Shown here piece after piece: positions 1 to 64,000 of a DNA stretch of 64,000 nucleotides; the first letter of the stretch is position 1, and each line of letters begins with the position of its first letter. The DNA comes from Burkholderiales bacterium RIFOXYD12_FULL_59_19 (GTDB taxonomy: Bacteria; Pseudomonadota; Gammaproteobacteria; Burkholderiales; Burkholderiaceae_C), in NCBI GenBank assembly GCA_001771065.1, contig MESQ01000001.1, positions 1-64,000 of the forward strand, in the 5' to 3' direction. The notes beneath the pieces were generated by a model. The model did not search any database. It was given only the letters and a program-made list of their open reading frames with translations, and was not told the origin of the DNA. Position numbers and translations under genes: made by a program.

Positions 1-40
1 GATGAATGCATCCATTCGACCATCACGCTTCTTGAGCAAT

Positions 41-1258
41 TCAGGCTGCAAGACCTTCAGTGGAGGTGATCGGCCTCAGTTTGTGCCCTTGAATCTGTGC
101 CACCACACCAGCGGGAACCTCAAGCCACTCGGTCAGGCTTGAGAATGAACGGCGCAGGCCATGCAGGGTAAGCCCTTTCAAGCCAGCAGCGGTGCAGGCG
201 CGGGTGTGTGGGTTGTTGGGCTCAGTCAGGCATCCGCTGGCGCTTGTATTGCTTGGGAAAACCCATTCATTGCGGCGGGGCAGGGCGGCCAGTAAGTGCA
301 GCATGTAGGGCGTTGCGGGTATCTCGCGGGTTCCCTCTACCTTGTCGCGGATTTGGATGCCTTTCCATTGGGTGTTTATGTCCTCCCAGCGCAGTGACAA
401 CACTTCACCCGGCCTTGCACCAGTGAGTAGCATCATTTGAAGGCAGGCGGCAATAACCGGGTTCTGTATCTGTTGCACGGCGGTGAGCCATGCGGCCAAT
501 TGTTCACGCTGCAACACGTCCGATTTAGTTCCAGCCTTGCCCAATGATTCACGGGCTTTCTTGGTCTTGGCTGGGTTCTTTTCAGCCACCAATCCAGCAT
601 AGGCAGGTTGTTCAGCGCACCATGTCAGAAACACGGTCAGCAGTCGCCATGCCAGCCGGGCAGAACTGGCGCGGGTCTTGCCCTCATTGGCAGCCCATGC
701 CTCTATCGTGGCTTGGTCAAGGTCACACAAAGCCATCGGCATCAATGCAGCCAACGGCCCCGGCTTGGTCAATTGCTTGCCACCACCACGGCGGCCTGAC
801 GGTAAGCCCCCAGGCTTTGCCTTGTCGATGTGGTCGCGGTAATGTAGGTCACCCCAATGTGGCTTGCGTTCTTCAATGTAGGCGGCCCAGACTTCACCCA
901 CGGTCAAGGCGGCGGTTTTGGCGGCTTCCACCTTGGACGCTGCTGCGGCCTGTCGCTCTGCGGCTGCGGCAAGTGCATCCCGCTTCAAGTCTCTCGGGTC
1001 TTTGCCCTCGTCAATCAGTCGTTGCAATTCACGGGCTTTCTCTTGCGCCATCGGGATAGTCCAGTCATTCGGGCTTCCAATGGTTACGCGAATGTCCTTG
1101 CCTTGATATACGGCCTGAAACACATAGGCAGGTTTTCCTGATGGCGTGGTACGCAACCCGAGCCCTTTAGCGGTCGAGTCCCATAGAAACGCCTGCACCT
1201 TGTCAGGTGGGCACTTGAAACCGTTGACACGTCCGGCAGTGAAAGCAACCTTCGCCAT
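41..1258 (-). pseudogene. Degraded tyrosine-type integrase of an integrated element
   Basis: This resembles the P4/DUF4102-type integrases that insert elements at tRNA 3' ends. The N-terminal arm-binding domain, the core-binding domain and most of the catalytic domain are readable over 405 residues. The first catalytic Arg lies in TGARPGEVLSLRW (about residue 281), the second in HGLRRSFSSL (about 369), and the following GHK is present. Just after GHK the frame runs into unrelated residues and stops, so the segment that should hold the nucleophilic Tyr is absent. A shifted frame just downstream encodes KVLQPELLKKRDGRMDAF, which looks like the usual tail. I infer an indel or small deletion that inactivates the enzyme. 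The gene points away from the tRNA-His fragment, so the element extends left out of the window. Confidence 0.8.
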
Positions 1259-1436
1259 GTTGAACCCCTTGGTGTCTTACATCGCTCAGGATGTAAGGGG
1301 AAATGTAAGACTATTTGCACAATATAGGTGCATGTCAATCAACGGGTAGACTGTTAACTTGTCCAGTTTTTAGTTTATAAGTTGTTGATTTGTATTGATT
1401 CTACTACTCTAATCAACACGGTGAAATATAAAAAAG

Positions 1437-1487
1437 TCAGGATTGTGATTCCTGTTGTCGTGGGTTCGAGCCCCATCAGCCACCCCA
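1437..1487 (+). repeat. Displaced tRNA-His 3' fragment (attachment site attR)
   Basis: The sequence carries the anticodon arm CAGGA-TTGTGAT-TCCTG with anticodon GTG, the T arm GTGGGTTCGAGCCCCAT, and a 3' end CAGCCAC-C-CCA. This matches the 3' half of a bacterial tRNA-His. No matching D arm or 5' acceptor strand precedes it; the upstream bases are AT-rich and unrelated. Together with the adjacent integrase this is the displaced 3' end left when an element integrated into tRNA-His. The intact tRNA gene should lie at the other end of the element, left of the window. Confidence 0.85.
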
Positions 1488-1714
1488 GTAAATACAAAGA
1501 AGCCGCATGATCGAAATGGCCGTGCGGTTTTTCCAATTCTGGCATTGACAGACTGTTTGCTGACTACAGTACATGGTTTCGCGCCAAATCCAGCGCCAGC
1601 GCATGCCACCAATCAACGGTATTTTGTGACAGTCACAAAGCATCAAGTCCAAAACCCCGCCGGAAAGGCTGGGTGAATCTCTTTCGAACCACACCGATGA
1701 CTTCCTCGCTTTGC
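1488..1714. other. Intergenic stretch with no recognised gene
   Basis: Between the attachment-site fragment and the SMR gene I see no convincing coding region, RNA or strong terminator. Short ORFs here are antisense readings of the tRNA-His fragment or of the SMR gene. Confidence 0.5.
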
Positions 1715-2041
1715 TCAGGCCGATTTGCCAGCAAGGTTTAAACCCACGACACCCAACACAATCAACCCTATTGAGGCCAACTTCAGCGGCGGGAGCTGTT
1801 CTGCAAATACAAAATACCCAACCACGGCCATCAGCGCTGTCCCTGCGCCAGACCAAATGGCATAAACGACGCTGATCTCCATCCGTTTGAGCGTCAGCGA
1901 CAGCAAATAAAACGAGGCGGCATAACCGACAACGGTCATGCTCGCAGGTAACAGACGCGTGAACCCGTCTGAGGCCTTGAGCGATGCGGTGGCAATCAGC
2001 TCAAAAAAGATGGCTGAACCAAGAAGCAGGGCATTTTGCAT
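1715..2041 (-). CDS. SMR-family multidrug/quaternary-ammonium efflux protein
   Basis: This is a 108-residue, four-helix inner-membrane protein of the small multidrug resistance family (EmrE/SugE/QacE type). These work as dimers and export cationic compounds in exchange for protons. The essential membrane Glu is at position 14 (AIFFELIATASLK), as in EmrE, and the family signature SVVYAIWSGAGTALM lies in the third helix. I start at ATG 2041 because it has an AGAGAA ribosome site and gives the family length; an upstream in-frame start at 2116 would add 25 unrelated residues. It appears intact, unlike its two neighbours. The substrate cannot be told from the sequence. Confidence 0.85.
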   Translation of the reverse strand: MQNALLLGSAIFFELIATASLKASDGFTRLLPASMTVVGYAASFYLLSLTLKRMEISVVYAIWSGAGTALMAVVGYFVFAEQLPPLKLASIGLIVLGVVGLNLAGKSA

Positions 2042-2158
2042 GAAATTTCTCTGTAAATGTCTGGCATTCTCTATCGGTTTATTGATTGACACTGATGAAT
2101 GGGCAGGCGTAATCAAGCATGAACACGTCGGGCATGAACACCAACCAGACGAACAGCA

Positions 2159-2904
2159 TCAGGCTGGTTTCCATTTCAGGCGTGTCAATAAATCGACCCC
2201 AAACAGGTTGACCAACAAACCAATCATCAGCAATGCACCACCGGAAAAATGAACTGGCTTGAGGGTTTCGCCAAAGACGAACCAACCGGTGCTCAGCCCG
2301 ACCAAAGGCACCAACAGAGTGAATGGGGCAATGCGGTTGACCGGGTAGCGTGACATCAGTAAGTTCCAGGCTGAATATCCAAACAAGGTAGAAGCCCAGG
2401 CGATGTACGCCAGTGCCATCAAGGTTTGCACACTGATGTTCTGCAGTGCCGCGCTCATGGCTTCAGGGCCTTCCATGAACCAGGACAAGGCCAACAGCGG
2501 CAACGGTGGCACCAGACTGGCCCAAACCACAAAGGCCAGTTGGTTCATGGGACCATAACGGCCCACCGCACGGCTGACCAGGTTGCCGCAGGCCCACATG
2601 AAAGCGGCGGCCAGCGTCAACAAGAAACCTGCGAGCGGCATGGAAACCCCGTGGGCACTGCCAATCAGCATCAGTCCACCCGCGGCAAGCACCAGGCCGG
2701 CCAGTTGGTTGCCGTACACTTTTCTTTCAGCCACAAGGCGGTGAGAACCAGTGAAAAAAACGTTTGCGCCTGCAAAACCAGCGATGCCAGCCCCAAAGGC
2801 ATGCCCACAAAACCTAACTTGATGGCCGCAAAGTTGACACCCCACACCACGATGACAATGAACGCCAGCGCCATGTCACGCGGGCGAAGCGTGCTTTGGC
2901 TCAT
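2159..2904 (-). pseudogene. eamA: Broken EamA-type drug/metabolite exporter
   Basis: The reading resembles E. coli EamA, a ten-helix inner-membrane exporter of the DMT superfamily that exports cysteine-pathway metabolites. Two lesions are visible. First, after WGVNFAAIKLG the protein jumps to GMPLGLASLVLQAQ, omitting about 60 residues (roughly helices 2-3) that family members have there; the join is in frame. Second, near 2725-2740 the frame shifts: one frame ends LWLKEK and the continuation ERKVYGNQLAGL is in another frame. The remainder to 2159 is well conserved. The start ATG at 2904 overlaps the stop of the isochorismatase-like gene by 4 nt. A sequencing error could explain the frameshift but not the missing segment. 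Confidence 0.75.
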
Positions 2905-3413
2905 GCGTGGCCGCTTAAACCGGCCAGACAGGTGTTCACATCCACAATGCGGGCAAAGCGGTCCGCCAGCACAAGTTCGGTACGGGTTTTGATGTCCCGG
3001 GCTGAAAAAGTGACCGCAGTGGCAGCATGCGTCATGGGAAAAGTCAGTGTGGCCTCGGTCACAAAATCCACCGCGTAACCGATGTCGGCGCCAACACGCG
3101 CCGTGGTTTCACAACATTGTTCTGTCCGGATGCCACTGATGATGAGCTTGCCAATGCTGCGCCGACGCAGCCACAAGTCAAGCCCCGTATCGGTGAAAGC
3201 GTTATGCGTGTGCTTGTCAAAGCGGACATCGGGCACGCTGGTCAGCCAGGGCAGTGGCGTGACAAAGCCTGACTGGGGTGCAAACGCGCCGGCTGCTCCT
3301 GCATGAAAAATATGAAGCACCGGAAGACCGGCGGCACGACAGCCTTGCTTAAAAAATGAGATGCCCAATCTTAGATGCTCCATTGACTTGAGCATCGTAC
3401 AAGGAAGCATCAA
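2901..3413 (-). pseudogene. N-terminally truncated isochorismatase-family hydrolase
   Basis: The 170-residue reading matches the cysteine-hydrolase (isochorismatase/nicotinamidase) fold from the second strand onward. The catalytic Cys region SGIRTEQCCETTARVGADIG and the lysine in the FDKHTHNAF segment are present. The N-terminal strand carrying the catalytic Asp (usually LLIDVQ or similar) is missing: the frame opens with residues unrelated to the family, then reaches CRAAGLPVLHIFH. I infer loss of about 45 N-terminal residues, so catalysis is doubtful. Its stop overlaps the start of the broken eamA gene, so the two probably formed one transcription unit. A short functional form with a non-ATG start cannot be fully excluded. 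Confidence 0.65.
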
Positions 3414-3742
3414 AAAACCCGAAACAAGCTTACAAAAAGCCAGTAAGTGCCTGATTTCTCGGGGTTTTTCGAGTCATCCAAGATTTCTGTGGATAACTAT
3501 GTTGATATGTCGCCGATAGCGGGTCCCAAGCCTTATAAATCAAGGCTTTTGTTAGTCTGCCTAAAAATCAAGCAAAAAATAAAATTCATATAAATCAATG
3601 ACTTAAATTCGCTACCCCTTTGGTAGCGGGACGGCACATGTATTTGATTGAGGAAAAAAGCCTAGCTGATTTTTGTGCATAAGTAATCATTTTTTTTAAC
3701 AATCGGGCTGTGAAAATGGATCAAAAAGTGCTAAGTGCATCG
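3414..3742. other. AT-rich intergenic region without a recognised gene
   Basis: This stretch of about 330 nt is clearly more AT-rich than its surroundings and has no supportable ORF. A 7-bp hairpin (AAGCCTT / AAGGCTT, 3528-3548) is present without a convincing T tract on either strand. It may hold the lost 5' end and promoter of the isochorismatase-like gene, but nothing specific is visible. Confidence 0.5.
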
Positions 3743-6700
3743 TCAATGAAAGTCTCGGCTGGGTGCGGCGAGCCGCCCCAGCAAATGCGTCAAATCCACA
3801 AAGTGCTGTGCGATTAAATTGCGCACCTCGCCTTCGCGCTGCCAGGTGCCGTAGACGCCCAGCAGTTTGGCATGCATCAATTCCTTGCGCTGCTGTTCCC
3901 GCACACTTTTCCAGACGATGACCTGCACGCTGCCGTGTTCGTCCTCCAGCGACACAAAAATGACGCCCTTGGCGGTTTGTGGTTGCTGTCTGACCGTCAC
4001 GATGCCGCAGGCCCGCACCAGGCGACCATGGGGCAGGTCACGCAATGCTTTGGATGACTTGAAGCGCATGGCGCTCAAGCGCTCCCGCAGCAGCGCCATG
4101 GGATGCCGCCTGAGCGTGAGTCCGAGGGCGGCGTAGTCAAACACAATCTCTTCGCCCTCGGGGGCCGCTGGCAACTCAAGCAGTTCTTCTTCCACGGGCG
4201 CATCGCGCAGCAGCAGGGGTGGTGTATGCAAGGCCGCAGCGTCCCAGACCTGTTGCCTGCGGTGTCCTGACAGGCTGGCCAGGGCATCCGCTGCGGCCAG
4301 CAGTTTCATTTCAAACTGCGCCAGATCGGCACGCCGGGACAGGTCTTCTGCGCTCTCAAAAGGCTGTTGCGCACGCGCGGCAACAATGCGCTCGGCGGAT
4401 GTACGCTTAAGCCCGGCAATCAGACCCAGCCCCAAGCGTACGGCCGGTGTATGGGGCAAGTCCTCCAGCGTGGCGTCCAGCGCGCTGAACATCACATCAA
4501 CCGCCCGCACCGCCACGCCATGGCGCCTGGCGTCCTGCACCAACTGGCTGGGTGAGTAAAAGCCCAAGGGTTGTGAATTCAGCATGGCGGCCAGAAAAGC
4601 GGCCGGCTCTGCGTGTTTGAGCCAGCAACTGGCATACACCAGCAAGGCAAACGAGGCGGCATGGGACTCCGGGAAACCGTATTCGCTGAAGCCCTTGATC
4701 TGCTCAAAAATCTGTACGGCAAATTCTTTTTTGTAGCCGCGCGCTGTCATGCCGTCGACGATGCGGTCGTAGTATTTCTCGAGCCCGCCTTTGCGTTTCC
4801 AGGCCGCCATGGCGCGGCGCAAACCGTCCGCCTCGCCCGGGGTGAACCCGGCTGCCAGAATGCTGACCTGCATCACCTGTTCCTGAAAAACCGGAATACC
4901 CAGCGTCCTGCCCAAAGCCTGTTCCAGCGCCGCACTGGGGTAAGTCACCGCTTCCTTGCCCTGGCGGCGGTTCAGATACGGGTGCACCATACCCCCCTGG
5001 ATCGGGCCGGGTCGCACCAGCGCCACCTCAATCACCAAATCGTAAAAGCACCTCGGTTGCAAGCGCGGCAACATGCTCATTTGCGCCCGCGACTCGATCT
5101 GGAAAACGCCTACCGTGTCGGCCCGGCACATCATCGCGTAGGTGTCCGGGTCTTCAGCCGGGATGTCCTGCATCTGGAACGCAAAGCCGCGCCGCAGGCT
5201 GACGAGTTCCAGCGCTTTGCGAATCGCCGTCAGCATGCCCAGCGCCAGCACATCGACTTTGAGCAAACCCATGACGTCCAGGTCATCCTTGTCCCACTCA
5301 ATCATGGTGCGGTCTTCCATGGCGGCGGCTTCTATGGGTACCACGCGGGACAAAGGCCCCCGGGTGAGCACAAAGCCGCCCGGGTGCTGTGAAAGGTGCC
5401 GCGGAAAACCCATCAATTGGCGTGTCAGGTCCATCAACTGGCGCACCGCCAGGTCGTCCAGCGACAGGCCCAACTCTTCCAGTCGGTCAGTCTGCAGCTC
5501 CCGGCCATCCCAATGGCGGTGCGATTTGCCCAGCTTTTCCAGCAGCGCCAATTCAAAGCCCAGGGCTTTGCCAACATCCCGGATGGCCGACTTGGGCCGG
5601 TACGAAATCACCACCGCCGTCAGGGCGGCGCGCTCGCGGCCGTACTTTTGGTACAGGTACTGGATCACTTCTTCCCGGCGCTCGTGTTCAAAGTCGATGT
5701 CAATGTCGGGCGGTTCATTACGTTCCTTGCTGATGAAGCGTTCGAACAGCACACTCATACGCGCCGGGTCGACCTCAGTCACACCCAGGCAATAACACAC
5801 GGCGCTGTTGGCAGCCGAGCCGCGCCCCTGGCACAGGATGTGGCGGGAGCGTGCGAAAGAAACAATGTCGTACACCGTCAGGAAATAGGGTTCGTAATGC
5901 AGCTCACCAATGAGCGCCAACTCATGCTCGACCTGATGCTGCACCTTGGCGCTCATGCCGCCGGGCCACCGCCGGCCAGCGCCCTGGTAAGTGACCTTGC
6001 GCAAATACGACGCCGGTGTTTCTCCGGCCGGCACCACCTCTTGCGGGTACTGGTATTTCAGCTCGTCCAGTGAAAAGTCGCAGCGGGTGACCAGATTGAG
6101 CGTCTCGGCGAGCAGCGTTTCCGGGAAGATCTGGGCCAGCCGCAGTCGGCTGCGCAGGTGCTGCTCTGCGTTGGCTTGCAAGTCCAGCCCGCACGCGGTC
6201 AGGGGCTTGCCTACCCGGATGGCCGTCATGACGTCCTGCAGGGGCTTGCGCGAACGCACATGCATGTACACATCGCCCACGGCCACCAGCGCAATGGCCG
6301 TGGCGTCGCTCAGTTGCCTTAATTTGTAGCGCCAGATTTCATCGTCCAGGCTGAGCAGTTGCGTGACACCCAACCAGCACCGGCCGGTGAAATGTCTCAA
6401 TAGCCATTGGCCAATTGCAAGTAACTGCGCTGGGGTGTTGCGGCGCTCAGGGCAGACCAGCACCAGGCAATCGACCAGCGCAGACCCCCGGATGTCTTCC
6501 AGCCGAAGGTGATAGCTGCCCTTTTTTTCAGTGCTGCGCCGCAGGCGCGTGATGAACTCGCACAGCTTGCCGTAACCATTCAGATTGCAGGCCAGCACAA
6601 CCAGATGAAAAGGCGTTTCACAGCTGACCTGAAATTGTGAACCCAGCAGCAGCTTGAGGCCACAGGCCTTGGCCGCCACATGGGCGCGCACGACACCGGC

Positions 6701-6844
6701 CATACTGCATTCGTCGGTGATGGCCAGCGCGGCGTAGCCAAGTGCCTGGGCGCGCGTCACCAGTTCCTCGGGTTGACTAGCCCCCTTCAGGAACGAAAAG
6801 TTGGAGAGGCAGCGCAGCTCGGCGTAATGGGGTGGGGTGGCCAT
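3743..6844 (-). CDS. dnaE2: Error-prone DNA polymerase DnaE2 (ImuC)
   Basis: This is a C-family DNA polymerase III alpha homologue of 1033 residues, the usual DnaE2 length, and shorter than replicative DnaE. It works with ImuA and ImuB in SOS-induced translesion synthesis. The N-terminal PHP domain starts at YAELRCLSNFSFLKGAS. The polymerase core contains LCQGRGSAANSAVCY (about 341) and the catalytic acidic motif PDIDIDFEHERR (about 378). A C-terminal OB fold lies near residues 920-1010 (ACGIVTVRQQPQTAKGVIFV). The gene begins 9 nt after imuB ends and is the last gene of the imuA-imuB-dnaE2 operon, so it should be induced from the LexA box upstream of imuA. Confidence 0.95.
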   Translation of the reverse strand: MATPPHYAELRCLSNFSFLKGASQPEELVTRAQALGYAALAITDECSMAGVVRAHVAAKACGLKLLLGSQFQVSCETPFHLVVLACNLNGYGKLCEFITRLRRSTEKKGSYHLRLEDIRGSALVDCLVLVCPERRNTPAQLLAIGQWLLRHFTGRCWLGVTQLLSLDDEIWRYKLRQLSDATAIALVAVGDVYMHVRSRKPLQDVMTAIRVGKPLTACGLDLQANAEQHLRSRLRLAQIFPETLLAETLNLVTRCDFSLDELKYQYPQEVVPAGETPASYLRKVTYQGAGRRWPGGMSAKVQHQVEHELALIGELHYEPYFLTVYDIVSFARSRHILCQGRGSAANSAVCYCLGVTEVDPARMSVLFERFISKERNEPPDIDIDFEHERREEVIQYLYQKYGRERAALTAVVISYRPKSAIRDVGKALGFELALLEKLGKSHRHWDGRELQTDRLEELGLSLDDLAVRQLMDLTRQLMGFPRHLSQHPGGFVLTRGPLSRVVPIEAAAMEDRTMIEWDKDDLDVMGLLKVDVLALGMLTAIRKALELVSLRRGFAFQMQDIPAEDPDTYAMMCRADTVGVFQIESRAQMSMLPRLQPRCFYDLVIEVALVRPGPIQGGMVHPYLNRRQGKEAVTYPSAALEQALGRTLGIPVFQEQVMQVSILAAGFTPGEADGLRRAMAAWKRKGGLEKYYDRIVDGMTARGYKKEFAVQIFEQIKGFSEYGFPESHAASFALLVYASCWLKHAEPAAFLAAMLNSQPLGFYSPSQLVQDARRHGVAVRAVDVMFSALDATLEDLPHTPAVRLGLGLIAGLKRTSAERIVAARAQQPFESAEDLSRRADLAQFEMKLLAAADALASLSGHRRQQVWDAAALHTPPLLLRDAPVEEELLELPAAPEGEEIVFDYAALGLTLRRHPMALLRERLSAMRFKSSKALRDLPHGRLVRACGIVTVRQQPQTAKGVIFVSLEDEHGSVQVIVWKSVREQQRKELMHAKLLGVYGTWQREGEVRNLIAQHFVDLTHLLGRLAAPSRDFH

Positions 6845-6853
6845 GGCGCGGTC

Positions 6854-8173
6854 TCAGGCAAAGATGCCATGTAAATACCAGGACGCCACTTCGTTGCGGG
6901 GCAGGCGCTGCTGAAAAATCCACAGTGCGCCGGCGTGCTGGCTCAGGGCCACCCAGTAGTCGCGCGCCACCTGGAGGCTGTGCTGGCCACCCTCGGCATC
7001 CTTGGCACGGTGCCACCAGCCGCCCTCAATACGTTCCGGTCCCAGCAGCAGTTGCAGCGGCCCCTGGTACAGCGGGCATTCGTTCCTGACGTCGAGTTTC
7101 AGTGGGTTTTTGAGAATCCAGGTCGGCTGTGGCCCCGGTACCTGGCGCACTTTGGTGGCGGGCTTTTGGGCGTTTATCGGCTGCCAATGGACCATCCAGG
7201 CCATGCGGGTGTCCTCGACCAGCCTGGGCCGCAGCACACGTTTGTGACCCAGCCGGGCTTCGATGCGCTCCAGCACCTGGTCCACCGCTTCGCCACACGT
7301 ACGGACATCGGGCAACAGGGAGCGGCTCTCTTCGATACAGGGGGTGACCTCGGTGGCGCGCAGGACCAGCTCACCCGCCGGGGCCAGCAGTTGCACCTTG
7401 GCGAGGTTTTCACCCAGCAGCCGGCTCAGATGATCGACGTTCCGGGTTGGCTGCGCCGTGCGCACGGTGATGTCACCACCCTCACCTGCCTCCCGGGCGC
7501 GCATGGCGTCGTGGCACCAGTGCAGCGTAAAAGCCGTCACGCCGTACTGGCGGGCCGACAACCACCCGCCCATTTGCACCAGCAAACGCCGGGCGCCGAA
7601 CATCAAGGCCGGGGCTGTGTCGACACGGCCGGGCAACTCCAGCTTGGCCGAGAAAGTCTCCGGAACCTTGACCCAGGGGTAGCCCTCGGGGCGCAGTCCA
7701 TAGGCCTGGTCCAGCGCCAGCAGCAACTGGCTGTCAAAGCGCCGGCTGATGCCGCCGCGGGGCAGTTTGCGAACATCGGCCAGCGTTTTGCAGCCCAGGC
7801 GCGCCAGCGTTGCCTGATGGGCGTTGACTGCATCCATGGATTCAATGGGCAAGGGATCGAGCACCTGCGCCAACGGCATGGCAAAGCCGTCACGGATGCC
7901 CATTCGTGCGCAAGCCAGGGCTGCCAGGCTGGTCGGTGCCCAGGCCAACGCCCTGATGCCCAGCTCGGCGGCACCGGCTGCTACATGCTGGTGCAGTGGT
8001 TCTTCACCCCCGAACAAACGCATGCTTTGCGTCACCTCCAGCCATACCGTGTGCTCCTTCTGTGCCACCCGGGGGGTGAACTGAAGCGCCCAAACGGCCA
8101 CGCCCTGGGGGTCAATGCGCGGCGAGCTGTTGCAGGCGGCGTTGGTCAATAGTGCAGCCCAATGCATGGACAT
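6854..8173 (-). CDS. imuB: ImuB, Y-family polymerase-like mutasome subunit
   Basis: The 439-residue product resembles ImuB, a Y-family polymerase relative that lacks the catalytic acidic residues and bridges DnaE2 to the beta clamp. The reading starts MHWAALLT where active Y polymerases have the first catalytic Asp cluster, consistent with an inactive polymerase. Y-family little-finger-like sequence follows (residues about 150-290), then the ImuB-specific C-terminus with the conserved GGWWHRAKDAEG region and RDYWVALSQHAG. The alternative start two codons later (8167) is also possible. It lies between imuA and dnaE2 on the same strand with short gaps, so it is SOS-regulated with them. Confidence 0.92.
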   Translation of the reverse strand: MSMHWAALLTNAACNSSPRIDPQGVAVWALQFTPRVAQKEHTVWLEVTQSMRLFGGEEPLHQHVAAGAAELGIRALAWAPTSLAALACARMGIRDGFAMPLAQVLDPLPIESMDAVNAHQATLARLGCKTLADVRKLPRGGISRRFDSQLLLALDQAYGLRPEGYPWVKVPETFSAKLELPGRVDTAPALMFGARRLLVQMGGWLSARQYGVTAFTLHWCHDAMRAREAGEGGDITVRTAQPTRNVDHLSRLLGENLAKVQLLAPAGELVLRATEVTPCIEESRSLLPDVRTCGEAVDQVLERIEARLGHKRVLRPRLVEDTRMAWMVHWQPINAQKPATKVRQVPGPQPTWILKNPLKLDVRNECPLYQGPLQLLLGPERIEGGWWHRAKDAEGGQHSLQVARDYWVALSQHAGALWIFQQRLPRNEVASWYLHGIFA

Positions 8174-8230
8174 TTTTCGACCTCTGTTTTTGCCATGAAC
8201 ACAGCGTTTGGGCTTGCTGTCGGGGCGATT

Positions 8231-9103
8231 TCAATCAACCTGAATTTGGGCGGACTTCAGTCGACCAGGCGGGTGCAAGTCCGCCCTACAACGCCCTACA
8301 GGGTTCATGGCCCGTGTCTGGTATCGGGCCAGGTACGGCTGGCTTGCAAGCAACTGGTTGGGGTGCATCAGCCGAGGTGTCAACACACTGGCAAGTGTGC
8401 CTGGCAGGGCGGACAGCACGATGGGGCCGTCCAGCAAGGCGCCCTTGCGCTTGAGCAGGTGAACGTGCAGGTTCCAGTCTGGCCCGAGGGTGGTCAAAAC
8501 CCGCAGTGGTGCGGGTGAAGCGTCCAGTTGGGCCGTTTCTGGCCGGAACAGAAAGACCGGGCAATCACAGGATTGGGCGTGCACCTGCAAGCGGCGCAAT
8601 TGCTCCGCACGGGCCTGGGGCAGCCAGGCCAGAATGGCGCCACCTCGTGGGTTGGCCTTGACCAGCTGTTCGGTGGACCAGAGCCGCTCGGCCGGGGTGT
8701 CGGCAGCGATCCAGACAATGTTTTTTTCTGTGATACCGAGTTTGACCAGCCCAGGTGCGTGCGGGCGTTTGGGTGGGCCCACCAGCAGGATGTGGCCGCC
8801 GCCAGCGGCCAGCCTCGCCAACGCAGGTGACAGCAAGCGCCACTCGCACAGGGCGGGCTGGGGTTGCAGGAGTTCGGTCAGGGCATTGCAGGGCCAGCCA
8901 CCACCGGGCAGCTGGGCATCCAGCGCCGTCCAGCCGCTTGACACCACAGACTGGCCGGCCTGAGCCACCTCAGAACCGCGCCAGATGGCCTGGGCGACGC
9001 TGCCCGGGAGCTGCCCGATGTCAAACGGATGCCCAAACGATTGAGGTGACGCATCACCCGGCGGGGGTGTGGCGTTGACGATCCATTGCAGGGCGGCAGA
9101 CAT
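8231..9103 (-). CDS. imuA: ImuA, RecA/SulA-like mutasome protein
   Basis: This RecA-fold protein of about 290 residues is the first gene of the imuA-imuB-dnaE2 cassette. The core shows the ImuA pattern SSGWTALDAQLPGGGWP near residue 55 and LLVGPPKRPHAPGL near 105. ImuA helps recruit or activate the mutasome in related bacteria. A perfect LexA box sits 21 nt upstream of the ATG. The final residues, CRADLHPPGRLKSAQIQVD, are a translation of the local palindromic repeat rather than family sequence, so the native C-terminus has been replaced or extended by the repeat. The family-conserved part appears complete. Confidence 0.9.
   Translation of the reverse strand: MSAALQWIVNATPPPGDASPQSFGHPFDIGQLPGSVAQAIWRGSEVAQAGQSVVSSGWTALDAQLPGGGWPCNALTELLQPQPALCEWRLLSPALARLAAGGGHILLVGPPKRPHAPGLVKLGITEKNIVWIAADTPAERLWSTEQLVKANPRGGAILAWLPQARAEQLRRLQVHAQSCDCPVFLFRPETAQLDASPAPLRVLTTLGPDWNLHVHLLKRKGALLDGPIVLSALPGTLASVLTPRLMHPNQLLASQPYLARYQTRAMNPVGRCRADLHPPGRLKSAQIQVD
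8248..8303. repeat. Palindromic repeat copy 1, inside the imuA 3' end
   Basis: The copy starts with the hybrid core GGCGGACTTCAGTCGACC, whose two arms come from different repeat types. It is followed by GGCGGGTGCAAGTCCGCC and CCCTACA motifs. It lies within the last codons of imuA. Confidence 0.85.
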
Positions 9104-9124
9104 GGCGTTTTGGTCTTGTTTGAA

Positions 9125-9144
9125 TACTGTTGAAAAACACAGTA
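9125..9144. promoter_or_regulatory. LexA operator (SOS box) of the imuA operon
   Basis: TACTGTTGAAAAACACAGTA contains CTGT-N8-ACAG, the exact SOS-box consensus, and the flanking TA/TA extends the palindrome. It lies just upstream of the imuA ATG (9103). lexA itself is in this window. Confidence 0.93.
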
Positions 9145-9169
9145 TAGCCAGATTGGAACTTTGTAGGGG

Positions 9170-10171
9170 TCAAAATACCAGTGCCTGCGCGGCAATGTCC
9201 AGCGATTGCAGGCGCAGCGCCGGGTCAAAAATATCGCACACCAGCATGAACTCATCGGCCTGCGTCTGCTGCGCCAGGGCCGTCAGCCCGGCACGCACCT
9301 TGTCCGGGCCACCGATGACCGCCGCACCCAAAAAGTCGTTGATGGCAGCGCGCTCCTGGGGGTGCAGCTGTTGCATGAAGTGCTTGACTGGCGGTTGCAG
9401 CGGCCTGCGGTCGCCGGTCAGGATGCCGAGCACACGCTGGTAGGTGCTGCTGGCCAGAAATTCGGCCTCGTCATCGCTGGGGGCCGCGATCAAGGGCACG
9501 CCGATCACCACGTACGGCTGGCTCAAAACCTTGGACGGCTTGAACAAGCGCCGGTACAGATCAATGGCCGCCAGCATCATGCGGGGGGCAAAGTGCGAGG
9601 CAAAGGCGTAGGGCAGGCCACGTTCTGCCGCCAGTTGGGCCGAAAACAGGCTGGAACCCAGCAGCCAGATCGGCACCTCGGTCCCGGCGCCCGGCATGGC
9701 AACGATGCGCTGGCCAGGCTGCACCGGTCCCAGCAGATGCTGCAGCTCAGTGACATCGCGCGGAAAGTCCTGCTCGGTCTCGACCCGGTCGCGGCGCAGG
9801 GCCTGCATGGTGAGCCGGTCGGTACCCGGTGCCCGGCCCAAGCCAAGATCAATGCGGTTGGGATACAACTCGGCAAGCGTGCCAAAGGCTTCGGCCACCA
9901 CCAGTGGCGCATGGTTGGGCAGCATGATGCCGCCCGAGCCCACCCGAATGTGCTGCGTGCCCCCGGCAAGGTAGCCTACCAACACGGCCGTGGCCGAACT
10001 GGCAATACTGGCCATGTTGTGGTGTTCGGCCACCCAGTACCGGGTAAAGCCCAGCGCCTCGGCATGTTGCGCGGTGCGTAAAGCCGTGGCCAGCGCCTGT
10101 GCCACCGTGCCGCCTTCACGCAGGGAGACCAGGTCCAGCATGGACAGGGCGGTTTTATGCAGTGGATTCAT
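9170..10171 (-). CDS. Luciferase-like (LLM class) flavin-dependent oxidoreductase
   Basis: This 333-residue protein belongs to the bacterial luciferase-like monooxygenase family, closest in pattern to the YhbW/LuxA-like TIM-barrel proteins. Typical segments are [18 protein letters not shown] (about residues 41-58), [20 protein letters not shown] and [12 protein letters not shown]. It probably uses reduced flavin, but the substrate is unknown. Its start overlaps the stop of the upstream exonuclease/GIY-YIG gene by 4 nt (10168-10171), suggesting translational coupling. It ends about 25 nt before the imuA SOS box and is transcribed toward it, so read-through into the SOS operon is possible. Confidence 0.88.
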
Positions 10172-11598
10172 GGTGTTGTCTCAGTGAATGGCGATGCGGG
10201 AAATTTCAGCAGCTTGAGCTGGCCCTGGCCCGGCACCAGCAGGTGCTTGAGGGCCAGGCGGTAGCTGTCCAGGTTAAAGGCCAGCGGCTCTGTTCGGCTG
10301 TGTAATGCCTCGTGCAGGTCCTCGTCAGAGTGCACCGTGGTCAGGTGACACCATTGGTCAAACAGGTGGATGTCGGTGCGCCCGGTGTGCGGGTTGTGTT
10401 CGCGCAAACCCACTTTGCCGGCAAAAGGCCAGACCTGCAGTTTGTTGCCAACCAGCGCCATTTGCAGGCGCAGGTGGTGGCGCTCGGGTGCCTCTTCGCC
10501 ACAACACACACCCTTGCACTGGCCAATCTGGTGGGCAAAACAGCGGCCCTTGCCCGACTCCAGCCCCAGTGCCTGCAGGCACAAACCCTGCGTTTGGGCG
10601 AGCTCGCGCAATTGGCTTTGGGCCTGGTTTTTGGAACGGTAGGGGCCGTACAGCGCGCCAAGTTGTTCCGGCGCCAGCGCGCTGCCACGCACCAGCGTCA
10701 ACAGCGGCCGGCTGTTGGGGTTGGGCTCAAGCCGCCAGGCGCACAGCTCGCCATCGCGGCGCAACTGGCGATTGTGAACGGGTTGGTGCGCCTTGATCAG
10801 CCGTGATTCCAGCAACAGGGCACCGAGTTCACCGGCGGTCTCGATCCATTCAAGGCGCCTGATTTCATGCGCAATACGCATCTCGCGGGCGTTGCGGCTG
10901 GCCGCCTGAAAGTGCGACATCACCCGGCTGCGTAGTTTGACGCTTTTACCGACGTACAGCGGCAGTGGGCTGTCGCCGTAAAAAAGGTAAACCCCGGGTG
11001 TGTCGGGAATGTCCGCGACGTTGGTATCGAGCTGCGGTGGCAGCGCCGCGCTGCCTTGTAACAAACTTTGCGCATGGCCTGCCACATGGTCAGCACCCAG
11101 CTCGGTTTGTGCCAGGTTAAGCCAGCTTTGCATCACCTCCACATCGCCCATGGCGCGGTGCCGGGCGGTGCTGGTCAGGCCGTGGCGCTGCATGATGGCA
11201 TCCAGACAGTGGCCCTTGAACTGCGGGTACAACAGCCGCGACAAGCGCACCGTGCACAGGGTTTTGACGCGCAACGCCACGTCGATCCGATGCAATTCAT
11301 TGAGCAGAAAACCGTGGTCAAAACGCACGTTGTGGGCCACCAGCACCGCACCGTCAAGCAGGGCCAGCAGTTCATGGGCCACCTCGGAAAAACGCGGGGC
11401 ACTGGCCACCATGCTGTTGCTGATACCGGTGAGTTGCTCAATGAAGTTTGAGACAGACACCCCCGGATTCACCAGGGTGCTCCAGCGCGACACCTCCACC
11501 CCTTGCTCCACCCGCACGGCGGCAATTTCGGTGATGCGGTCATGCACCGGGTTGCCCCCGGTGGTTTCCAGGTCAAGCAGCACATAGCAGGGCAGCAT
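10168..11598 (-). CDS. DnaQ-like 3'-5' exonuclease fused to a GIY-YIG nuclease (Cho/UvrC-like)
   Basis: This is a two-domain nuclease of 476 residues. The N-terminal DEDD exonuclease domain (about 1-170) shows [20 protein letters not shown] with the catalytic Asp and Glu, and [17 protein letters not shown] endonuclease domain (about 195-280) shows [20 protein letters not shown], as in UvrC and Cho. The C-terminal part has a Cys-rich segment ([15 protein letters not shown]). Proteins of this architecture are taken to act in nucleotide excision repair, incising like Cho, but the exact reaction here is inferred. The stop overlaps the start of the downstream luciferase-like gene. Confidence 0.88.
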
Positions 11599-11619
11599 GG
11601 CGTGTGGCCTCAGCGCCGC

Positions 11620-12165
11620 TTAAACAATGTCAAAGACATGAATGGCGTAGCGGCCCTGGCGGCGGTCGGTAAAAAAACGTTTCAGGGTTTCGCCCACGGT
11701 CCGGAAGGCGATCTCGTCCCAGGGAATTTCATGCTCGGCAAACAAACGCGCCTCCAGCGTTTCAAAGCCCGGGTTAAACTGGTCACTGAGCAACTGGGCG
11801 CGATAAAACAGGTGGACCTGCCCAACGCGCGGAATGTTCACCATCGAGAAAAACTCGCCCATCTCAAACTGCGCGCCAGACTCTTCCAGGGTTTCGCGCG
11901 CCGCACCTTCGCTCACGGTCTCATTGAGCTCCATGAACCCCGCAGGCAGCGTCCACTTACCCCAGCGCGGCTCGATGTTGCGCTTGCACAGCAGCACCTT
12001 GTCGCCCAGGATCGGAATGGTGCCCACCACGTTGAGCGGGTTTTCGTAGTGCACGGTCTGGCAGGTCGGGCACACCGCACGGTGTTTGGTGTCGCCATCG
12101 TCCGGCAGCCGATACACCACAGCCGTGCCACAGTTTTTGCAGTGTTTGATCGGGGGGCGGTGCAT
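11620..12165 (-). CDS. Nudix hydrolase with N-terminal zinc ribbon
   Basis: The protein has 181 residues. An N-terminal zinc ribbon (CKNCG at about 9-13 and CPTC at about 32-35) is followed by a Nudix fold with the full box GFMELNETVSEGAARETLEE ending ESG. This layout is typical of NudC-like or ADP-sugar/NADH-type Nudix hydrolases, which split nucleoside diphosphate linkages. The zinc ribbon narrows the group but not the substrate. The gene lies 21 nt upstream of the exonuclease/GIY-YIG gene and 4 nt downstream of the FAH-family gene on the same strand, so this looks like one operon. Confidence 0.9.
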   Translation of the reverse strand: MHRPPIKHCKNCGTAVVYRLPDDGDTKHRAVCPTCQTVHYENPLNVVGTIPILGDKVLLCKRNIEPRWGKWTLPAGFMELNETVSEGAARETLEESGAQFEMGEFFSMVNIPRVGQVHLFYRAQLLSDQFNPGFETLEARLFAEHEIPWDEIAFRTVGETLKRFFTDRRQGRYAIHVFDIV

Positions 12166-12169
12166 GAAC

Positions 12170-12865
12170 TTAAACCACCTTCAATTCAATGTCTGTCAGG
12201 CCGCTGATGCTGCCTTTGAGCGTGTCGCCCGGCACCACAGCGCCCACGCCGGCCGGAGTGCCGGTGTAGATCAGGTCGCCGGGCTGCAGTTCCCAGGCGG
12301 CGGAGAGCTGGCAAATGGTCTCGGCAATGGTCCAGATCAGCTGTTCCACCGTGCTGTTTTGGCGAATAGCCTGGTTGACCTGCAGGCTGATGGCGGCGTG
12401 GGTGATGTCGCCCGCCGCCTCTTTGGGGGTGATCGGGCCAATCGGGGCCGAGTAGTCAAAGCCCTTGCCAATACACCACGGGCGGCCCTGGGCCTTCATC
12501 TCGTTTTGCAGGTCGCGCCGGGTCATGTCCAGACCCACGGCATAGCCAAAAATATGGTTTTCAGCCTGTTCCACCGGTATGTTTTTGCCGCCGGTACCAA
12601 TCGCCACCACCAGTTCAATTTCATGGTGCAGGTTCTTGGTCAGGCTGGGGTAGGGCAGCGGCGTGAGACTGCCGGGAGCCGCCAGCAGCACCGCATCGGC
12701 CGGCTTCATGAAGAAAAAGGGCGGCTCGCGCCCGCTGTGGCCCATCTCCTGGGCGTGATCAACGTAATTGCGACCGACGCAGTAGATGCGGTGTACCGGA
12801 AACTGTGCGCTGGTACCAACCACCGGCACGGTCACGCTGGGCGCGGGGGAGAAGACAGTGTTCAT
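12170..12865 (-). CDS. Fumarylacetoacetate hydrolase (FAH) family protein
   Basis: This is a 231-residue single-domain FAH-family enzyme. I chose ATG 12865 (MNTVFSPAPS) because an upstream in-frame start would run through the whole next gene. Family motifs are present: IYCVGRNYVDHAQEMG, PFFFMKPADAVL, the metal-binding HHEIELVVAIG and FGYAVGLDMTRRDLQ. Members act as fumarylpyruvate hydrolases, acylpyruvases or oxaloacetate decarboxylases, cleaving C-C bonds in 2,4-diketo acids with a divalent metal. Which of these applies is not visible. It ends 4 nt before the Nudix gene. Confidence 0.88.
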   Translation of the reverse strand: MNTVFSPAPSVTVPVVGTSAQFPVHRIYCVGRNYVDHAQEMGHSGREPPFFFMKPADAVLLAAPGSLTPLPYPSLTKNLHHEIELVVAIGTGGKNIPVEQAENHIFGYAVGLDMTRRDLQNEMKAQGRPWCIGKGFDYSAPIGPITPKEAAGDITHAAISLQVNQAIRQNSTVEQLIWTIAETICQLSAAWELQPGDLIYTGTPAGVGAVVPGDTLKGSISGLTDIELKVV

Positions 12866-12884
12866 GGTGGCCCTTAAAGATGCA

Positions 12885-13187
12885 TCAAGCCGACTTGGCG
12901 ACCAGCTCGAAGTGTTCCACCACCGGGGGGGTGGCAAAAAATGGCCCAACGATGGCACGCCACTCAGCAAACGCCGGGGAACCCCTGAACCCCACGGTGT
13001 GGTTTTCCAGCGTGGTCCAGAAAATTTGCAAAATATAGCGTTGCGGGTTTTCAATGCAGTGGTTCACCTTGAAACCCTCAAATCCTTCTGCATGGGCAAT
13101 GACGGTTTTCAGGCCACGTTGGATGGCCTCTTCAAAGGCGACGTTCTGGCCGGGTTGGATCGAAAAGTCGGCGAGTTCAAGAATCAT
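12885..13187 (-). CDS. Small antibiotic-biosynthesis-monooxygenase (ABM) family protein
   Basis: This 100-residue product has the dimeric ferredoxin-like ABM fold: an N-terminal strand MILELADFSI, a helix, FEGFKVNHCIENPQRYIL, and a C-terminal segment ending FFATPPVVEHFELV. I use ATG 13187 because it has a GGAG ribosome site at good spacing, while the longer frame to 13310 starts in non-family sequence. Such proteins are quinol or haem-related oxygenases or have unknown roles. It lies 19 nt upstream of the FAH gene on the same strand. Confidence 0.8.
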   Translation of the reverse strand: MILELADFSIQPGQNVAFEEAIQRGLKTVIAHAEGFEGFKVNHCIENPQRYILQIFWTTLENHTVGFRGSPAFAEWRAIVGPFFATPPVVEHFELVAKSA

Positions 13188-13316
13188 AAAAATCTCCGCT
13201 GGGGGTGGTTTAATTTGCCAACTTGCGAGTCTAGCGTTTTCAATCCGGCCGAATCTGCCAGATACCGCAAACCGACCTTGAACCCTGTGATGCGGACCTG
13301 CACGCGCCATGGTCTT

Positions 13317-13390
13317 GGGCGGACTTCAGTCCGCCAGGTCGACTGAAGTCGACCCTACAACACCCCTACAACACCCCTACAACACCCCCA
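13317..13390. repeat. Palindromic repeat copy 2, with 11-nt tandem tail
   Basis: The core GGCGGACTTCAGTCCGCC is followed by the complementary-orientation core GGTCGACTGAAGTCGACC. Three tandem copies of CCCTACAACAC follow (13353-13385). The element lies between the divergent ABM and ycaO genes. Confidence 0.9.
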
Positions 13391-13433
13391 AATGCTGAGC
13401 AAATACCAATGAAGCATGAGGTATGCTGGGGAT

Positions 13434-15161
13434 ATGAACCACACCACTTTTATTCCTGGCAAAGATGCCGCCCTTGAAACCACCATCAGCATCCTGCAAG
13501 GCAAGCTGCAAGCCCTGGGTTTCCACATTGAAGAACGCAGCTGGCTTAACCCGGTTGACGGCATCTGGTCGGTCCATATCCGCGACCGCGACTGCCCGCT
13601 GCTGTTTGCCAACGGCAAGGGCGCCAGCCGCCTGGCCTGCCTGGCCAGCGCCCTGGGCGAGTTTGTTGAGCGCCTGTCGACCCATTATTTCTGGACCCAT
13701 TTTTACCTCGGCCCCGACGTCACCACGCGCGCCCATGTGCATTTCCCGCAAGAGCGCTGGTTTGATGTGCCTGAAGATGAGTCCTGGCCTGCCGAATTGC
13801 TCACGCCCGAATTACACACGCTGTACAACCCGCAAAGCAACATCGACGCCAGCAACCTGGTCGATTTCAACTCGGGCGCATCCGAGCGCGGCATCTGCGC
13901 CCTGCCATACGTGCGCCAAAGCGACGGCAAGACCGTTTATTTCCCGGTCAACCTGATCGGCAACCTGTACGTCAGCAACGGCATGTCGGCCGGCAACACC
14001 CAGATGGAGGCGCGCACCCAAGCGCTGTCCGAGATTTTCGAGCGTGCCATCAAGGCCCGCATCATCAGCCAGGGCCTGTGCCTGCCCGACGTGCCCGAGG
14101 TCGTCATTGCCCGCTACCCGCGTATTGCGCGTGGCATTGCCGCGCTGCGCGAGGCCGGTTTTGGCATTCTGGTCAAGGACGCATCGCTGGGCGGCCAGTA
14201 CCCGGTGATGAATGTCACGCTGCTGAACCCGCTCGACCAGGGCTGTTTTGCCAGCTTTGGCGCGCACCCGCGTTTTGAAGTGGCGCTGGAACGTGCGCTC
14301 ACCGAACTGCTGCAGGGGCGCGCGCTTGATGCCTTGTCGGGCTTTCCGGCCCCCGGCTTTGACCTGGAAGAGGCAGCCAGTTCCACCAACATCGAGATCC
14401 ATTTTGTCGACTCCAGCGGCGTCATCCACTGGAAATTTCTGGGTGACGTGCCTGACTTTGAGTTTGTCGACTGGAACTTCAGCAGCACCACGGCCGAAGA
14501 CTACGCCTGGAGCCTGGCGCGCCTGCACCACGACGGCCACGAGGTCTACATGGCCGACTTCGCGCAGCTCGGCGTTTACGCCTGTCGCATTCTGGTGCCG
14601 GGCTTGTCCGAGATCTATCCCGTTGACGACCTGGAGTTCGAGAACAACAGCATCGCCAACCCTTTCCGCGAAGCTGTGTTGAACCTGCCCGACCTCGACG
14701 ACGAAGAATGTGCCGACCTGCTGGAAACCCTGAACGAATCCAACCTGGCCGACCACCGCCCGGTGGCAGGCCTGATTGGCCTGGCAGCCGATGCCGGCTC
14801 GTTCTGGAGCGACCTGCGCCTGGGTGAACTCAAAACCCTGCTGGCGCTGGCCGTGGGCGACGAAGCCGCCACGCTCGAAGGCTGCGAATGGATTCTGAAC
14901 TTCGACCAGGTCAACCCGCAGCGCAAGCGCGTGTACGCCTGCATCCAGAACCTCATCAATTTTGCCGATATTGGCGACAGCGGCCCTTACCTGGACACCC
15001 TGGCGCTGCTCTATGGTGCCGGCCCGCTGGCACAAGCCCACGCGCTCATCATGCAGGAAGACCGCTTCATGGGCCTGGGTGCCCCCGGCCTGGCGCTGGA
15101 CGGCTGCGAGATGCACCACAAACTGCTGGCCGCCTACGACAAGATCCATGCCGCCGTTTGA
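13434..15161 (+). CDS. ycaO: YcaO-domain protein (ribosomal protein S12 methylthiolation accessory type)
   Basis: The 575-residue product matches full-length E. coli-type YcaO (about 586 residues), which has an ATP-dependent YcaO domain and a C-terminal helical extension. Recognisable parts are GKGASRLACLASALGEFVER (about 62-81), the MSAGNTQMEARTQALSEIFE segment with ATP-contacting Glu residues, and SSTNIEIHFVDSSG. In E. coli it is linked to RimO-dependent beta-methylthiolation of S12. No azole or thioamide peptide precursor or partner dehydrogenase is adjacent, so a natural-product role is not supported. ATG 13434 is preferred; ATG 13416 would add six residues. The 3' end overlaps the proposed start of pgeF by 14 nt. 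Confidence 0.9.
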   Translation: MNHTTFIPGKDAALETTISILQGKLQALGFHIEERSWLNPVDGIWSVHIRDRDCPLLFANGKGASRLACLASALGEFVERLSTHYFWTHFYLGPDVTTRAHVHFPQERWFDVPEDESWPAELLTPELHTLYNPQSNIDASNLVDFNSGASERGICALPYVRQSDGKTVYFPVNLIGNLYVSNGMSAGNTQMEARTQALSEIFERAIKARIISQGLCLPDVPEVVIARYPRIARGIAALREAGFGILVKDASLGGQYPVMNVTLLNPLDQGCFASFGAHPRFEVALERALTELLQGRALDALSGFPAPGFDLEEAASSTNIEIHFVDSSGVIHWKFLGDVPDFEFVDWNFSSTTAEDYAWSLARLHHDGHEVYMADFAQLGVYACRILVPGLSEIYPVDDLEFENNSIANPFREAVLNLPDLDDEECADLLETLNESNLADHRPVAGLIGLAADAGSFWSDLRLGELKTLLALAVGDEAATLEGCEWILNFDQVNPQRKRVYACIQNLINFADIGDSGPYLDTLALLYGAGPLAQAHALIMQEDRFMGLGAPGLALDGCEMHHKLLAAYDKIHAAV

Positions 15162-16032
15162 TGATGTCCCCGTTGTGGGGTCGACTGTAGGGTCGACTTC
15201 AGTCGACCATGACGGTTGTAGGGTCGACTTCAGTCGACCTGGCGGACTGAAGTCCGCCCTACAGGGCCTACAGGGTTTTCTTCTACCTGACTGGCCGGCG
15301 CCCGCTGGTGTGCGGGCGGTGTACACCACGCGCTCGGGCGGGGTATCTGATGCGCCTTATGACAGTCTGAACCTGGGTGACCATGTGGGTGATGACCTTG
15401 TCCACGTGGCGGCCAACCGGGTGATTTTTCAGCAGGCCATCGGCGCACACCCGGTATTTTTGAACCAGGTCCACAGCACCCAGGTGGTGCCACTGGATGC
15501 CACCACCCCGGACGGTACCGTGGCCGACGCCTGTCTGACCGACCAGCCGGGCCTGGCCTGCACCGTGATGGTGGCCGACTGCCTGCCGGTACTGTTCACC
15601 ACCGCCGATGGCCACCGGGTGGCTGCAGCCCATGCGGGCTGGCGCGGGCTGGCCGGGCAGGGCGACATGGGCATTCTTGAGGCAACGGTCAAGCACATGC
15701 AGGCCAATGCGATGCAGACCAATAACATCCTCGCCTGGCTGGGGCCGTGTATTGGCCCGCAGGTCTTTGAGGTGGGTGATGAGGTGCGCGCCGCTTTCAC
15801 CACAAGCGATTCACAGGCGACCGAATGTTTTAAACCCCTGACACCGGGCAAATGGCTGGCTGACCTGGCCGCTCTGGCGCGCTTGCGGCTGCGTACCCTG
15901 GGCATCCAACAAATTTATGGCAACAACAGCAGTGCGCCCTGGTGCACGGTGGGCAATGCCTCACGCTTCTTTTCCTACCGGCGTGACCGCGTCACCGGCC
16001 GCTTCTGCGCCAGCATCTGGCTTGAGCGCTAA
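15148..16032 (+). CDS. pgeF: Purine nucleoside phosphorylase/polyphenol oxidase-family protein (PgeF/YfiH)
   Basis: Conserved sequence begins at LLPDWPAPAGVRAVYTTRSG (15277 on) and includes the metal-ligand motifs CTVMVADCLPVLF and AAAHAGWRGL, then WLGPCIGPQVFEVG. Homologues edit peptidoglycan precursors (PgeF) or act as zinc purine nucleoside phosphorylases (LACC1/YfiH). The start is the oddity: no ATG lies just before the conserved part. Instead a palindromic repeat is translated in frame ([14 protein letters not shown]). The nearest in-frame ATG is 15148, inside the end of ycaO, giving 294 residues; GTG 15175 is an alternative. Coupling to ycaO translation is plausible. The last 72 nt overlap the convergent small membrane-protein gene. 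Confidence 0.85.
   Translation: MPPFDDVPVVGSTVGSTSVDHDGCRVDFSRPGGLKSALQGLQGFLLPDWPAPAGVRAVYTTRSGGVSDAPYDSLNLGDHVGDDLVHVAANRVIFQQAIGAHPVFLNQVHSTQVVPLDATTPDGTVADACLTDQPGLACTVMVADCLPVLFTTADGHRVAAAHAGWRGLAGQGDMGILEATVKHMQANAMQTNNILAWLGPCIGPQVFEVGDEVRAAFTTSDSQATECFKPLTPGKWLADLAALARLRLRTLGIQQIYGNNSSAPWCTVGNASRFFSYRRDRVTGRFCASIWLER
15175..15275. repeat. Palindromic repeat copy 3, across the pgeF 5' region
   Basis: Two copies of GGTCGACTTCAGTCGACC are followed by GGCGGACTGAAGTCCGCC and two CCTACAGGG motifs. The block separates ycaO from the conserved coding part of pgeF. Confidence 0.9.
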
Positions 16033-16248
16033 AGCGGCCTGCGCAGCCTGCCGTTCGGCGTTCTCCTGCGCCTTGATGGCACGCCTGCGTGCTGGCGTTC
16101 CCATCACGTACAGCATCAGGGCCAGCGGCAGCACACCGTACAAAACAAAGGTGATGATGCCTCCCAACAGCGTGCCGCTGCTATGGGTAGCTTCAGCCAC
16201 GGCCATGAGAATGGCCACATAAAGCCAGGCAATTGCAACGATGTACAT
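15961..16248 (-). CDS. Small two-helix membrane protein, function unknown
   Basis: The 95-residue product has two likely membrane helices (about residues 3-18 and 28-50: LLGGIITFVLYGVLPLALML). A charged Ala-rich cytoplasmic tail follows (ARRRAIKAQENAERQAAQAA). It resembles conserved hypothetical proteins of Burkholderiales found near phaC, although I do not know a function. Its 3' end overlaps the 3' end of pgeF by 72 nt on the opposite strand, and it is divergent from phaC. Confidence 0.65.
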   Translation of the reverse strand: MYIVAIAWLYVAILMAVAEATHSSGTLLGGIITFVLYGVLPLALMLYVMGTPARRRAIKAQENAERQAAQAALALKPDAGAEAAGDAVTPVGKEA

Positions 16249-16357
16249 AGGGAAGACGGTATTTTTTGGATGAAAATCAGGTGATGTCAGGGTTTCGAAG
16301 GCCTTGGCCTAAGATACTATCGAAATTATTTTTTGACTACTTCAGATAAGGATACGC

Positions 16358-18082
16358 ATGAACGACAACGCTCAAGAACTTTGGCTGCAATCGGCACAAA
16401 ATCTACAGCAATCCTTGGCCGAAAGCTTGGGCAAAACCTTTGAGTCGTTTCGCAACATGGACCTAGGCGTTGCCAGTCCCAAACTGATGGCACCCACCGC
16501 CAAAGCGCCCAAGATCAAGTTCTCGGCCGAAAAACTACAACAACTGCAACAGCAGTTTCTGGCAGACGCTGCCGAGTTGTGGAGCAACAGCGCCCAGGGT
16601 AAACATCAGTTCGCCGACCGGCGCTTTGCCGACCCGGCCTGGGCGGCCAATCCCACCGCTGCATTCAATGCAGCTTCTTACCTGCTCAACGCCAAGACCC
16701 TCGCCCAGCTGTCTGAGGCGGTAGAAACCGACGCCAAAACCCGCGCCCGCATCCGCTTTGCCGTGGAGCAGATCACCGCTGCCTCGGCCCCCAGCAATTT
16801 CATGGCCCTCAACGCAGAAGCGCAAAAGAAAGCCATTGATACCCAGGGCCAGAGCATCGCCAAAGGCATCCAGAACCTGCTGCACGACATGCAGCAAGGC
16901 CATGTCTCGATGACCGATGAAAGCATTTTTGAAGTCGGTAAAAACGTCGCCACCACCGAAGGTGCCGTGGTCTTTGAGAACGAGCTGTTCCAGCTCATCG
17001 AATACAAACCGCTGACCGACACGGTCTTTGAGAAACCATTCCTGCTGTTCCCTCCGTCCATCAACAAGTTTTACATTCTTGACCTGCAGCCAGAAAATTC
17101 ACTGATCCGCTACGCCGTGGCGCAAGGTCACCGCACCTTTGTGGTGAGCTGGCGCAACCCCGATGCCTCACTGGCCAAGACCAGCTGGGACAACTACATC
17201 GAAAAAGCGATCATCAAGGCCATCAAGGTCACACAGGACATCACGGGCGCCAAAACCATCAACACCTTGGGCTTTTGCGTCGGTGGCACCATGATGGGCA
17301 GTGCCCTGGCGGTGCTGGCAGCGCGCGGCGAAAAACCGGTGGCCAGCGCCACCTTCCTCACCTCGATGCTCGACTTTGCCGACACCGGTGTGCTCGACAT
17401 CTTTATTGACGAAGGTTTTGTCAAATACCGCGAAAAGGAAATGGGCAAGGGTGGCCTCATGAAGGGCAAAGACCTGGCCATGACCTTCAGCTTTTTGCGC
17501 CCCAACGACCTGGTCTGGAATTATGTGGTGGGCAATTACCTCAAGGGCGAAACCCCGCCGCCGTTCGACCTGCTCTACTGGAACAGCGACTCCACCAACC
17601 TGCCGGGTCCGTTTTACGCCTGGTACCTGCGCAACACCTACCTCGAAAACAACCTCACCAAACCTGGCGCGGCCACGGTCTGCGGCGAAAAAGTCGACCT
17701 CAACCTGGTTGACATGCCGGTCTACATCTACGGCTCGCGCGAAGACCACATCGTGCCGATCGGCGGTGCTTACGCCTCTACCCAGTACCTGGGAGGTAAA
17801 AAGCGCTTTGTCATGGGCGCCTCTGGCCACATTGCAGGTGTCATCAACCCGCCGGCCAAGGGCAAACGCAGCCACTGGATCCGTGAAGACGGCAAGCTGC
17901 CAAAGTCCGTCGACCAATGGCTAGAGGGCGCTGCCGAGCACAAGGGCAGCTGGTGGACCGACTGGTCCAACTGGCTGGCCGCCCAGGCGGGCAAAGAAAT
18001 TGCCGCGCCCAAGAGCTACGGCAAAGGTAAATACAAGGCAATCGAACCCGCACCCGGTCGTTACGTACAAGCCAAGGCTTGA
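16358..18082 (+). CDS. phaC: Class I poly(3-hydroxyalkanoate) synthase
   Basis: This 574-residue enzyme polymerises (R)-3-hydroxyacyl-CoA to polyhydroxybutyrate on the granule surface. The lipase-like box GFCVGGT carries the nucleophilic Cys at about residue 307. The other triad residues are in GSREDHIVPIGGAY (Asp) and MGASGHIAGVINPP (His). The N-terminal domain and the NKFYILDLQPENSLIRY segment are class I features, and the length fits that class. AAGGAT precedes the ATG. phaA follows 39 nt downstream, so this is the first gene of a phaCAB operon as in Cupriavidus and relatives. Confidence 0.97.
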   Translation: MNDNAQELWLQSAQNLQQSLAESLGKTFESFRNMDLGVASPKLMAPTAKAPKIKFSAEKLQQLQQQFLADAAELWSNSAQGKHQFADRRFADPAWAANPTAAFNAASYLLNAKTLAQLSEAVETDAKTRARIRFAVEQITAASAPSNFMALNAEAQKKAIDTQGQSIAKGIQNLLHDMQQGHVSMTDESIFEVGKNVATTEGAVVFENELFQLIEYKPLTDTVFEKPFLLFPPSINKFYILDLQPENSLIRYAVAQGHRTFVVSWRNPDASLAKTSWDNYIEKAIIKAIKVTQDITGAKTINTLGFCVGGTMMGSALAVLAARGEKPVASATFLTSMLDFADTGVLDIFIDEGFVKYREKEMGKGGLMKGKDLAMTFSFLRPNDLVWNYVVGNYLKGETPPPFDLLYWNSDSTNLPGPFYAWYLRNTYLENNLTKPGAATVCGEKVDLNLVDMPVYIYGSREDHIVPIGGAYASTQYLGGKKRFVMGASGHIAGVINPPAKGKRSHWIREDGKLPKSVDQWLEGAAEHKGSWWTDWSNWLAAQAGKEIAAPKSYGKGKYKAIEPAPGRYVQAKA

Positions 18083-18121
18083 TTCTTTTCTTTTTTTAAA
18101 TCCATTCACAGAGGAAAACCC

Positions 18122-19300
18122 ATGGAAGATATCGTCATCGTCGCAGCAGCCCGTACCGCAGTTGGTAAATTTGGTGGTTCGTTGGCCAAAGTTGAGGCCC
18201 CCGACCTGGGCGCCATCGTCATCAAGGCCCTGCTCGAACAAACCGGCGTCAAAGCCGACCAGATTGGTGAAGTCATCATGGGTCAGGTGCTGGCCGCAGG
18301 TGCAGGCCAGAACCCGGCCCGCCAGACCCTGATCAAAGCCGGCATTGCCCAGGAAACCCCGGCCCTCACCATCAACGCCGTCTGCGGCTCCGGCCTCAAG
18401 GCCGTCATGCTGGCCGCCCAATCCATCGCCTTTGGCGACAGCGAGATCGTCATCGCCGGTGGCCAGGAAAACATGAGCGCATCGCCTCACGTCCTCATGG
18501 GCAGCCGTGACGGCCAGCGCATGGGCGACTGGAAAATGGTCGACACCATGATCAACGACGGCCTGTGGGACGTCTACAACAAATACCACATGGGCATCAC
18601 CGCCGAAAACGTCGCCAAAGCGCAAGGCGTCACCCGCGAAATGCAAGACACCCTGGCCCTGGCCAGCCAGGAAAAGGCGGCGGCGGCCCAGGCTGCTGGC
18701 AAATTCAAGGACGAAATCGTCCCCGTCATCATCCCCCAGAAAAAGGGCGACCCGCTGGTGTTTGACGCCGACGAATTCATCAACAAGAAAACCAATGCCG
18801 AAAGCCTGGCGGGTCTGCGCCCGGCCTTCGACAAGGCCGGCACGGTCACCGCTGGCAATGCCTCCGGCATCAACGACGGCGCTGCCGCCGTCATGGTCAT
18901 GAAAGCCAGCAAAGCGGCCGCCCTGGGCCTCAAACCCATGGCCACCATCAAAAGCTTTGGCACCACCGGCCTGGACCCTGCCGTCATGGGCATGGGCCCG
19001 GTCTCGGCCTCGCGCAAGGCGCTGGCCCGTGCCGGCTGGAGCGTGGCCGACGTTGACCTGTTCGAATTAAATGAGGCTTTTGCCGCCCAGGCCTGCGCCG
19101 TCAACCAGGAACTTGCGGTTGACATCAGCAAAGTCAACGTCAACGGCGGCGCCATTGCCCTGGGCCACCCCATTGGCGCGTCCGGTTGCCGTATTCTGGT
19201 CACCTTGTTGCACGAAATGCAGCGCCGCGATGCCAAAAAAGGCATGGCAGCACTGTGTATTGGTGGCGGTATGGGGGTTTCCCTCTGCCTGGAACGCTGA
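18122..19300 (+). CDS. phaA: Acetyl-CoA acetyltransferase (beta-ketothiolase)
   Basis: This 392-residue biosynthetic thiolase condenses two acetyl-CoA to acetoacetyl-CoA. The acylated Cys is in NAVCGSGLKAVMLAAQ (about residue 89). The second-half signature NVNGGAIALGHPIGASGCRI has the active-site His, and ALCIGGGMGVSLCLER carries the second Cys. RBS AGAGGAAAA precedes ATG 18122. It sits between phaC and phaB; a palindromic repeat now separates it from phaB. Confidence 0.96.
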   Translation: MEDIVIVAAARTAVGKFGGSLAKVEAPDLGAIVIKALLEQTGVKADQIGEVIMGQVLAAGAGQNPARQTLIKAGIAQETPALTINAVCGSGLKAVMLAAQSIAFGDSEIVIAGGQENMSASPHVLMGSRDGQRMGDWKMVDTMINDGLWDVYNKYHMGITAENVAKAQGVTREMQDTLALASQEKAAAAQAAGKFKDEIVPVIIPQKKGDPLVFDADEFINKKTNAESLAGLRPAFDKAGTVTAGNASGINDGAAAVMVMKASKAAALGLKPMATIKSFGTTGLDPAVMGMGPVSASRKALARAGWSVADVDLFELNEAFAAQACAVNQELAVDISKVNVNGGAIALGHPIGASGCRILVTLLHEMQRRDAKKGMAALCIGGGMGVSLCLER

Positions 19301-19327
19301 TTATTTGATCTAATTCGACCAGATATT

Positions 19328-19400
19328 TGTAGGGCGAGTTTCGACCTGCCGTGGTTTTTGTAGGGCGGACTTCAGTCCGCCAGGTCGACTGAAGTCGACA
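19328..19400. repeat. Palindromic repeat copy 4, between phaA and phaB
   Basis: A degenerate half unit (TGTAGGGCGAGTTTCGACC) is followed by TGTAGGGCGGACTTCAGTCC and the GGTCGACTGAAGTCGAC core. Confidence 0.88.
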
Positions 19401-19462
19401 AGGGCAAATCAAAGACAATCAACGGCAATTCAGTTTTCAATTTCACCAAGAGGAGTAGTTTC

Positions 19463-20200
19463 ATGAGTCAAAAAGTAGCGTACGTCACCGGTGGTATGGG
19501 TGGCATCGGAACCGCCATCTGCCAGCGCCTGAGCAAAGAAGGCTTCAAGGTCATTGCAGGCTGCGGCCCAACCCGTGATTACGCCAAGTGGCTGGCCGAA
19601 CAAGCCGCGCTGGGTTTCACGTTTTATGCCTCTGCGGGTAATGTGGGTGACTGGAACTCCACCGTAGACGCCTTCACCAAGGCCAAAGCCGAACACGGCA
19701 GCATTGATGTGCTGATCAACAACGCCGGCATCACCCGTGACCGCATGTTCGTCAAAATGACACGCGAAGACTGGGACGCCGTCATTGAGACCAACCTCAA
19801 CTCCATGTTCAACGTGACCAAACAAGTGGTCGGCGACATGGTCGAAAATGGTTGGGGCCGCATCATCAACATCAGCAGTGTCAACGGGGTCAAGGGCCAG
19901 GCGGGTCAAACCAACTACTCGGCAGCCAAAGCCGGCATGCACGGCTTCAGCATGGCGCTGGCACAAGAAATGGCCACCAAAGGCGTGACTGTTAACACCG
20001 TGAGCCCCGGCTACATCGGCACCGACATGGTCAAGGCCATTCGCCAGGAAGTGCTCGACAAGATCATTGCCACCGTGCCGGTCAAACGCCTGGGTGAACC
20101 CTCAGAGATCGCGTCGATCATCGCCTGGCTGGCGTCAGATGAAGGCGGTTACGCCACCGGCGCGGAGTTTTCGGTCAATGGTGGCCTGCATATGGGCTAA
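19463..20200 (+). CDS. phaB: Acetoacetyl-CoA reductase
   Basis: This 245-residue short-chain dehydrogenase reduces acetoacetyl-CoA to (R)-3-hydroxybutyryl-CoA with NADPH, supplying PhaC. The cofactor motif TGGMGGIG is at the N-terminus, NNAG is in VLINNAGITRDRMF, and the catalytic Ser, Tyr and Lys are in NISSVNGVKGQAGQTNYSAA followed by K. AGAGGAG precedes the ATG. The gap of about 160 nt to phaA is largely occupied by the palindromic repeat, which could modulate phaB expression relative to phaCA. Confidence 0.96.
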   Translation: MSQKVAYVTGGMGGIGTAICQRLSKEGFKVIAGCGPTRDYAKWLAEQAALGFTFYASAGNVGDWNSTVDAFTKAKAEHGSIDVLINNAGITRDRMFVKMTREDWDAVIETNLNSMFNVTKQVVGDMVENGWGRIINISSVNGVKGQAGQTNYSAAKAGMHGFSMALAQEMATKGVTVNTVSPGYIGTDMVKAIRQEVLDKIIATVPVKRLGEPSEIASIIAWLASDEGGYATGAEFSVNGGLHMG

Positions 20201-20229
20201 GACGTCGTTCGCTCACGACAAATAAAAGT

Positions 20230-20259
20230 TTGACACAATTAAGAGGCGGCAAGTGTGAT
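20230..20259 (+). promoter_or_regulatory. Putative sigma-70 promoter of the lipoprotein gene
   Basis: A perfect -35 hexamer TTGACA (20230-20235) is followed after 18 nt by TGTGAT (20254-20259). It lies 37 nt before the lipoprotein ATG and just after phaB. Confidence 0.5.
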
Positions 20260-20295
20260 AAATTGCAGCTTCTTTTAATTTATCTAGGGGTGCAC

Positions 20296-22089
20296 ATGTC
20301 TAAACGCATATTTTCTAAAACCGGCTTGGTCGGTTTTTCTTTAACTGCCATCGCCATTGCGCTGTCAGGATGCGGTGATTCCAGTTCGCTGCCCGCTGGT
20401 ACCAGTGGCAAAGTGGTTGACGGTTACGTCAGCGGTGCCACCGTGATTCTGGACAGCAATGACGACCTGGTTTGTAATGCAACTGACACCACCAGGACCA
20501 CCACCGATGCGCAGGGTAATTTTTCTTTCCCTGCCGGCTCGGGTAGCCACATGACATGTGCCCTCGGCGGTACTGACATTACCACCGGTGCTGCGTTTGT
20601 CGGCGAGCTGAAAGCCCCACCGGGTGCCACCCAAATTACGCCACTGACCACGTTGGTGCAGGCTACCATTGACGCAGCCCCCGCTGGTGGCAAGCCCACA
20701 CCTGCTGAGGCGTCCGCCAACATTGCCACCAAACTCAATCTGGGCACCACCAACCTGCTCACCACTGACCCGGTCGCTGTTGCAGCGACCAACCCGGCCC
20801 TGACCCAAACCACCACCGCTGTGCAAACGCTGCTGGTTCAAGCAGCCAATAACGTGGCTGCAGCAGCCACCGGCTTGCCAGTATCAGCCGCTCAAACGGC
20901 CGCCTTGTTCAGCTCGGCAGTGTCTGGGGTAGCCTCAGCAGTCGCCAGCTCGTCGGTCAATGTTGATTTGACCAACACCACCACGGCGGGTGCGACTTCT
21001 GTTACGACGCTGGTGACGGATGCCATCAGCAAGACCGTGACGGCTGTACAAACCAATACAACGGCGGCTGCCACTGTGGTGGGTGTTGCCTCCCTTGCAC
21101 CGGCCAGTGTGGCCGCCGCCGCAGCCACTAACGTTGCCACCGTCACCCAAGTGGTGGCGTCAACGTCGGCAGTCACCTTGGTCGCGGCCCCGGTGGCTGG
21201 TGTGGTTCCTGTGTCGCTTAGCGCACAAACGGACACCACGGCCTCCAGCACCACGGCGCTGGTCAGTGGTTTGCTGACGACCAATGCTGCAGAAGCCACC
21301 ACAAGCAATTCGGTAGCCGATATCGTGGCGTTGGCATCCACCGTCACCAACGCCTTGGAAAGTGGTGACGCCACTTCGGCCTCCACGCTCGTCAATACCC
21401 AGATCACTGCTGTTATTGTTGAAGTTCCAACAGTGGTGATTGAGCCAGTGACAGCGCCCGTCTTGCCACCCGTGCCTAACGTTATTGTGCTGACGGCACC
21501 TCAATTGAATGGCGTGTTGGTGGGGACGACCTCCGTAGACGGATTCTTCCCTGTAACCGTCTCAGGTCCGCTGACCAGCGCAGCCATGACTCTGGCTGTA
21601 TCAGGTACACCAGCCTTGTCGGCTGCTGCAGTCGGTTTTGACATCACGGAGGAAGCACCTGGAACCCGTCAACTAAAACTGGTGATCGACAGCGCCACCT
21701 TGACCAATAACGGTGGTGTGATCTCTGTCACAGTGCCGTCAACTGCCAAGTTGTATGTGTGGGGCATGAATACGGCCGGTGTGGTGTCTCAGGCAACACT
21801 GCTCAACGCTGCAAGCAATGTCTTGACCAGCACGGGTGGTGTCATGAGCGTGAACTGGACAAGTGCCCTGAGCTCTCTGTCAAGCCAACCCGGTTTTGGA
21901 AATCTGAGCCTGTTGACAGGTACATTCAACGTGGTCGCGGCCTTGAGCGGCGCACCCTTGGCCATTCAAACGACTGCTCAAAATGCGGTTGTTGAGGCTG
22001 GCTTGCGCTCTGTGTCAATTCCTGATGTGGCTTCGGTGTCAGGTCAAGGGGCCAGCTTCCGGGTGACTGTGACTGGGTCGGCGCTGTAA
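20296..22089 (+). CDS. Large Thr/Ala/Val-rich lipoprotein, function unknown
   Basis: The 597-residue product starts with a lipoprotein signal, AIAIALSGCGDSS, with the lipid-anchored Cys at about 20. The next 60 residues resemble a carboxypeptidase-regulatory or transthyretin-like domain (GKVVDGYVSGATVILDSNDD, then DAQGNFSFPAGSG). Residues about 100-400 are low complexity, dominated by Ala, Thr and Val, with few charges. The C-terminal part (after about 400) is more regular and probably beta-rich. ATG 20296 has a strong AGGGG site; an upstream GTG/ATG frame would lose the signal peptide. It is followed by a terminator and an outer-membrane barrel gene. I infer a surface protein; no specific function is supported. 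Confidence 0.75.
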   Translation: MSKRIFSKTGLVGFSLTAIAIALSGCGDSSSLPAGTSGKVVDGYVSGATVILDSNDDLVCNATDTTRTTTDAQGNFSFPAGSGSHMTCALGGTDITTGAAFVGELKAPPGATQITPLTTLVQATIDAAPAGGKPTPAEASANIATKLNLGTTNLLTTDPVAVAATNPALTQTTTAVQTLLVQAANNVAAAATGLPVSAAQTAALFSSAVSGVASAVASSSVNVDLTNTTTAGATSVTTLVTDAISKTVTAVQTNTTAAATVVGVASLAPASVAAAAATNVATVTQVVASTSAVTLVAAPVAGVVPVSLSAQTDTTASSTTALVSGLLTTNAAEATTSNSVADIVALASTVTNALESGDATSASTLVNTQITAVIVEVPTVVIEPVTAPVLPPVPNVIVLTAPQLNGVLVGTTSVDGFFPVTVSGPLTSAAMTLAVSGTPALSAAAVGFDITEEAPGTRQLKLVIDSATLTNNGGVISVTVPSTAKLYVWGMNTAGVVSQATLLNAASNVLTSTGGVMSVNWTSALSSLSSQPGFGNLSLLTGTFNVVAALSGAPLAIQTTAQNAVVEAGLRSVSIPDVASVSGQGASFRVTVTGSAL

Positions 22090-22117
22090 CGCTGGACAAA
22101 CCAAACGTCTCCGAAAA

Positions 22118-22148
22118 GGGAACACGCTTGCGTGTTTCCTTTTTTTTT
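22118..22148 (+). terminator. Rho-independent terminator after the lipoprotein gene
   Basis: A 10-bp stem (GGGAACACGC / GCGTGTTTCC, one G-T pair) with a TT loop is followed by a run of nine T. It ends transcription between the lipoprotein and barrel genes. Confidence 0.85.
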
Positions 22149-22178
22149 ATGAAAAACAAATTGATTAGGGGTTATCCA

Positions 22179-23276
22179 ATGAGGATTGAACGGCTGAAGT
22201 GGCCATCCTTCAAATGTATCGGTGGTCTGCTGTTTCTGCTGCCGTTGAGTGTCTGGTCTGCACCGCTGGATGCCCTGCTGTCAGCCGATCAGTTGCACTT
22301 TGCCGGTGAATTTAGAGCCGAGCTCAGTGTGGATGCCGTGAACGATACGCTTGATGTTCTGAAAATCCGTGGCGATGATCCTCTTTTTGCTGGAACCAAT
22401 GTCGGCGATTACCTGGGGCAACATGTACGCTTGAGCTATGCCTTGAATCCCAAACTTTTTGTGGAGGGCGGTTTTTGGCGGCGCAAGATCACCTACCGTA
22501 CCGACGAAGAGTCGCTGGACAGTTGGCAGCTTGCGGGCCAATACCGCGTGTTTGGCGACCAGTCAAGTCGCTTGCACGGTGCACTGCGCCTGTCCGCTTG
22601 GGGTAATCGGTCGCCTTCCCTGAAAAAAAACACCCCAACCCAAGTGGGTGGTCGCACCGTCAATACCATCAGCATTGACGAAGTCGAAGACACGCAAACC
22701 CAACTGGATGCCATTGCCAGCTGGCGCTTCAATAGAAAAAACACGGTATCCGGTTTTGTTGGCGTGGGCCGAGGGTCGGTCTCCACGGGAAATTTGTCGG
22801 CTACTTACACCTCATCCAACGGTTGCAACTACATCCTGACGTTTACCCAGACAGAGACCGTGGGGCAGCTTGCAGCCCCATGCAGTGCCACGGGCACCGT
22901 CATTGGTGAATTTAAAACCAGCCAAAGTGTGTTGCCAGAATTCAGTTACGACACCAGTTACCTGCAACTGGGCGGTAGTTGGCTCTGGCAAAGCGGCGAC
23001 TGGGCCATGCGGGCTGGTTACCAGTTCCAGCACCTGAACCGTGGCAATGTGGATAACCTGATCACCAGCCGGGGCGGTACCTCGTACCAAAACAACCATA
23101 TCGTGGTGGCAGACCTGTTTCGCCGTATCACCCCCCATGTGGCGCTGTTTGTGCGCGGACAGGCCATGAGCAACCAGTTTGTCGGTGAAATTCCCTTTAT
23201 TTACAACTCGGTCACGGCGTCCAAATTCAATCGTAAATATGGACTGGTCAGTTTTGGTGTGAATATGGCGTTTTGA
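22179..23276 (+). CDS. Predicted outer-membrane beta-barrel protein
   Basis: The 365-residue product has a signal peptide (GGLLFLLPLSVWSA, cleavage near residue 28). It then shows many short amphipathic strands rich in aromatic residues (LGQHVRLSYALNPKLFVEGG, WAMRAGYQFQHLN). It ends in VSFGVNMAF, with the C-terminal Phe expected for BAM-inserted barrels. I chose ATG 22179 for its AGGGG ribosome site; 22149 is an alternative. The family is not one I can name. Although a terminator separates it from the lipoprotein gene, the close same-strand placement suggests an envelope pair. Confidence 0.7.
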   Translation: MRIERLKWPSFKCIGGLLFLLPLSVWSAPLDALLSADQLHFAGEFRAELSVDAVNDTLDVLKIRGDDPLFAGTNVGDYLGQHVRLSYALNPKLFVEGGFWRRKITYRTDEESLDSWQLAGQYRVFGDQSSRLHGALRLSAWGNRSPSLKKNTPTQVGGRTVNTISIDEVEDTQTQLDAIASWRFNRKNTVSGFVGVGRGSVSTGNLSATYTSSNGCNYILTFTQTETVGQLAAPCSATGTVIGEFKTSQSVLPEFSYDTSYLQLGGSWLWQSGDWAMRAGYQFQHLNRGNVDNLITSRGGTSYQNNHIVVADLFRRITPHVALFVRGQAMSNQFVGEIPFIYNSVTASKFNRKYGLVSFGVNMAF

Positions 23277-23315
23277 AGCTTGCTAGGGCCAAATATTGTC
23301 TCGTACACTTGACCC

Positions 23316-23951
23316 ATGAGCCGCTACAACACACCCTTTGAAATCCACGTGCATGGCCAGGTAAGCCTGCGTGGTGATGTGACGTTTGAACATGTGCAAG
23401 ATGCCCTCAAACCCATCTGGAAATATGCTGGTGCCCGTTCCTTGACCGACGCCGCTGGCAGTTTTTATGAAGACGAGCCGGGCATCAGGTTTGATGCCCA
23501 GGACCATGTGCTGCAAATGTGCTGGACCATTGAAGGTGACGACGACTTTCGCCAGGTCCTGGACGAAATGTGCATGAACCTCAATGACGTCGCCATCACC
23601 GGCGCCGCCATTGAGGTCACCTTTTACGACACCGAGTTTGAAGACGAGGACGAAGACGAAGTGTCAGACGCCGAGTCGCGTGATGACTTTATCATGCTGT
23701 TCGTCGGGCCAGACCCCGCGGCCATCATGCAGGTACAGCGCGACCTGCTGGTACAAGACGTCATCAGCCTGATGGAGCGCCATTTTGATGGCGCCGAACT
23801 GGGCGGCGTGGTGGCGGCGGTGGACCAGCTGTTTAGTCAGCGTTTTAACGACCTGGTCAATTCACTGCAACTGGGCAAACCCCCGCGCGGCACGGGGGGG
23901 GGCAACAGCAGCATGGGCCACGGCGGGCGCAAACCACGGCATTTGCATTAA
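23316..23951 (+). CDS. Conserved Burkholderiales protein of unknown function
   Basis: The 211-residue acidic protein has an acidic stretch at about 108-125 (FEDEDEDEVSDAESRDD). It lacks a signal peptide or membrane segment, so it is probably cytoplasmic. The N-terminus (RYNTPFEIHVHGQVSLRGDV) and the region FIMLFVGPDPAAIMQVQRDL look conserved among Comamonadaceae proteins of a DUF type, possibly DUF6806. The C-terminal tail is Gly/His/Arg-rich. It is convergent with the acyl-CoA dehydrogenase gene, 15 nt away. Confidence 0.7.
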   Translation: MSRYNTPFEIHVHGQVSLRGDVTFEHVQDALKPIWKYAGARSLTDAAGSFYEDEPGIRFDAQDHVLQMCWTIEGDDDFRQVLDEMCMNLNDVAITGAAIEVTFYDTEFEDEDEDEVSDAESRDDFIMLFVGPDPAAIMQVQRDLLVQDVISLMERHFDGAELGGVVAAVDQLFSQRFNDLVNSLQLGKPPRGTGGGNSSMGHGGRKPRHLH

Positions 23952-23966
23952 AGGCAAAGAACCAAA

Positions 23967-25202
23967 TTACGCGGCGTATTTGCGCAGCTCGTGTTTGGCA
24001 ATGGCGTTGCGGTGCACTTCATCCGGGCCGTCGGCAAAACGCAGGGTACGGGCACAGGTATAGGCGTAGGCCAGCGGAAAGTCGTCGCACATGCCCGCGC
24101 CGCCAAACGCCTGCATGGCCCAGTCAATCACCTCACAGGCCATGTTGGGCGCCACCACCTTGATCATGGCAATCTCGTTTTTGGCCAATTTATTGCCGCC
24201 CACGTCCATCATCCAGGCGGCTTTGAGCGTGAGCAGGCGCGCCATGTCGATCTTGCAGCGGGCCTCGGCAATACGTTCCTGCGTGACCGTTTGGGTCGCC
24301 ACTGTTTTGCCAAAGGCGATCCGGCTGGCGCTGCGCTGGCACATCAGTTCCAGGGCCCGTTCTGCCAGGCCGATCAGTCGCATGCAGTGGTGAATGCGCC
24401 CCGGCCCAAGGCGGCCCTGGGCAATCTCAAAACCACGGCCTTCACCCAACAAGATGTTGGCCACCGGCACCCGCACATTGGTAAACGCTATCTCCATGTG
24501 ACCGTGCGGTGCATCGTCGTAACCCATGACGTCGAGCGGGCGCAGCACCTGCACACCGGGCGTGTCGGCCGGCACCAGGATCATGCTTTGCTGGGCGTGG
24601 CGGGCGGCCAACGGGTCGGTCTTGCCCATCACGATGTAGATGGTGCAACGCGGGTCCCCGGCGCCGCTGATCCACCACTTGCGGCCATTGACCAGGTAAT
24701 GGTCACCGTCGCGCGTCATGCTGGTTTCGATGTTGGTGGCATCGCTGGAGGCCACGGCAGGCTCGGTCATGGCAAAGGCCGAACGGATATTACCCGCCAG
24801 CAGCGGTTTGAGCCACTGGGTTTTGTGCTCAGCAGAACCATACCGCGCAATGGTTTCCATGTTGCCAGTGTCAGGCGCCGAGCAATTGAAGACTTCGCTG
24901 GCCCATGGCACGCGGCCCATGATTTCTGCCAGCGGCGCGTATTCCTGATTGGTCAGACCGGCACCGTCAAAGCCGGCCGCTTGAGCGCTGTCTACCGGTA
25001 AAAACAGATTCCACAAACCCTGTGCCTGAGCCTTGAGCTTGAGCTGTTCGATGGTCTGTAAAGGTGTCCAGCGCTTGCCCAGGGCCGTGTTGGCATCCAC
25101 CTCGGCGTGGTGCGCGCCTTCGGCGGGGTAAATGTGGTCGGCCATGAACTGCAGCAGCCTGGCTTGCAGCGCTTTGGTTTTAGGCGAATAGTCAAAGTCC
25201 AT
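23967..25202 (-). CDS. ACAD11-type acyl-CoA dehydrogenase
   Basis: This is a 411-residue flavoprotein of the acyl-CoA dehydrogenase superfamily. Segments include [20 protein letters not shown] (FAD/substrate loop), [14 protein letters not shown] and the subfamily hallmark [20 protein letters not shown], which is characteristic of the ACAD10/ACAD11 group. In mammals and some bacteria this group works with a kinase domain on 4-hydroxyacyl-CoA, via a 4-phosphoacyl-CoA intermediate. The neighbouring upstream gene encodes exactly that kinase-type partner. A general short-chain or branched-chain acyl-CoA role remains possible. Confidence 0.88.
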
Positions 25203-25264
25203 GGAACGCTTTCAAAAAAGGGCTAATGGTTCTTACAAAACAAACATGGCGGGAGATTTTGATT

Positions 25265-25318
25265 TGTAGGGTCGACTTCAGTCGACCAGGCGGACTGAAG
25301 TCTGCCTTACAGGGGGTG
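25265..25318. repeat. Palindromic repeat copy 5
   Basis: TGTAGGGTCGACTTCAGTCG leads into GGCGGACTGAAGTCTGCC and TTACAGGGGG. It lies between the kinase and dehydrogenase genes. Confidence 0.9.
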
Positions 25319-25328
25319 CCATTCATTC

Positions 25329-26390
25329 TCATGTCATGGTGCGCTGGGCAAATTGCCAGGCCAGTTCTGCCAGTGGGCGGGCACCGGCAGCGGTGCTGAC
25401 GGCCAGGGCGCTGGCAGCGGTGCCGTCCTCTACCCGCTTGCCGATGCCCTGCAAAATGGCCGCCATACGAAACAGGTTGTAGGCCAGGTAAAAGTTCCAG
25501 TCCTGCGCCAGCCGCTCAGGGCTGGTCAGTTGCGTTTGCTCGCAATAACGGCGAATGTAGTCAAGCTCGGACGGAATGCCCAGGCTGGGCAGATCCAGCC
25601 CGCCAATGCCACGGAACGCGCCGGGGGGAATGTGCCAGGCCATGCAGTGGTAGCTGAAATCGGCCAGCGGATGGCCCAGCGTGGACAGCTCCCAGTCGAG
25701 CACCGCAATGATGCGCGGCTCGGTGGGGTGAAACATCAGGTTGTCGAGCCGGTAGTCGCCATGCACGACACTGACCATGGAGGCATCAAGCGCCATGGCC
25801 GGAATGTTTTTGGGCAGCCAGTCCATGAGCAGGTCCATCTGCGCAATGGGTTGGGTGATGGAGGCCAGGTACTGCCGGCTCCAGCGACCGATCTGGCGCT
25901 CAAAATAATTACCGGGTTTGCCGTAATGGGCCAAACCACATTGCGCGTAATCCACCGTGTGCAGTGCCGCCAGCACCCGGTTCATCTCAAGGTAGATCGC
26001 GGTGCGCTCGGCAGGGGTCATGCCGGGCAGCGACTGGTCCCAAAAAATGCGCCCGTCCATGAATGCCATGATGTAAAACGCCCGACCAATGACCGACTCG
26101 TCTTCACACAGGCACAACATGCGCGGCACCGGTACCTTTGATCCCGCCAGACCCGACATGACGGCAAATTCGCGTTCGATGGCATGGGCCGAGGGCAACA
26201 ATTTGGCAGCCGGGCCGGGCTTGCTGCGCATCACATAAATTTGTGACGGCGTGATGAGCTTGAACGTGGGGTTGGACTGCCCGCCCTGAAAGGTTTCCAA
26301 CGTCAGCGGGCCGGCAAAGCCAGGCAGATGGGCTTGCAGCCACAGCGCCAATGCATCCGTATCAAAAGGCGTGGGGGTAAGCTGGGACAT
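25329..26390 (-). CDS. Phosphotransferase-family kinase (ACAD10/11 kinase-domain homologue)
   Basis: The 353-residue protein has an aminoglycoside-phosphotransferase/choline-kinase fold. Brenner-type catalytic motif VVHGDYRLDNLMF and metal-binding VLDWELSTLGHPLADF are clear, and the N-terminal QGGQSNPTFKL is the nucleotide loop. In eukaryotic ACAD10 and ACAD11 this domain is fused to the dehydrogenase encoded here by the next gene, and phosphorylates 4-hydroxyacyl-CoA. Start ATG 26390 (MSQLTPTPFD) is chosen because the longer frame reads a palindromic repeat. Antibiotic resistance is unlikely. Confidence 0.88.
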   Translation of the reverse strand: MSQLTPTPFDTDALALWLQAHLPGFAGPLTLETFQGGQSNPTFKLITPSQIYVMRSKPGPAAKLLPSAHAIEREFAVMSGLAGSKVPVPRMLCLCEDESVIGRAFYIMAFMDGRIFWDQSLPGMTPAERTAIYLEMNRVLAALHTVDYAQCGLAHYGKPGNYFERQIGRWSRQYLASITQPIAQMDLLMDWLPKNIPAMALDASMVSVVHGDYRLDNLMFHPTEPRIIAVLDWELSTLGHPLADFSYHCMAWHIPPGAFRGIGGLDLPSLGIPSELDYIRRYCEQTQLTSPERLAQDWNFYLAYNLFRMAAILQGIGKRVEDGTAASALAVSTAAGARPLAELAWQFAQRTMT

Positions 26391-26414
26391 GGTTATGGGC
26401 GTAGTTTGTTGTGT

Positions 26415-26494
26415 TGTAGGGTCGACTTCAGTCGACCATGGCGGACTGAAGTCGACCCTACAAAGACATGGCGGGTGCAAGTCCGCTCTACAAA
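26415..26494. repeat. Palindromic repeat copy 6
   Basis: TGTAGGGTCGACTTCAGTCG continues to a hybrid GGCGGACTGAAGTCGACC with CCTACA, then GGCGGGTGCAAGTCCGC. It lies between the Crp/Fnr gene and the kinase gene. Confidence 0.9.
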
Positions 26495-26505
26495 CGCCAA
26501 CGTGC

Positions 26506-27225
26506 TTAGGGGTTTGACGCCGCGATGCGCATCAGGGCTTCGCGGTCGCGCACCACCAGACCGGCGGGTTCGATACGAATGGCTTCTTCGCGCTCCATGG
26601 TTTTCAGTTCCTGGTTGACACGCTGCCGTGACGCGCCCAGCAACTGAGCCAGTTCTTCCTGCGCCAATTGCAAGCCAATCCGCATTTCTGCGCCATTGCT
26701 CAGCGACGGCACGCCATAACTGCGCACCAGGTGCAATATCTGCTTGGCCAGCCGGGCGCGTAGGGGCAGCGTGTTGAGGTCTTCCACCAGCCCGTACAGT
26801 TGCCGGATACGCCGGGCATGCAGGCGCAACAAGGCTTCGTACAGCTCTGCGTGTTCGGCCAGAATTTTCTTGAAATCGGCGCGCGCCACACACAAAAAAG
26901 TACTGTTGCCATGGGCATAAACGTCGTGGGTACGGCGGTCGCCGTCGAACATGGCCACATCGCCAAACCAGACACCGGGCTCCACATAGGTCAGCGTGAT
27001 CTGTTTGCCAGAAATCGAGGTTGAGCTGACCCGGGCCGCCCCATGGGCGCAGGCGATCCACTCCTGGGCCAGGTCGCCACGGGCGGCAATCAAGTCGCCA
27101 TCCTGATAACGTCGGACGTAGGCACATCGCAAAATATCGTGTCGAAGGGAAGGGGAAAGGCCTGAAAACCAGCGCCCGGCATTGATGGCAGAGCGCTCCT
27201 CAATGGTAAGCATGGGTTCGTTCAT
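26506..27225 (-). CDS. Crp/Fnr-family transcriptional regulator
   Basis: This is a 239-residue cyclic-nucleotide-binding-fold regulator. The N-terminal domain (about 20-140) shows RYQDGDLIAARGDLAQEWI and PGVWFGDVAMFDGDRRTHDV. A C-terminal winged helix contains LAQEELAQLLGASRQRVNQE (about 185-205). No four-Cys cluster is visible, so it is not an Fnr-type oxygen sensor. ATG 27225 has an AGGA site. It lies just upstream of the kinase and dehydrogenase genes and 33 nt after the D-2-hydroxyacid dehydrogenase gene, all on the same strand, so it may regulate this catabolic set. Confidence 0.9.
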   Translation of the reverse strand: MNEPMLTIEERSAINAGRWFSGLSPSLRHDILRCAYVRRYQDGDLIAARGDLAQEWIACAHGAARVSSTSISGKQITLTYVEPGVWFGDVAMFDGDRRTHDVYAHGNSTFLCVARADFKKILAEHAELYEALLRLHARRIRQLYGLVEDLNTLPLRARLAKQILHLVRSYGVPSLSNGAEMRIGLQLAQEELAQLLGASRQRVNQELKTMEREEAIRIEPAGLVVRDREALMRIAASNP

Positions 27226-27258
27226 GGGTTGTCCTTTAAGTGACTCAGCAAGCACTCC

Positions 27259-28266
27259 TTAACGCCGCATCTGCAAAGCACCCGGGTTGACAATGTTGGT
27301 GGGCCGGCCCTTGATGAAGTTGACGACATTGTCAAACGCCGCACTGAAATACATTTCGTAGCTGTCTTGCTCGACATAACCAATGTGCGGTGTGCAAATG
27401 CAGTTTTCCAGACGCAGCAACGCGTGACCCTGCAAAATGGGCTCGCTTTCATACACATCCACCGCGCCCAGGCCGGGTCGGCCGCGATTGAGGGCGCTGA
27501 TCAGGGCATCGGGTTCAATCAGCTCAGCCCGTGACGTGTTGACCAGCAAGGCGCTGGGCTTCATGCGTGACAGGTCTTCTAGCCGGATCATGCCCTGGGT
27601 GTCGTCGTTCAGACGCAAATGCAGTGTCAGCACATCAGACTGTTCAAAGAACTCTTCCCGGTTTGCGGCCACTTCATAGCCCAGTTGCAGTGCCTGCTCC
27701 AGGCTGGGTGCGCGGCCCCACACCACCACCCGCATGCCAAAGGCCTTGCCGTAACCGGCCACCAACTGACCAATGCGGCCAAAGCCCCAAATGCCTAGCG
27801 TGCGCCCCTTAAGTACCGTACCCAAACCAAAGTTGGGCGGCATGCTGCTGGACTTGAGCCCGGACTGTTGCCAGGCCCCATGCTTGAGGTTGCCGATGTA
27901 CTGGGGCAGTCGGCGCGTCGCGGCCATGATCAGCGCCCAGGTCAGCTCGGCGGGGGCCACCGGCGAGCCGGTGCCTTCGGCCACGGCAACGCCGTGCTCG
28001 GTGCAGGCATTCACATCAATGTGGCTGCCAATACGGCCGGTTTGGGCCACAAGCTTGAGCCGGGGCAGTTTGGCAATCAGCGCCCCAGAGAGTTGGGTAC
28101 GCTCCCGGTTGAGCACAATCACGTCAGCGTCTTTGAGCCGTACCGACAGTTGACCGAGGCCTTTGACGGTGTTGGTATACACCTTGGCTTGGAAAGACTC
28201 CAGTTTGGCCGAACAGGCCAGTTTACGCACCGCGTCTTGGTAATCGTCCAGTATCACAATATTCAT
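27259..28266 (-). CDS. D-2-hydroxyacid dehydrogenase family protein
   Basis: The 335-residue product is a phosphoglycerate-dehydrogenase-like enzyme that interconverts 2-hydroxy and 2-keto acids with NAD(H). The Rossmann motif is GIWGFGRIGQLVAGYG; catalytic Arg lies in LLVNTSRAELIEPDAL, and the active-site His in CTPHIGYVEQDSYEM. The substrate-binding half has QTGRIGSHIDVNACTEHGVA. ATG 28266 (MNIVILDDYQD) is the natural start; the longer frame is unlikely. The specific substrate is not evident. Confidence 0.9.
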   Translation of the reverse strand: MNIVILDDYQDAVRKLACSAKLESFQAKVYTNTVKGLGQLSVRLKDADVIVLNRERTQLSGALIAKLPRLKLVAQTGRIGSHIDVNACTEHGVAVAEGTGSPVAPAELTWALIMAATRRLPQYIGNLKHGAWQQSGLKSSSMPPNFGLGTVLKGRTLGIWGFGRIGQLVAGYGKAFGMRVVVWGRAPSLEQALQLGYEVAANREEFFEQSDVLTLHLRLNDDTQGMIRLEDLSRMKPSALLVNTSRAELIEPDALISALNRGRPGLGAVDVYESEPILQGHALLRLENCICTPHIGYVEQDSYEMYFSAAFDNVVNFIKGRPTNIVNPGALQMRR

Positions 28267-28370
28267 GACACGGATTGTGCCTTGGCGTGTGGCGCTGCTG
28301 CGCGACACACGGCCAAAAAAATGGACGTAAAAACAATTTAAATGCCAACGTTATGGCCGTGCACTGCCCG

Positions 28371-28607
28371 CTAGTGCGTCCGTTCAAAGGCGGCCAGGCG
28401 GTCCAGCTCGGCGCAGACGTCGGCCATGCGACCGGAAATCACCATGCGACCGACCTGCGACGGTGCCTGACCCGCCTCCAGCACACGCAGCACACGCAAG
28501 GGGCGCGGCATGCTGGCACTGGCCCGTGAACAGACGCGGGGGCTGGTAGGCGCCCGAAAGTGAAGCAGACCGGGCAAGGTGGGGGGTGTCAGGTAGGCAA
28601 TGTTCAT
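28371..28607 (-). CDS. Small conserved-looking protein downstream of lexA
   Basis: This 78-residue basic product has a variable N-terminal half. Its C-terminal block is compact: RVLEAGQAPSQVGRMVISGR then MADVCAELDRLA, which I recall from hypothetical proteins of Comamonadaceae. It starts 55 nt after lexA on the same strand, with no terminator visible between, so it is probably co-transcribed and SOS-induced. By position a role in damage response is possible, but that is only inference. Confidence 0.55.
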   Translation of the reverse strand: MNIAYLTPPTLPGLLHFRAPTSPRVCSRASASMPRPLRVLRVLEAGQAPSQVGRMVISGRMADVCAELDRLAAFERTH

Positions 28608-28661
28608 GGTGGCGTGCTCTGGGTGGGTGATACAGCGTGCGGGGTCTCAGGTTGACAGGCG

Positions 28662-29339
28662 TTACATCAGCATGGTGTTGCGGATGAGGCCAACTGCCAG
28701 ACCTTCAATTTCAAAGGCTTCGCCCGGTTCCACCACAATGGTTTGGTAGTCAGGGTTTTCGGGGTGGAGTTCAATGAGGTTGTTGTGGCGCATGAAACGC
28801 TTGACGGTGACCTCATCACCGAGCCTGGCCACCACGATTTGGCCATTTTTGGCTTCGCGGGTACTTTGCACTGCCAGCAGGTCACCGTCCATGATGCCGG
28901 CATCTCGCATGGACATGCCGCGTACCTTGAGCAGGTAATCTGGCTTGCGCTGGAACAGGCTGTCTTCGAGGTAATAGGTTTTGTCGATGTGTTCTTGCGC
29001 CAAAATAGGCGAGCCGGCCGCCACCCGACCAATCAGGGGCAGTGTGAGTTGGCCGGCAAAGTCTGCCACCGACTGCACCAGGGACTTGCCGCGTGAGGCG
29101 TTGATGGCCAGCAGGGTGTCGCTTTTGAGGCGGATGCCGCGTGAGGTGCCGCTGACCAGCTCGATGGCGCCCTTGCGGGCCAGCGCCTGCAAATGCTCCT
29201 CGGCCGCATTGGCAGACTTGAAGCCGAGTTCTGTGGCAATTTCCGCGCGGGTGGGCGGGGCACCGGTGCGGGCGACGGCGCGTTGGATAAGATCGAGGAT
29301 CTGTTGCTGACGATCAGTCAATTTGGGTCTGATTAGCAT
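28662..29339 (-). CDS. lexA: LexA repressor
   Basis: This 225-residue SOS repressor and self-cleaving protease is complete. The N-terminal winged helix carries [20 protein letters not shown] (about residues 28-48). The cleavage site is Ala-Gly in [13 protein letters not shown], the catalytic Ser is in [13 protein letters not shown], and the Lys is in [21 protein letters not shown] use ATG 29339 ([12 protein letters not shown]), the family start. Two LexA operators lie about 29-67 nt upstream, so it autoregulates. The imuA-imuB-dnaE2 operon in this window is a clear target. Confidence 0.97.
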
Positions 29340-29367
29340 GACGGCTCCAAGGTGTTGGTGACACAAG

Positions 29368-29387
29368 TACTGGTTTCTTATCCAGTA
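29368..29387. promoter_or_regulatory. LexA operator 1 of lexA
   Basis: TACTGGTTTCTTATCCAGTA is a perfect palindrome of the form CTGG-N8-CCAG, one step from the consensus CTGT-N8-ACAG in each half. Confidence 0.85.
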
Positions 29388-29406
29388 ACTGTATTTTTAA
29401 CCAGTT
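29387..29406. promoter_or_regulatory. LexA operator 2 of lexA
   Basis: AACTGTATTTTTAACCAGTT (CTGT-N8-CCAG) abuts operator 1 with a 19-nt centre-to-centre distance. Such tandem operators are common at lexA. It also lies between lexA and the divergent asparaginase gene. Confidence 0.85.
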
Positions 29407-29439
29407 TTTGAAAGACTGCAAGTGCTAATTGAAAAAAAC

Positions 29440-31208
<1,769 letters not shown>

Positions 31209-31215
31209 TCATAAA

Positions 31216-31959
31216 TCACGCTCCAACTAACCGCCTTACCCGCTCCAGGTCGGCGGGGGTGTCCACACCAGGGCCTGGCGCATGTTCGGTGACGTGCACC
31301 GCAATCCGGTGCCCGTGCCACAAGGCGCGCAATTGCTCCAAAGACTCGGTACGCTCCAGCGGTGCCTGGGCCAGCGTGGGGAAAAGACGCAAAAAACTGG
31401 CCCGGTAGGCATAAATGCCGATGTGGCGCAGCGGTGCGGGGTTTGGCAATTGGTCGGGCGTGTCGCGCGGGTAGGCAATTGGCGCGCGGCTGAAATACAG
31501 CGCCAGATGCTGTGCATCCAGCACCACCTTGACCACGTTGGGGTTGTGAAATTCGGCCACACTGGTCAGCGTGTGGGCCGCCGTGCTCATGGCTGCCTGC
31601 GGGCGCCGAATGAGCAAGTGGGCCACGTCGGTCACCAGTTGCGGGTCCATCAGCGGCTCGTCACCCTGCACATTGACCACAATGGCGTCATCGGGCAGGC
31701 CCAGCAAATCACAGGCTTCGGCCAGCCGGTCGCTGCCTGACGGGTGGTCGGTGCGGGTGAGCACGGCCTCAATACCGTGCGCCTGGCAAGCGGCCACAAT
31801 TGCAAAACTGTCGCCCGCCACCACCACGCGTTGGGCTGCCGAGCGTTGCGCCTGCTGCGCCACACGCACCACCATGGGCACACCGGCAATGTCGGCCAGC
31901 GGCTTGTTGGGCAGACGCGTGGACGCCAGCCGGGCCGGAATCAGGACAGTGAAAGTCAA
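31216..31959 (-). CDS. kdsB: 3-deoxy-manno-octulosonate cytidylyltransferase
   Basis: This 247-residue CMP-Kdo synthetase activates Kdo for lipopolysaccharide inner-core synthesis. N-terminal [20 protein letters not shown] is the nucleotide-binding signature. [12 protein letters not shown] and [12 protein letters not shown] are also typical. Its start overlaps the Trm112 gene by 4 nt, so translation is coupled. It is upstream of adk on the same strand. Confidence 0.96.
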
Positions 31960-32150
31960 GGCTGACGCCCCTCATCGATCTCGGCGTCGGTCAGCACCCG
32001 GGCCTCGTTTTCCAGCAGCACCGGAATGCCGTCACGCACCGGGTAAGCCAGCCGGGCGCTGCGCGACACCAGCTCCTGGGTGTCGTGCTTGTAGGTGAGC
32101 GGGCCCTTGGTGACGGGGCAAACCAATAATTCAAGTAGTCGTGTGTCCAT
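31956..32150 (-). CDS. Trm112-family small protein (YcaR-like)
   Basis: This 64-residue protein of the Trm112/UPF0434 family has [16 protein letters not shown] and the core [18 protein letters not shown]. Only one Cys of the ancient zinc site remains. It commonly precedes kdsB in proteobacteria, as here with a 4-nt overlap. Its role is unknown; Trm112 proteins in other lineages activate methyltransferases. Confidence 0.9.
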
Positions 32151-32178
32151 GGGTCAATGATAGCGCGCCACAGACCGT

Positions 32179-32211
32179 GTTTTGTCTGTAATTGTTATAC
32201 TCAGATAAAAC
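32179..32211. promoter_or_regulatory. Putative operator and -10 region of the mazEF pair
   Basis: Inverted arms GTTTTGTCTG and CAGATAAAAC (9 of 10 complementary, 13-nt spacer) flank a TATACT -10-like hexamer (32196-32201). The site lies 13 nt before the antitoxin ATG. Autoregulation by the antitoxin is usual in this family; here it is inferred. Confidence 0.55.
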
Positions 32212-32223
32212 ATAGGAGCTTTT

Positions 32224-32466
32224 ATGTTGAATGCATCACTCAGGCGCTCAGGTGGGTCCTACATCATGACCGTGCCACTTTCTTACGTCGAACAAAACCA
32301 TTTGAATGCGGGTTCGCGCATGGCGATTGAAATTGTGGGGGATGAACTCAAGATCAGGCCCCAGCGTCCCCGTAAATCACTGCGAGAACTTTTGGACGAA
32401 ACACCAGCCGGCCTGTGCCGCGCTGATGGCTGGGACGAACTTGAAGCGGTTGGGGGTGAACTGTGA
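32224..32466 (+). CDS. MazE/AbrB-type antitoxin
   Basis: The 80-residue protein has an N-terminal AbrB swapped-hairpin fold (SLRRSGGSYIMTVPLSYVEQ and IEIVGDELKIRP). A C-terminal tail would wrap the toxin (LRELLDETPAG). TAGGAG precedes the ATG. It overlaps the downstream toxin gene by 4 nt, the classical antitoxin-first arrangement. It should neutralise the toxin and repress the operon through the upstream palindrome. Confidence 0.88.
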   Translation: MLNASLRRSGGSYIMTVPLSYVEQNHLNAGSRMAIEIVGDELKIRPQRPRKSLRELLDETPAGLCRADGWDELEAVGGEL

Positions 32467-32807
32467 CGCCGGATCGCGGCGACATTTTGCATTTGGCCTT
32501 TGACCCCGCAAGTGGGCGCGAGATGAAGGGCAATCATTTTTGTCTGGTGGTCTCACCACGCGAATTTAATGCACGGTTCAAGCTGGCCATGGTGTGCCCG
32601 ATTTCCGGCGGTGCCGCTGAGGTGGCTCGCAGCGCCGGTTTTCTGGTGTCCTTGATGGGCCAGGGACTGCGCACCGGCGGCCAGGTGCATGCCCACCAGA
32701 TCAAATCACTGGATTGGACATCGCGCCAGGCCACTTTTGTCGAAAGCGTGCCGGATGTGCTTGTGCAAGAAGTGCTGGATTGTTTGCAAAGCGTTCTTGA
32801 TTATTAA
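32463..32807 (+). CDS. MazF/PemK-family mRNA interferase toxin
   Basis: The 114-residue protein shows the MazF pattern: RGDILHLAFDPASGREMKGN with the conserved loop, PREFNARFKLAMVCPIS with the catalytic-strand region, and GQVHAHQIKSLDW. Such toxins cut mRNA at short sequences when the antitoxin is degraded. The start overlaps the antitoxin stop by 4 nt. The pair sits between the divergent Trm112-kdsB-adk and exbB-exbD-lpxK blocks. Confidence 0.9.
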   Translation: MTPDRGDILHLAFDPASGREMKGNHFCLVVSPREFNARFKLAMVCPISGGAAEVARSAGFLVSLMGQGLRTGGQVHAHQIKSLDWTSRQATFVESVPDVLVQEVLDCLQSVLDY

Positions 32808-32827
32808 ATCGCCTCTACAGGGGGTTA

Positions 32828-32920
32828 TGGCGGCTGTAGGGTCGTTTGTAGGGTCGACTTCAGTCGACCTGGCAGACTGAAGTCCGCCCTGCAGGGGGGC
32901 ACGGCGGGTTGAAATGCGCC
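32828..32920. repeat. Palindromic repeat copy 8, upstream of exbB
   Basis: TGTAGGGTCGACTTCAGTCG leads into a degenerate GGCAGACTGAAGTCCGCC and further GGCGGGTTGAAATGCGCC. It forms the left border of the oppositely oriented exbB-exbD-lpxK block. Confidence 0.88.
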
Positions 32921-32976
32921 ATCCGCGCTGCCCTGCGCCATAATCACGCAGCTTTTTTCTTCAGCGGAGTTTCAAT

Positions 32977-33603
32977 TTGTTTTCCATCCTACAAGCCGCA
33001 GGTTGGCCGATCTGGCCTTTGGTGGCCTGCTCGGTGCTGGCCATGGCGCTGATCATTGAGCGCTTCATGAGTCTGCAAACCCTCAAAGTAGCGCCGCCCA
33101 CGCTGCTTGACGAGGTGCTGATGGTCACGCGCCAGACGGCGCCCGGCCCCGAGGTGGTGAGCAAGCTTGAAAAAAACTCGGCCTTGGGCGAGGTGCTGGC
33201 CGCCGGTTTGCGTGCGCTCAATGGCAACCCCCACTGTTCCGAAGACGAATTGCGCGCCAGCATGGAGGCCACCGGCCGCCAGGTGGCGCACCGGCTTGAG
33301 CGCTACCTGAGCGCGCTGGCCACCATTGCGTCGGTGGCGCCGCTGATGGGGCTGTTTGGCACCGTGGTGGGCATGATCGAGATTTTTGGCTCACAACCCG
33401 TAAACGCCAGCATGGGGGGTAACCCGGCGCAACTGGCGCATGGTATTTCTGTGGCGCTGTACAACACCGCGTTCGGGCTGATTGTGGCCATCCCGTCGCT
33501 GATTTTCTGGCGCTACTTTCGCGCCCGTGTCGATGAGTACCTGCTCACGCTGGAGCTTTCCGCCGAGCGGCTGGCACGCCATCTTTACACCTTGCGCAAG
33601 TAG
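32977..33603 (+). CDS. exbB: MotA/TolQ/ExbB-family proton channel protein
   Basis: The 208-residue inner-membrane protein has a first helix GWPIWPLVACSVLAMALIIE. Two further helices lie near 105-130 (VAPLMGLFGTVVGMIEIF) and 150-170 (LYNTAFGLIVAIPSLIFW). It pairs with the ExbD-like protein encoded 8 nt downstream to energise an envelope process. The start appears to be TTG 32977 behind a GCGGAG site; no ATG is near. The same gene pair precedes lpxK in many Burkholderiales, hinting at a link to envelope lipid transport. Confidence 0.9.
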   Translation: MFSILQAAGWPIWPLVACSVLAMALIIERFMSLQTLKVAPPTLLDEVLMVTRQTAPGPEVVSKLEKNSALGEVLAAGLRALNGNPHCSEDELRASMEATGRQVAHRLERYLSALATIASVAPLMGLFGTVVGMIEIFGSQPVNASMGGNPAQLAHGISVALYNTAFGLIVAIPSLIFWRYFRARVDEYLLTLELSAERLARHLYTLRK

Positions 33604-33611
33604 GCCCGCGC

Positions 33612-34046
33612 ATGATGAATTTCCGTGTCCGCACCAAGGAAGAGCCTGAGATCAACCTGATCCCGTTCATTGACGTGCTGCTCGTTATCCTGATTTTTTT
33701 GATGCTGACCACCACCTACAGCAAGTACACCGAAATGCAGCTCAAACTGCCGGTGGCCGACGTTGACGCCCAGCGTGATCGCGCCCGCGAGGTGCTGGTG
33801 TCGGTCAGCGCTGACGGCCAGTACAGTGTGAACAAGCTGTGGGTCAACGGGCGCAGCGTGACCGACCTGGCGCGCGCCTTGCAGACGGCGGCCCAGGCCG
33901 GCCCGGAGTCTGTGCTCATCATCCAGGCCGACGCCAACGCCAGGCACCAGGCAGTGATCAGTGTGATGGAAGCCGCGCGCCGGGCCGGGCTGACCCAGAT
34001 CACGTTTGCCACCCTGTCCTCACCTGAGCCGGGCGGCACGCCCTGA
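33612..34046 (+). CDS. exbD: ExbD/TolR-family biopolymer transport protein
   Basis: The 144-residue protein has one N-terminal membrane helix with the essential Asp in NLIPFIDVLLVILIFLMLTT and a periplasmic C-terminal domain (LIIQADANARHQAVISVMEA). It is the partner of the ExbB-like channel and works with proton motive force. It is followed by lpxK after only 3 nt. Confidence 0.93.
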   Translation: MMNFRVRTKEEPEINLIPFIDVLLVILIFLMLTTTYSKYTEMQLKLPVADVDAQRDRAREVLVSVSADGQYSVNKLWVNGRSVTDLARALQTAAQAGPESVLIIQADANARHQAVISVMEAARRAGLTQITFATLSSPEPGGTP

Positions 34047-34049
34047 CAC

Positions 34050-35066
34050 ATGGCTGAGCCAGTGCCATTGCCGGGCCACGGCCTGACCCGCGCCTGGCTG
34101 CAACGTGGCTGGCTGGCCTATTTGCTGTGGCCGCTGTCGGTGCTGTATGGTCTGCTGGTGCGGCTGCGCAAAACTTTCTATCGCCGGGGCTGGCTCAGCT
34201 CAGAACGCCTGCCGGTGCCGGTGCTGGTGGTCGGTAATGTGGTGGCGGGTGGCGCCGGCAAAACCCCGGTGGTGATGGCTGTGGTGCAGCATTTGCAGGC
34301 GCGCGGCGTGCGCGTGGGTGTGATCTCACGCGGTTATGGGCGGCGCAGCCAGGCCTGCCTGGAGGTGCTACCGAAAAGTGCGGTGACGGATGTGGGTGAC
34401 GAACCCGCCTTGATCCGGCGTCGCACCGGGGCCCCGGTGTTTGTGGCGGCACGGCGGGTGCAGGCGGCCCGTGCGCTGCTGGCCAGTTACCCGCAGACAC
34501 AGGTTTTGGTCTGTGACGATGGTTTGCAACACCTGAACCTGCAGCGCGACCTGGAAATTGGCGTATTTGATGACCGGGGCATGGGCAATGGTTTTCTGCT
34601 GCCCGCCGGTCCCCTGCGCGAACCCTGGCCGCGCCCGCTTGACCTGCTGCTGCACACCGGCCAGCAGCCCGCTTTTGCCGGGTTCAGGGCCAAGCGCAGT
34701 TTGGCCAGTCATACCCTGCGCAGTGACGGCAGCCGGGTTGCGTTGACCGAACTGGCCGAACCAGGGCATGGTAAACCGCTACTGGCGCTGGCGGCCATTG
34801 CCCAACCCGAGGCCTTTTTTGCCATGTTGCGCGCCCAGGGCCTGTCGTTGGCAGCCACGGTGGCGCTGCCTGACCACCATGATGTCAGTCAATGGACTGG
34901 CAACGCCGACGGGGTTTACACCGTGCTCTGCACCGAAAAAGACGCGGTCAAGTTATGGGCCAGGGAGCCCACCGCGCTGGCCGTGCCACTAGACTTTGAA
35001 CCCGAACCCGCCTTCTGGTCCGCCTTTGACCGGCAGCTCAAACTGCTCCTGCTATTGAATTTTTAG
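34050..35066 (+). CDS. lpxK: Tetraacyldisaccharide 4'-kinase
   Basis: The 338-residue inner-membrane-associated enzyme phosphorylates the lipid A precursor at the 4' position. It has the P-loop-like [17 protein letters not shown], then [13 protein letters not shown] and [15 protein letters not shown], which are LpxK signatures. The N-terminal helix [17 protein letters not shown] anchors it to the membrane. A perfect palindromic repeat directly follows its stop codon. In many Burkholderiales it precedes Trm112-kdsB-adk; here those genes lie on the opposite strand. Confidence 0.96.
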
Positions 35067-35070
35067 GGGT

Positions 35071-35100
35071 TTGTAGGGTCGACTTCAGTCGACCCTACAA
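35071..35100. repeat. Palindromic repeat copy 9, perfect 14-bp arms
   Basis: TTGTAGGGTCGACT and AGTCGACCCTACAA form perfect arms around TC. This is the simplest and most symmetrical copy. It sits between the convergent lpxK and RluA-type genes and includes the stop codon of the latter. Confidence 0.93.
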
Positions 35101-36024
35101 AAAAACCAACTTCCGTGCACTCTCAAACTGCCTGGGCTCGCCGCTGACCGGGTCGGTAAATTCAAGTTGGTGCGCCAACAGTTGCAGCGGGTGCGCATGG
35201 TCCAGCTGGCCTTCGGGGGTCAGGGTGGGGTAGAGGCCGTCGTTCAAAATTGGCAAACCCAGGGCCAGCATGTGCACCCGCAACTGGTGGCGCTGGCCGG
35301 TAACCGGCTTAAGCTGGTAACGCGCCAAGTCGCCCCGCACCTCCAGCACGTCCAGGTGCGTGATGGCGTTGGGCACACCCGGCACCTCGTGTTGCAGCAT
35401 AAAGTGGCCCGCCTCCTCAATGCGGCTTGAGCGCACCGTTGGCCAACTCAGGCCCGGCCGCCAGGGCGCGATCGCCTGGTAGGTTTTGCGCACTTGGTGC
35501 TGGCTAAACAGCGCACAGTAGGCGGCGCGGCTGGCCCTTTGTTTGGCAAACAGCACCAGCCCGGCAGTGTCGCGGTCAATGCGGTGAATCGGCACCAGGT
35601 CATCCAGGCCCAGCTTGTTCTTCAGACGTACCAGCACAGTCTCGGTGAGGTAGCCACCCGAAGGCACCACTGGCAAAAAATGCGGCTTGTCGACCACCAA
35701 CAGGTGCTCGTCCTGGTACAGCACCACCTCGTCAAACGGAATGCGCGGCTCGTTGGGCACCTCACGGTAGTAGTACAGGCGCTGGTGCGCGGGGTAGGGC
35801 GGCTGGCTGGCGTGCTCGGGCAACACGGCCTGGCCAAGTGCGTTGATCACGTCACCGCGTGCCATACGTGCCAGCCAGACCTGGGGCGACACATTGGGAA
35901 AGCGCGTGGCCAAAAAGTCAAGCAGGGTTGGCCAGGGCCCGGCGGGCAAACCCACACAGCTCGGGCCGATACCCTGGCGCGTGGGCGGTTTAAATGCGTT
36001 CAAACACCAGGTCCCACACGCCAT
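35095..36024 (-). CDS. RluA-family pseudouridine synthase
   Basis: The protein of about 309 residues isomerises uridine in rRNA or tRNA. The catalytic motif [16 protein letters not shown] (Asp active) and the core [19 protein letters not shown] are clear, as is [14 protein letters not shown]. The subtype is nearer to YqcB/TruC-like than to RluC/D. The start is uncertain: ATG 36024 overlaps trmB by 35 nt, and TTG 36003 is an alternative closer to the family N-terminus ([12 protein letters not shown]). The stop TAG lies in the palindromic repeat, so the end may be slightly altered. Confidence 0.88.
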
Positions 36025-36793
36025 GGCCCAGCTTGAGGCCGCGGTTCTCGAACTTGGTCAGCGGCCGGTAATGCGGCTTGGGGGCATAACCCAGCATGGC
36101 CGGGTACTCGGCCGTAGCGGTGTTTTTCAGCAGCGGCTCGGCGCTCAAGACCTCCAGAATCTGCTCGGCGTAGGGTTGCCAGTCGGTGGCGCAGTGCAGG
36201 TAACCACCCACCTGCAGGCGCGCCGCCAGCTTGGTGATCAGGGGCGCCTGAATCAGGCGGCGCTTGTTGTGCCTTTTTTTGTGCCAGGGGTCGGGGAAAA
36301 AAATGTGCACACCGGCCAGACTGTGCAGCGGCAGCATGTGGTCAATTACCTCGACCGCGTCATGCGCGCAAATGCGGATGTTGTGCAGATCTTGCTCGCC
36401 AATGCGCTTGAGCAGCGCGCCCACGCCGGGCTCATGCACCTCGCAGCACAAAAAATTGGTGCCCGGCAGCAGCGCGGCAATGTGGGCCGTGGCCTCGCCC
36501 ATGCCAAACCCGATCTCCAGCACCGTGGGCCGGTTGCTGTTTTCAGGCTCACCAGCAGCCGCCGCGTCGGCAAAAGCCGCAGCAAAATCAAGCGGCATGG
36601 GCTGGTAAGGCAGTAAAAATTTGGGTCCCAGTTCATCAAAAGCCTTGGTCTGACCACTGGTGGTTCGGCCAGCGCGACGGACAAAACTCTTGATGGTTTT
36701 GGGGAAAGCCACGTCGGCAAGCGACTGCGGGCGAATGCGCGGCGGGCGAACCTGTTCGGGCGCTTTGGGGGGGGTATTTTGGGTGTCGTTCAC
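35990..36793 (-). CDS. trmB: tRNA (guanine-N7)-methyltransferase
   Basis: The 267-residue enzyme methylates G46 in the tRNA variable loop using SAM. SAM-binding [16 protein letters not shown] and the TrmB signature [19 protein letters not shown] are present. I place the start at GTG 36793, whose TG overlaps the gluQRS TGA, giving a coupled start; ATG 36820 would add nine residues. It is followed by the RluA-type gene, making a small RNA-modification operon. Confidence 0.94.
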
Positions 36794-37662
36794 GGGGGCA
36801 GATTGTAGAGACACAGCCACTGAACCACCCAGTTGGGCAGGGCATCAGCAAGCGCGTGCTGCTCGGCCAGGCCCAGCACCGCAGCAGCGTGGTTCAGCGC
36901 CGCCAGCGGTTGCTGGCTGTCCAGCGCCTGGGCGCCGTTTTGTTTGCTGAGTTTTTCGCCATTGGGCCCCAGTACCAGCGGGGTGTGCAGGTAACGCGGG
37001 GTGGGCAAGAGCAGGGCGCGTTGCAGCAGAATCTGGCGGGCGGTGTTGTCGGTCAGGTCCTGGCCGCGCACCACGTCGGTGATGCCTTGGGCGGCGTCGT
37101 CTACCACCACCGCCAACTGGTAGGCAAAACAGCCGTCGGCACGCTTCAGGATGAAATCACCCACGTCAAGTGCCACATCCTGCCACTGGTCGCCCAGTCG
37201 GCGGTCTTGCCAATGAAATGGGGGCTGCGCCTGGGTATTCAAACGCCAGGCGCGGGCTAACTTGCCATTCAAGCCATGGCGGCAGGTGCCGGGGTAAATC
37301 AGCGCGTCGTGGCGCGCCTTGACCTGGCCACTGTGCTGCAGCGCCAGCGCAATGTCACGGCGCGAACAGGCGCAGGGGTAGGCGTGGCCGCTGACCACCA
37401 GTTGGTCAAGCGCCTGCTGGTAAAGCGGCGCGCGCTGCGACTGGTAGACCGGCGGCTGGTCACTGTGCAGGCCGAGCGCGGCCAACTGCTGCAAGATGAT
37501 CTGATCCATGCCGGGCAGACAGCGTGTGCTGTCCACGTCTTCAATGCGCACCAACCACTTGCCGCTGTGGGCCCGCGCATCAAGCCAGCTGGCCAGCGCC
37601 GCCACCAGTGAGCCCGCGTGTAACGGGCCGGTGGGCGAGGGGGCGAAGCGGCCGATGTACAT
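36790..37662 (-). CDS. gluQ: Glutamyl-Q tRNA(Asp) synthetase
   Basis: The 290-residue paralogue of the GluRS catalytic domain glutamylates queuosine in tRNA-Asp. The HIGH-like motif is in [20 protein letters not shown] and the KMSKS-like motif in [13 protein letters not shown]. Zinc ligands are in [10 protein letters not shown] and YPGTCRHG. It lacks an anticodon-binding domain, as expected. The stop overlaps the trmB start. Confidence 0.94.
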
Positions 37663-37678
37663 TTTTTTGTGGGGTCAT

Positions 37679-37701
37679 GGCGGACTGAAGTCCGCCCTAC
37701 A
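37679..37701. repeat. Palindromic repeat copy 10
   Basis: GGCGGACTGAAGTCCGCC followed by CTACA is a single clean unit, between gluQ and the FAD oxidoreductase gene. Confidence 0.88.
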
Positions 37702-37719
37702 GGGTGCATGGCTGGTCGG

Positions 37720-38775
37720 CTAAACCACCGCCAGTGCCAGTTCCAGCCCCGACACAAACGCGTCTTCCACCCGGTGCCCCAAGCACCAGTCGCCGCACAC
37801 GCCCAGGCCTTTTTTGGCGTCCCACAGGTGGCTTTTGCCCAGAGGTTGGACGGTTTTGGCATAAAGCCAGCGCTGGCTGTCGACGTGGGCCGGCTCGGCG
37901 CGGATGCCCGTTACCTCGGAAAAAGCCTTCAGCAGCTTGGCCTCGGCACGTGACGCGTCGTCGTGGATGTGCTCTTGCGACCAGGCAGGGCTGGCCTGGA
38001 TGGTCCAGCGCTCAATGGGTTCACGCTTGGGTTTGCTCGACTCGCGCGCCAGCCAGGCAATGCGGTGGTGCGTGCTGCGCGCCGCGTTCCACTGCGGCCC
38101 CAGAGCCGACAGGCCGGGCTGCATGGCTTGCGGAAAAGCCAGCATCAGCGTCCAGCAGGGCGCCACCTTGACCTGGTCCAGCTGCTTGACCCAGGGCTTT
38201 TCCTGCTCGGAGGTCTGCAACAGGCTCTGCGCCTGGGCACTGGGTATGGCCAACAACACGCCATCAAAACCAGAAAACACATGCTGCGTGCCGTCGAGCC
38301 CTTCGGTGCGTAATTGCCATTTTTTGGCCAACAGCGCATCGGCTTCAATGCGGTTCACGCGCGTTTGTAGCTCGATGTGGCCGCCTGCCTCCAGCGGCGC
38401 GGCCCAGCCGTTCACCAGCGACTTCATGCCCGGCACCGCGACCCAGTGGGCGTCGTGGTTGGACAGGCCGGGGCCGGCCACATGGCCCAGCTCGTCGAGC
38501 ACCTGCACGCTGTTGGCGCTCCAGCGCTTGCACAGCGTGGGTGTGGTCTCTAGGGCTTGCAAAAAACGTGGGTCGCGCGCGGTGAAATACTGGGCGCCGT
38601 GGTCAAACGAGCCAAAAGCGCTGCTGCGGGTCGCCATGCGCCCGCTGGTGCTGCGACTCTTCTCAAAAACGGTCACCTGGTGGCCGGCCTGCACCAGCGT
38701 GCGGGCGCAGGCAATACCAGCCATACCGGCGCCAATCACGGCAAAATGTCGGGGTGCGCGCTGCGTTGTTGTCAT
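37720..38775 (-). CDS. Renalase-like FAD-dependent amine oxidase/oxidoreductase
   Basis: The 351-residue protein begins with an FAD-binding Rossmann motif ([17 protein letters not shown]). It contains [17 protein letters not shown] and [15 protein letters not shown], the pattern of the NAD(P)-binding amine-oxidase/renalase-like family. The C-terminus has [20 protein letters not shown], a second flavin contact. The substrate is unknown. ATG 38775 has a GGAG site. No partner gene is obvious. Confidence 0.88.
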
Positions 38776-38897
38776 ATTTTTCTCCAGTTGGTAACAATTT
38801 ATATGTCTTTGTGAATGTGACCGACTTTACCAGTCAGGCGATGTGCTTTTTTTTTGGGGTTGGGGTTTGTGGGGGCCACAAATACCTGAAACCCGCA
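38776..38897. other. Short intergenic stretch with a degenerate repeat-like end
   Basis: There is no gene here. A weak sequence similar to the palindromic family (AAACCCGCACTACAGG, 38890-38905) spans the border with the LysR gene; the similarity is low. Confidence 0.3.
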
Positions 38898-39833
38898 CTA
38901 CAGGCCACGGTGGCGCTCCAGCAAGGCGGTGCGGGTGTTGGTGCACTCCAGTTGCGTCAGCCACCATTGCAAAGCGCGCCCGGTCGCGTTGCTGGCGGCG
39001 CGCCAGGCATAGTTAACACGCACCACCCTGGGTGCACGCTCGGTTTTTTTCACCACCAATCGGCCGGTGTCAATGAACGGGCCAGCCATACAGTCGGGCA
39101 AAGACCCACAGCCCAGGCCGCGCAATTGGGCGTCCAGTTTGTCCTGCATGGTGGCCACGGTAAACACATCCTGCCCGCCCAGCAAGCCAATCGTCACGCC
39201 CCGGCCGCGGCTAATGGTGTCGGCCACGGCCACGGCACGGTGCGCCCGCATCACCTCATCGGACAGCGGCTCAGCGGCCTTGGCCAACGGATGGTGCGGC
39301 GCCACGGCATACACAAAACGCACATCCCCCAGCGGCTTGGCATGAATCGCCGTGTTTTGCACCAGGTCGGGCACGCCCAACGCCAGATCGGCCTCACCGC
39401 TGGTCAGGGCCTCGAGCGTGCCCGACAGGGTTTCGTCGCGCAGGCGGATGCGGGTGGGCGGGTTCATGGCAAAAAAACTGTCCACCAACTCCATCACCGT
39501 GGCCTTGGCAATGATGCTGTCCACTGCCAGCGTCAGTTGCGGCTCCCAGCCCGTGGCCACACGTTTCACGCGGTTGGCCACCGCCTCCAGGTCTTCCAGC
39601 AAACGCTCGCTCTCTCGCAGCAACTCCTGGCCCGCCACCGTGGGCAAGGCGCGGCGCGAACTGCGGTCAAACAGCAGCACGTCCAGCGCGTCTTCAAGCT
39701 GGCGCACGCGGTAGGTGAGGGCGCTGGGCACCATGCCAAGCACTCGCGCGGCGGCGGCAAAACTGCCGGTGCTGGCAATGGTTTGCAACATGGCCAGGGC
39801 CTCAGGGGTCAAAACATTGCGGGCAATTTGCAT
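38898..39833 (-). CDS. LysR-family transcriptional regulator
   Basis: This is a 311-residue LTTR. The N-terminal winged helix has MLQTIASTGSFAAAARVLGM (residues about 15-34) and SALTYRVRQLEDALDVLLFD. The effector domain follows (PPTRIRLRDETLSGTLEALT). It is divergent from the pirin and flavodoxin-like genes, an arrangement frequently seen for LTTRs that control pirin. A palindromic LTTR box lies just upstream of its ATG. Confidence 0.93.
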   Translation of the reverse strand: MQIARNVLTPEALAMLQTIASTGSFAAAARVLGMVPSALTYRVRQLEDALDVLLFDRSSRRALPTVAGQELLRESERLLEDLEAVANRVKRVATGWEPQLTLAVDSIIAKATVMELVDSFFAMNPPTRIRLRDETLSGTLEALTSGEADLALGVPDLVQNTAIHAKPLGDVRFVYAVAPHHPLAKAAEPLSDEVMRAHRAVAVADTISRGRGVTIGLLGGQDVFTVATMQDKLDAQLRGLGCGSLPDCMAGPFIDTGRLVVKKTERAPRVVRVNYAWRAASNATGRALQWWLTQLECTNTRTALLERHRGL

Positions 39834-39848
39834 GGTGTGCTAGCTTTA

Positions 39849-39865
39849 ATTCAAACGGATTGAAT
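39849..39865. promoter_or_regulatory. Putative LysR-type operator
   Basis: ATTCAA-N5-TTGAAT is a perfect inverted repeat fitting the LTTR T-N11-A pattern. It lies 16 nt upstream of the LysR ATG and within the divergent LysR/pirin promoter region. Confidence 0.7.
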
Positions 39866-39938
39866 GATGCCATCAAAACGCTTGTTCTTTTTTACCTGGT
39901 TTTACAACTACAGTTGAGCTTACATAAGGAGATACGTG

Positions 39939-40640
39939 ATGCTCACACTCAGACCTTCCCAAGAGCGCGGCCATGCAGACCACGGCTGGCTCAAGTCGTT
40001 TCATAGTTTTTCGTTTGCCGGTTATTACGACCCGGCGCACATGGGCTGGGGCAACCTGCGCGTCATCAACGAAGACCGCGTGGCCCCCGGCAAAGGCTTT
40101 GGCACCCACAGCCACCGCGACATGGAAATTGTGAGCTACGTCTTGCAGGGCGCACTGGCTCACAAAGACAGCATGGGCAACGTCAAATCGATTCCGCCCG
40201 GCGACGTGCAGCGCATGAGCGCCGGCACCGGTGTGCAGCACAGCGAATTCAACTTTGCGCCTGACGAGACCACGCATTTTTTGCAAATCTGGATCGAACC
40301 CAATGTGTTGGGCGTCGCACCCAGCTACCAACAAACCACCTTTCCCGACGCTGCCAAACAGGGCCGCCTGTGCCTGGTGGCATCAAACGACGGCGCACAG
40401 GGTTCGGTCACCCTCAACGCCGACGCCCGCTTGTATGCCGGCCTGTTCGACGCCGGGCAAACTGCCACCCTTGCACTGGCCGCTGGTCGCAAATCTTATG
40501 TGCACCTGGTGCGCGGCGCCCTGAGCGTGAACGGTGTGGCCCTGCGCACCGGCGACGCCGCCATGCTGGCCGACGAACCCGAGGTGGTGCTTGCCGACGC
40601 GCAAGACGCCGAGGTGCTGGTGTTTGATTTGAATGCCTGA
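39939..40640 (+). CDS. Pirin-family protein
   Basis: The 233-residue bicupin resembles YhhW-type pirins, metal-binding proteins that can dioxygenate quercetin. HSFSFAGYYDPAHMGWGNLR and the metal-site segment GTHSHRDMEIVSYVLQGAL are typical, followed by DVQRMSAGTGVQHSEFN with the second set of ligands. ATG 39939 behind AAGGAG is chosen over the adjacent GTG 39936. A flavodoxin-like gene follows on the same strand. Confidence 0.92.
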   Translation: MLTLRPSQERGHADHGWLKSFHSFSFAGYYDPAHMGWGNLRVINEDRVAPGKGFGTHSHRDMEIVSYVLQGALAHKDSMGNVKSIPPGDVQRMSAGTGVQHSEFNFAPDETTHFLQIWIEPNVLGVAPSYQQTTFPDAAKQGRLCLVASNDGAQGSVTLNADARLYAGLFDAGQTATLALAAGRKSYVHLVRGALSVNGVALRTGDAAMLADEPEVVLADAQDAEVLVFDLNA

Positions 40641-40648
40641 ACGGGCGC

Positions 40649-40676
40649 TTTGTCGACTTCAGTCCGCCCTACAAAA
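40649..40676. repeat. Palindromic repeat copy 11, hybrid and truncated
   Basis: TGTCGACTTCAGTCCGCC has a left arm of the GGTCGAC type and a right arm of the GTCCGCC type, followed by CCTACAAA. It lies between pirin and the flavodoxin-like gene. Confidence 0.8.
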
Positions 40677-40721
40677 TACCACTCACAGATACTTTTTTTT
40701 ATTTTCAAAAGGACTTTCATC

Positions 40722-41273
40722 ATGGCAAAAGTTGCAGTTGTTTTTCATTCAGGTTATGGCCACACCCTGCGCATGGCGCAATCGGTGGCTGATGGCGCCA
40801 ACGCCCAGCTGGTAGCGATAGATGCCGACGGCAACCTGACTGACGCAGGCTGGGCCACCCTGGACGAGGCCGACGCCATCATCATGGGCAGCCCCACCTA
40901 CATGGGCAGCGTGAGCTGGCAATTTAAAAAATTCGCCGACGCCTCCAGCAAAGCCTGGTTCAGCCAAGCCTGGAAAGACAAAATCTTTGGCGGCTTTACC
41001 GCCAGTTCCAACATCAACGGCGACAAACACTCCACGCTGCACTACTTCATGACGCTGGCCATGCAGCATGGTGGCATCTGGGTCGGCACCGGCCTGCACT
41101 ACAACAACACCAAAGCGGCGCTGCGCAGCGACGTCAACTACCTGGCCTCCAGCGCCGGCCCCATGGCGCAAACCCCCGGCGATGCCGGCGGCGCAGAAAT
41201 GAACACCGGCGACCTTGAAACCGCCCGTCTTTTCGGCCAGCGCGTGGCAGAGGTGGCTGCCAAATTTAAGTAG
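40722..41273 (+). CDS. WrbA/flavodoxin-family NAD(P)H quinone oxidoreductase
   Basis: The 183-residue FMN protein begins VAVVFHSGYGHTLRMAQ (phosphate-binding loop). It contains DAIIMGSPTYMGSVSWQFKK and the GGFTASSNINGDKHSTLHYF segment of flavodoxin-like NADPH-dependent reductases. It probably reduces quinones under oxidative or electrophile stress. ATG 40722 (AAAAGGAC site) gives the family length. It pairs with pirin and the divergent LysR gene, suggesting a quinone or electrophile response unit. Confidence 0.9.
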   Translation: MAKVAVVFHSGYGHTLRMAQSVADGANAQLVAIDADGNLTDAGWATLDEADAIIMGSPTYMGSVSWQFKKFADASSKAWFSQAWKDKIFGGFTASSNINGDKHSTLHYFMTLAMQHGGIWVGTGLHYNNTKAALRSDVNYLASSAGPMAQTPGDAGGAEMNTGDLETARLFGQRVAEVAAKFK

Positions 41274-41295
41274 GGGGTTTGTGGGGGGTGGGGTT

Positions 41296-41376
41296 TTGTA
41301 GGGTCGACTTCAGTCGACCTGGCGGACTGAAGTCTGCCCTACAAACGACCTGGTGGGTGCAAGTCCGCCCTACAAA
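41296..41376. repeat. Palindromic repeat copy 12, upstream of rlmB
   Basis: TGTAGGGTCGACTTCAGTCG, then GGCGGACTGAAGTCTGCC with CTACA, then GGTGGGTGCAAGTCCGCC with CTACA. The copy contains three units with different arms. Confidence 0.9.
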
Positions 41377-41413
41377 TACCAACGGCTGGCACGAAGCCGC
41401 GATAATTGCGGGC

Positions 41414-42190
41414 ATGTCTATTTCCAAAGTTCTGTTCGGCTTTCATGCCGTGGGTGTACGCCTGAAAACCGCGCCCAAATCCATCGTCGAAATTTACGTC
41501 GACCCGACCCGCCGTGACGCCCGCATGCGCCAATTTGTCGACAAAGTCAAAGAAGCCGGTGTGCGCTTGTTAGAGGCCGACAGCATGCGCCTGGCCAAGC
41601 TCTGCGGTAGCCACGGGCACCAGGGCGTGGCGGCGCGGGTGCATGAGCTAACCCAAGTAACCTCGCTGGACGAATTGCTGGAGCAACTCGAAGCAAGCCA
41701 GCAGGAACTGCCAGTAGCTGAGCGTGTGCAGCCGCTCATATTGGTGCTCGACGGCGTCACCGACCCGCACAACCTGGGTGCCTGCCTGCGCGTGGCCGAT
41801 GGCGCTGGCGTACATGCCGTCATTGCGCCCAAAGACCACGCGGCCGGCATCAACGCCACCGTGGCCAAAGTAGCCAGCGGCGCGGCAGAAACCGTGCCGT
41901 ACTTCATGGTGACCAACCTGGCGCGCACCCTGGGCGAGCTCAAGGAACGCAACATCTGGATCATTGGCACCAGCGATATTGCCCCCAAAACGCTTTACCA
42001 GGCTGACCTAACAGGCCCGGTTGCGCTGGTGCTGGGCGCCGAGGGCGACGGCATGCGCCAGCTCACCGCCAAAACCTGCGACGAACTCATCAGCATCCCG
42101 ATGCACGGCGCCGTGGAAAGCCTGAACGTGTCGGTGGCCAGCGGTGTCTGTCTGTACGAAGCGCTACGCCAACGCTTGCAGAAAAACTAG
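41414..42190 (+). CDS. rlmB: 23S rRNA (guanosine-2'-O)-methyltransferase RlmB
   Basis: The 258-residue SPOUT enzyme methylates G2251 of 23S rRNA. The N-terminal substrate-binding domain begins VLFGFHAVGVRLKTAPKSI. SPOUT knot motifs are LVLDGVTDPHNLGACLRVAD, VALVLGAEGDGMRQLT and IPMHGAVESLNVSVASGV. ATG 41414 (MSISKVLFG) is chosen, because the longer frame reads the palindromic repeat upstream. Confidence 0.95.
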   Translation: MSISKVLFGFHAVGVRLKTAPKSIVEIYVDPTRRDARMRQFVDKVKEAGVRLLEADSMRLAKLCGSHGHQGVAARVHELTQVTSLDELLEQLEASQQELPVAERVQPLILVLDGVTDPHNLGACLRVADGAGVHAVIAPKDHAAGINATVAKVASGAAETVPYFMVTNLARTLGELKERNIWIIGTSDIAPKTLYQADLTGPVALVLGAEGDGMRQLTAKTCDELISIPMHGAVESLNVSVASGVCLYEALRQRLQKN

Positions 42191-42194
42191 CACC

Positions 42195-42405
42195 GAAAAA
42201 GGGGACGCTACCCTGGAAAAGGGGACGCTACCCTTTAATTTAAAAACTGCCTTGTAAAGTTGACAACGGCCAGCGCAATCAGAATACCCATCATCCAGGA
42301 CAGCTTGTCCATTTTTGCATCCAAGCCGTTCATGCGCCACTCAACCTGATAAAAGGGTAGCGTCCCCTTTTACCTCCTGATAAAAGGGTAGCGTCCCCTT
42401 TTACC
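42195..42405. mobile_element. Remnant element bordered by paired AAAAGGG hairpin repeats
   Basis: Two copies of AAAAGGGGACGCTACCCT (from 42195 and 42216) face two inverted copies AAAAGGGTAGCGTCCCCTTT (from about 42351 and 42383). Each is a hairpin with AAAAGGG/CCCTTTT-like arms. This spacing and inverted layout resembles the short repeats carried by REP-associated or other non-autonomous elements. The enclosed 110 nt encode only a small gene fragment and no transposase. Confidence 0.65.
42235..42333 (-). pseudogene. Fragment of a short membrane-anchored protein
   Basis: The 32-residue reading begins MNGLDAKMDKLSWMMG and continues into a hydrophobic helix, then NFTRQFLN. It looks like the C-terminal anchor of a coiled-coil plus transmembrane protein. 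The upstream frame runs straight into the flanking repeat. It is probably a trapped remnant rather than a functional gene. Confidence 0.4.
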
Positions 42406-42435
42406 ATTGGCCTTTCTCAACAGCCTGTAGGCAGC

Positions 42436-42574
42436 GGACTATGTCGGGCAATGGACGTGAATTTGCCCAGCCCAGTATCTGATGCCCAATCATGATGGCA
42501 CGCGTCACCAAATTGCAAGACATAGTCCGGTTGGGTAGATAGTGGCGCCTATGTCGCTGGAGACATAGGCGCCA
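42436..42574. repeat. Inverted repeats with shared TATGTC core
   Basis: GGACTATGTC (42436-42445) pairs with GACATAGTCC (42519-42528). TGGCGCCTATGTC (42543-42555) pairs with GACATAGGCGCCA (42562-42574), a perfect 13-bp hairpin with a 6-nt loop. All four arms share CTATGTC or its complement. The right end touches the truncated recombinase tail, so these may be ends of an insertion element. Confidence 0.65.
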
Positions 42575-42785
42575 TACAACAGCGATGCACTTGCTGCAGT
42601 CTGGCGAGCCCATTGAGGGAATCGCCCTCTGGCTGGGTCACGAGAGCCCGACAACCACCCACCATTACGTGGAGGCTAACCTCGCCATGAAGGAACAGGC
42701 GCTGGCGAAACTACAGGATCCCAAAACCACCGCAGGGCGTTTTCGGGCTACTGACTCGCTATTGAAGTTCCTTAAGACGCTGTGA
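42572..42785 (+). pseudogene. C-terminal remnant of a tyrosine recombinase/transposase
   Basis: From RHTTAMHLLQSGEPIEGIAL through LWLGHESPTTTHHYVEANLA this is the tail of an XerD-like recombinase of the insertion-element type. It carries the catalytic His and Tyr (HHYVEAN) and ends LLKFLKTL. Everything upstream of the RH pair is replaced by the palindromes just described. Without the N-terminal and most of the catalytic domain it cannot function. Confidence 0.8.
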
Positions 42786-42959
42786 TTATGTGAATTGCAC
42801 GGGCAGGTCGATTGCAAATATACCGGTCATCGACCTGCACATGCGAATTGAACTTCTCATAATTGGGAACTTCCCATAATGGTCGTCAAAAGACACCAAA
42901 AGCTGAGAGTCCCCCAGAAATTTCCGGTGTGAGGCATAGCGTCGTTGGCTTCATGCGGT
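42786..42959. other. Intergenic remainder before recD
   Basis: No gene, RNA or clear terminator is visible in this stretch, which separates the recombinase tail from the 3' end of recD. Confidence 0.5.
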
Positions 42960-44729
42960 TCACAGATCAGTCAGCCCACCGCTGCGCAGCACTCGGGCCG
43001 CCACCGCGTGCCACAGCACCTGTGCCTGCGGTACCACCAGCGTCAGTCGCGTTTTGGCCCGCGTCATGCCGGTGTAAAGCAGCTCGCGCGTCAGCACCGC
43101 CACCGGCCTGTCCGGCAAAACCAGGGCGACATGGTCAAATTCGGAACCTTGCGATTTGTGCACGGTCATGGCAAAAACCGTTTCCACCGCGTCCAGCCTG
43201 GCTGGCAAGACCCAGCGCATGCCGCCTTGACCGTCGGGGAACGCCACGCGCAGCCCCCTGGCATGATTCAGGCACAGGCCAACGTCGCCATTCATCAATT
43301 TGAGGTTGTAGTCATTGCGCGTCACCATCACCGGGCGACCGGCGTACCACCCCTCGCCAGGCAACCCCAGGCTGGCGGCAATGCGCTGGTTCAGGTAGTC
43401 CACACCCCAGGGGCCGTCACGCACCGCGCACAGCACCTGAAAGCTGGCAAACGCCTTGAGTGCGGCCAGCGCCTGCGCGTCGTTGCAAACGCTGGATTTG
43501 AAGTTTTCAAGTTGTTGCAGCCACGCTTGCCAGCTCTGCTGCACCAGCGCCTTCAAGCGTGGGTCATGCGCCTGGCCAGGTTGCAGCCGGGTGACGCTGG
43601 CTGGCGCATCACGGCGCCAGTCAGGCGCTTGGCTCCACAGTCTGGCGACTCCGGCGCTGTCGCCCGCATTCACGGCGCGCGCCCATTGGCCGATGCCACT
43701 GTCGTCGGCAAAGCGGTGGCTCAGGCGCAGCATGACGGTTTGTTGTGCCAGGGCCGAGCCGTCACCAGCCCAGGCGCGCAAGCCGGCGCCGGTGGTTTGC
43801 GCCAGCCAGGCCAGCGTGTCAGGAGTGTAATTGCCCTGGTCGGCACCGGCACACAGTTGGCCCATCACGGCGCCGGCTTCGACCGAGGCCAGTTGGTCTT
43901 TGTCGCCCAGCAGGATCAGGCTGGCGCTCAAGGGCACGGCGGCCAGCAGGCGGGCCATCATGTCGAGGTCGATCATCGAGGCTTCGTCCACCACCACCAG
44001 GTCCACGGCCAACTCCGGCACGGCGTCTTGCGCCAGGTTGCTGCGCACTTGCAGCAGTTTGTGCAAGGTGACGGCCTGGGTCGGGATGTGTTGCTGCAAC
44101 TGGGTGGGCAGTTTTTGCACCGCCGATGCGATCGATTCGCCCAGCCGGGCTGCCGCCTTGCCGGTGGGGGCCGCCAGCGCGATGCGCAAGGGCGTGGTTT
44201 GGCGTGCCGGGTCGGACTGCAGCAGAGCCAGCAGGCGCACCACGGTGGTGGTTTTGCCGGTGCCGGGGCCGCCGGTGATGAGTGTGAAGCGTTTGCGCGC
44301 GGCCAGGGCACAGGCCACCTTTTGCCAATCCGGGGCGGTGGTTTGCGCACCTGTATCGAACAGCTGCGACAGTGTTTCGCTCAGGTTTGCGGGCACAGGG
44401 CAGGGCTGCGCAAGACGGGCCGCAATCGAGGCGCGGATGTTTTGCTCGGCGCTCCAGTTGCGGCGCAGGTACAGGCGCGCACCGTCCAGCACCAGCGGGC
44501 TGTTGGGGCCGTTAATCCAGGGCAGGCTGGCCGCGCTCTGGCGCAATTCAGGCGCCAGCGTGCTCAGGTCCAGGCAGGCATGGCCCAGGCCGAACTGCTG
44601 GCTGACCCGGGCCGCCAGTTCGCCGTGCAGCGGGTTGGCGCTGGGTTGCACTTCTTGCAAAAATGCCACCAGCGCCCGGTCCAGTCCGGTCAGTGCCAGG
44701 GTGTCGGTTTCATTCAGTGAGGCGCTCAT
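42960..44729 (-). CDS. recD: RecBCD exonuclease V, RecD subunit
   Basis: The 589-residue helicase subunit moves 5'-3' in the RecBCD complex for double-strand-break repair. Walker A is TLITGGPGTGKTTTVVRLLA and Walker B/DEAD-like is VVDEASMIDLDMMARLL. Helicase motif GDKDQLASVEAGAVMGQL and the C-terminal FAMTVHKSQGSEFDHVALVL with LLYTGMTRAK follow. I start at ATG 44729, whose ATGA overlaps the recB stop. It is the last gene of recC-recB-recD. Confidence 0.95.
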   Translation of the reverse strand: MSASLNETDTLALTGLDRALVAFLQEVQPSANPLHGELAARVSQQFGLGHACLDLSTLAPELRQSAASLPWINGPNSPLVLDGARLYLRRNWSAEQNIRASIAARLAQPCPVPANLSETLSQLFDTGAQTTAPDWQKVACALAARKRFTLITGGPGTGKTTTVVRLLALLQSDPARQTTPLRIALAAPTGKAAARLGESIASAVQKLPTQLQQHIPTQAVTLHKLLQVRSNLAQDAVPELAVDLVVVDEASMIDLDMMARLLAAVPLSASLILLGDKDQLASVEAGAVMGQLCAGADQGNYTPDTLAWLAQTTGAGLRAWAGDGSALAQQTVMLRLSHRFADDSGIGQWARAVNAGDSAGVARLWSQAPDWRRDAPASVTRLQPGQAHDPRLKALVQQSWQAWLQQLENFKSSVCNDAQALAALKAFASFQVLCAVRDGPWGVDYLNQRIAASLGLPGEGWYAGRPVMVTRNDYNLKLMNGDVGLCLNHARGLRVAFPDGQGGMRWVLPARLDAVETVFAMTVHKSQGSEFDHVALVLPDRPVAVLTRELLYTGMTRAKTRLTLVVPQAQVLWHAVAARVLRSGGLTDL

Positions 44730-47700
44730 GAGGCTGCCTCCCAAGGGTCAGCACGCGCGGAGCTCGCAGAAAACGCCGCGTCAAGTGCTTCAATCAGGGC
44801 CTTGGGTGGCCGGTCCTGGTACAGCCCGGCGCCGGATTGGTCAATGCCGCGCAGAAACAGGTACAGCGCGCCGCCCACATGCCGGTCATAGTCGTAGTCT
44901 GCCAGGCGAGATTTCAGCAGCCGGTGCAGTGCCAGCAGGTACAGGCTGTACTGCACGTCATAGCGGTGCGCCAGCATGGCCTGCTGCAGTTGCGCCGGCT
45001 CGTAGCCCGGCAGCTTGTTGGACTTGTAATCGAGCACGTAATAGCGGTCGTCAAACTCCAGCACCAAGTCCATGAAGCCGGTGAGCATGCCCTCCAGTTG
45101 CCGCGGCTGCATGGCTTGGCGCGGTTGGCCGACCAGCACATGTGCAGCGATCAGGTGGTCAAGCCGGGCGCTGTCCAGGGCGCTGACCTTCAGGCTGAAG
45201 GCCATCTCGGCCCAGTGTTGGTCGGGCGTCAAGCTGGCCAACACCAGCTTGGATGAGACCGACACAGACAAGGGCGTGCGGACGATGGCGGGCACCCAGG
45301 CGCCCAGTAAATCGCACTCGGTCTCATCCAGTTTTAGTGCTTGCGCCTTGCGGGTCAGCAGCTTGTGCCAGTCGGCGGCCACAGCTGCCGACGGGTTGTT
45401 TTGCGCGGCCGGCCAGCCCTGTTGCGCCTGCCATTCCAGCAGGTCATGCAGCAGGGTGCCGTAGTGGCTGCCGGCAGGGAAGGCATTGAACGGCGGGGAC
45501 AGCAAGTCGGGCTGGACTGGCAGATCGGTGGCTTGGGGCAGGGTGCTGTCGATTTGGGCATCGCCCAGGCGTTCGTCCAGCGCGGACCCGGGGGTTGGCG
45601 CCGGGTTGGCGGTTTCTACATCACGCGTGAGCGCGCTGAAGCTCGCGCTCCACCAGCGGCTGCGCAACTGGCGCCGGGGTGTGAGCGCCGGTTTCCAGAT
45701 TTTGGCGGCTGCCTGCGGCGTGTACGCGCTGTCGTCGGGCGCGGGTGCGTATTGCACCACGATATGTTCGGACGCCCACGCCCTGAGGCACTGCGCCAGG
45801 TCGTCGCTGGTCTGGCGGCCCAGCAGCGCCGACACCGCACTTTTGACTTTGGGGCTCTTGCCGTCCATGTCGCCCCGGGTCGGGGTGATGCCCAGCCACA
45901 CCGCTTGCTCGGCGCGGGTCAGCGCCACATACAGCAGGCGGATGTCTTCGGCCAGCCGCAAGCCATCGTCCTGGCCGCTGTCAGCAGGCCGGTAGTTGGC
46001 CACAAAAGGCAGGAACACCAGCGGGTATTGCAGCCCCTTGGCCTTGTGCAGGGTGATGACCTGCACCAGATCGGCATCACTCTCAAGGCGCAATTGCGCC
46101 GTGTCGCCACTGGCTTGCGGGTCGCGCAACTGGTCTTCAAGGTAACGCAGCAGCGCGCCTTCGCCCTGCAAACCCAGACTGGCGCTTTGCAGCAAATCGC
46201 CCAGATGCAGCAGGTTGGTCAGCTGGCGCTCGCCCTGCGTGCTGGCAGCGTCGCCCTGGTTGAGCAGCCGTGCCGGAATGGACTGCGCATGCAGCAGATG
46301 GTGCAGCATCGGCAAAAAGCCCTGGCGCTGCCAGATTTTTTGCCAGCCATGAAAACGTTCGCTCAATTCGTCCCAGGCGACTTCATCTTGGAATAGGTTT
46401 TCAAGCTCGTGCCAGGGCAGTCCCCATAGCGCGGTTGCCAGCGCGGCCCGGATGTATTGGGCGTCACGCGGCTGGGCCACGGCCCGCAAAATGCGCCACA
46501 GGTCGGTGGCCTGTGCGGTGGCAAACACACTGTCGCGCTCCGACAGGTACACGCTGCGCACACCACGGTTTGAGAGGGCGGTGCGAATGGCGCGCGCCTC
46601 CACCCAGTTCTTCACCAGCACCGCCATGGCGCCGGGTCGGGCGGCACCCGCATTGAGCAAGCCCACCATTTGGGTGGCAAAGACCTCGGCCAGTTGACGC
46701 AACAGCACGGGCTTGCGCGGCATTCTGGCGTTCTGCAGGTGCCAGACGGTCATGGCCGGTTGGGCCTGGCCTGCCACTTGCAGCGGCAGCACCTTGTCAT
46801 TGCAGGCGGTCACCATCTCATAAGGCACGTCGCCAAAAGGTTTGGCCGCGTGGTCAAACACATGGTTCACGGCCGCCACCAGCGCTGACGTTGAGCGGAA
46901 GTTGCCCGACAGGGTGTGAATCGCCTGGGCTTGCTCGCGGGCGCCCAGGTAGGTGGCCAGGTCGGCGCCGCGAAAGCTGTAAATGGCCTGCTTGGGGTCG
47001 CCAATCATGATCAGGCCGGTGTCGTGAGGCGTGCCGGGCGCGGCGCCATAGATTTTGGACAGCGCGCCATACTGCCAGGGGTCGGTGTCCTGAAACTCGT
47101 CGACCAGCGCCACCGGAAACTGTTGGCGAATGGCGTCGGCCAGGCGGCCATCGGGGGCATGCAGCGCGTGGTACAGGTGCTGCAGCAGGTCGGAAAAATC
47201 GAACTGTGCCAAGCGGGCTTTTGCCTGGTGGTAGGCCGCGCCTACCTCAGAGGCGGCGTGGGCCAGCAGCAGTTCGGCCACTTCGGGTTCGGCAGCAAGA
47301 TGCTCGCTGAGGGCTTCGATGTGGGCAAAAGCGCTGTGTTGTGCCGCCTCAGCCCAGCCCTTTTCCAGCAGGCGTGACGTGGCAAAACGTTGCAGCGTCT
47401 CCAATTTGATGCTGTCGCCCTGCTGCCAGGCCGACATTTGCTCAAGCCAGCCCGCCAGCCAGTCGGCGCGGTAACCCTTTATGGCCTTGCGTGCGGCGGC
47501 TTCGGTCACCCGCACCACCAGTTCAGGCGTCCATGCGAGCCGTGCGTTGGACGCCAGCGCGTGCTGCTGGTGTTGCCGGAGCTCCCAGGCCTGGATGATC
47601 ACATCGGGCGTCTGCCCCGGCGCGGTGGCTGCACGAGGCGCCTTGTCTTCCATGGCCCAGATTTGTCCCAGTTGCTCAAGCAAGTCCTGCGGGTTACTGC

Positions 47701-48277
47701 CCACAGCCTGCAGCGCACCCAACTGCTCAGCAGTCAACGGGTAAAACCACTTGCGCCAATAGTCTTGCACCGCAGTCAGCTTGAGCCGCGCGCTGTCTTC
47801 TACCCGGCTTTGCTGGAACAGGCTGGCGCTGTCGAAGGCGTGGGTCTTGAGCATCCGGCTGCTCCAGCCGTGGATGGTAAAGATGGCGGCTTCGTCCATC
47901 CATTGGGCGGCCAGGTCCAGCCGATCGGCGCAGGCCGGCCATTGCCCGGAATCGATCTCAGCGCGCAACGCGCGTAGGAAATCATCGACCTCAAAGTCAG
48001 GCTGCTCGCCGTGATGAAAGTAGCGCGCCGCCTGTGACAGGCGTGCGCGGATGCGCCCGCGTAGCTCGGCGGTGGCGGCATCGGTGAAGGTCATGACCAG
48101 GATTTGCGGCGGGTACAAGCCCCGGTCGGTGTTGCTGCCGTCGGGCGCATGCCCCAGCACCAGGCGCACATACAGCGCTGCCAGCGTCCAGGTCTTGCCG
48201 GTGCCGGCCGAGGCCTCGATCACCTGCAGGCCGCTCAAAGGCAGGGTCAGCGGGTCGAGTTTTTTGATCTCGTTCAT
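44726..48277 (-). CDS. recB: RecBCD exonuclease V, RecB subunit
   Basis: The 1183-residue subunit combines a UvrD-like 3'-5' helicase and a nuclease. Walker A is QVIEASAGTGKTWTLAALYV, motif II lies in ALVDEFQDTDPWQYGAL, and GDPKQAIYSFRGAD and VITLHKAKGLQYPLVFLPF follow. The C-terminal nuclease motif is YYVLDYKSNKLPGY, with the catalytic Asp and Lys. The start overlaps the recC stop by 4 nt. Length and motifs are complete. Confidence 0.96.
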   Translation of the reverse strand: MNEIKKLDPLTLPLSGLQVIEASAGTGKTWTLAALYVRLVLGHAPDGSNTDRGLYPPQILVMTFTDAATAELRGRIRARLSQAARYFHHGEQPDFEVDDFLRALRAEIDSGQWPACADRLDLAAQWMDEAAIFTIHGWSSRMLKTHAFDSASLFQQSRVEDSARLKLTAVQDYWRKWFYPLTAEQLGALQAVGSNPQDLLEQLGQIWAMEDKAPRAATAPGQTPDVIIQAWELRQHQQHALASNARLAWTPELVVRVTEAAARKAIKGYRADWLAGWLEQMSAWQQGDSIKLETLQRFATSRLLEKGWAEAAQHSAFAHIEALSEHLAAEPEVAELLLAHAASEVGAAYHQAKARLAQFDFSDLLQHLYHALHAPDGRLADAIRQQFPVALVDEFQDTDPWQYGALSKIYGAAPGTPHDTGLIMIGDPKQAIYSFRGADLATYLGAREQAQAIHTLSGNFRSTSALVAAVNHVFDHAAKPFGDVPYEMVTACNDKVLPLQVAGQAQPAMTVWHLQNARMPRKPVLLRQLAEVFATQMVGLLNAGAARPGAMAVLVKNWVEARAIRTALSNRGVRSVYLSERDSVFATAQATDLWRILRAVAQPRDAQYIRAALATALWGLPWHELENLFQDEVAWDELSERFHGWQKIWQRQGFLPMLHHLLHAQSIPARLLNQGDAASTQGERQLTNLLHLGDLLQSASLGLQGEGALLRYLEDQLRDPQASGDTAQLRLESDADLVQVITLHKAKGLQYPLVFLPFVANYRPADSGQDDGLRLAEDIRLLYVALTRAEQAVWLGITPTRGDMDGKSPKVKSAVSALLGRQTSDDLAQCLRAWASEHIVVQYAPAPDDSAYTPQAAAKIWKPALTPRRQLRSRWWSASFSALTRDVETANPAPTPGSALDERLGDAQIDSTLPQATDLPVQPDLLSPPFNAFPAGSHYGTLLHDLLEWQAQQGWPAAQNNPSAAVAADWHKLLTRKAQALKLDETECDLLGAWVPAIVRTPLSVSVSSKLVLASLTPDQHWAEMAFSLKVSALDSARLDHLIAAHVLVGQPRQAMQPRQLEGMLTGFMDLVLEFDDRYYVLDYKSNKLPGYEPAQLQQAMLAHRYDVQYSLYLLALHRLLKSRLADYDYDRHVGGALYLFLRGIDQSGAGLYQDRPPKALIEALDAAFSASSARADPWEAAS

Positions 48278-51200
48278 GTGTTCCCGCCCTCGCTGGGGGT
48301 CAGTTGAATGTGCCGGGCCATGTCGCCGTACAGGCGCTCGGCCCAGGCCGGCAACTCGGCCTCGATCTCGTCATAACTCTCAAAAGCCCGCGCCAGGTAG
48401 GCCGATTCGGCGCGTTCACCGGCGCGGCGCGTGCCTTCAAAGACGGCCTGGGCCACCTCATGCGGGTCTTTGGGCTCTTTGTCGGGGTCGGTCACAGCCA
48501 GCCGGGCGACCTGCGCCTGGGCTTGCAGGTAGGCCCAGGCGGATTTGCAGGCCACCGGCAGCGGGCGCTCCCACGCCGCCAGGTAGGCCGTGACCAGCCC
48601 TTGCACCATGCGCACGGCCTCGGCCTGGGGCAGGGGGGCAAAGACCACCTGGCCGTCCAGCCCCAGTTGCACGCTGGTCAGCGGCATGGCGCTGGCGCAG
48701 GCCGCCAGATGCTGCACCCACAAGCCGACCACCACATGCACGCGTGCCGTGCGTGCCTCTTTTTCGCCCTCCAGCACGGCGCCAACGCGCTGGTCCAGCT
48801 GCAGCCAGCCGCCTTCCCCGTGGTAAAGCCCCTCCAGCGTGCCCTTGACGGTGATGCCCTCCACCTGCAGGTCAATCGATTGCGCTGGCAGTGGGTCTGG
48901 GTAGCGCAGTCTCCATTCGTCCTGCCGGTTCAGCACCACTTGCGTTTTAGCCTGCAATTCAGTGGCAAGGCGCTGGCCAAAGGCGGCCATCGGCAGCTGG
49001 CCCGAGAGCCTCAGTTTTTCAAGGGCCTGGGGCAGATCGAAGGCATCAAGCAGCTTTTGGCCCGCCTGGTACTGTTCCAGGCCATTCAGTGCGAAGGGTT
49101 CTTCGGTTTGTTCCAGCTCATCGACCGTGTCAAGCCGAACCCGCAGGCGCGACTTGAAGAACACCTCGACCGGTTGGCGCAGCAGTTGTCGCAGGTCGGT
49201 CAGCGTCAAGGCGCTGGGTGCGGCCAGGGCAGGGTGGCAGGCGCCTGGCGTTTGGGGTACCTGCTGGTCATGCACCCGCGCCCAGTCGTTGGCGTAACTC
49301 TCAAAAGGCGAATCCTGCAAGAAATAGGCTTCAGAGAACGCTTGCAACGGTTGCTGCTGGGGCTGGGGCGCTCCCTGCCAGCCCATCTGCAGGTAGTCCA
49401 GCAGTTGCGCCACCAGCACCGAGGGCGGTTGTTCACTGTTGTCGGTGGCACGGTGGCCTTGCCAGCTGATGTAGAGCTTTTGCCGTGCCGACAACAGCGC
49501 CTCCAGAAACAGGTAGCGGTCGTCCTCGCGGCGCGAACGGTCACCCGCGCGCCAGCTCAAGTCCATCAGGTCAAAGTCGCGTGCGGCTTTTTGCCGCGGG
49601 TAGTCGCCGTCGTTCATGCCCAGCAGGCAAATCACCTTGAACGGGATCGAGCGCATTGGCATCAGGGTGCCAAACTGCACACCGCCGCCAAAAAAGCGCT
49701 GCTGCAAACTGCTTTCTTCAATCTGCGACAGCCAATGCTCGCGCACCACGTCCAGCGGTAGTGGGGTCTCCAACTGCGCCGCCTCGCAAGCTTGCAGCCA
49801 CACCTCCAGTGGCGCCAGGCAACGCTGGATGAGCCGCTCATCAAGGTCATCAGCGGCAGCAAAAAAGCGCGCGACGACGCCGGCCAGAGTCAAGCCCCAT
49901 TGGGCGGGCGTTTGGCTGCCAGACAGTTCCTGCAGGGTCTGGTTGACGGCCTCCACCCAGTCGAGCAGGGCGCTGATCACGCTGGCATCGAGCCCGTTCA
50001 GGGCCGCCTGCGGCAAGGTGTTACCCCAGGGTGCACCGGCACCCACGGCGTAACCCAGCAGCAGGCGCCGCAGGCCAAAAGCCCAGCTGTTCTGGTCCAG
50101 GCCAGGCACCCCCGCCGGCACACCCCAGGCCATGCGGTGGTGGGCGTCCAGACCCCAGCGCACCCCGGCCATGGCCAACCAGTCGTGTAGTTGCGCCACG
50201 TCGGCCTCATCCAGACCAAAACGTTGGCGCACCGCAGCCACTTCAAACAGACCCAGCCAGTCGGCCAGCGACACCCTGGCGTTGGGGAGTGACAGCAGTT
50301 GCTCCAGCGCCTGCACCAGCGGCGACTGGCGCGGTGTGGTGTCCGCCACCGAATACGGAATATGCCGTACTTGTCCTGCTGCAAAGCGGCCAAAGACCGC
50401 CTGAATGTGGGGTGCAAAGGCTGCCATGTCAGGCACCATCACCATCACATCACGCGGCATCAAAGCCGGGTCGGCGTCGAACCAGGCCAGCAGCCGGTCA
50501 TGTAACACCTCGACTTCGCGCTGCGCGCCATGGCAGGTGACGAAGCTGATGCTGTTGTCGTCCGGCGGCACCTCGCGTTTGGCGTCAAGCGCGTTGTGGG
50601 CTGGCTCAAGGTTCAGGATGCCCGACTGCAACTGGTTCAACAGCGTCGGTGTGTCCAACCCGGCGGCGGGGTCCACAAACACATCGACCCGGTGCATGCG
50701 CTGGCGGTACTGCGTCACGTTGTCAAAGTCATCCAGCAAATGCAGGTAGTCGCGCCCCTGTTTGCCCCACGAAGCCAGCAGCGGATGGCTGTCGCTGGCC
50801 ATTGGCCGGGCGGCCTGGCGGTGGCGCAGCTGGGCGCGTAAGGGGTCATGGCCGGCAACAAGGTCACCCCAGTAATACTGACATGGGTTTTGCACCAGCA
50901 TCAGCACCTGGCAAAATTGGCCCAACTGCGCCAGTGCCTCGACGGTTTGCATCGGCAGGGATGAGATGCCAAACACCACCAGGCGCGGCGGCAAGCCCGC
51001 CGGGCGCTGGCCTGTGGTCTGGCTTTGCGCCAGCTGCGCCTGGAGGGCGGCCATGAAGCGGGCATGCACGCTGGCGCGCGAGGCATCGGCCAGCGCGGGC
51101 CCGACATCGGCCCGAATGTCGCGCCATAACTGGGCTTGCCAGGCGTGGGCGTCTGCCAACACGCCGGGTTGGCCATCGTGGCCGCGCAGCACGTCGCGTC

Positions 51201-51711
51201 CAGCCGCCCAATCCGCCAGCCAGTCGGCGCGGTAGCTTTGGTAGGCATCAAAAACATCGGCCACCTGCAGCGCCAATTGGTACAGCTTGCGGCCGTCGGC
51301 ATCCAATGCCAGGTAGCGCTGCAGTGGCGCGTAAACAGGATTGCCACCAGCCAGCACGGGCAACAGGCGCACCAGGCGCCAGACCAGATGGCTCTTGTCA
51401 AAGGGCATGTGCGGTGGCACAGCATCCGCGCCCAGCACGCTGCGATAGACCTGCCACAGGTAGCCGCTGGGTAATTCCAGCCGGGTCGCGGCGCAAATGC
51501 CCAGGGCGCTGTCGTCGGCCAGCGCCATCTCCAGCCAGTGCTTCATGCCGTTGCTTTGCACCAAAATGACCTCGGGCGTCAGTGGCGGCAAGGGTTGGGC
51601 GCGCAGGAATTCACTGAGCAGGTCGCGCAGGTCTTCCAGGCGGTTGCCGTGCAAGACCATGAAGCCGGGTTTGAAGACGGGGGCGCTCACCGCGGTCATG
51701 TTTGTGTTCAT
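48274..51711 (-). CDS. recC: RecBCD exonuclease V, RecC subunit
   Basis: The 1145-residue subunit is the catalytically dead helicase/nuclease-fold partner that recognises Chi. The N-terminus MVLHGNRLEDLRDLLSEFL is typical, with HWLEMALADDSALGICAATR next. FKVICLLGMNDGDYPRQ and FFKSRLRVRLD occur further on. Its start ATG overlaps the stop of the MocR gene by 4 nt (51708-51711), so recCBD may be read from the MocR promoter. ATG at residue 5 is an alternative start. Confidence 0.95.
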   Translation of the reverse strand: MNTNMTAVSAPVFKPGFMVLHGNRLEDLRDLLSEFLRAQPLPPLTPEVILVQSNGMKHWLEMALADDSALGICAATRLELPSGYLWQVYRSVLGADAVPPHMPFDKSHLVWRLVRLLPVLAGGNPVYAPLQRYLALDADGRKLYQLALQVADVFDAYQSYRADWLADWAAGRDVLRGHDGQPGVLADAHAWQAQLWRDIRADVGPALADASRASVHARFMAALQAQLAQSQTTGQRPAGLPPRLVVFGISSLPMQTVEALAQLGQFCQVLMLVQNPCQYYWGDLVAGHDPLRAQLRHRQAARPMASDSHPLLASWGKQGRDYLHLLDDFDNVTQYRQRMHRVDVFVDPAAGLDTPTLLNQLQSGILNLEPAHNALDAKREVPPDDNSISFVTCHGAQREVEVLHDRLLAWFDADPALMPRDVMVMVPDMAAFAPHIQAVFGRFAAGQVRHIPYSVADTTPRQSPLVQALEQLLSLPNARVSLADWLGLFEVAAVRQRFGLDEADVAQLHDWLAMAGVRWGLDAHHRMAWGVPAGVPGLDQNSWAFGLRRLLLGYAVGAGAPWGNTLPQAALNGLDASVISALLDWVEAVNQTLQELSGSQTPAQWGLTLAGVVARFFAAADDLDERLIQRCLAPLEVWLQACEAAQLETPLPLDVVREHWLSQIEESSLQQRFFGGGVQFGTLMPMRSIPFKVICLLGMNDGDYPRQKAARDFDLMDLSWRAGDRSRREDDRYLFLEALLSARQKLYISWQGHRATDNSEQPPSVLVAQLLDYLQMGWQGAPQPQQQPLQAFSEAYFLQDSPFESYANDWARVHDQQVPQTPGACHPALAAPSALTLTDLRQLLRQPVEVFFKSRLRVRLDTVDELEQTEEPFALNGLEQYQAGQKLLDAFDLPQALEKLRLSGQLPMAAFGQRLATELQAKTQVVLNRQDEWRLRYPDPLPAQSIDLQVEGITVKGTLEGLYHGEGGWLQLDQRVGAVLEGEKEARTARVHVVVGLWVQHLAACASAMPLTSVQLGLDGQVVFAPLPQAEAVRMVQGLVTAYLAAWERPLPVACKSAWAYLQAQAQVARLAVTDPDKEPKDPHEVAQAVFEGTRRAGERAESAYLARAFESYDEIEAELPAWAERLYGDMARHIQLTPSEGGNT

Positions 51712-53186
51712 GCCGAAGCGCCGCTGCGTGACAGGGCGTTTGTGATGGTGCGGGCCAGCACCGGCCCAAAGTGCTCGATCTCAGTCAGCGGCGCGTAGCC
51801 GTAGCCAATGATCAGGCCGCGCAGACGGGTCTGCTTGAGGCAATAGCCTGACAGGGGGCGCACCGTCAGCCCGAGTTTGCCAAGCTGCTGCGCCAGCGCC
51901 GTGTCATCAAGCGTGTCGGGCAGGCGCAGGCACAGGTGCAGGCCCTGCTCGGCGCCGGTGATCTGGGCACGTGGTCCCAGGCAGGGCTGCAGCGCGGCCA
52001 GCAGGCTGGCGCGCCGCTGGGCGTAACTTTGGCGTGCACGGCGCAAGGCGCTGGCGAAATGCCCCATGTCGATGAACTCGGCCAGGGCGGCCTGCACCGG
52101 CATCTGGCCGGGGCGATTCAGGTCGTAGTGGGCGCGCTTGAAGGCGGCGGCCAGTCCTTTGGGAACCACCATGTAGCCCAGCTTGAGCCCCGGGTAGAGC
52201 ACCTTGGAAAACGAGCCCAGGTAGATCACGCGCTGGTCGGTGTCGAGGCCGGCCAGAGATGAAATCGGCGGGCCGCTGAAGCGGAATTCGCTGTCGTAAT
52301 CGTCCTCCAGGACCCAGGCCTGGTGCTGGCGCGCCAGCGACAAAATCTGGTGGCGCCGCGGCAATGACATGACCGCACCGGTGGGGTATTGGTGCGAAGG
52401 TGTCACGTAGATCAGGCGCGGTGGCACAGCGTTATCAACCGCCTGGGGCGCTATGCCCTGGTCGTCCACCGGTACCGCATGCAGCGCCAATCCGGTGGCC
52501 ATGAAGGCCTTGACGGCACCCCAGTAGGCAGGGTCTTCGAGCCAGACCGGGTCGCCCTGATTGGCCAGCAATTGGGCACACAGCACCAGTGACTCCTGGG
52601 TGCCGCTGGTGATGATGACCTGCTCCAGTTCCAGCGGTACGCTTCGAAACACCCGCAGGTAGTCGGCCACGGCACGGCGCAGGGGGGCATAACCGCCCGA
52701 ACTGCTGTAGTCAAGCATGTCGGGGTAGGTCATGCGCCAGTGCTTGTTTTGCAGGCGTTGCCATAAGCCCACCGGGAAAGCGCTGAAGTCGGCAATGCCC
52801 GGCGTGAACGGCTGGATCTCGAGGTCGGTGGCGCAAAAGTTGCCGCTCAAGGACAGGCCGCGCGCCGACAAGGTGGCTTGTCCGCTGGGCGCACCCCGGT
52901 GCGGGTGCGCGGGCAGCCGGGGCACGTTGTCGCTGACAAAGGTGCCGCTGCCAATGTGGCTGACCAGGTAGCCCTCTACCGTCAACTGGTTGATGGCGGC
53001 GACCACGGTATTGCGTGACAGCTGCAGGTCTTGCGTCAGGTCGCGGCTGGAGGGCAGGCGTTCGCCGGCGGACACCTTGCCGTCCAGAATGGCACGCCGC
53101 AGCGCCTCGTACAGTTGGCGGTGCAGCGGCAACCTGGAGGGCTGGTTCAGGCGGGTAATCTCAGTCAGCAACAGTTCCGAAAGCAT
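51708..53186 (-). CDS. MocR/PdxR-type GntR aminotransferase regulator
   Basis: This 492-residue fusion joins a GntR winged helix (about 10-75: LPSSRDLTQDLQLSRNTVVA) to an aminotransferase class I-like domain. The PLP-site Lys lies in VIYLGSFSKVLYPGLKLGYM. These regulators respond to PLP or amino compounds. Being divergent from puuA, it is a good candidate to control the putrescine genes. PdxR-type control of PLP synthesis is less likely as no pdx gene is adjacent. ATG 53186 is the family start. Confidence 0.9.
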   Translation of the reverse strand: MLSELLLTEITRLNQPSRLPLHRQLYEALRRAILDGKVSAGERLPSSRDLTQDLQLSRNTVVAAINQLTVEGYLVSHIGSGTFVSDNVPRLPAHPHRGAPSGQATLSARGLSLSGNFCATDLEIQPFTPGIADFSAFPVGLWQRLQNKHWRMTYPDMLDYSSSGGYAPLRRAVADYLRVFRSVPLELEQVIITSGTQESLVLCAQLLANQGDPVWLEDPAYWGAVKAFMATGLALHAVPVDDQGIAPQAVDNAVPPRLIYVTPSHQYPTGAVMSLPRRHQILSLARQHQAWVLEDDYDSEFRFSGPPISSLAGLDTDQRVIYLGSFSKVLYPGLKLGYMVVPKGLAAAFKRAHYDLNRPGQMPVQAALAEFIDMGHFASALRRARQSYAQRRASLLAALQPCLGPRAQITGAEQGLHLCLRLPDTLDDTALAQQLGKLGLTVRPLSGYCLKQTRLRGLIIGYGYAPLTEIEHFGPVLARTITNALSRSGASA

Positions 53187-53310
53187 AAGGGAGCAAAAGT
53201 GGCACCATGTGGAAGGTTTAAATGGCTCTGATTGTGAACCAATTTCGCGCACACAATTGTTTTTGATGCAACGTGCAAAATAGCTGACACGTTACACCCT
53301 GGAGCAAACC
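53187..53310. promoter_or_regulatory. Divergent MocR/puuA promoter region
   Basis: The 124-nt intergenic region contains palindromic ACAATTGT (about 53252-53259) and GCAACGTGC-type motifs. I cannot identify promoter hexamers or the operator with confidence. Confidence 0.4.
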
Positions 53311-54678
53311 ATGAATGCCAAGAAGTCAATGAATTTCAACGATCTGGAGCAATGGCTCAACGAGCGCCGCGTGACCGAGGTGGAGTGCCTGGTGCCCGAC
53401 CTGACCGGTGTCGCCCGTGGCAAGATTTTGCCGCGCGTCAAGTTCACCGAAGACCGCGGCATGCGCCTACCGCAGTCGGTCGTGGCCATGGGGGTGACGG
53501 GTGAGTTCCCCGAGAGCGGCCCCTATTACGACGTCATCGACCCCACCGACAAGGACATGCAGCTGCGCCCGGACCCCAGCACTGTGCGCATCGTGCCGTG
53601 GGCCACCGACCCCACCGCCCAGGTCATCCACGACTGTTTTGACCACAAGGGCAACCTGGTGCCCTTTGCACCGCGTAGCGTGTTGCGCCGGGTGTGTGAC
53701 CTGTTTGCCGCCGAGGGCCTCAAACCCATCGTGGCCCCCGAGCTGGAGTTTTACCTGACCGCCCGCAACACCGACCCCAACACGCTGCTGCGTCCGCCGA
53801 TTGGCCGCAGTGGCCGTTGCGAGACCTCGCGCCAGGCCTACAGCATCGACGCGGTCAACGAGTTTGACCCGCTGTTCGAAGAGATCTACGACTTCAGCGA
53901 CAAGATGGAGCTCAACGTCGACACCCTGATTCATGAAATCGGCGCGGGCCAGATGGAAATCAACTTTTTTCATGCCGAGCCGATGGGCCTGGCCGACGAG
54001 GTGTTTCTTTTCAAGCGCACCGTGCGTGAATCGGCGCTGCGCCATGATATGTACGCCACCTTCATGGCCAAGCCCATTGCCGGCGAGCCGGGCAGCGCCA
54101 TGCATGTGCACCAGAGTATTCTGGATGTGACCACTGGCAAAAACATCTTCAGCAACCCTGACGGCACGCCGTCCGATGCCTTCATGTATTACATCGGCGG
54201 CCTGCAACGCTATATTCCGGCGGCCATGGTGCTGGTGGCACCCTATGTCAACAGCTACCGGCGCCTGTCGCGCAACACCGCCGCACCCATCAACATCGAA
54301 TGGGGCTACGACAACCGCACCGTCGGTATTCGTTCGCCCATTTCATCGCCCGAGGCGCGCCGGGTTGAAAACCGCGTGATTGGCGCCGACGCCAATCCTT
54401 ACGTCGCGCTGGCCATGACCATGGCCTGTGGTTACCTGGGGCTCAAGAACAAGATCAAGCCCAAGGCCGAAATGAAGGGCGACGCCTACCTGTCACCTTA
54501 CGCGCTGCCGCGCAGCCTGGGCGAGGCGCTGGATTGGTTGCGCCGCGAGTCTGATCTGCACGAGGTGCTGGGCAAGGAATTCATCACCGTGTACTCGGAA
54601 ATCAAGGAACTTGAATTCGACGAGTTCATGAAAGTGATTTCGCCCTGGGAACGCGAGCATTTGCTGCTGCATGTTTGA
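53311..54678 (+). CDS. puuA: Glutamine synthetase-family gamma-glutamylputrescine synthetase
   Basis: The 455-residue GS-fold ligase would couple glutamate to putrescine using ATP in the Puu pathway. It contains VECLVPDLTGVARGKILPR, IVAPELEFYLTARNTD (metal-binding Glu), DTLIHEIGAGQMEINFFHAE, SAMHVHQSILDV and NRTVGIRSPISSPEARRVEN. Its grouping with spuC, the potFGHI transporter and puuC supports the polyamine role. A gamma-glutamyl-polyamine specificity beyond putrescine cannot be excluded. Confidence 0.9.
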   Translation: MNAKKSMNFNDLEQWLNERRVTEVECLVPDLTGVARGKILPRVKFTEDRGMRLPQSVVAMGVTGEFPESGPYYDVIDPTDKDMQLRPDPSTVRIVPWATDPTAQVIHDCFDHKGNLVPFAPRSVLRRVCDLFAAEGLKPIVAPELEFYLTARNTDPNTLLRPPIGRSGRCETSRQAYSIDAVNEFDPLFEEIYDFSDKMELNVDTLIHEIGAGQMEINFFHAEPMGLADEVFLFKRTVRESALRHDMYATFMAKPIAGEPGSAMHVHQSILDVTTGKNIFSNPDGTPSDAFMYYIGGLQRYIPAAMVLVAPYVNSYRRLSRNTAAPINIEWGYDNRTVGIRSPISSPEARRVENRVIGADANPYVALAMTMACGYLGLKNKIKPKAEMKGDAYLSPYALPRSLGEALDWLRRESDLHEVLGKEFITVYSEIKELEFDEFMKVISPWEREHLLLHV

Positions 54679-54738
54679 CCCGCTGTGTTTGATTTGGTTA
54701 CCGACGTTGTCACGTTTGATTTTTTTGAGGAGCCCAAC

Positions 54739-56175
54739 ATGAACCCTTCGACTCTGATTGCCCCACCCGCGTTGGTGCGTCGTGCTGAGCGATATGACAC
54801 CCAGGCCTTGCAGGCCCTGGACAGCGCGCATTTCATTCACCCGTTCACTGACCATGGCGACCTGGCTACCCGTGGCGCGCGCGTGATTGTCAAATCCGAA
54901 GGCATTTACGTCTGGGATTCCGAAGGCAAAAAACTGCTTGATGCCATGAGCGGCCTGTGGTGTGTCAATGTCGGTTATGGCCGCCAGGCGTTGGCGCAAG
55001 CCGCTTATGACCAGATGATGACGCTGCCGTTCTACAACAGCTTTTTCCAGACCACCAACGTGCCCGCCGTCAAGCTGGCAGCCCGCCTGGCGGCGCTGGC
55101 GCCCAAGGTCGGCGATCGCACTTTTGAGCATGTGTTTTATTCGAGCAGCGGTTCCGAAAGCAACGACTCCAACGTGCGTATGGTGCGCCGTTATTGGGAC
55201 CTGCTGGGGCAACCGCAGCGCAAGGTCATCATCAGCCGGGTGAATGCCTACCACGGCAGCACCATGGCCGGGGCCTCGCTGGGCGGCATGAGTGGCATGC
55301 ACGCGCAGGGCGATCTGCCCATTCCCAATATCACGCACATTGAGCAGCCGTATTTTTTCGAAAACGGTTTGCCGGGCGAAAGTGCCGATGCGTTTGGCTT
55401 GCGCGCCGCGGGCTGGCTGGAAGAAGAAATTCTGGCGCTGGGTGCCGACAAGGTGGCCGCCTTCATTGCCGAACCCGTCCAGGGCGCCGGCGGTGTCATC
55501 ATCCCGCCCGCCACATACTGGCCCGAGATTCAGCGCATCGTTGACAAATACGACATTTTGTTGATCAGCGACGAGGTGATTTGTGCCTTTGGCCGCCTTG
55601 GGCACTGGTTTGCCTATGAAAAATTTGGCTACAAGCCCGACCTGGTGACCTTTGCCAAGGCCGTCACCAGCGGCTACATTCCGCTGGGCGGCGTCATGGT
55701 GGGCAACCGCGTGGCCCAGGTGCTGATTGAAAAAGGCGGTGAATTCAACCATGGCTACACCTACAGCGGTCACCCGGTCGCCTGTGCCGTGGCGCTGGCC
55801 AACCTCGACATCATGGAAAGCGAACAACTGCCGCAACGTGTCAGGGACGACACTGGCCCCTACCTGGCCAAGTGTTTCGAGGTCATTGCGACCCACCCGC
55901 TGGTGGGAGTGGCCGAAACCTGCGGTTTGACCGCGGGCCTGGTGCTGGTCAAAAACAAGGCAAGCCGGGAGCATTTTGCCGAAGAGTTATCGGTCGGCAT
56001 GATATGCCGGCGCCATTGTTTCCAAAATGGCCTGGTCATGCGCGCGGTGGGTGACCGCATGATCATTGCACCACCGCTGACCATGACCCATGCCGACATT
56101 GATGAGATGATGCGTCTGATTCGACAGGCCCTGGACCTGACGCACCAGGAATTGACCCAAAAAGGGTTGATTTAA
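54739..56175 (+). CDS. spuC: Putrescine/diamine aminotransferase (class III)
   Basis: This 478-residue PLP enzyme is like Pseudomonas SpuC, which transfers the amino group of putrescine to pyruvate. VWDSEGKKLLDAMSGLWCVN opens the fold, HVFYSSSGSESNDSNVRMVR binds the cofactor phosphate, and the Lys is in DLVTFAKAVTSGYIPLGGVM. DVICAFGRLGHW-like ISDEVICAFGRLG is also present. ATG 54739 with GAGGAG site is chosen. It lies between puuA and potF. Confidence 0.92.
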   Translation: MNPSTLIAPPALVRRAERYDTQALQALDSAHFIHPFTDHGDLATRGARVIVKSEGIYVWDSEGKKLLDAMSGLWCVNVGYGRQALAQAAYDQMMTLPFYNSFFQTTNVPAVKLAARLAALAPKVGDRTFEHVFYSSSGSESNDSNVRMVRRYWDLLGQPQRKVIISRVNAYHGSTMAGASLGGMSGMHAQGDLPIPNITHIEQPYFFENGLPGESADAFGLRAAGWLEEEILALGADKVAAFIAEPVQGAGGVIIPPATYWPEIQRIVDKYDILLISDEVICAFGRLGHWFAYEKFGYKPDLVTFAKAVTSGYIPLGGVMVGNRVAQVLIEKGGEFNHGYTYSGHPVACAVALANLDIMESEQLPQRVRDDTGPYLAKCFEVIATHPLVGVAETCGLTAGLVLVKNKASREHFAEELSVGMICRRHCFQNGLVMRAVGDRMIIAPPLTMTHADIDEMMRLIRQALDLTHQELTQKGLI

Positions 56176-56264
56176 GTGTCCGATGTCCTAATTGTCTGGT
56201 CTGGTTTTTGCTAGACTTAAACTCGCGTCCCTTTCTACCATTTTCTTTTACCCGGAGTGTTTCC

Positions 56265-57440
56265 ATGATGAAAAAATACCTTTGGTCGTTTGCGCTCTCT
56301 GCCATTGTGCTGGCGGGCTGTGGTAAAAAAGAGGAGCCACCGGCACCCGTGGCAGCGCCCGCCCCGGTGGTGAGTGCGCCCGCTCCCGCTCCCGCGCCTG
56401 TCAACACCGAAGAAAAAGTGCTCAACATCTACAACTGGGCCGACTACGTGCCAGAGGGCATGATCGCCACGTTCGAGAAAGAAACAGGGATCAAGGTGAA
56501 CTACGACACCTTCGAGACCAACGAGGCCCTGCACGCCAAGCTGGTGGCAGGTAATTCGGGTTATGACATCGTGGTGCCGGGCTCGGTGTTTGCCAAGCCG
56601 CAAATTGAAGGCGGCCTGCTGCAGCCCCTGGATAAGTCCAAGATTCCTAATCTGAGCAACCTTGACGCCCCCATCATGGCCACGTTGGCAGCCAAGACCG
56701 ACCCTGACAACAAACACCTGGTGCCCTGGGCCTGGGGCTTTACCACGGTCGGCATCAACAAGACCAAAGTGGCCAAGGCCCTTGGCAAAATGCCGATGCC
56801 GGAAAACGCCTGGGACCTGGTGTTCAAACCCGAATACACGTCCAAGCTTAAATCCTGCGGTATTGCCTACCTGGATTCACCCACCGAGATCATTCCCGTG
56901 GCCCTGCACTACATTGGCAAGGACGCCTACTCCAACGATCCGGCCGACTACAAGCTGGCCACCGACATGCTGGCCAAGGTGCGCAAGGACGTTCGTATTT
57001 TCAGCTCGACCATGATCGACGACGTTGCCGGCGGCAAAGCCTGTGTGGCCATTGGCTGGTCGGGTGACATGAACATTGCCGCGGCGCGTGCCAAAGAGAA
57101 CAAGTCCAAGGACGAGATCGAGTCCATGCTGCCCAGCACCGGCGCGCTGATCTTTTTTGACACCATTGCCATCACCAAGGATGCCAAGCACCCCAACAAT
57201 GCGCATGCCTTCATTGACTTCTATCTGCGTGCCGAGAACGCCGCGCTCATGAGCAATGAAATGAACTACCCCACGGCCAACAAGGCTGGCATACCACTCA
57301 TCAAGCCGGAAATTGCCAGCAACAAGACGATCTTTGTCGAGGCCGATTATTTTGCCAAGATGATTCCGCCCAGCAGCTTTACCAACGAAGCGCGTGAAGC
57401 CATGGCCAATGCCTACAACAGCTTCAAAAAAGGCAAGTAA
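56265..57440 (+). CDS. potF: Putrescine-binding lipoprotein of an ABC transporter
   Basis: The 391-residue PotD/PotF-like substrate-binding protein has a lipoprotein signal ALSAIVLAGCGKKEEPP. A Pro/Ala-rich linker (about residues 25-45) precedes the binding domain. The latter begins VLNIYNWADYVPEGMIATFE, with YDIVVPGSVFAKPQIEGG further on. ATG 56265 (GGAG) is used; 56268 is equally possible. A terminator follows, allowing higher expression than the transporter genes. Confidence 0.93.
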   Translation: MMKKYLWSFALSAIVLAGCGKKEEPPAPVAAPAPVVSAPAPAPAPVNTEEKVLNIYNWADYVPEGMIATFEKETGIKVNYDTFETNEALHAKLVAGNSGYDIVVPGSVFAKPQIEGGLLQPLDKSKIPNLSNLDAPIMATLAAKTDPDNKHLVPWAWGFTTVGINKTKVAKALGKMPMPENAWDLVFKPEYTSKLKSCGIAYLDSPTEIIPVALHYIGKDAYSNDPADYKLATDMLAKVRKDVRIFSSTMIDDVAGGKACVAIGWSGDMNIAAARAKENKSKDEIESMLPSTGALIFFDTIAITKDAKHPNNAHAFIDFYLRAENAALMSNEMNYPTANKAGIPLIKPEIASNKTIFVEADYFAKMIPPSSFTNEAREAMANAYNSFKKGK

Positions 57441-57460
57441 AGCCTTGTCGTGATGAAGCC

Positions 57461-57500
57461 AAAGGGCTGTTTGTACGTTGGGTATGAACAGCCCTTTTTT
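57461..57500 (+). terminator. Terminator between potF and potG
   Basis: The stem AAAGGGCTGTT / AACAGCCCTTT is followed by TTTT. It is about 20 nt after the potF stop and 37 nt before potG. Confidence 0.82.
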
Positions 57501-57536
57501 GTGAGGGGTGTGATGTGCTGAACCAAAGGGTTGACC

Positions 57537-58637
57537 ATGGCTGATGCAGGTACCAAAAATGACTATCTTGTGACCGAAAAGTTGGTCAAGCGTTTCGACG
57601 AATCGCTGGCAGTCGATGAGGTCAATCTGTCGATCAGCAAGGGCGAAATCTTTGCCTTGCTGGGCAGCTCGGGTTGCGGCAAATCCACCTTGCTGCGCAT
57701 GCTGGCAGGTTTCGAGACGCCGACTTCCGGGCGTATCCTGCTTGGCGGCCAGGATGTGGCCAAGCTGGCGCCGTACGAGCGCCCGTTCAACATGATGTTC
57801 CAGTCCTATGCCTTGTTTCCGCATCTGGACATCTGGGAGAACATTGCCTTTGGCCTCAAGCGCGAGGGCTTGCCCAAGAGCGACATCAAGCAACGTGTTG
57901 GCGAGATGCTCGACCTGGTGCAACTGACGCCTTACGCCAAGCGCAAGCCACACCAATTGTCGGGTGGCCAGCAGCAGCGGGTGGCGTTGGCGCGCAGCCT
58001 GGCCAAGAAGCCCAAGGTGCTGCTGCTCGACGAGCCGCTTGGCGCACTCGACAAAAAATTGCGTGAGCAAACTCAGTTTGAACTCGTCAACATCATCGAA
58101 AAAGTGGGCGTGACCTGTGTCATGGTGACCCATGACCAGGAAGAAGCCATGACCATGGCGGGCCGTATTGCGGTCATGAGCAAGGGCAGGGTGCTGCAGG
58201 TGGGCTCGCCCGAAGAGGTCTATGAGCACCCGGCCAACCGTTTTGTGGCCGACTTCATCGGCAACGTGAACCTGTTCGACGGCAAGCTCAGCGTTGACCA
58301 GCCTGACCGTTGCGCTGTACAGACGGCCATTGGCGAGATTTTTGTGGGTCATGGCGTCAGCGGCGCATTACACATGCCGGTGTCGATCGCGGTGCGTCCT
58401 GAGAAAATTGAAATCAGCAAAGAGCGACCCGATTTTGCGCACAACCTGTTCTCTGGCAAAGTCAAGGAGATCGCCTACTTTGGTTCCTACAACTCGTTTA
58501 TCGTTCAGGCCTCGGACGGTACCCGGGTCAAGATCACCGAAGCCAACACATCGCGCCACGACCTCAGCAACATCACCTGGGAAGACGACGTGTTTTTCTG
58601 GTGGAGCGATGGTGCCGGCATTGTGCTGCGCGACTAA
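57537..58637 (+). CDS. potG: Spermidine/putrescine ABC transporter ATP-binding protein
   Basis: The 366-residue ATPase has Walker [17 protein letters not shown], signature [16 protein letters not shown], Walker [17 protein letters not shown] and the switch His in [12 protein letters not shown]-terminal TOBE domain (about 280-360) is present, usual for PotA/PotG. ATG 57537 is preferred to TTG 57531. It is followed 9 nt later by potH. Confidence 0.95.
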
Positions 58638-58646
58638 GGAGCCGCC

Positions 58647-59564
58647 ATGGCCATCACAAGGTTGACGATGCCCGGCAAACGCTTTGTCATCAGCGTGCCT
58701 TTTGTCTGGCTGATCCTGTTTTTTCTGTTCCCGTTTTTGATTCTGCTGTACATCAGCTTTGTCGACATGGGCAACGACATTTCACCGTTCAAGCCGATCT
58801 GGGACTCCAGCACCGGCTTGCTCAAGCTCAAATACGAAAACTACTGGTCCATCTTTCGCAGCGGTGAGGGTGGCGCCCTGTTTCAGACCATCTACATCGA
58901 AGCCTATGTGCGCTCACTCTGGTACGCCTTGTGTACGGCGTTGTTGTGCCTGGTCATTGGTTACCCGTTTTCGTATTTCATTGCCCGCGCCAAACCCAGT
59001 GTGCGCCCGGCCTTGCTGATGATGGTGATGCTGCCGTTCTGGACTTCCTTTTTGTTGCGGGTTTATGCCTGGAAAGGTATTCTGGCTGATCAGGGGGTGA
59101 TCAATCAGGTACTGATGGCTTTGGGTTTGATTCAGGAACCCTTGCAGATGCTTTACACCGACGTTTCGATGCTGGTGGGCATGACCTATGTGTACTTGCC
59201 TTTCATGGTGCTGCCGCTCTATGCCAATTTGGTCAAGATGGACTTTCGCCTGCTAGAGGCTGCCCACGATCTGGGCGCCTCACCGTTCAAGGCGTTCTGG
59301 CTGGTTACCGTGCCGCTGTCCAAAGTGGGCATCATCGCCGGCTTCATGCTGGTGTTCATTCCGTCGGTGGGCGAGTTCGTGATCCCGTCACTGCTCGGTG
59401 GCCCCGAGAACATCATGATCGGCCGTGTGGTCTGGGACGAAATGTTCAGCAGCAACAACTGGCCACGCGCCACGGCGCTGGCGGTGGTGATGATTGGTCT
59501 GATCGTGGTACCGCTGGCGATTTATTACCACTACACGGGTGATGCACCCGATGCCAAAGCCTGA
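58647..59564 (+). CDS. potH: Putrescine ABC transporter permease
   Basis: This 305-residue inner-membrane permease has six likely helices. The binding-protein-dependent transport signature EAAHDLGASPFKAFWLVTVP (about residues 204-225) contacts the ATPase. It is the first of two permeases, between potG and potI, with close spacing. Confidence 0.94.
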   Translation: MAITRLTMPGKRFVISVPFVWLILFFLFPFLILLYISFVDMGNDISPFKPIWDSSTGLLKLKYENYWSIFRSGEGGALFQTIYIEAYVRSLWYALCTALLCLVIGYPFSYFIARAKPSVRPALLMMVMLPFWTSFLLRVYAWKGILADQGVINQVLMALGLIQEPLQMLYTDVSMLVGMTYVYLPFMVLPLYANLVKMDFRLLEAAHDLGASPFKAFWLVTVPLSKVGIIAGFMLVFIPSVGEFVIPSLLGGPENIMIGRVVWDEMFSSNNWPRATALAVVMIGLIVVPLAIYYHYTGDAPDAKA

Positions 59565-59573
59565 GGCCAGCCC

Positions 59574-60434
59574 ATGAAATATTTTCTGAGTCGTCATTTC
59601 GGCAAGCTGTGGATAGGTTTGACCTACCTGTTTTTGTACCTGCCGCTGTTTTTCATGGTCGTGTTTTCCTTTAACAGCACGCGCCAGGACGCGGTGTTCA
59701 CCGGCTTTTCGCTGCGCTGGTACGAGGCGCTCACGCGTGACACCAAGATCGTCGACGGTTTCTGGCTCTCCATCCAGGTGGCCACCTTCGCGGGTGTGGC
59801 ATCGGCCGTACTGGCCACTTTTGCCGCCTTTGTGCTGGTGCGCTACCGCCGTTTTTCCGGGCGTACGCTGTTTTCGGGCATGGTCAACGCCCCGCTGGTG
59901 ATGCCCGAGGTGGTGATCGGCCTGTCCCTGCTGCTGCTCATGGTCGGCGTGCAAAACGCCTTTGGCTGGCCGCAACGCGGCATGCTGACGATTGTGCTGG
60001 GGCATACCCTGCTGGGCATGGCCTACGGCATGGTGGTGATCCAGTCGCGTTTGCTGGAGATGGACCGCGCCATCGAAGAAGCCGCCATGGACCTTGGTGC
60101 CAAGCCCTTTCAGGTGTTCTTTTTGATCACCATGCCCAATATTCTGCAGGCCATTTTTGCCGCTTATTTGCTGGCCTTCACACTCTCGTTCGACGATGTG
60201 GTGATTGCCGAATTTTTGTCAGGCCCCGGTGTCAACACGCTGCCGCAGGTCATCTTCGGTTATGCCCGGCGCGGCATCAACCCGACCATTTATGCGGCGG
60301 CCACGCTGCTGATCGTGTCGGTTACCCTGGTGGTGGTGGGTTACAGCGTTTGGGTGGCGCGCCAGACGCGCCGCCGTGAGCGCGAAATTGCGGCGGCCAC
60401 ACGGGCCGAACTGGCTGCACTGCAGGCCCGGTAA
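59574..60434 (+). CDS. potI: Putrescine ABC transporter permease
   Basis: This 286-residue inner-membrane permease has the EAA loop EEAAMDLGAKPFQVFFLITM (about 161-185). It forms the channel with potH. Its start is 9 nt after potH. The C-terminal tail is Arg/Ala-rich (RQTRRREREIAAATRAELAA). Confidence 0.94.
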   Translation: MKYFLSRHFGKLWIGLTYLFLYLPLFFMVVFSFNSTRQDAVFTGFSLRWYEALTRDTKIVDGFWLSIQVATFAGVASAVLATFAAFVLVRYRRFSGRTLFSGMVNAPLVMPEVVIGLSLLLLMVGVQNAFGWPQRGMLTIVLGHTLLGMAYGMVVIQSRLLEMDRAIEEAAMDLGAKPFQVFFLITMPNILQAIFAAYLLAFTLSFDDVVIAEFLSGPGVNTLPQVIFGYARRGINPTIYAAATLLIVSVTLVVVGYSVWVARQTRRREREIAAATRAELAALQAR

Positions 60435-60491
60435 CACTTTTTGCTGCCTTGCCTGCGGCGGGCAAGCGTCTTTACTTTCGAGGTGATTGAC

Positions 60492-61961
60492 ATGACAACG
60501 TACATTTATGACGGCCGGGCCCTGATCAACGGGTCGCGCGTGCACGCGCACGACGGCCAGACCTTTGACTGCATTTCGCCTGTTGACGGTCGCCTGCTCA
60601 CCACCGTGGCGCGCTGCGGACTGGCCGATGTGGATGCTGCAGTGGCAGCGGGACGGGCCGCTTTTGACGACAAGCGCTGGTGCGGCATGGCCCCGGCGGC
60701 GCGCAAGCGCATCATGATCAAATTTGCCGACCAGTTGCTGGCCCACGCCGACGAACTCGCCCTGATGGAAACGCTCGACATGGGCAAACCCATCAAATAC
60801 GCCCGTGGCGTTGATGTCAACAGTGCGGCCAATTGCATCCGCTGGTACGGCGAGGCGGTCGACAAAATTTACGATGAAATTGCGCCCACCGCCAGCACCG
60901 CACTGGCGCTGATCCAACGCGAGCCCATGGGCGTGGTGGGTGTCATCGTGCCCTGGAACTACCCCATGATCATGGCCGCCTGGAAGATCGCCCCGGCGCT
61001 GGCCGCCGGTAATTCCGTGGTGCTCAAGCCCAGCGAAAAGTCCCCCCTGACGGCGCTTCGTTTGGCCGAACTGGCGCTTGAAGCGGGTATTCCACCCGGG
61101 GTGTTCAACGTGGTGCCGGGCTATGGCACTGAGGCCGGCTCGCCGCTGGCATTACACATGGACGTCGACTGTATTGCCTTTACCGGTTCCACCCGCGTGG
61201 GCAAGCAGATTCATGTGATGGCCGGGCAAAGCAACCTCAAACGCGCCTGGACCGAGCTTGGCGGCAAGTCGCCCAATATCGTCTTTGCTGATTGCCCGGA
61301 CCTGGATAAGGCAGTGGAAGCCGCCGTGGGCAGCATCTTTTTCAACCAGGGCGAAAGCTGCAACGCGCCGTCCAGGCTTTTTGTCGAGGCCGGCATTCGC
61401 GACCAATTTCTGGAAAAAGCGCTGGCGCTCGTGCCCGGCTACATGCCCGCCAATCCGTTGGCGCCTGACACCGTGATGGGCGCCATCGTCGACCAGACCC
61501 AAATGAACTCGGTGCTGCGCTACATCGAACTGGGTAAACAAGAGGGTGCGGCCCTGCTGGCAGGCGGTGAGCAGGCGCTGGTTGACACCGGTGGTTGCTA
61601 CGTTCAGCCCACTATTTTTGCCGGTGTGACCAGTGACATGACCATTGCCCGCGAGGAGATTTTTGGGCCGGTGCTCTCGGTGCTGTCCTTCACCGATACG
61701 GCTGAAGTGGTGCGCCAGGCCAACCAGAGTATTTACGGTCTGCAGGCGGCAGTCTGGACGCGTGACATCAACAAGGCCCACGGCGTGGCGCGCGCGCTGC
61801 GTGCCGGCACGGTCCATGTGAACCAGTATGACGAAGACGACATCACCGTGCCGTTTGGCGGCTACAAACAAAGTGGGGTAGGGCGCGACAAGTCGCTGCA
61901 CGCGTTTGACAAGTACACCGAGACCAAGACCACCTGGATCCGCATCGACAGTCCGGTCTGA
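60492..61961 (+). CDS. puuC: Aldehyde dehydrogenase, gamma-glutamyl-aminobutyraldehyde type
   Basis: The 489-residue NAD(P)-dependent dehydrogenase has VIVPWNYPMIMAAWKIAPAL, the general-base Glu in WTELGGKSPNIVFADC, and the nucleophile in FFNQGESCNAPSRLFV. It fits PuuC-type oxidation of aldehydes in putrescine breakdown. ATG 60492 is chosen. It follows potI by about 57 nt. Broad aldehyde specificity is possible. Confidence 0.92.
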   Translation: MTTYIYDGRALINGSRVHAHDGQTFDCISPVDGRLLTTVARCGLADVDAAVAAGRAAFDDKRWCGMAPAARKRIMIKFADQLLAHADELALMETLDMGKPIKYARGVDVNSAANCIRWYGEAVDKIYDEIAPTASTALALIQREPMGVVGVIVPWNYPMIMAAWKIAPALAAGNSVVLKPSEKSPLTALRLAELALEAGIPPGVFNVVPGYGTEAGSPLALHMDVDCIAFTGSTRVGKQIHVMAGQSNLKRAWTELGGKSPNIVFADCPDLDKAVEAAVGSIFFNQGESCNAPSRLFVEAGIRDQFLEKALALVPGYMPANPLAPDTVMGAIVDQTQMNSVLRYIELGKQEGAALLAGGEQALVDTGGCYVQPTIFAGVTSDMTIAREEIFGPVLSVLSFTDTAEVVRQANQSIYGLQAAVWTRDINKAHGVARALRAGTVHVNQYDEDDITVPFGGYKQSGVGRDKSLHAFDKYTETKTTWIRIDSPV

Positions 61962-61988
61962 ACCCCTGCAACCCTGAGCCACCCCACC

Positions 61989-63329
61989 ATGCCCCTAACC
62001 GACACCATTCAAGCCACCATCAACGACCTGTCCTCGCAAGGCATTCACAGTATCCTGACCCAGTTTTGCGACCTGCATGGTGTTGCCAAAGGCAAGCTGG
62101 TGCCGCTTGACGACCTGAAGGAATGGGTAGAAAACGGCGCCGGTTTTGCCGGACCCAGCATCTGGGGCACGGGCCTGGGGCGCTTTGGCGCGCGCAGTGA
62201 GTATTACGGCCGCGTACAACTGGAGACCCTGCGGGCTTTGCCGTGGTTGCCAGGCGTGGCCCATGCCGTGTGCGACGGTTATGCTGGCGGCGAGCCCCTG
62301 GCTACTTGCTCGCGCCAGCTGCTGCAGCACCAGCTCGGTCGCCTGAAAGCGCGCGGCTGGACCCTGTGGGTGGGTATCGAGCCCGAGTTTTTCCTTTTGC
62401 GCCAGGACCAAAATGGGCACTGGCAGGGCGCCGACGCGCAGGATGGCCTGGACAAACCCTCTTACGATCTGAAAGCCATCCACCGCAACCACGCGTTTCT
62501 TGACGACATGCGCCAGACCCTCACCCAATTGGGCTTCCGGCTGCAACAGATGGACCACGAGGATGCCCGGGGTCAGTACGAAATCAATTACCGCTTTCAT
62601 TCGGCGCTGGACGCCGCAGACCACTTCATGCTGTTCAAGATGGCGGCACACGTGGTGGCGCAAAAGCATGGCTGTGTTTTCAGTTGTATGCCCAAACCTT
62701 TTGCCGCCATGCCGGGCAGCGGGCTGCACTTCCACATGAGCATCACTGATGCGCAGGGCCGGGCCGTGTTCCAGGACAACTGCGACGCCCTGCAACTCAG
62801 CCCCACGGCCTACAGTTTTGTGGCCGGCTTGCTGCAGCACGCCGACGCCCTGAGCGCGCTGTGCGCCCCCACCGTTAACAGCTATAAGCGGCTGGCTTGC
62901 AGCGACAGTGCTTCGGGTACCACCTGGTCGCCTGTGTGGAAAGCCTATGGCGACAACAACCGCACCTGCCTGGTGCGCAGCGTCGCCGGGCGTATCGAAT
63001 GGCGCCTGCCCGACCCGTCGTGCAACGTCTACGCCGCCATCGCCGCCACCCTGGCCGCCGGGCTCGACGGTATTGATAGCGGCATGACGGCACCCGAGCC
63101 CTGTGCCGAAGACCTGTACGAACGCTTTGCCAGTGGCCAGACCATGCCCGCGCGCCTGCCGCGCGACCTTGGCGCAGCGCTTGATGCGCTGGCGGCAGAT
63201 TCGGTGCTGATGGAGGCTGTCGGGCCGGACTTCTGCCAGCAATTCCTGGTCATCAAGCGACAGGAGTGGAGCAGCTTCAGCCAATCGGTGAGCGACTGGG
63301 AACTCAAACGCTACGCTGATCTCTATTGA
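61989..63329 (+). CDS. Type III-like glutamine synthetase family protein (GlnT-like)
   Basis: This 446-residue GS-fold ligase contains FCDLHGVAKGKLVPLDDL, LWVGIEPEFFLLRQDQNG, DHEDARGQYEINYRFHSA and GSGLHFHMSITDAQGR, all with metal or substrate residues. It resembles GlnT-type ligases of alphaproteobacteria and methylotrophs. It is a second, distinct GS paralogue in the polyamine cluster, so it may ligate glutamate to an amine other than putrescine. Function is inferred. Confidence 0.85.
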   Translation: MPLTDTIQATINDLSSQGIHSILTQFCDLHGVAKGKLVPLDDLKEWVENGAGFAGPSIWGTGLGRFGARSEYYGRVQLETLRALPWLPGVAHAVCDGYAGGEPLATCSRQLLQHQLGRLKARGWTLWVGIEPEFFLLRQDQNGHWQGADAQDGLDKPSYDLKAIHRNHAFLDDMRQTLTQLGFRLQQMDHEDARGQYEINYRFHSALDAADHFMLFKMAAHVVAQKHGCVFSCMPKPFAAMPGSGLHFHMSITDAQGRAVFQDNCDALQLSPTAYSFVAGLLQHADALSALCAPTVNSYKRLACSDSASGTTWSPVWKAYGDNNRTCLVRSVAGRIEWRLPDPSCNVYAAIAATLAAGLDGIDSGMTAPEPCAEDLYERFASGQTMPARLPRDLGAALDALAADSVLMEAVGPDFCQQFLVIKRQEWSSFSQSVSDWELKRYADLY

Positions 63330-63335
63330 TTTTGC

Positions 63336-63359
63336 ATTGCGAAATTTTGATTTCGTAAT
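63336..63359. promoter_or_regulatory. Inverted repeat after the GlnT-like gene
   Basis: ATTGCGAAAT and ATTTCGTAAT (9 of 10 complementary) flank TTTG. No T tract follows, so this may be an operator or a weak terminator. Confidence 0.4.
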
Positions 63360-63469
63360 GTGCAATGAAGATGATAATAATTGTCTAAAAAAACAGAAAA
63401 TTCAGAGAGTAACGTTTCGTATTGAGAAATATAAAACCTAAGTTATTGATTTTGTTTGATTAAATAAAA

Positions 63470-63516
63470 GTCTTCTATAAGACATAAGATATTCTTGGTG
63501 TCTTCTATAAGACATA
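63470..63516. promoter_or_regulatory. Paired 17-nt direct repeats upstream of aceA
   Basis: GTCTTCTATAAGACATA occurs at 63470-63486 and 63500-63516, 30 nt apart (about three helical turns). Each is internally palindromic (GTCTT/AAGAC). This looks like a tandem regulator binding site controlling aceA. Confidence 0.65.
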
Positions 63517-63588
63517 GAATAAACACCATGGCATCAACAGCGTAACGCAGCAGATGCCCTTCATTTTCATCAACTTAGGAGTGACACC

Positions 63589-64000
63589 ATGCCACAAACC
63601 CTCACTGAACAATTGAGCCGCGAACAACAAATTGCCGCCCTTGAAAAAGACTGGGCGACCAACCCGCGCTGGAAAGGCATCAAGCGCGGCTACAGCGCAG
63701 CCGAGGTGGTGCGTTTGCGTGGCTCTTTCCCGATTGAGCACACCTTGGCGCGTCGCGGCGCTGAAAAGCTGTGGGATATGCTGCACAGCGAAGATTACGT
63801 CAACTGCCTGGGTGCACTCACCGGTGGTCAAGCCATGCAACAGGTCAAGGCTGGCGTCAAGGCCATCTACCTGTCGGGCTGGCAAGTGGCTGCCGATGGC
63901 AATACATCAATGTCGATGTACCCTGATCAGTCGCTGTACGCGGTCGATTCGGTGCCGACGATGGTCGAGCGTATCAACAATTCGTTTCGCCGTGCTGACG
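63589..64000 (+). CDS. aceA: Isocitrate lyase, N-terminal part
   Basis: The first 137 residues of isocitrate lyase (glyoxylate shunt) are present: [40 protein letters not shown] and [20 protein letters not shown]. The gene continues past the window. TAGGAG precedes ATG 63589. It is preceded by an AT-rich region with paired palindromic repeats, suggesting control by carbon source. Confidence 0.95.

Follow-up and report, generated by a model that had tools for sequence, protein, structure and literature searches.

Twelve loci of palindromic repeats lie between positions 8,249 and 41,374 of the window, the 64-kb stretch of DNA analysed here, which belongs to a Rhodoferax-like bacterium whose genome (G000) is a 97-contig draft of 4.05 Mb and 95.5% completeness. 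The repeats are GTAG-tagged REP sequences, mostly joined head to head into REPINs, and form a new, well-resolved family within this known kind of element. The unit is a dimer in which one hairpin, a linker of 1-2 bp and an inverted second hairpin, unlike the first, follow one another in the layout TGTAG - hairpin A - 1-2 bp - hairpin B - CTACA (about 47-48 bp), with each palindrome starting directly after the GTAG tag; many single and degenerate arms are also found. The dimer unit, its unlike hairpins and the position of two loci at the borders of an inverted gene block had been missed in an earlier, sequence-only reading of this DNA.

The leftmost locus (8249-8300, minus strand, head on the right) is a degenerate dimer, GGCGGACTTCAGTCGACC-A-GGCGGGTGCAAGTCCGCC-CTACA, with a second CCCTACA, and lies inside the 3′ end of an ORF that we take to be imuA-like and for which Pfam gave no match. 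At 13318-13381, a CGG arm and a TCG arm are joined by the linker A and followed on the right by CCCTACA in three copies; at 15186-15263, a TCG monomer (15186-15208) precedes a perfect TCG/CGG dimer (15217-15263); and at 19328-19405, a tag remnant is followed by a CGG/TCG dimer that has lost its right tag. The TCG arm is joined to a CAG-CCG arm in the dimer at 25265-25311 (plus strand) and to a hybrid TCG-CCG arm in the dimer at 26415-26502, which is followed by a degenerate GGCGGGTGCAAGTCCGC arm. Single arms with a right tag occupy the minus strand at 30427-30449 (GGCGGGTTAAAACCCGCC type, between two convergent genes), 37679-37701 (CGG) and 40652-40673 (degenerate, TCG-CCG). A TCG/CAG dimer with a doubled left tag (32835-32893, plus strand) and a double-tagged TCG monomer (tag-hairpin-tag, 35072-35099) stand at the left and right junctions of a block (32977-35066, plus strand) of exbB, a gene that is presumably exbD, and lpxK. 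The last locus (41297-41374) is a TCG/CAG dimer (41297-41343) followed by a degenerate GGTGGGTGCAAGTCCGCC arm with its tag. Three loci overlap the ends of predicted ORFs (8249, 26420 and 41302; home-made ORF caller), the overlaps at 26420 and 41302 probably reflecting over-long predicted starts.

The sequence-only reading had described 12 loci of palindromes with matched stem changes, lying between genes or at their ends and mostly bordered by TGTAGGG/CCCTACA. This description was borne out: the three quoted stem types are present, the two-position differences between cores are mirrored on the other arm, at least one border was found at all 12 loci, and the ORF caller places the loci in gaps between genes or at the ends of genes. 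In the 64 kb, GACTTCAGTC with at most one mismatch gave 20 matches (19 exact) against 1.9 expected, a number reached in 0 of 100 shuffles, and TGTAGGG occurred 25 times against 3.6 expected.

Abundance and placement in the genome

Exact GGNNGACTTCAGTCNNCC cores number 92 in the 4.05 Mb of G000, with none for the reversed-pattern control, which places the family well beyond the window and rules out its restriction to this region. The window is nevertheless a dense spot, holding 17 of the 92 cores (Poisson p about 4e-13), and 53 of the 92 are of one identical TCG type. TGTAGGG and CCCTACA at dimer spacing were found at 20 places in G000, representing 19 separate elements (control, 0), and each of these places, as read from the list, contains two arms of the window family. 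Two inverted REPs in one unit, the arrangement of a REPIN, recur in the 46 head-to-head dimers listed in G000 and in 33 from stretches of a second species, G031. A GTAG or GTGG tag adjoined at least one side of 94 of the 133 hairpins scored in G000 stretches, a set that includes chance hairpins. In its short palindrome, its GTAG-type tag at one end and its high copy number, the family thus corresponds to the GTAG REP superfamily.

As in that superfamily, the elements are mostly intergenic: a predicted ORF covers the greater part of 23 of 69, where random placement would give 62.4, with ORFs called by a home-made caller that prefers open frames. Convergent gaps hold 15 of 64 classified elements in G000, a mild excess over the 38 of 235 background gaps. 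REPINs were also found in frame inside genes for UvrA, PutA and other enzymes. Because the caller prefers open frames, the absence of stops from intragenic copies is partly a matter of construction, and the better evidence comes from Pfam domains on either side of the repeat. These copies add one more genus with REP-encoded protein linkers.

Stem covariation

Covariation was measured in 61 of 80 distinct dimers, picked by a hairpin-seeking detector. Pairing (96.5% of 1281 cells, against 90.3% when shuffled), two-sided changed cells (87 against 19.6) and the covariation score (0.249 against 0.124) each exceeded all 500 shuffles, and pairing fell to 28-40% in a sliding control. Two of the five measures were not clearly above shuffles, namely how many pairs change on both sides (8 against 6.8; 103 of 500 shuffles as high) and how many further pair types occur (19 of 500 as high). 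In a test free of hairpin selection, both free pairs were Watson-Crick in 84 of 92 cores, against a shuffled mean of 41.7 and a maximum of 56. G-U pairs occur in some arms. The stem sub-types with complementary changes that characterize the superfamily are therefore present here, but the 92 cores of G000 comprise only 10 distinct ones, of which 4 have Watson-Crick pairing at all free pairs, so that much of the covariation is inherited. The claim of covariation in the sequence-only reading accordingly holds on most measures, while the reason that it implied, many independent compensatory changes, was too strong in view of the 10 distinct cores and of a two-sided pair count no higher than in shuffles. 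With covariation above the controls and a genome-wide family, neither chance pairing nor a merely local repeat accounts for what that reading had seen.

Empty sites and an inverted gene block in relatives

None of the 12 window loci is common to the window and the syntenic relative G003, in which five of the sites are empty. Only 14 bases separate the flanking aligned blocks in G003 at the 8249 locus and 4 bases at 41297, where the repeat is absent; the 13318 locus is absent from its syntenic site, as are the 19328 and 40652 loci from G003, and those at 25265 and 26415 lie in a 3.3-kb stretch absent from C42 of G003. A different REPIN family occupies the same gap at 15186, the place of the 30427 locus and, as arms, that of the 37679 locus. 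This evidence for gain or loss is one of presence and absence at the level of species; no target-site duplication or signature was seen in the empty-site alignments, although their flanks have diverged so far that one could have gone unnoticed. Three of the four G003 gaps that hold the other family and have conserved flanking genes (by judgement) also hold a window REP, too few for a claim about shared gaps.

The exbB-exbD-lpxK block is inverted relative to both G003 and G021. Since REPs lie at both of its junctions, such short repeats may alter the order of genes here, and we infer that the block was inverted by REP-REP recombination. A single 33-kb stretch thus combines the lack of any REPIN locus common to two related species with a REP-bounded inversion.

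Another way to account for conserved pairing is that the hairpins act in transcripts, as 3′-end protectors or terminators. Several window copies do sit in convergent gaps or downstream of a gene, and the G-U pairs and the mild convergent-gap excess would suit such a role. Against it, no Rfam family matched in the window (0 matches), terminator-like sites between 24 and 42 kb equal those in shuffles (22 against 21.7, with only the 30,427 REP among them), some copies are inside coding genes and no locus is common with the syntenic relative. We consider an RNA function very unlikely, and a role in RNA alone was rejected on the Rfam and terminator results.

A REP-flanked RAYT transposase

In the related genome G060, a REP-type RAYT at locus L096 (NF047646, 156 bits against a cut-off of 80) is flanked by dimers of the same scaffold, two on one side and three on the other. 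The stems of these dimers, CAGGC/ATGAC, are unlike the amplified TCG/CGG stems and, in the 11 genomes searched, were found in five copies, all at the RAYT gene of G060. Because these stems differ and are confined to the RAYT gene, it is the shared scaffold that suggests mobilization of the window family by an L096-type RAYT. Among the matches obtained, all five full-length RAYTs with some 50% identity to that at L096 have GTAG/GTGG palindromes on both sides, and a sixth, partial one has them on one side. When 33 transposase loci were searched for core and tag, the core was found at L096 only, with one tag-like match at L026. In the G000 draft, no RAYT closer than 27% identity to L096 was found; its five Pfam matches to the Y1 transposase include two in long open RAYT-like ORFs (L010 and L012), which are adjoined by other repeats and not by the window REP. 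Nor was a close L096-type RAYT found in G003, G021, G031 or G033, though these genomes carry the repeats. The association with a REP transposase raised by the sequence-only reading is seen with sister dimers in G060, and no close homologue was found in G000.

The missing homologues, together with the many single and degenerate arms and the REPs at both inversion junctions, which point to recombination, would also suit a family of fossils, spread by a RAYT since lost, now moved only by recombination and loss, and kept as neutral or mildly useful hairpins. However, the lack of any locus common with G003 and the 53 identical cores among 92 suggest a fairly recent spread. In addition, draft assemblies break at these repeats (in HGW-Betaproteobacteria-18, the dimer lies less than 100 bases from a contig end at 18 of 31 loci), so that a bin can easily lack a RAYT flanked by REPs. 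We regard the fossil explanation as a real possibility, although not the probable one.

Dimers with unlike arms

Identical arms were found in none of the 44 dimers of G000, where the null mean was 9.0 and the minimum in 5000 shuffles 2, and in none of 33 in the second species, G031, whose stems are different (null mean 4.1, minimum 0). G060 and most of the dimers from other genomes were left out of this test because the retrieval pattern had asked for different arms. A recount of all loci collected, which takes in these sets and de-duplicates overlapping loci by context, gave five dimers among 149 with arms a single base apart; three of the five come from the same uvrA site in three species. 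With identical arms, a single 22-bp hairpin would replace the two, at a computed gain of about 12 kcal/mol. With one standard tag and linker used throughout, the two folds of TCG/CGG dimers are nearly equal (-15.7 and -15.5 kcal/mol), two hairpins are favoured by about 8 kcal/mol in the CCG/CGGGTT dimers of G031, and the long hairpin is favoured by 10 of 44 dimers in G000 and 6 of 33 in G031.

Three explanations of this bias were weighed. The first is ancestry, by which every dimer goes back to a small number of founders that chanced to carry two types of arm, and no selection acts on the difference. Copying from few founders could alone yield unlike arms, only 10 distinct cores and 26 distinct dimers (among 44) exist in G000, and one-base-different dimers do occur. 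Conversely, other species keep unlike arms with other stem pairs (TCG/CGG, CCG/CGGGTT and ATGAC/CAGGC, varying by species), and when distinct dimers only are counted, none of 26 in G000 has identical arms (2.8 expected under the null, with at least one in 98% of shuffles), with a weaker result in G031 (0 of 17; 0.9 expected, with at least one in 62%). We judge the chances of ancestry to be evenly balanced. The second is an assembly artefact, in which identical-arm dimers are lost from short reads since long perfect hairpins sequence badly. Dimers do break contigs, as at the HGW-Betaproteobacteria-18 loci, but one-base-different dimers, whose hairpin should be nearly as stable (the long form of that at L144 is favoured by 12.2 kcal/mol), do get assembled, and such a loss is improbable. 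The third, which we advance tentatively and consider rather doubtful, is selection for unlike arms: a dimer would be mobile, or would survive, only if its arms pair poorly with each other, so that the transposase would meet a single, separate tagged hairpin on each strand. On this view, the working arm would be the near-invariant TCG arm, the variable C arm would serve as its partner on the opposite strand, and the element would have one transposing strand; the few dimers with arms one base apart would represent dead copies or the products of recent conversion. Several species, several stem pairs, a linker of 1-2 bp and a computable competition of folds provide a natural series for asking why the arms of REP dimers differ.

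DISCUSSION

Our results indicate, with high probability, that the window family consists of REPINs, non-autonomous mobile elements in which two GTAG-tagged REPs stand head to head and which are presumably moved by a RAYT-type transposase. Of the roles that the sequence-only reading had offered, REP-like mobility is thus the one supported, by the GTAG tag, the adjoining palindrome, the head-to-head dimers, the empty sites and the REP-flanked RAYT in a relative. In single-stranded DNA, each arm could fold into a hairpin of 7-8 bp beside its own tag, and the tags could pair into a short outer stem. We propose that the RAYT, an HUH, Y1-type REP transposase, would recognize the tag and a perfect hairpin on one strand, cut there and re-insert the element, and that the requirement for a perfect stem would preserve compensatory changes.

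The family was not met in print, in that no title on bacterial repeats appeared among the 20 listed of 55 matches for the ten-base core, a search for Rhodoferax plus REP gave one Bordetella paper, and further searches gave one Pseudomonas paper. The main text of Di Nocera et al. (2013; PMC3733652) does not contain the words Rhodoferax, Burkholderia, Comamonadaceae or Betaproteobacteria, while other beta species, e.g. Thauera, are treated. As described in that text, GTAG REPs carry a GTAG/GTGG tag beside a stem of 6-9 bp with a short loop, form sub-families with complementary stem changes, occur as head-to-head dimers with 1-2 bp spacing (GTAG-17 of O. terrae), with heterodimers preferred in several families, and occupy intergenic and intragenic sites, including uvrA with two dimers. 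By comparison with that text, the window family, with its ACTTCAGT stem and loop, is alike in tag, stem sub-types, heterodimers and intragenic sites. The preference for heterodimers, which those authors describe as having no obvious explanation, would be explained if unlike arms are indeed selected. Rickettsia palindromic elements, as cited in the same paper, are inserted in frame in coding genes, like some window-family copies, but they are other families, some of them longer, and the window copies are mostly intergenic.

For Group 3 TnpA-REP, cleavage biochemistry is available in the account of Corneloup et al. (2021; PMC8266576), whereas the L096 RAYT is described here from its sequence. 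In that account, the palindromes are perfect, and those of S. maltophilia follow immediately after GTAG; cleavage declines when the stem carries mismatches, and the Marinomonas enzyme also cuts at a GTGG tag, though with lower efficiency. These rules fit both the covariation of our stems and the GTGG tag in relatives. In P. fluorescens SBW25, as reported by Bertels and Rainey (2011; PMC3116915), inverted REP doublets are the replicative unit, singlets are remnants, and RAYT association and compensatory changes are found, and the window family resembles these REPINs in its inverted doublets, its single arms, its compensatory changes and, in G060, the association of sister dimers with a RAYT. 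The SBW25 doublet, however, has a spacer between its REPs and is drawn as one long hairpin, whereas the window family has unlike arms and a linker of 1-2 bp, so that the long hairpin has a two-hairpin fold as its competitor.

A genome-wide REPIN family

The palindromes that the sequence-only reading had described at 12 loci of the window are real and belong to a genome-wide family of REPs (GTAG-tagged palindromes) and REPINs (head-to-head REP dimers), ordinary in kind and unusually informative. They are built on GACTTCAGTC or variants of it; with up to one mismatch, the ten-base core has 20 matches in the window against 1.9 by chance, and the TGTAGGG border 25 copies against 3.6 expected. A REPIN unit comprises two inverted hairpins, each immediately preceded by a GTAG tag, and the complete unit reads TGTAG, GGTCGACTTCAGTCGACC, then A, T or AT, then GGCGGACTGAAGTCCGCC and CTACA. 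Exact GGNNGACTTCAGTCNNCC occurs 92 times in the 4.05 Mb (97 contigs) of the genome, where the reversed pattern occurs 0 times; the family is not restricted to this region. Its exact cores are nevertheless unevenly distributed: the window's 64 kb contain 17 of them, and contig C63, 34 kb long, contains 15. On this contig, which is dense in the family, locus L125 (18213-18730) carries three REP copies in tandem at 250 bp spacing, the third a double-tagged monomer resembling the window element at 35072.

Among 60 genomes searched, the exact core was found in five, all within one genus: the window's own (G000) and its relatives G031 (171 copies), G021 (39), G003 (20) and G033 (2). It was absent from 31 other genomes of that genus and from 24 genomes of other families. 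The exact dimer of the TCG and CGG stem types was found in named records of three kinds, Rhodoferax sp. MAGs, Comamonadaceae MAGs and HGW-Betaproteobacteria-18 (G060), so a Rhodoferax-like member of the Comamonadaceae is the most probable host. The tag is frequently GTGG in G060, G021 and G003.

Turnover at syntenic loci

Contig C42 of G003 aligns to most of window 3,743-42,171 at 81-90% identity, and at none of the 12 corresponding loci does it hold a REP of the window family. No repeat is present there opposite window 8249, 13318, 19328, 40655 and 41297; arms of another REPIN family (GCGGCGCCCTCGCCGC / GGCCCGCCCTCGGGCC, the family beside the L095 transposase gene) occur opposite 15186, 30430 and 37679; and 25265 and 26415 fall within a stretch missing from C42. 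Conversely, the window lacks both members of its family that G003 carries within the syntenic part, at C42 19713 and 29543. The other family occupies C42 gaps at 5633, 12270, 18646, 21845, 25744 and 28323, some of which hold the window family in the window. At window 9162-9168 a lone TGTAGGG stands opposite a complete other-family REPIN in G003; it could be either a chance match or a trace of excision.

Stem pairing and unlike arms

The compensatory stem changes noted earlier withstood statistical treatment on most measures. Across 61 distinct dimers, drawn from several genomes, 96.5% of cells in the two-hairpin structure were paired against 90.3% after shuffling, cells changed on both sides numbered 87 against 19.6, pairing collapsed when the structure was slid, and the tag pairs covaried (T-A with C-G, A-T with G-C). 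Two counts did not stand clearly above shuffles: that of pairs showing a two-sided change at all (8, with 6.8 after shuffling; 103 of 500 shuffles as high) and that of further pair types (28, with 25.2; 19 of 500). Leaving two NN pairs of the core free makes a test unbiased by hairpin selection: 84 of the 92 G000 cores were fully Watson-Crick at these pairs (shuffled mean 41.7, maximum 56), or 88 counting G-U, and in G031 stretches 23 of 38 were (shuffled 13.8), or 37 including G-U (shuffled 29.7). Because G000 has just 10 distinct cores, four of them Watson-Crick at both free pairs (shuffles averaged 2.0 and reached at most 7), much of its stem pairing is inheritance.

The two hairpins of a dimer are almost always clearly different. 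All 46 head-to-head dimers listed in G000 pair unlike hairpins, 42 with one TCG-type arm. Identical arms occurred in 0 of 44 dimers of a stricter G000 set (mean 9.0 under random re-pairing, never below 2 in 5000 shuffles), in 0 of 33 from G031, whose stems are predominantly of the CCG and CGGGTT types (null 4.1, minimum 0), and in 0 of 149 across all loci examined, biased sets included. Five of the 149 have arms one base apart, three of them at site 1 of uvrA (G000, G060 and G003), which counts against a different-arms rule. By DNA folding, a same-arm dimer would prefer one 22-bp hairpin to two hairpins by about 12 kcal/mol; the two forms come out level for the TCG/CGG dimer (-15.7 and -15.5), and for the main pair of G031 two hairpins are favoured (-17.5 and -9.6). 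The long form is still favoured by 10 of 44 G000 and 6 of 33 G031 dimers, 14 of these 16 having at least one imperfect arm. Ancestry by copying is a live rival explanation of the different arms. The two-hairpin preference of the observed pairings exceeded that of any of 1000 re-pairings in both G000 and G031, for distinct dimers as well as for all. The available text of Di Nocera et al. (2013, PMC3733652) finds no obvious explanation for heterodimer preference and suggests protection from hairpin-cutting enzymes. The near-strict pattern of different arms is new, as are the fold energetics that go with it across several species.

A sister REPtron

A REP-associated transposase (RAYT) was found beside sister dimers in a relative, but not beside the window family in its own genome. 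G060 encodes a 149-aa RAYT (NF047646 match, 156 bits) flanked by five dimers, two at one end of the gene and three at the other. These dimers (GTGG-GGCAGGCTTCAGCCTGCC-AT or TT-GGATGACTGAAGTCATCC-CCAC) share tag, linker length and CTTCAG centre with the window family, and their arms are again unlike each other; among 11 genomes searched, their stems occur in five copies, all at that gene. G060 also carries many TCG/CGG dimers. GTAG or GTGG palindromes likewise lie beside the L095, L158, L188, L189, L190 and partial L191 RAYTs, about 50% identical to that of G060. Among the 60 genomes an equally close RAYT occurs only in G023, and none in the window genome.

Two long, open RAYT-like ORFs occur in the window genome: L010, with AAAGGGTAGCGTCCCC repeats beside it, and L012 (contig C54), adjoined by a 51-base direct repeat; no window-family REP lies beside either. 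L012 is a 236-aa ORF next to a gene that is presumably glutamate synthase. Some RAYT match, with or without these repeats, is present in 32 of 36 genomes of the genus, own included. The sister REPtron (a RAYT with its REPs) of G060, a new observation, points to the type of transposase. In the available text of Corneloup et al. (2021, PMC8266576), a stem mismatch lowers cleavage by two enzymes with perfect-palindrome REPs; mismatch-sensitive cleavage would keep stems complementary.

An inverted block between two REPs

The exbB-exbD-lpxK block (window 32977-35066), whose middle gene we take to be exbD, is oriented oppositely to its counterparts in G003 and G021, with the same neighbours. Window-family REPs at 32835 and 35072 flank it, ending about 40 bp or less from the aligned inverted block on both sides; neither junction has one in G003 or G021, and in G003 the gap separating exbB from the pseudouridine synthase gene contains half a REP of the other family. 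The simplest reading of these alignments is that the block was inverted in the window's lineage by recombination between two inverted REPs. The element at 35072, a double-tagged monomer, could have arisen when two TCG arms recombined; the opposite junction is not its exact counterpart, so we infer this step. This inversion, with REPs at both junctions, is a new observation. A PemK/MazF-like toxin gene preceded by a small ORF (window 32224-32807) adjoins the REP at one junction; the stretches of G003 and G021 used for comparison have no match to it.

Copies inside genes

In the G000 stretches examined, 23 of 69 elements lie mostly inside a predicted ORF, against 62.4 expected at random. All eight REP-bearing ORFs checked had Pfam matches: a VWA protein, UvrA (two REP copies), a DUF3418 helicase-like protein, radical SAM, Mur ligase, a metallo-beta-lactamase-fold protein, a heptosyltransferase, and PutA, in which the copy separates the two enzyme domains. 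Outside uvrA, the in-frame REPs are those in the other seven of these genes (L107, L111, L116, L124, L126, L098 and L105). The 48-bp dimer amounts to 16 codons; the same 16-residue peptide appears in the ORFs of L107 and L111, and nearly the same in L098.

UvrA (L101, contig C7 of G000) has two linkers with in-frame, species-specific repeats. The window family occupies site 1 in G000, G060, G003 and G031, its arms nearly identical in the first three, and site 2 in G000, G060 and G021; the remaining readable cases have other repeats or short linkers. By eye, another repeat (roughly AAAGAGCTGCT.GCGCA...GCTAGAGGCCAAAAA) occupies the same protein linkers in several relatives (L236, L242, L243 and L255-L258). 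Intragenic REPs, including double insertions in uvrA, are described for O. terrae and Thioalkalivibrio in the available text of PMC3733652.
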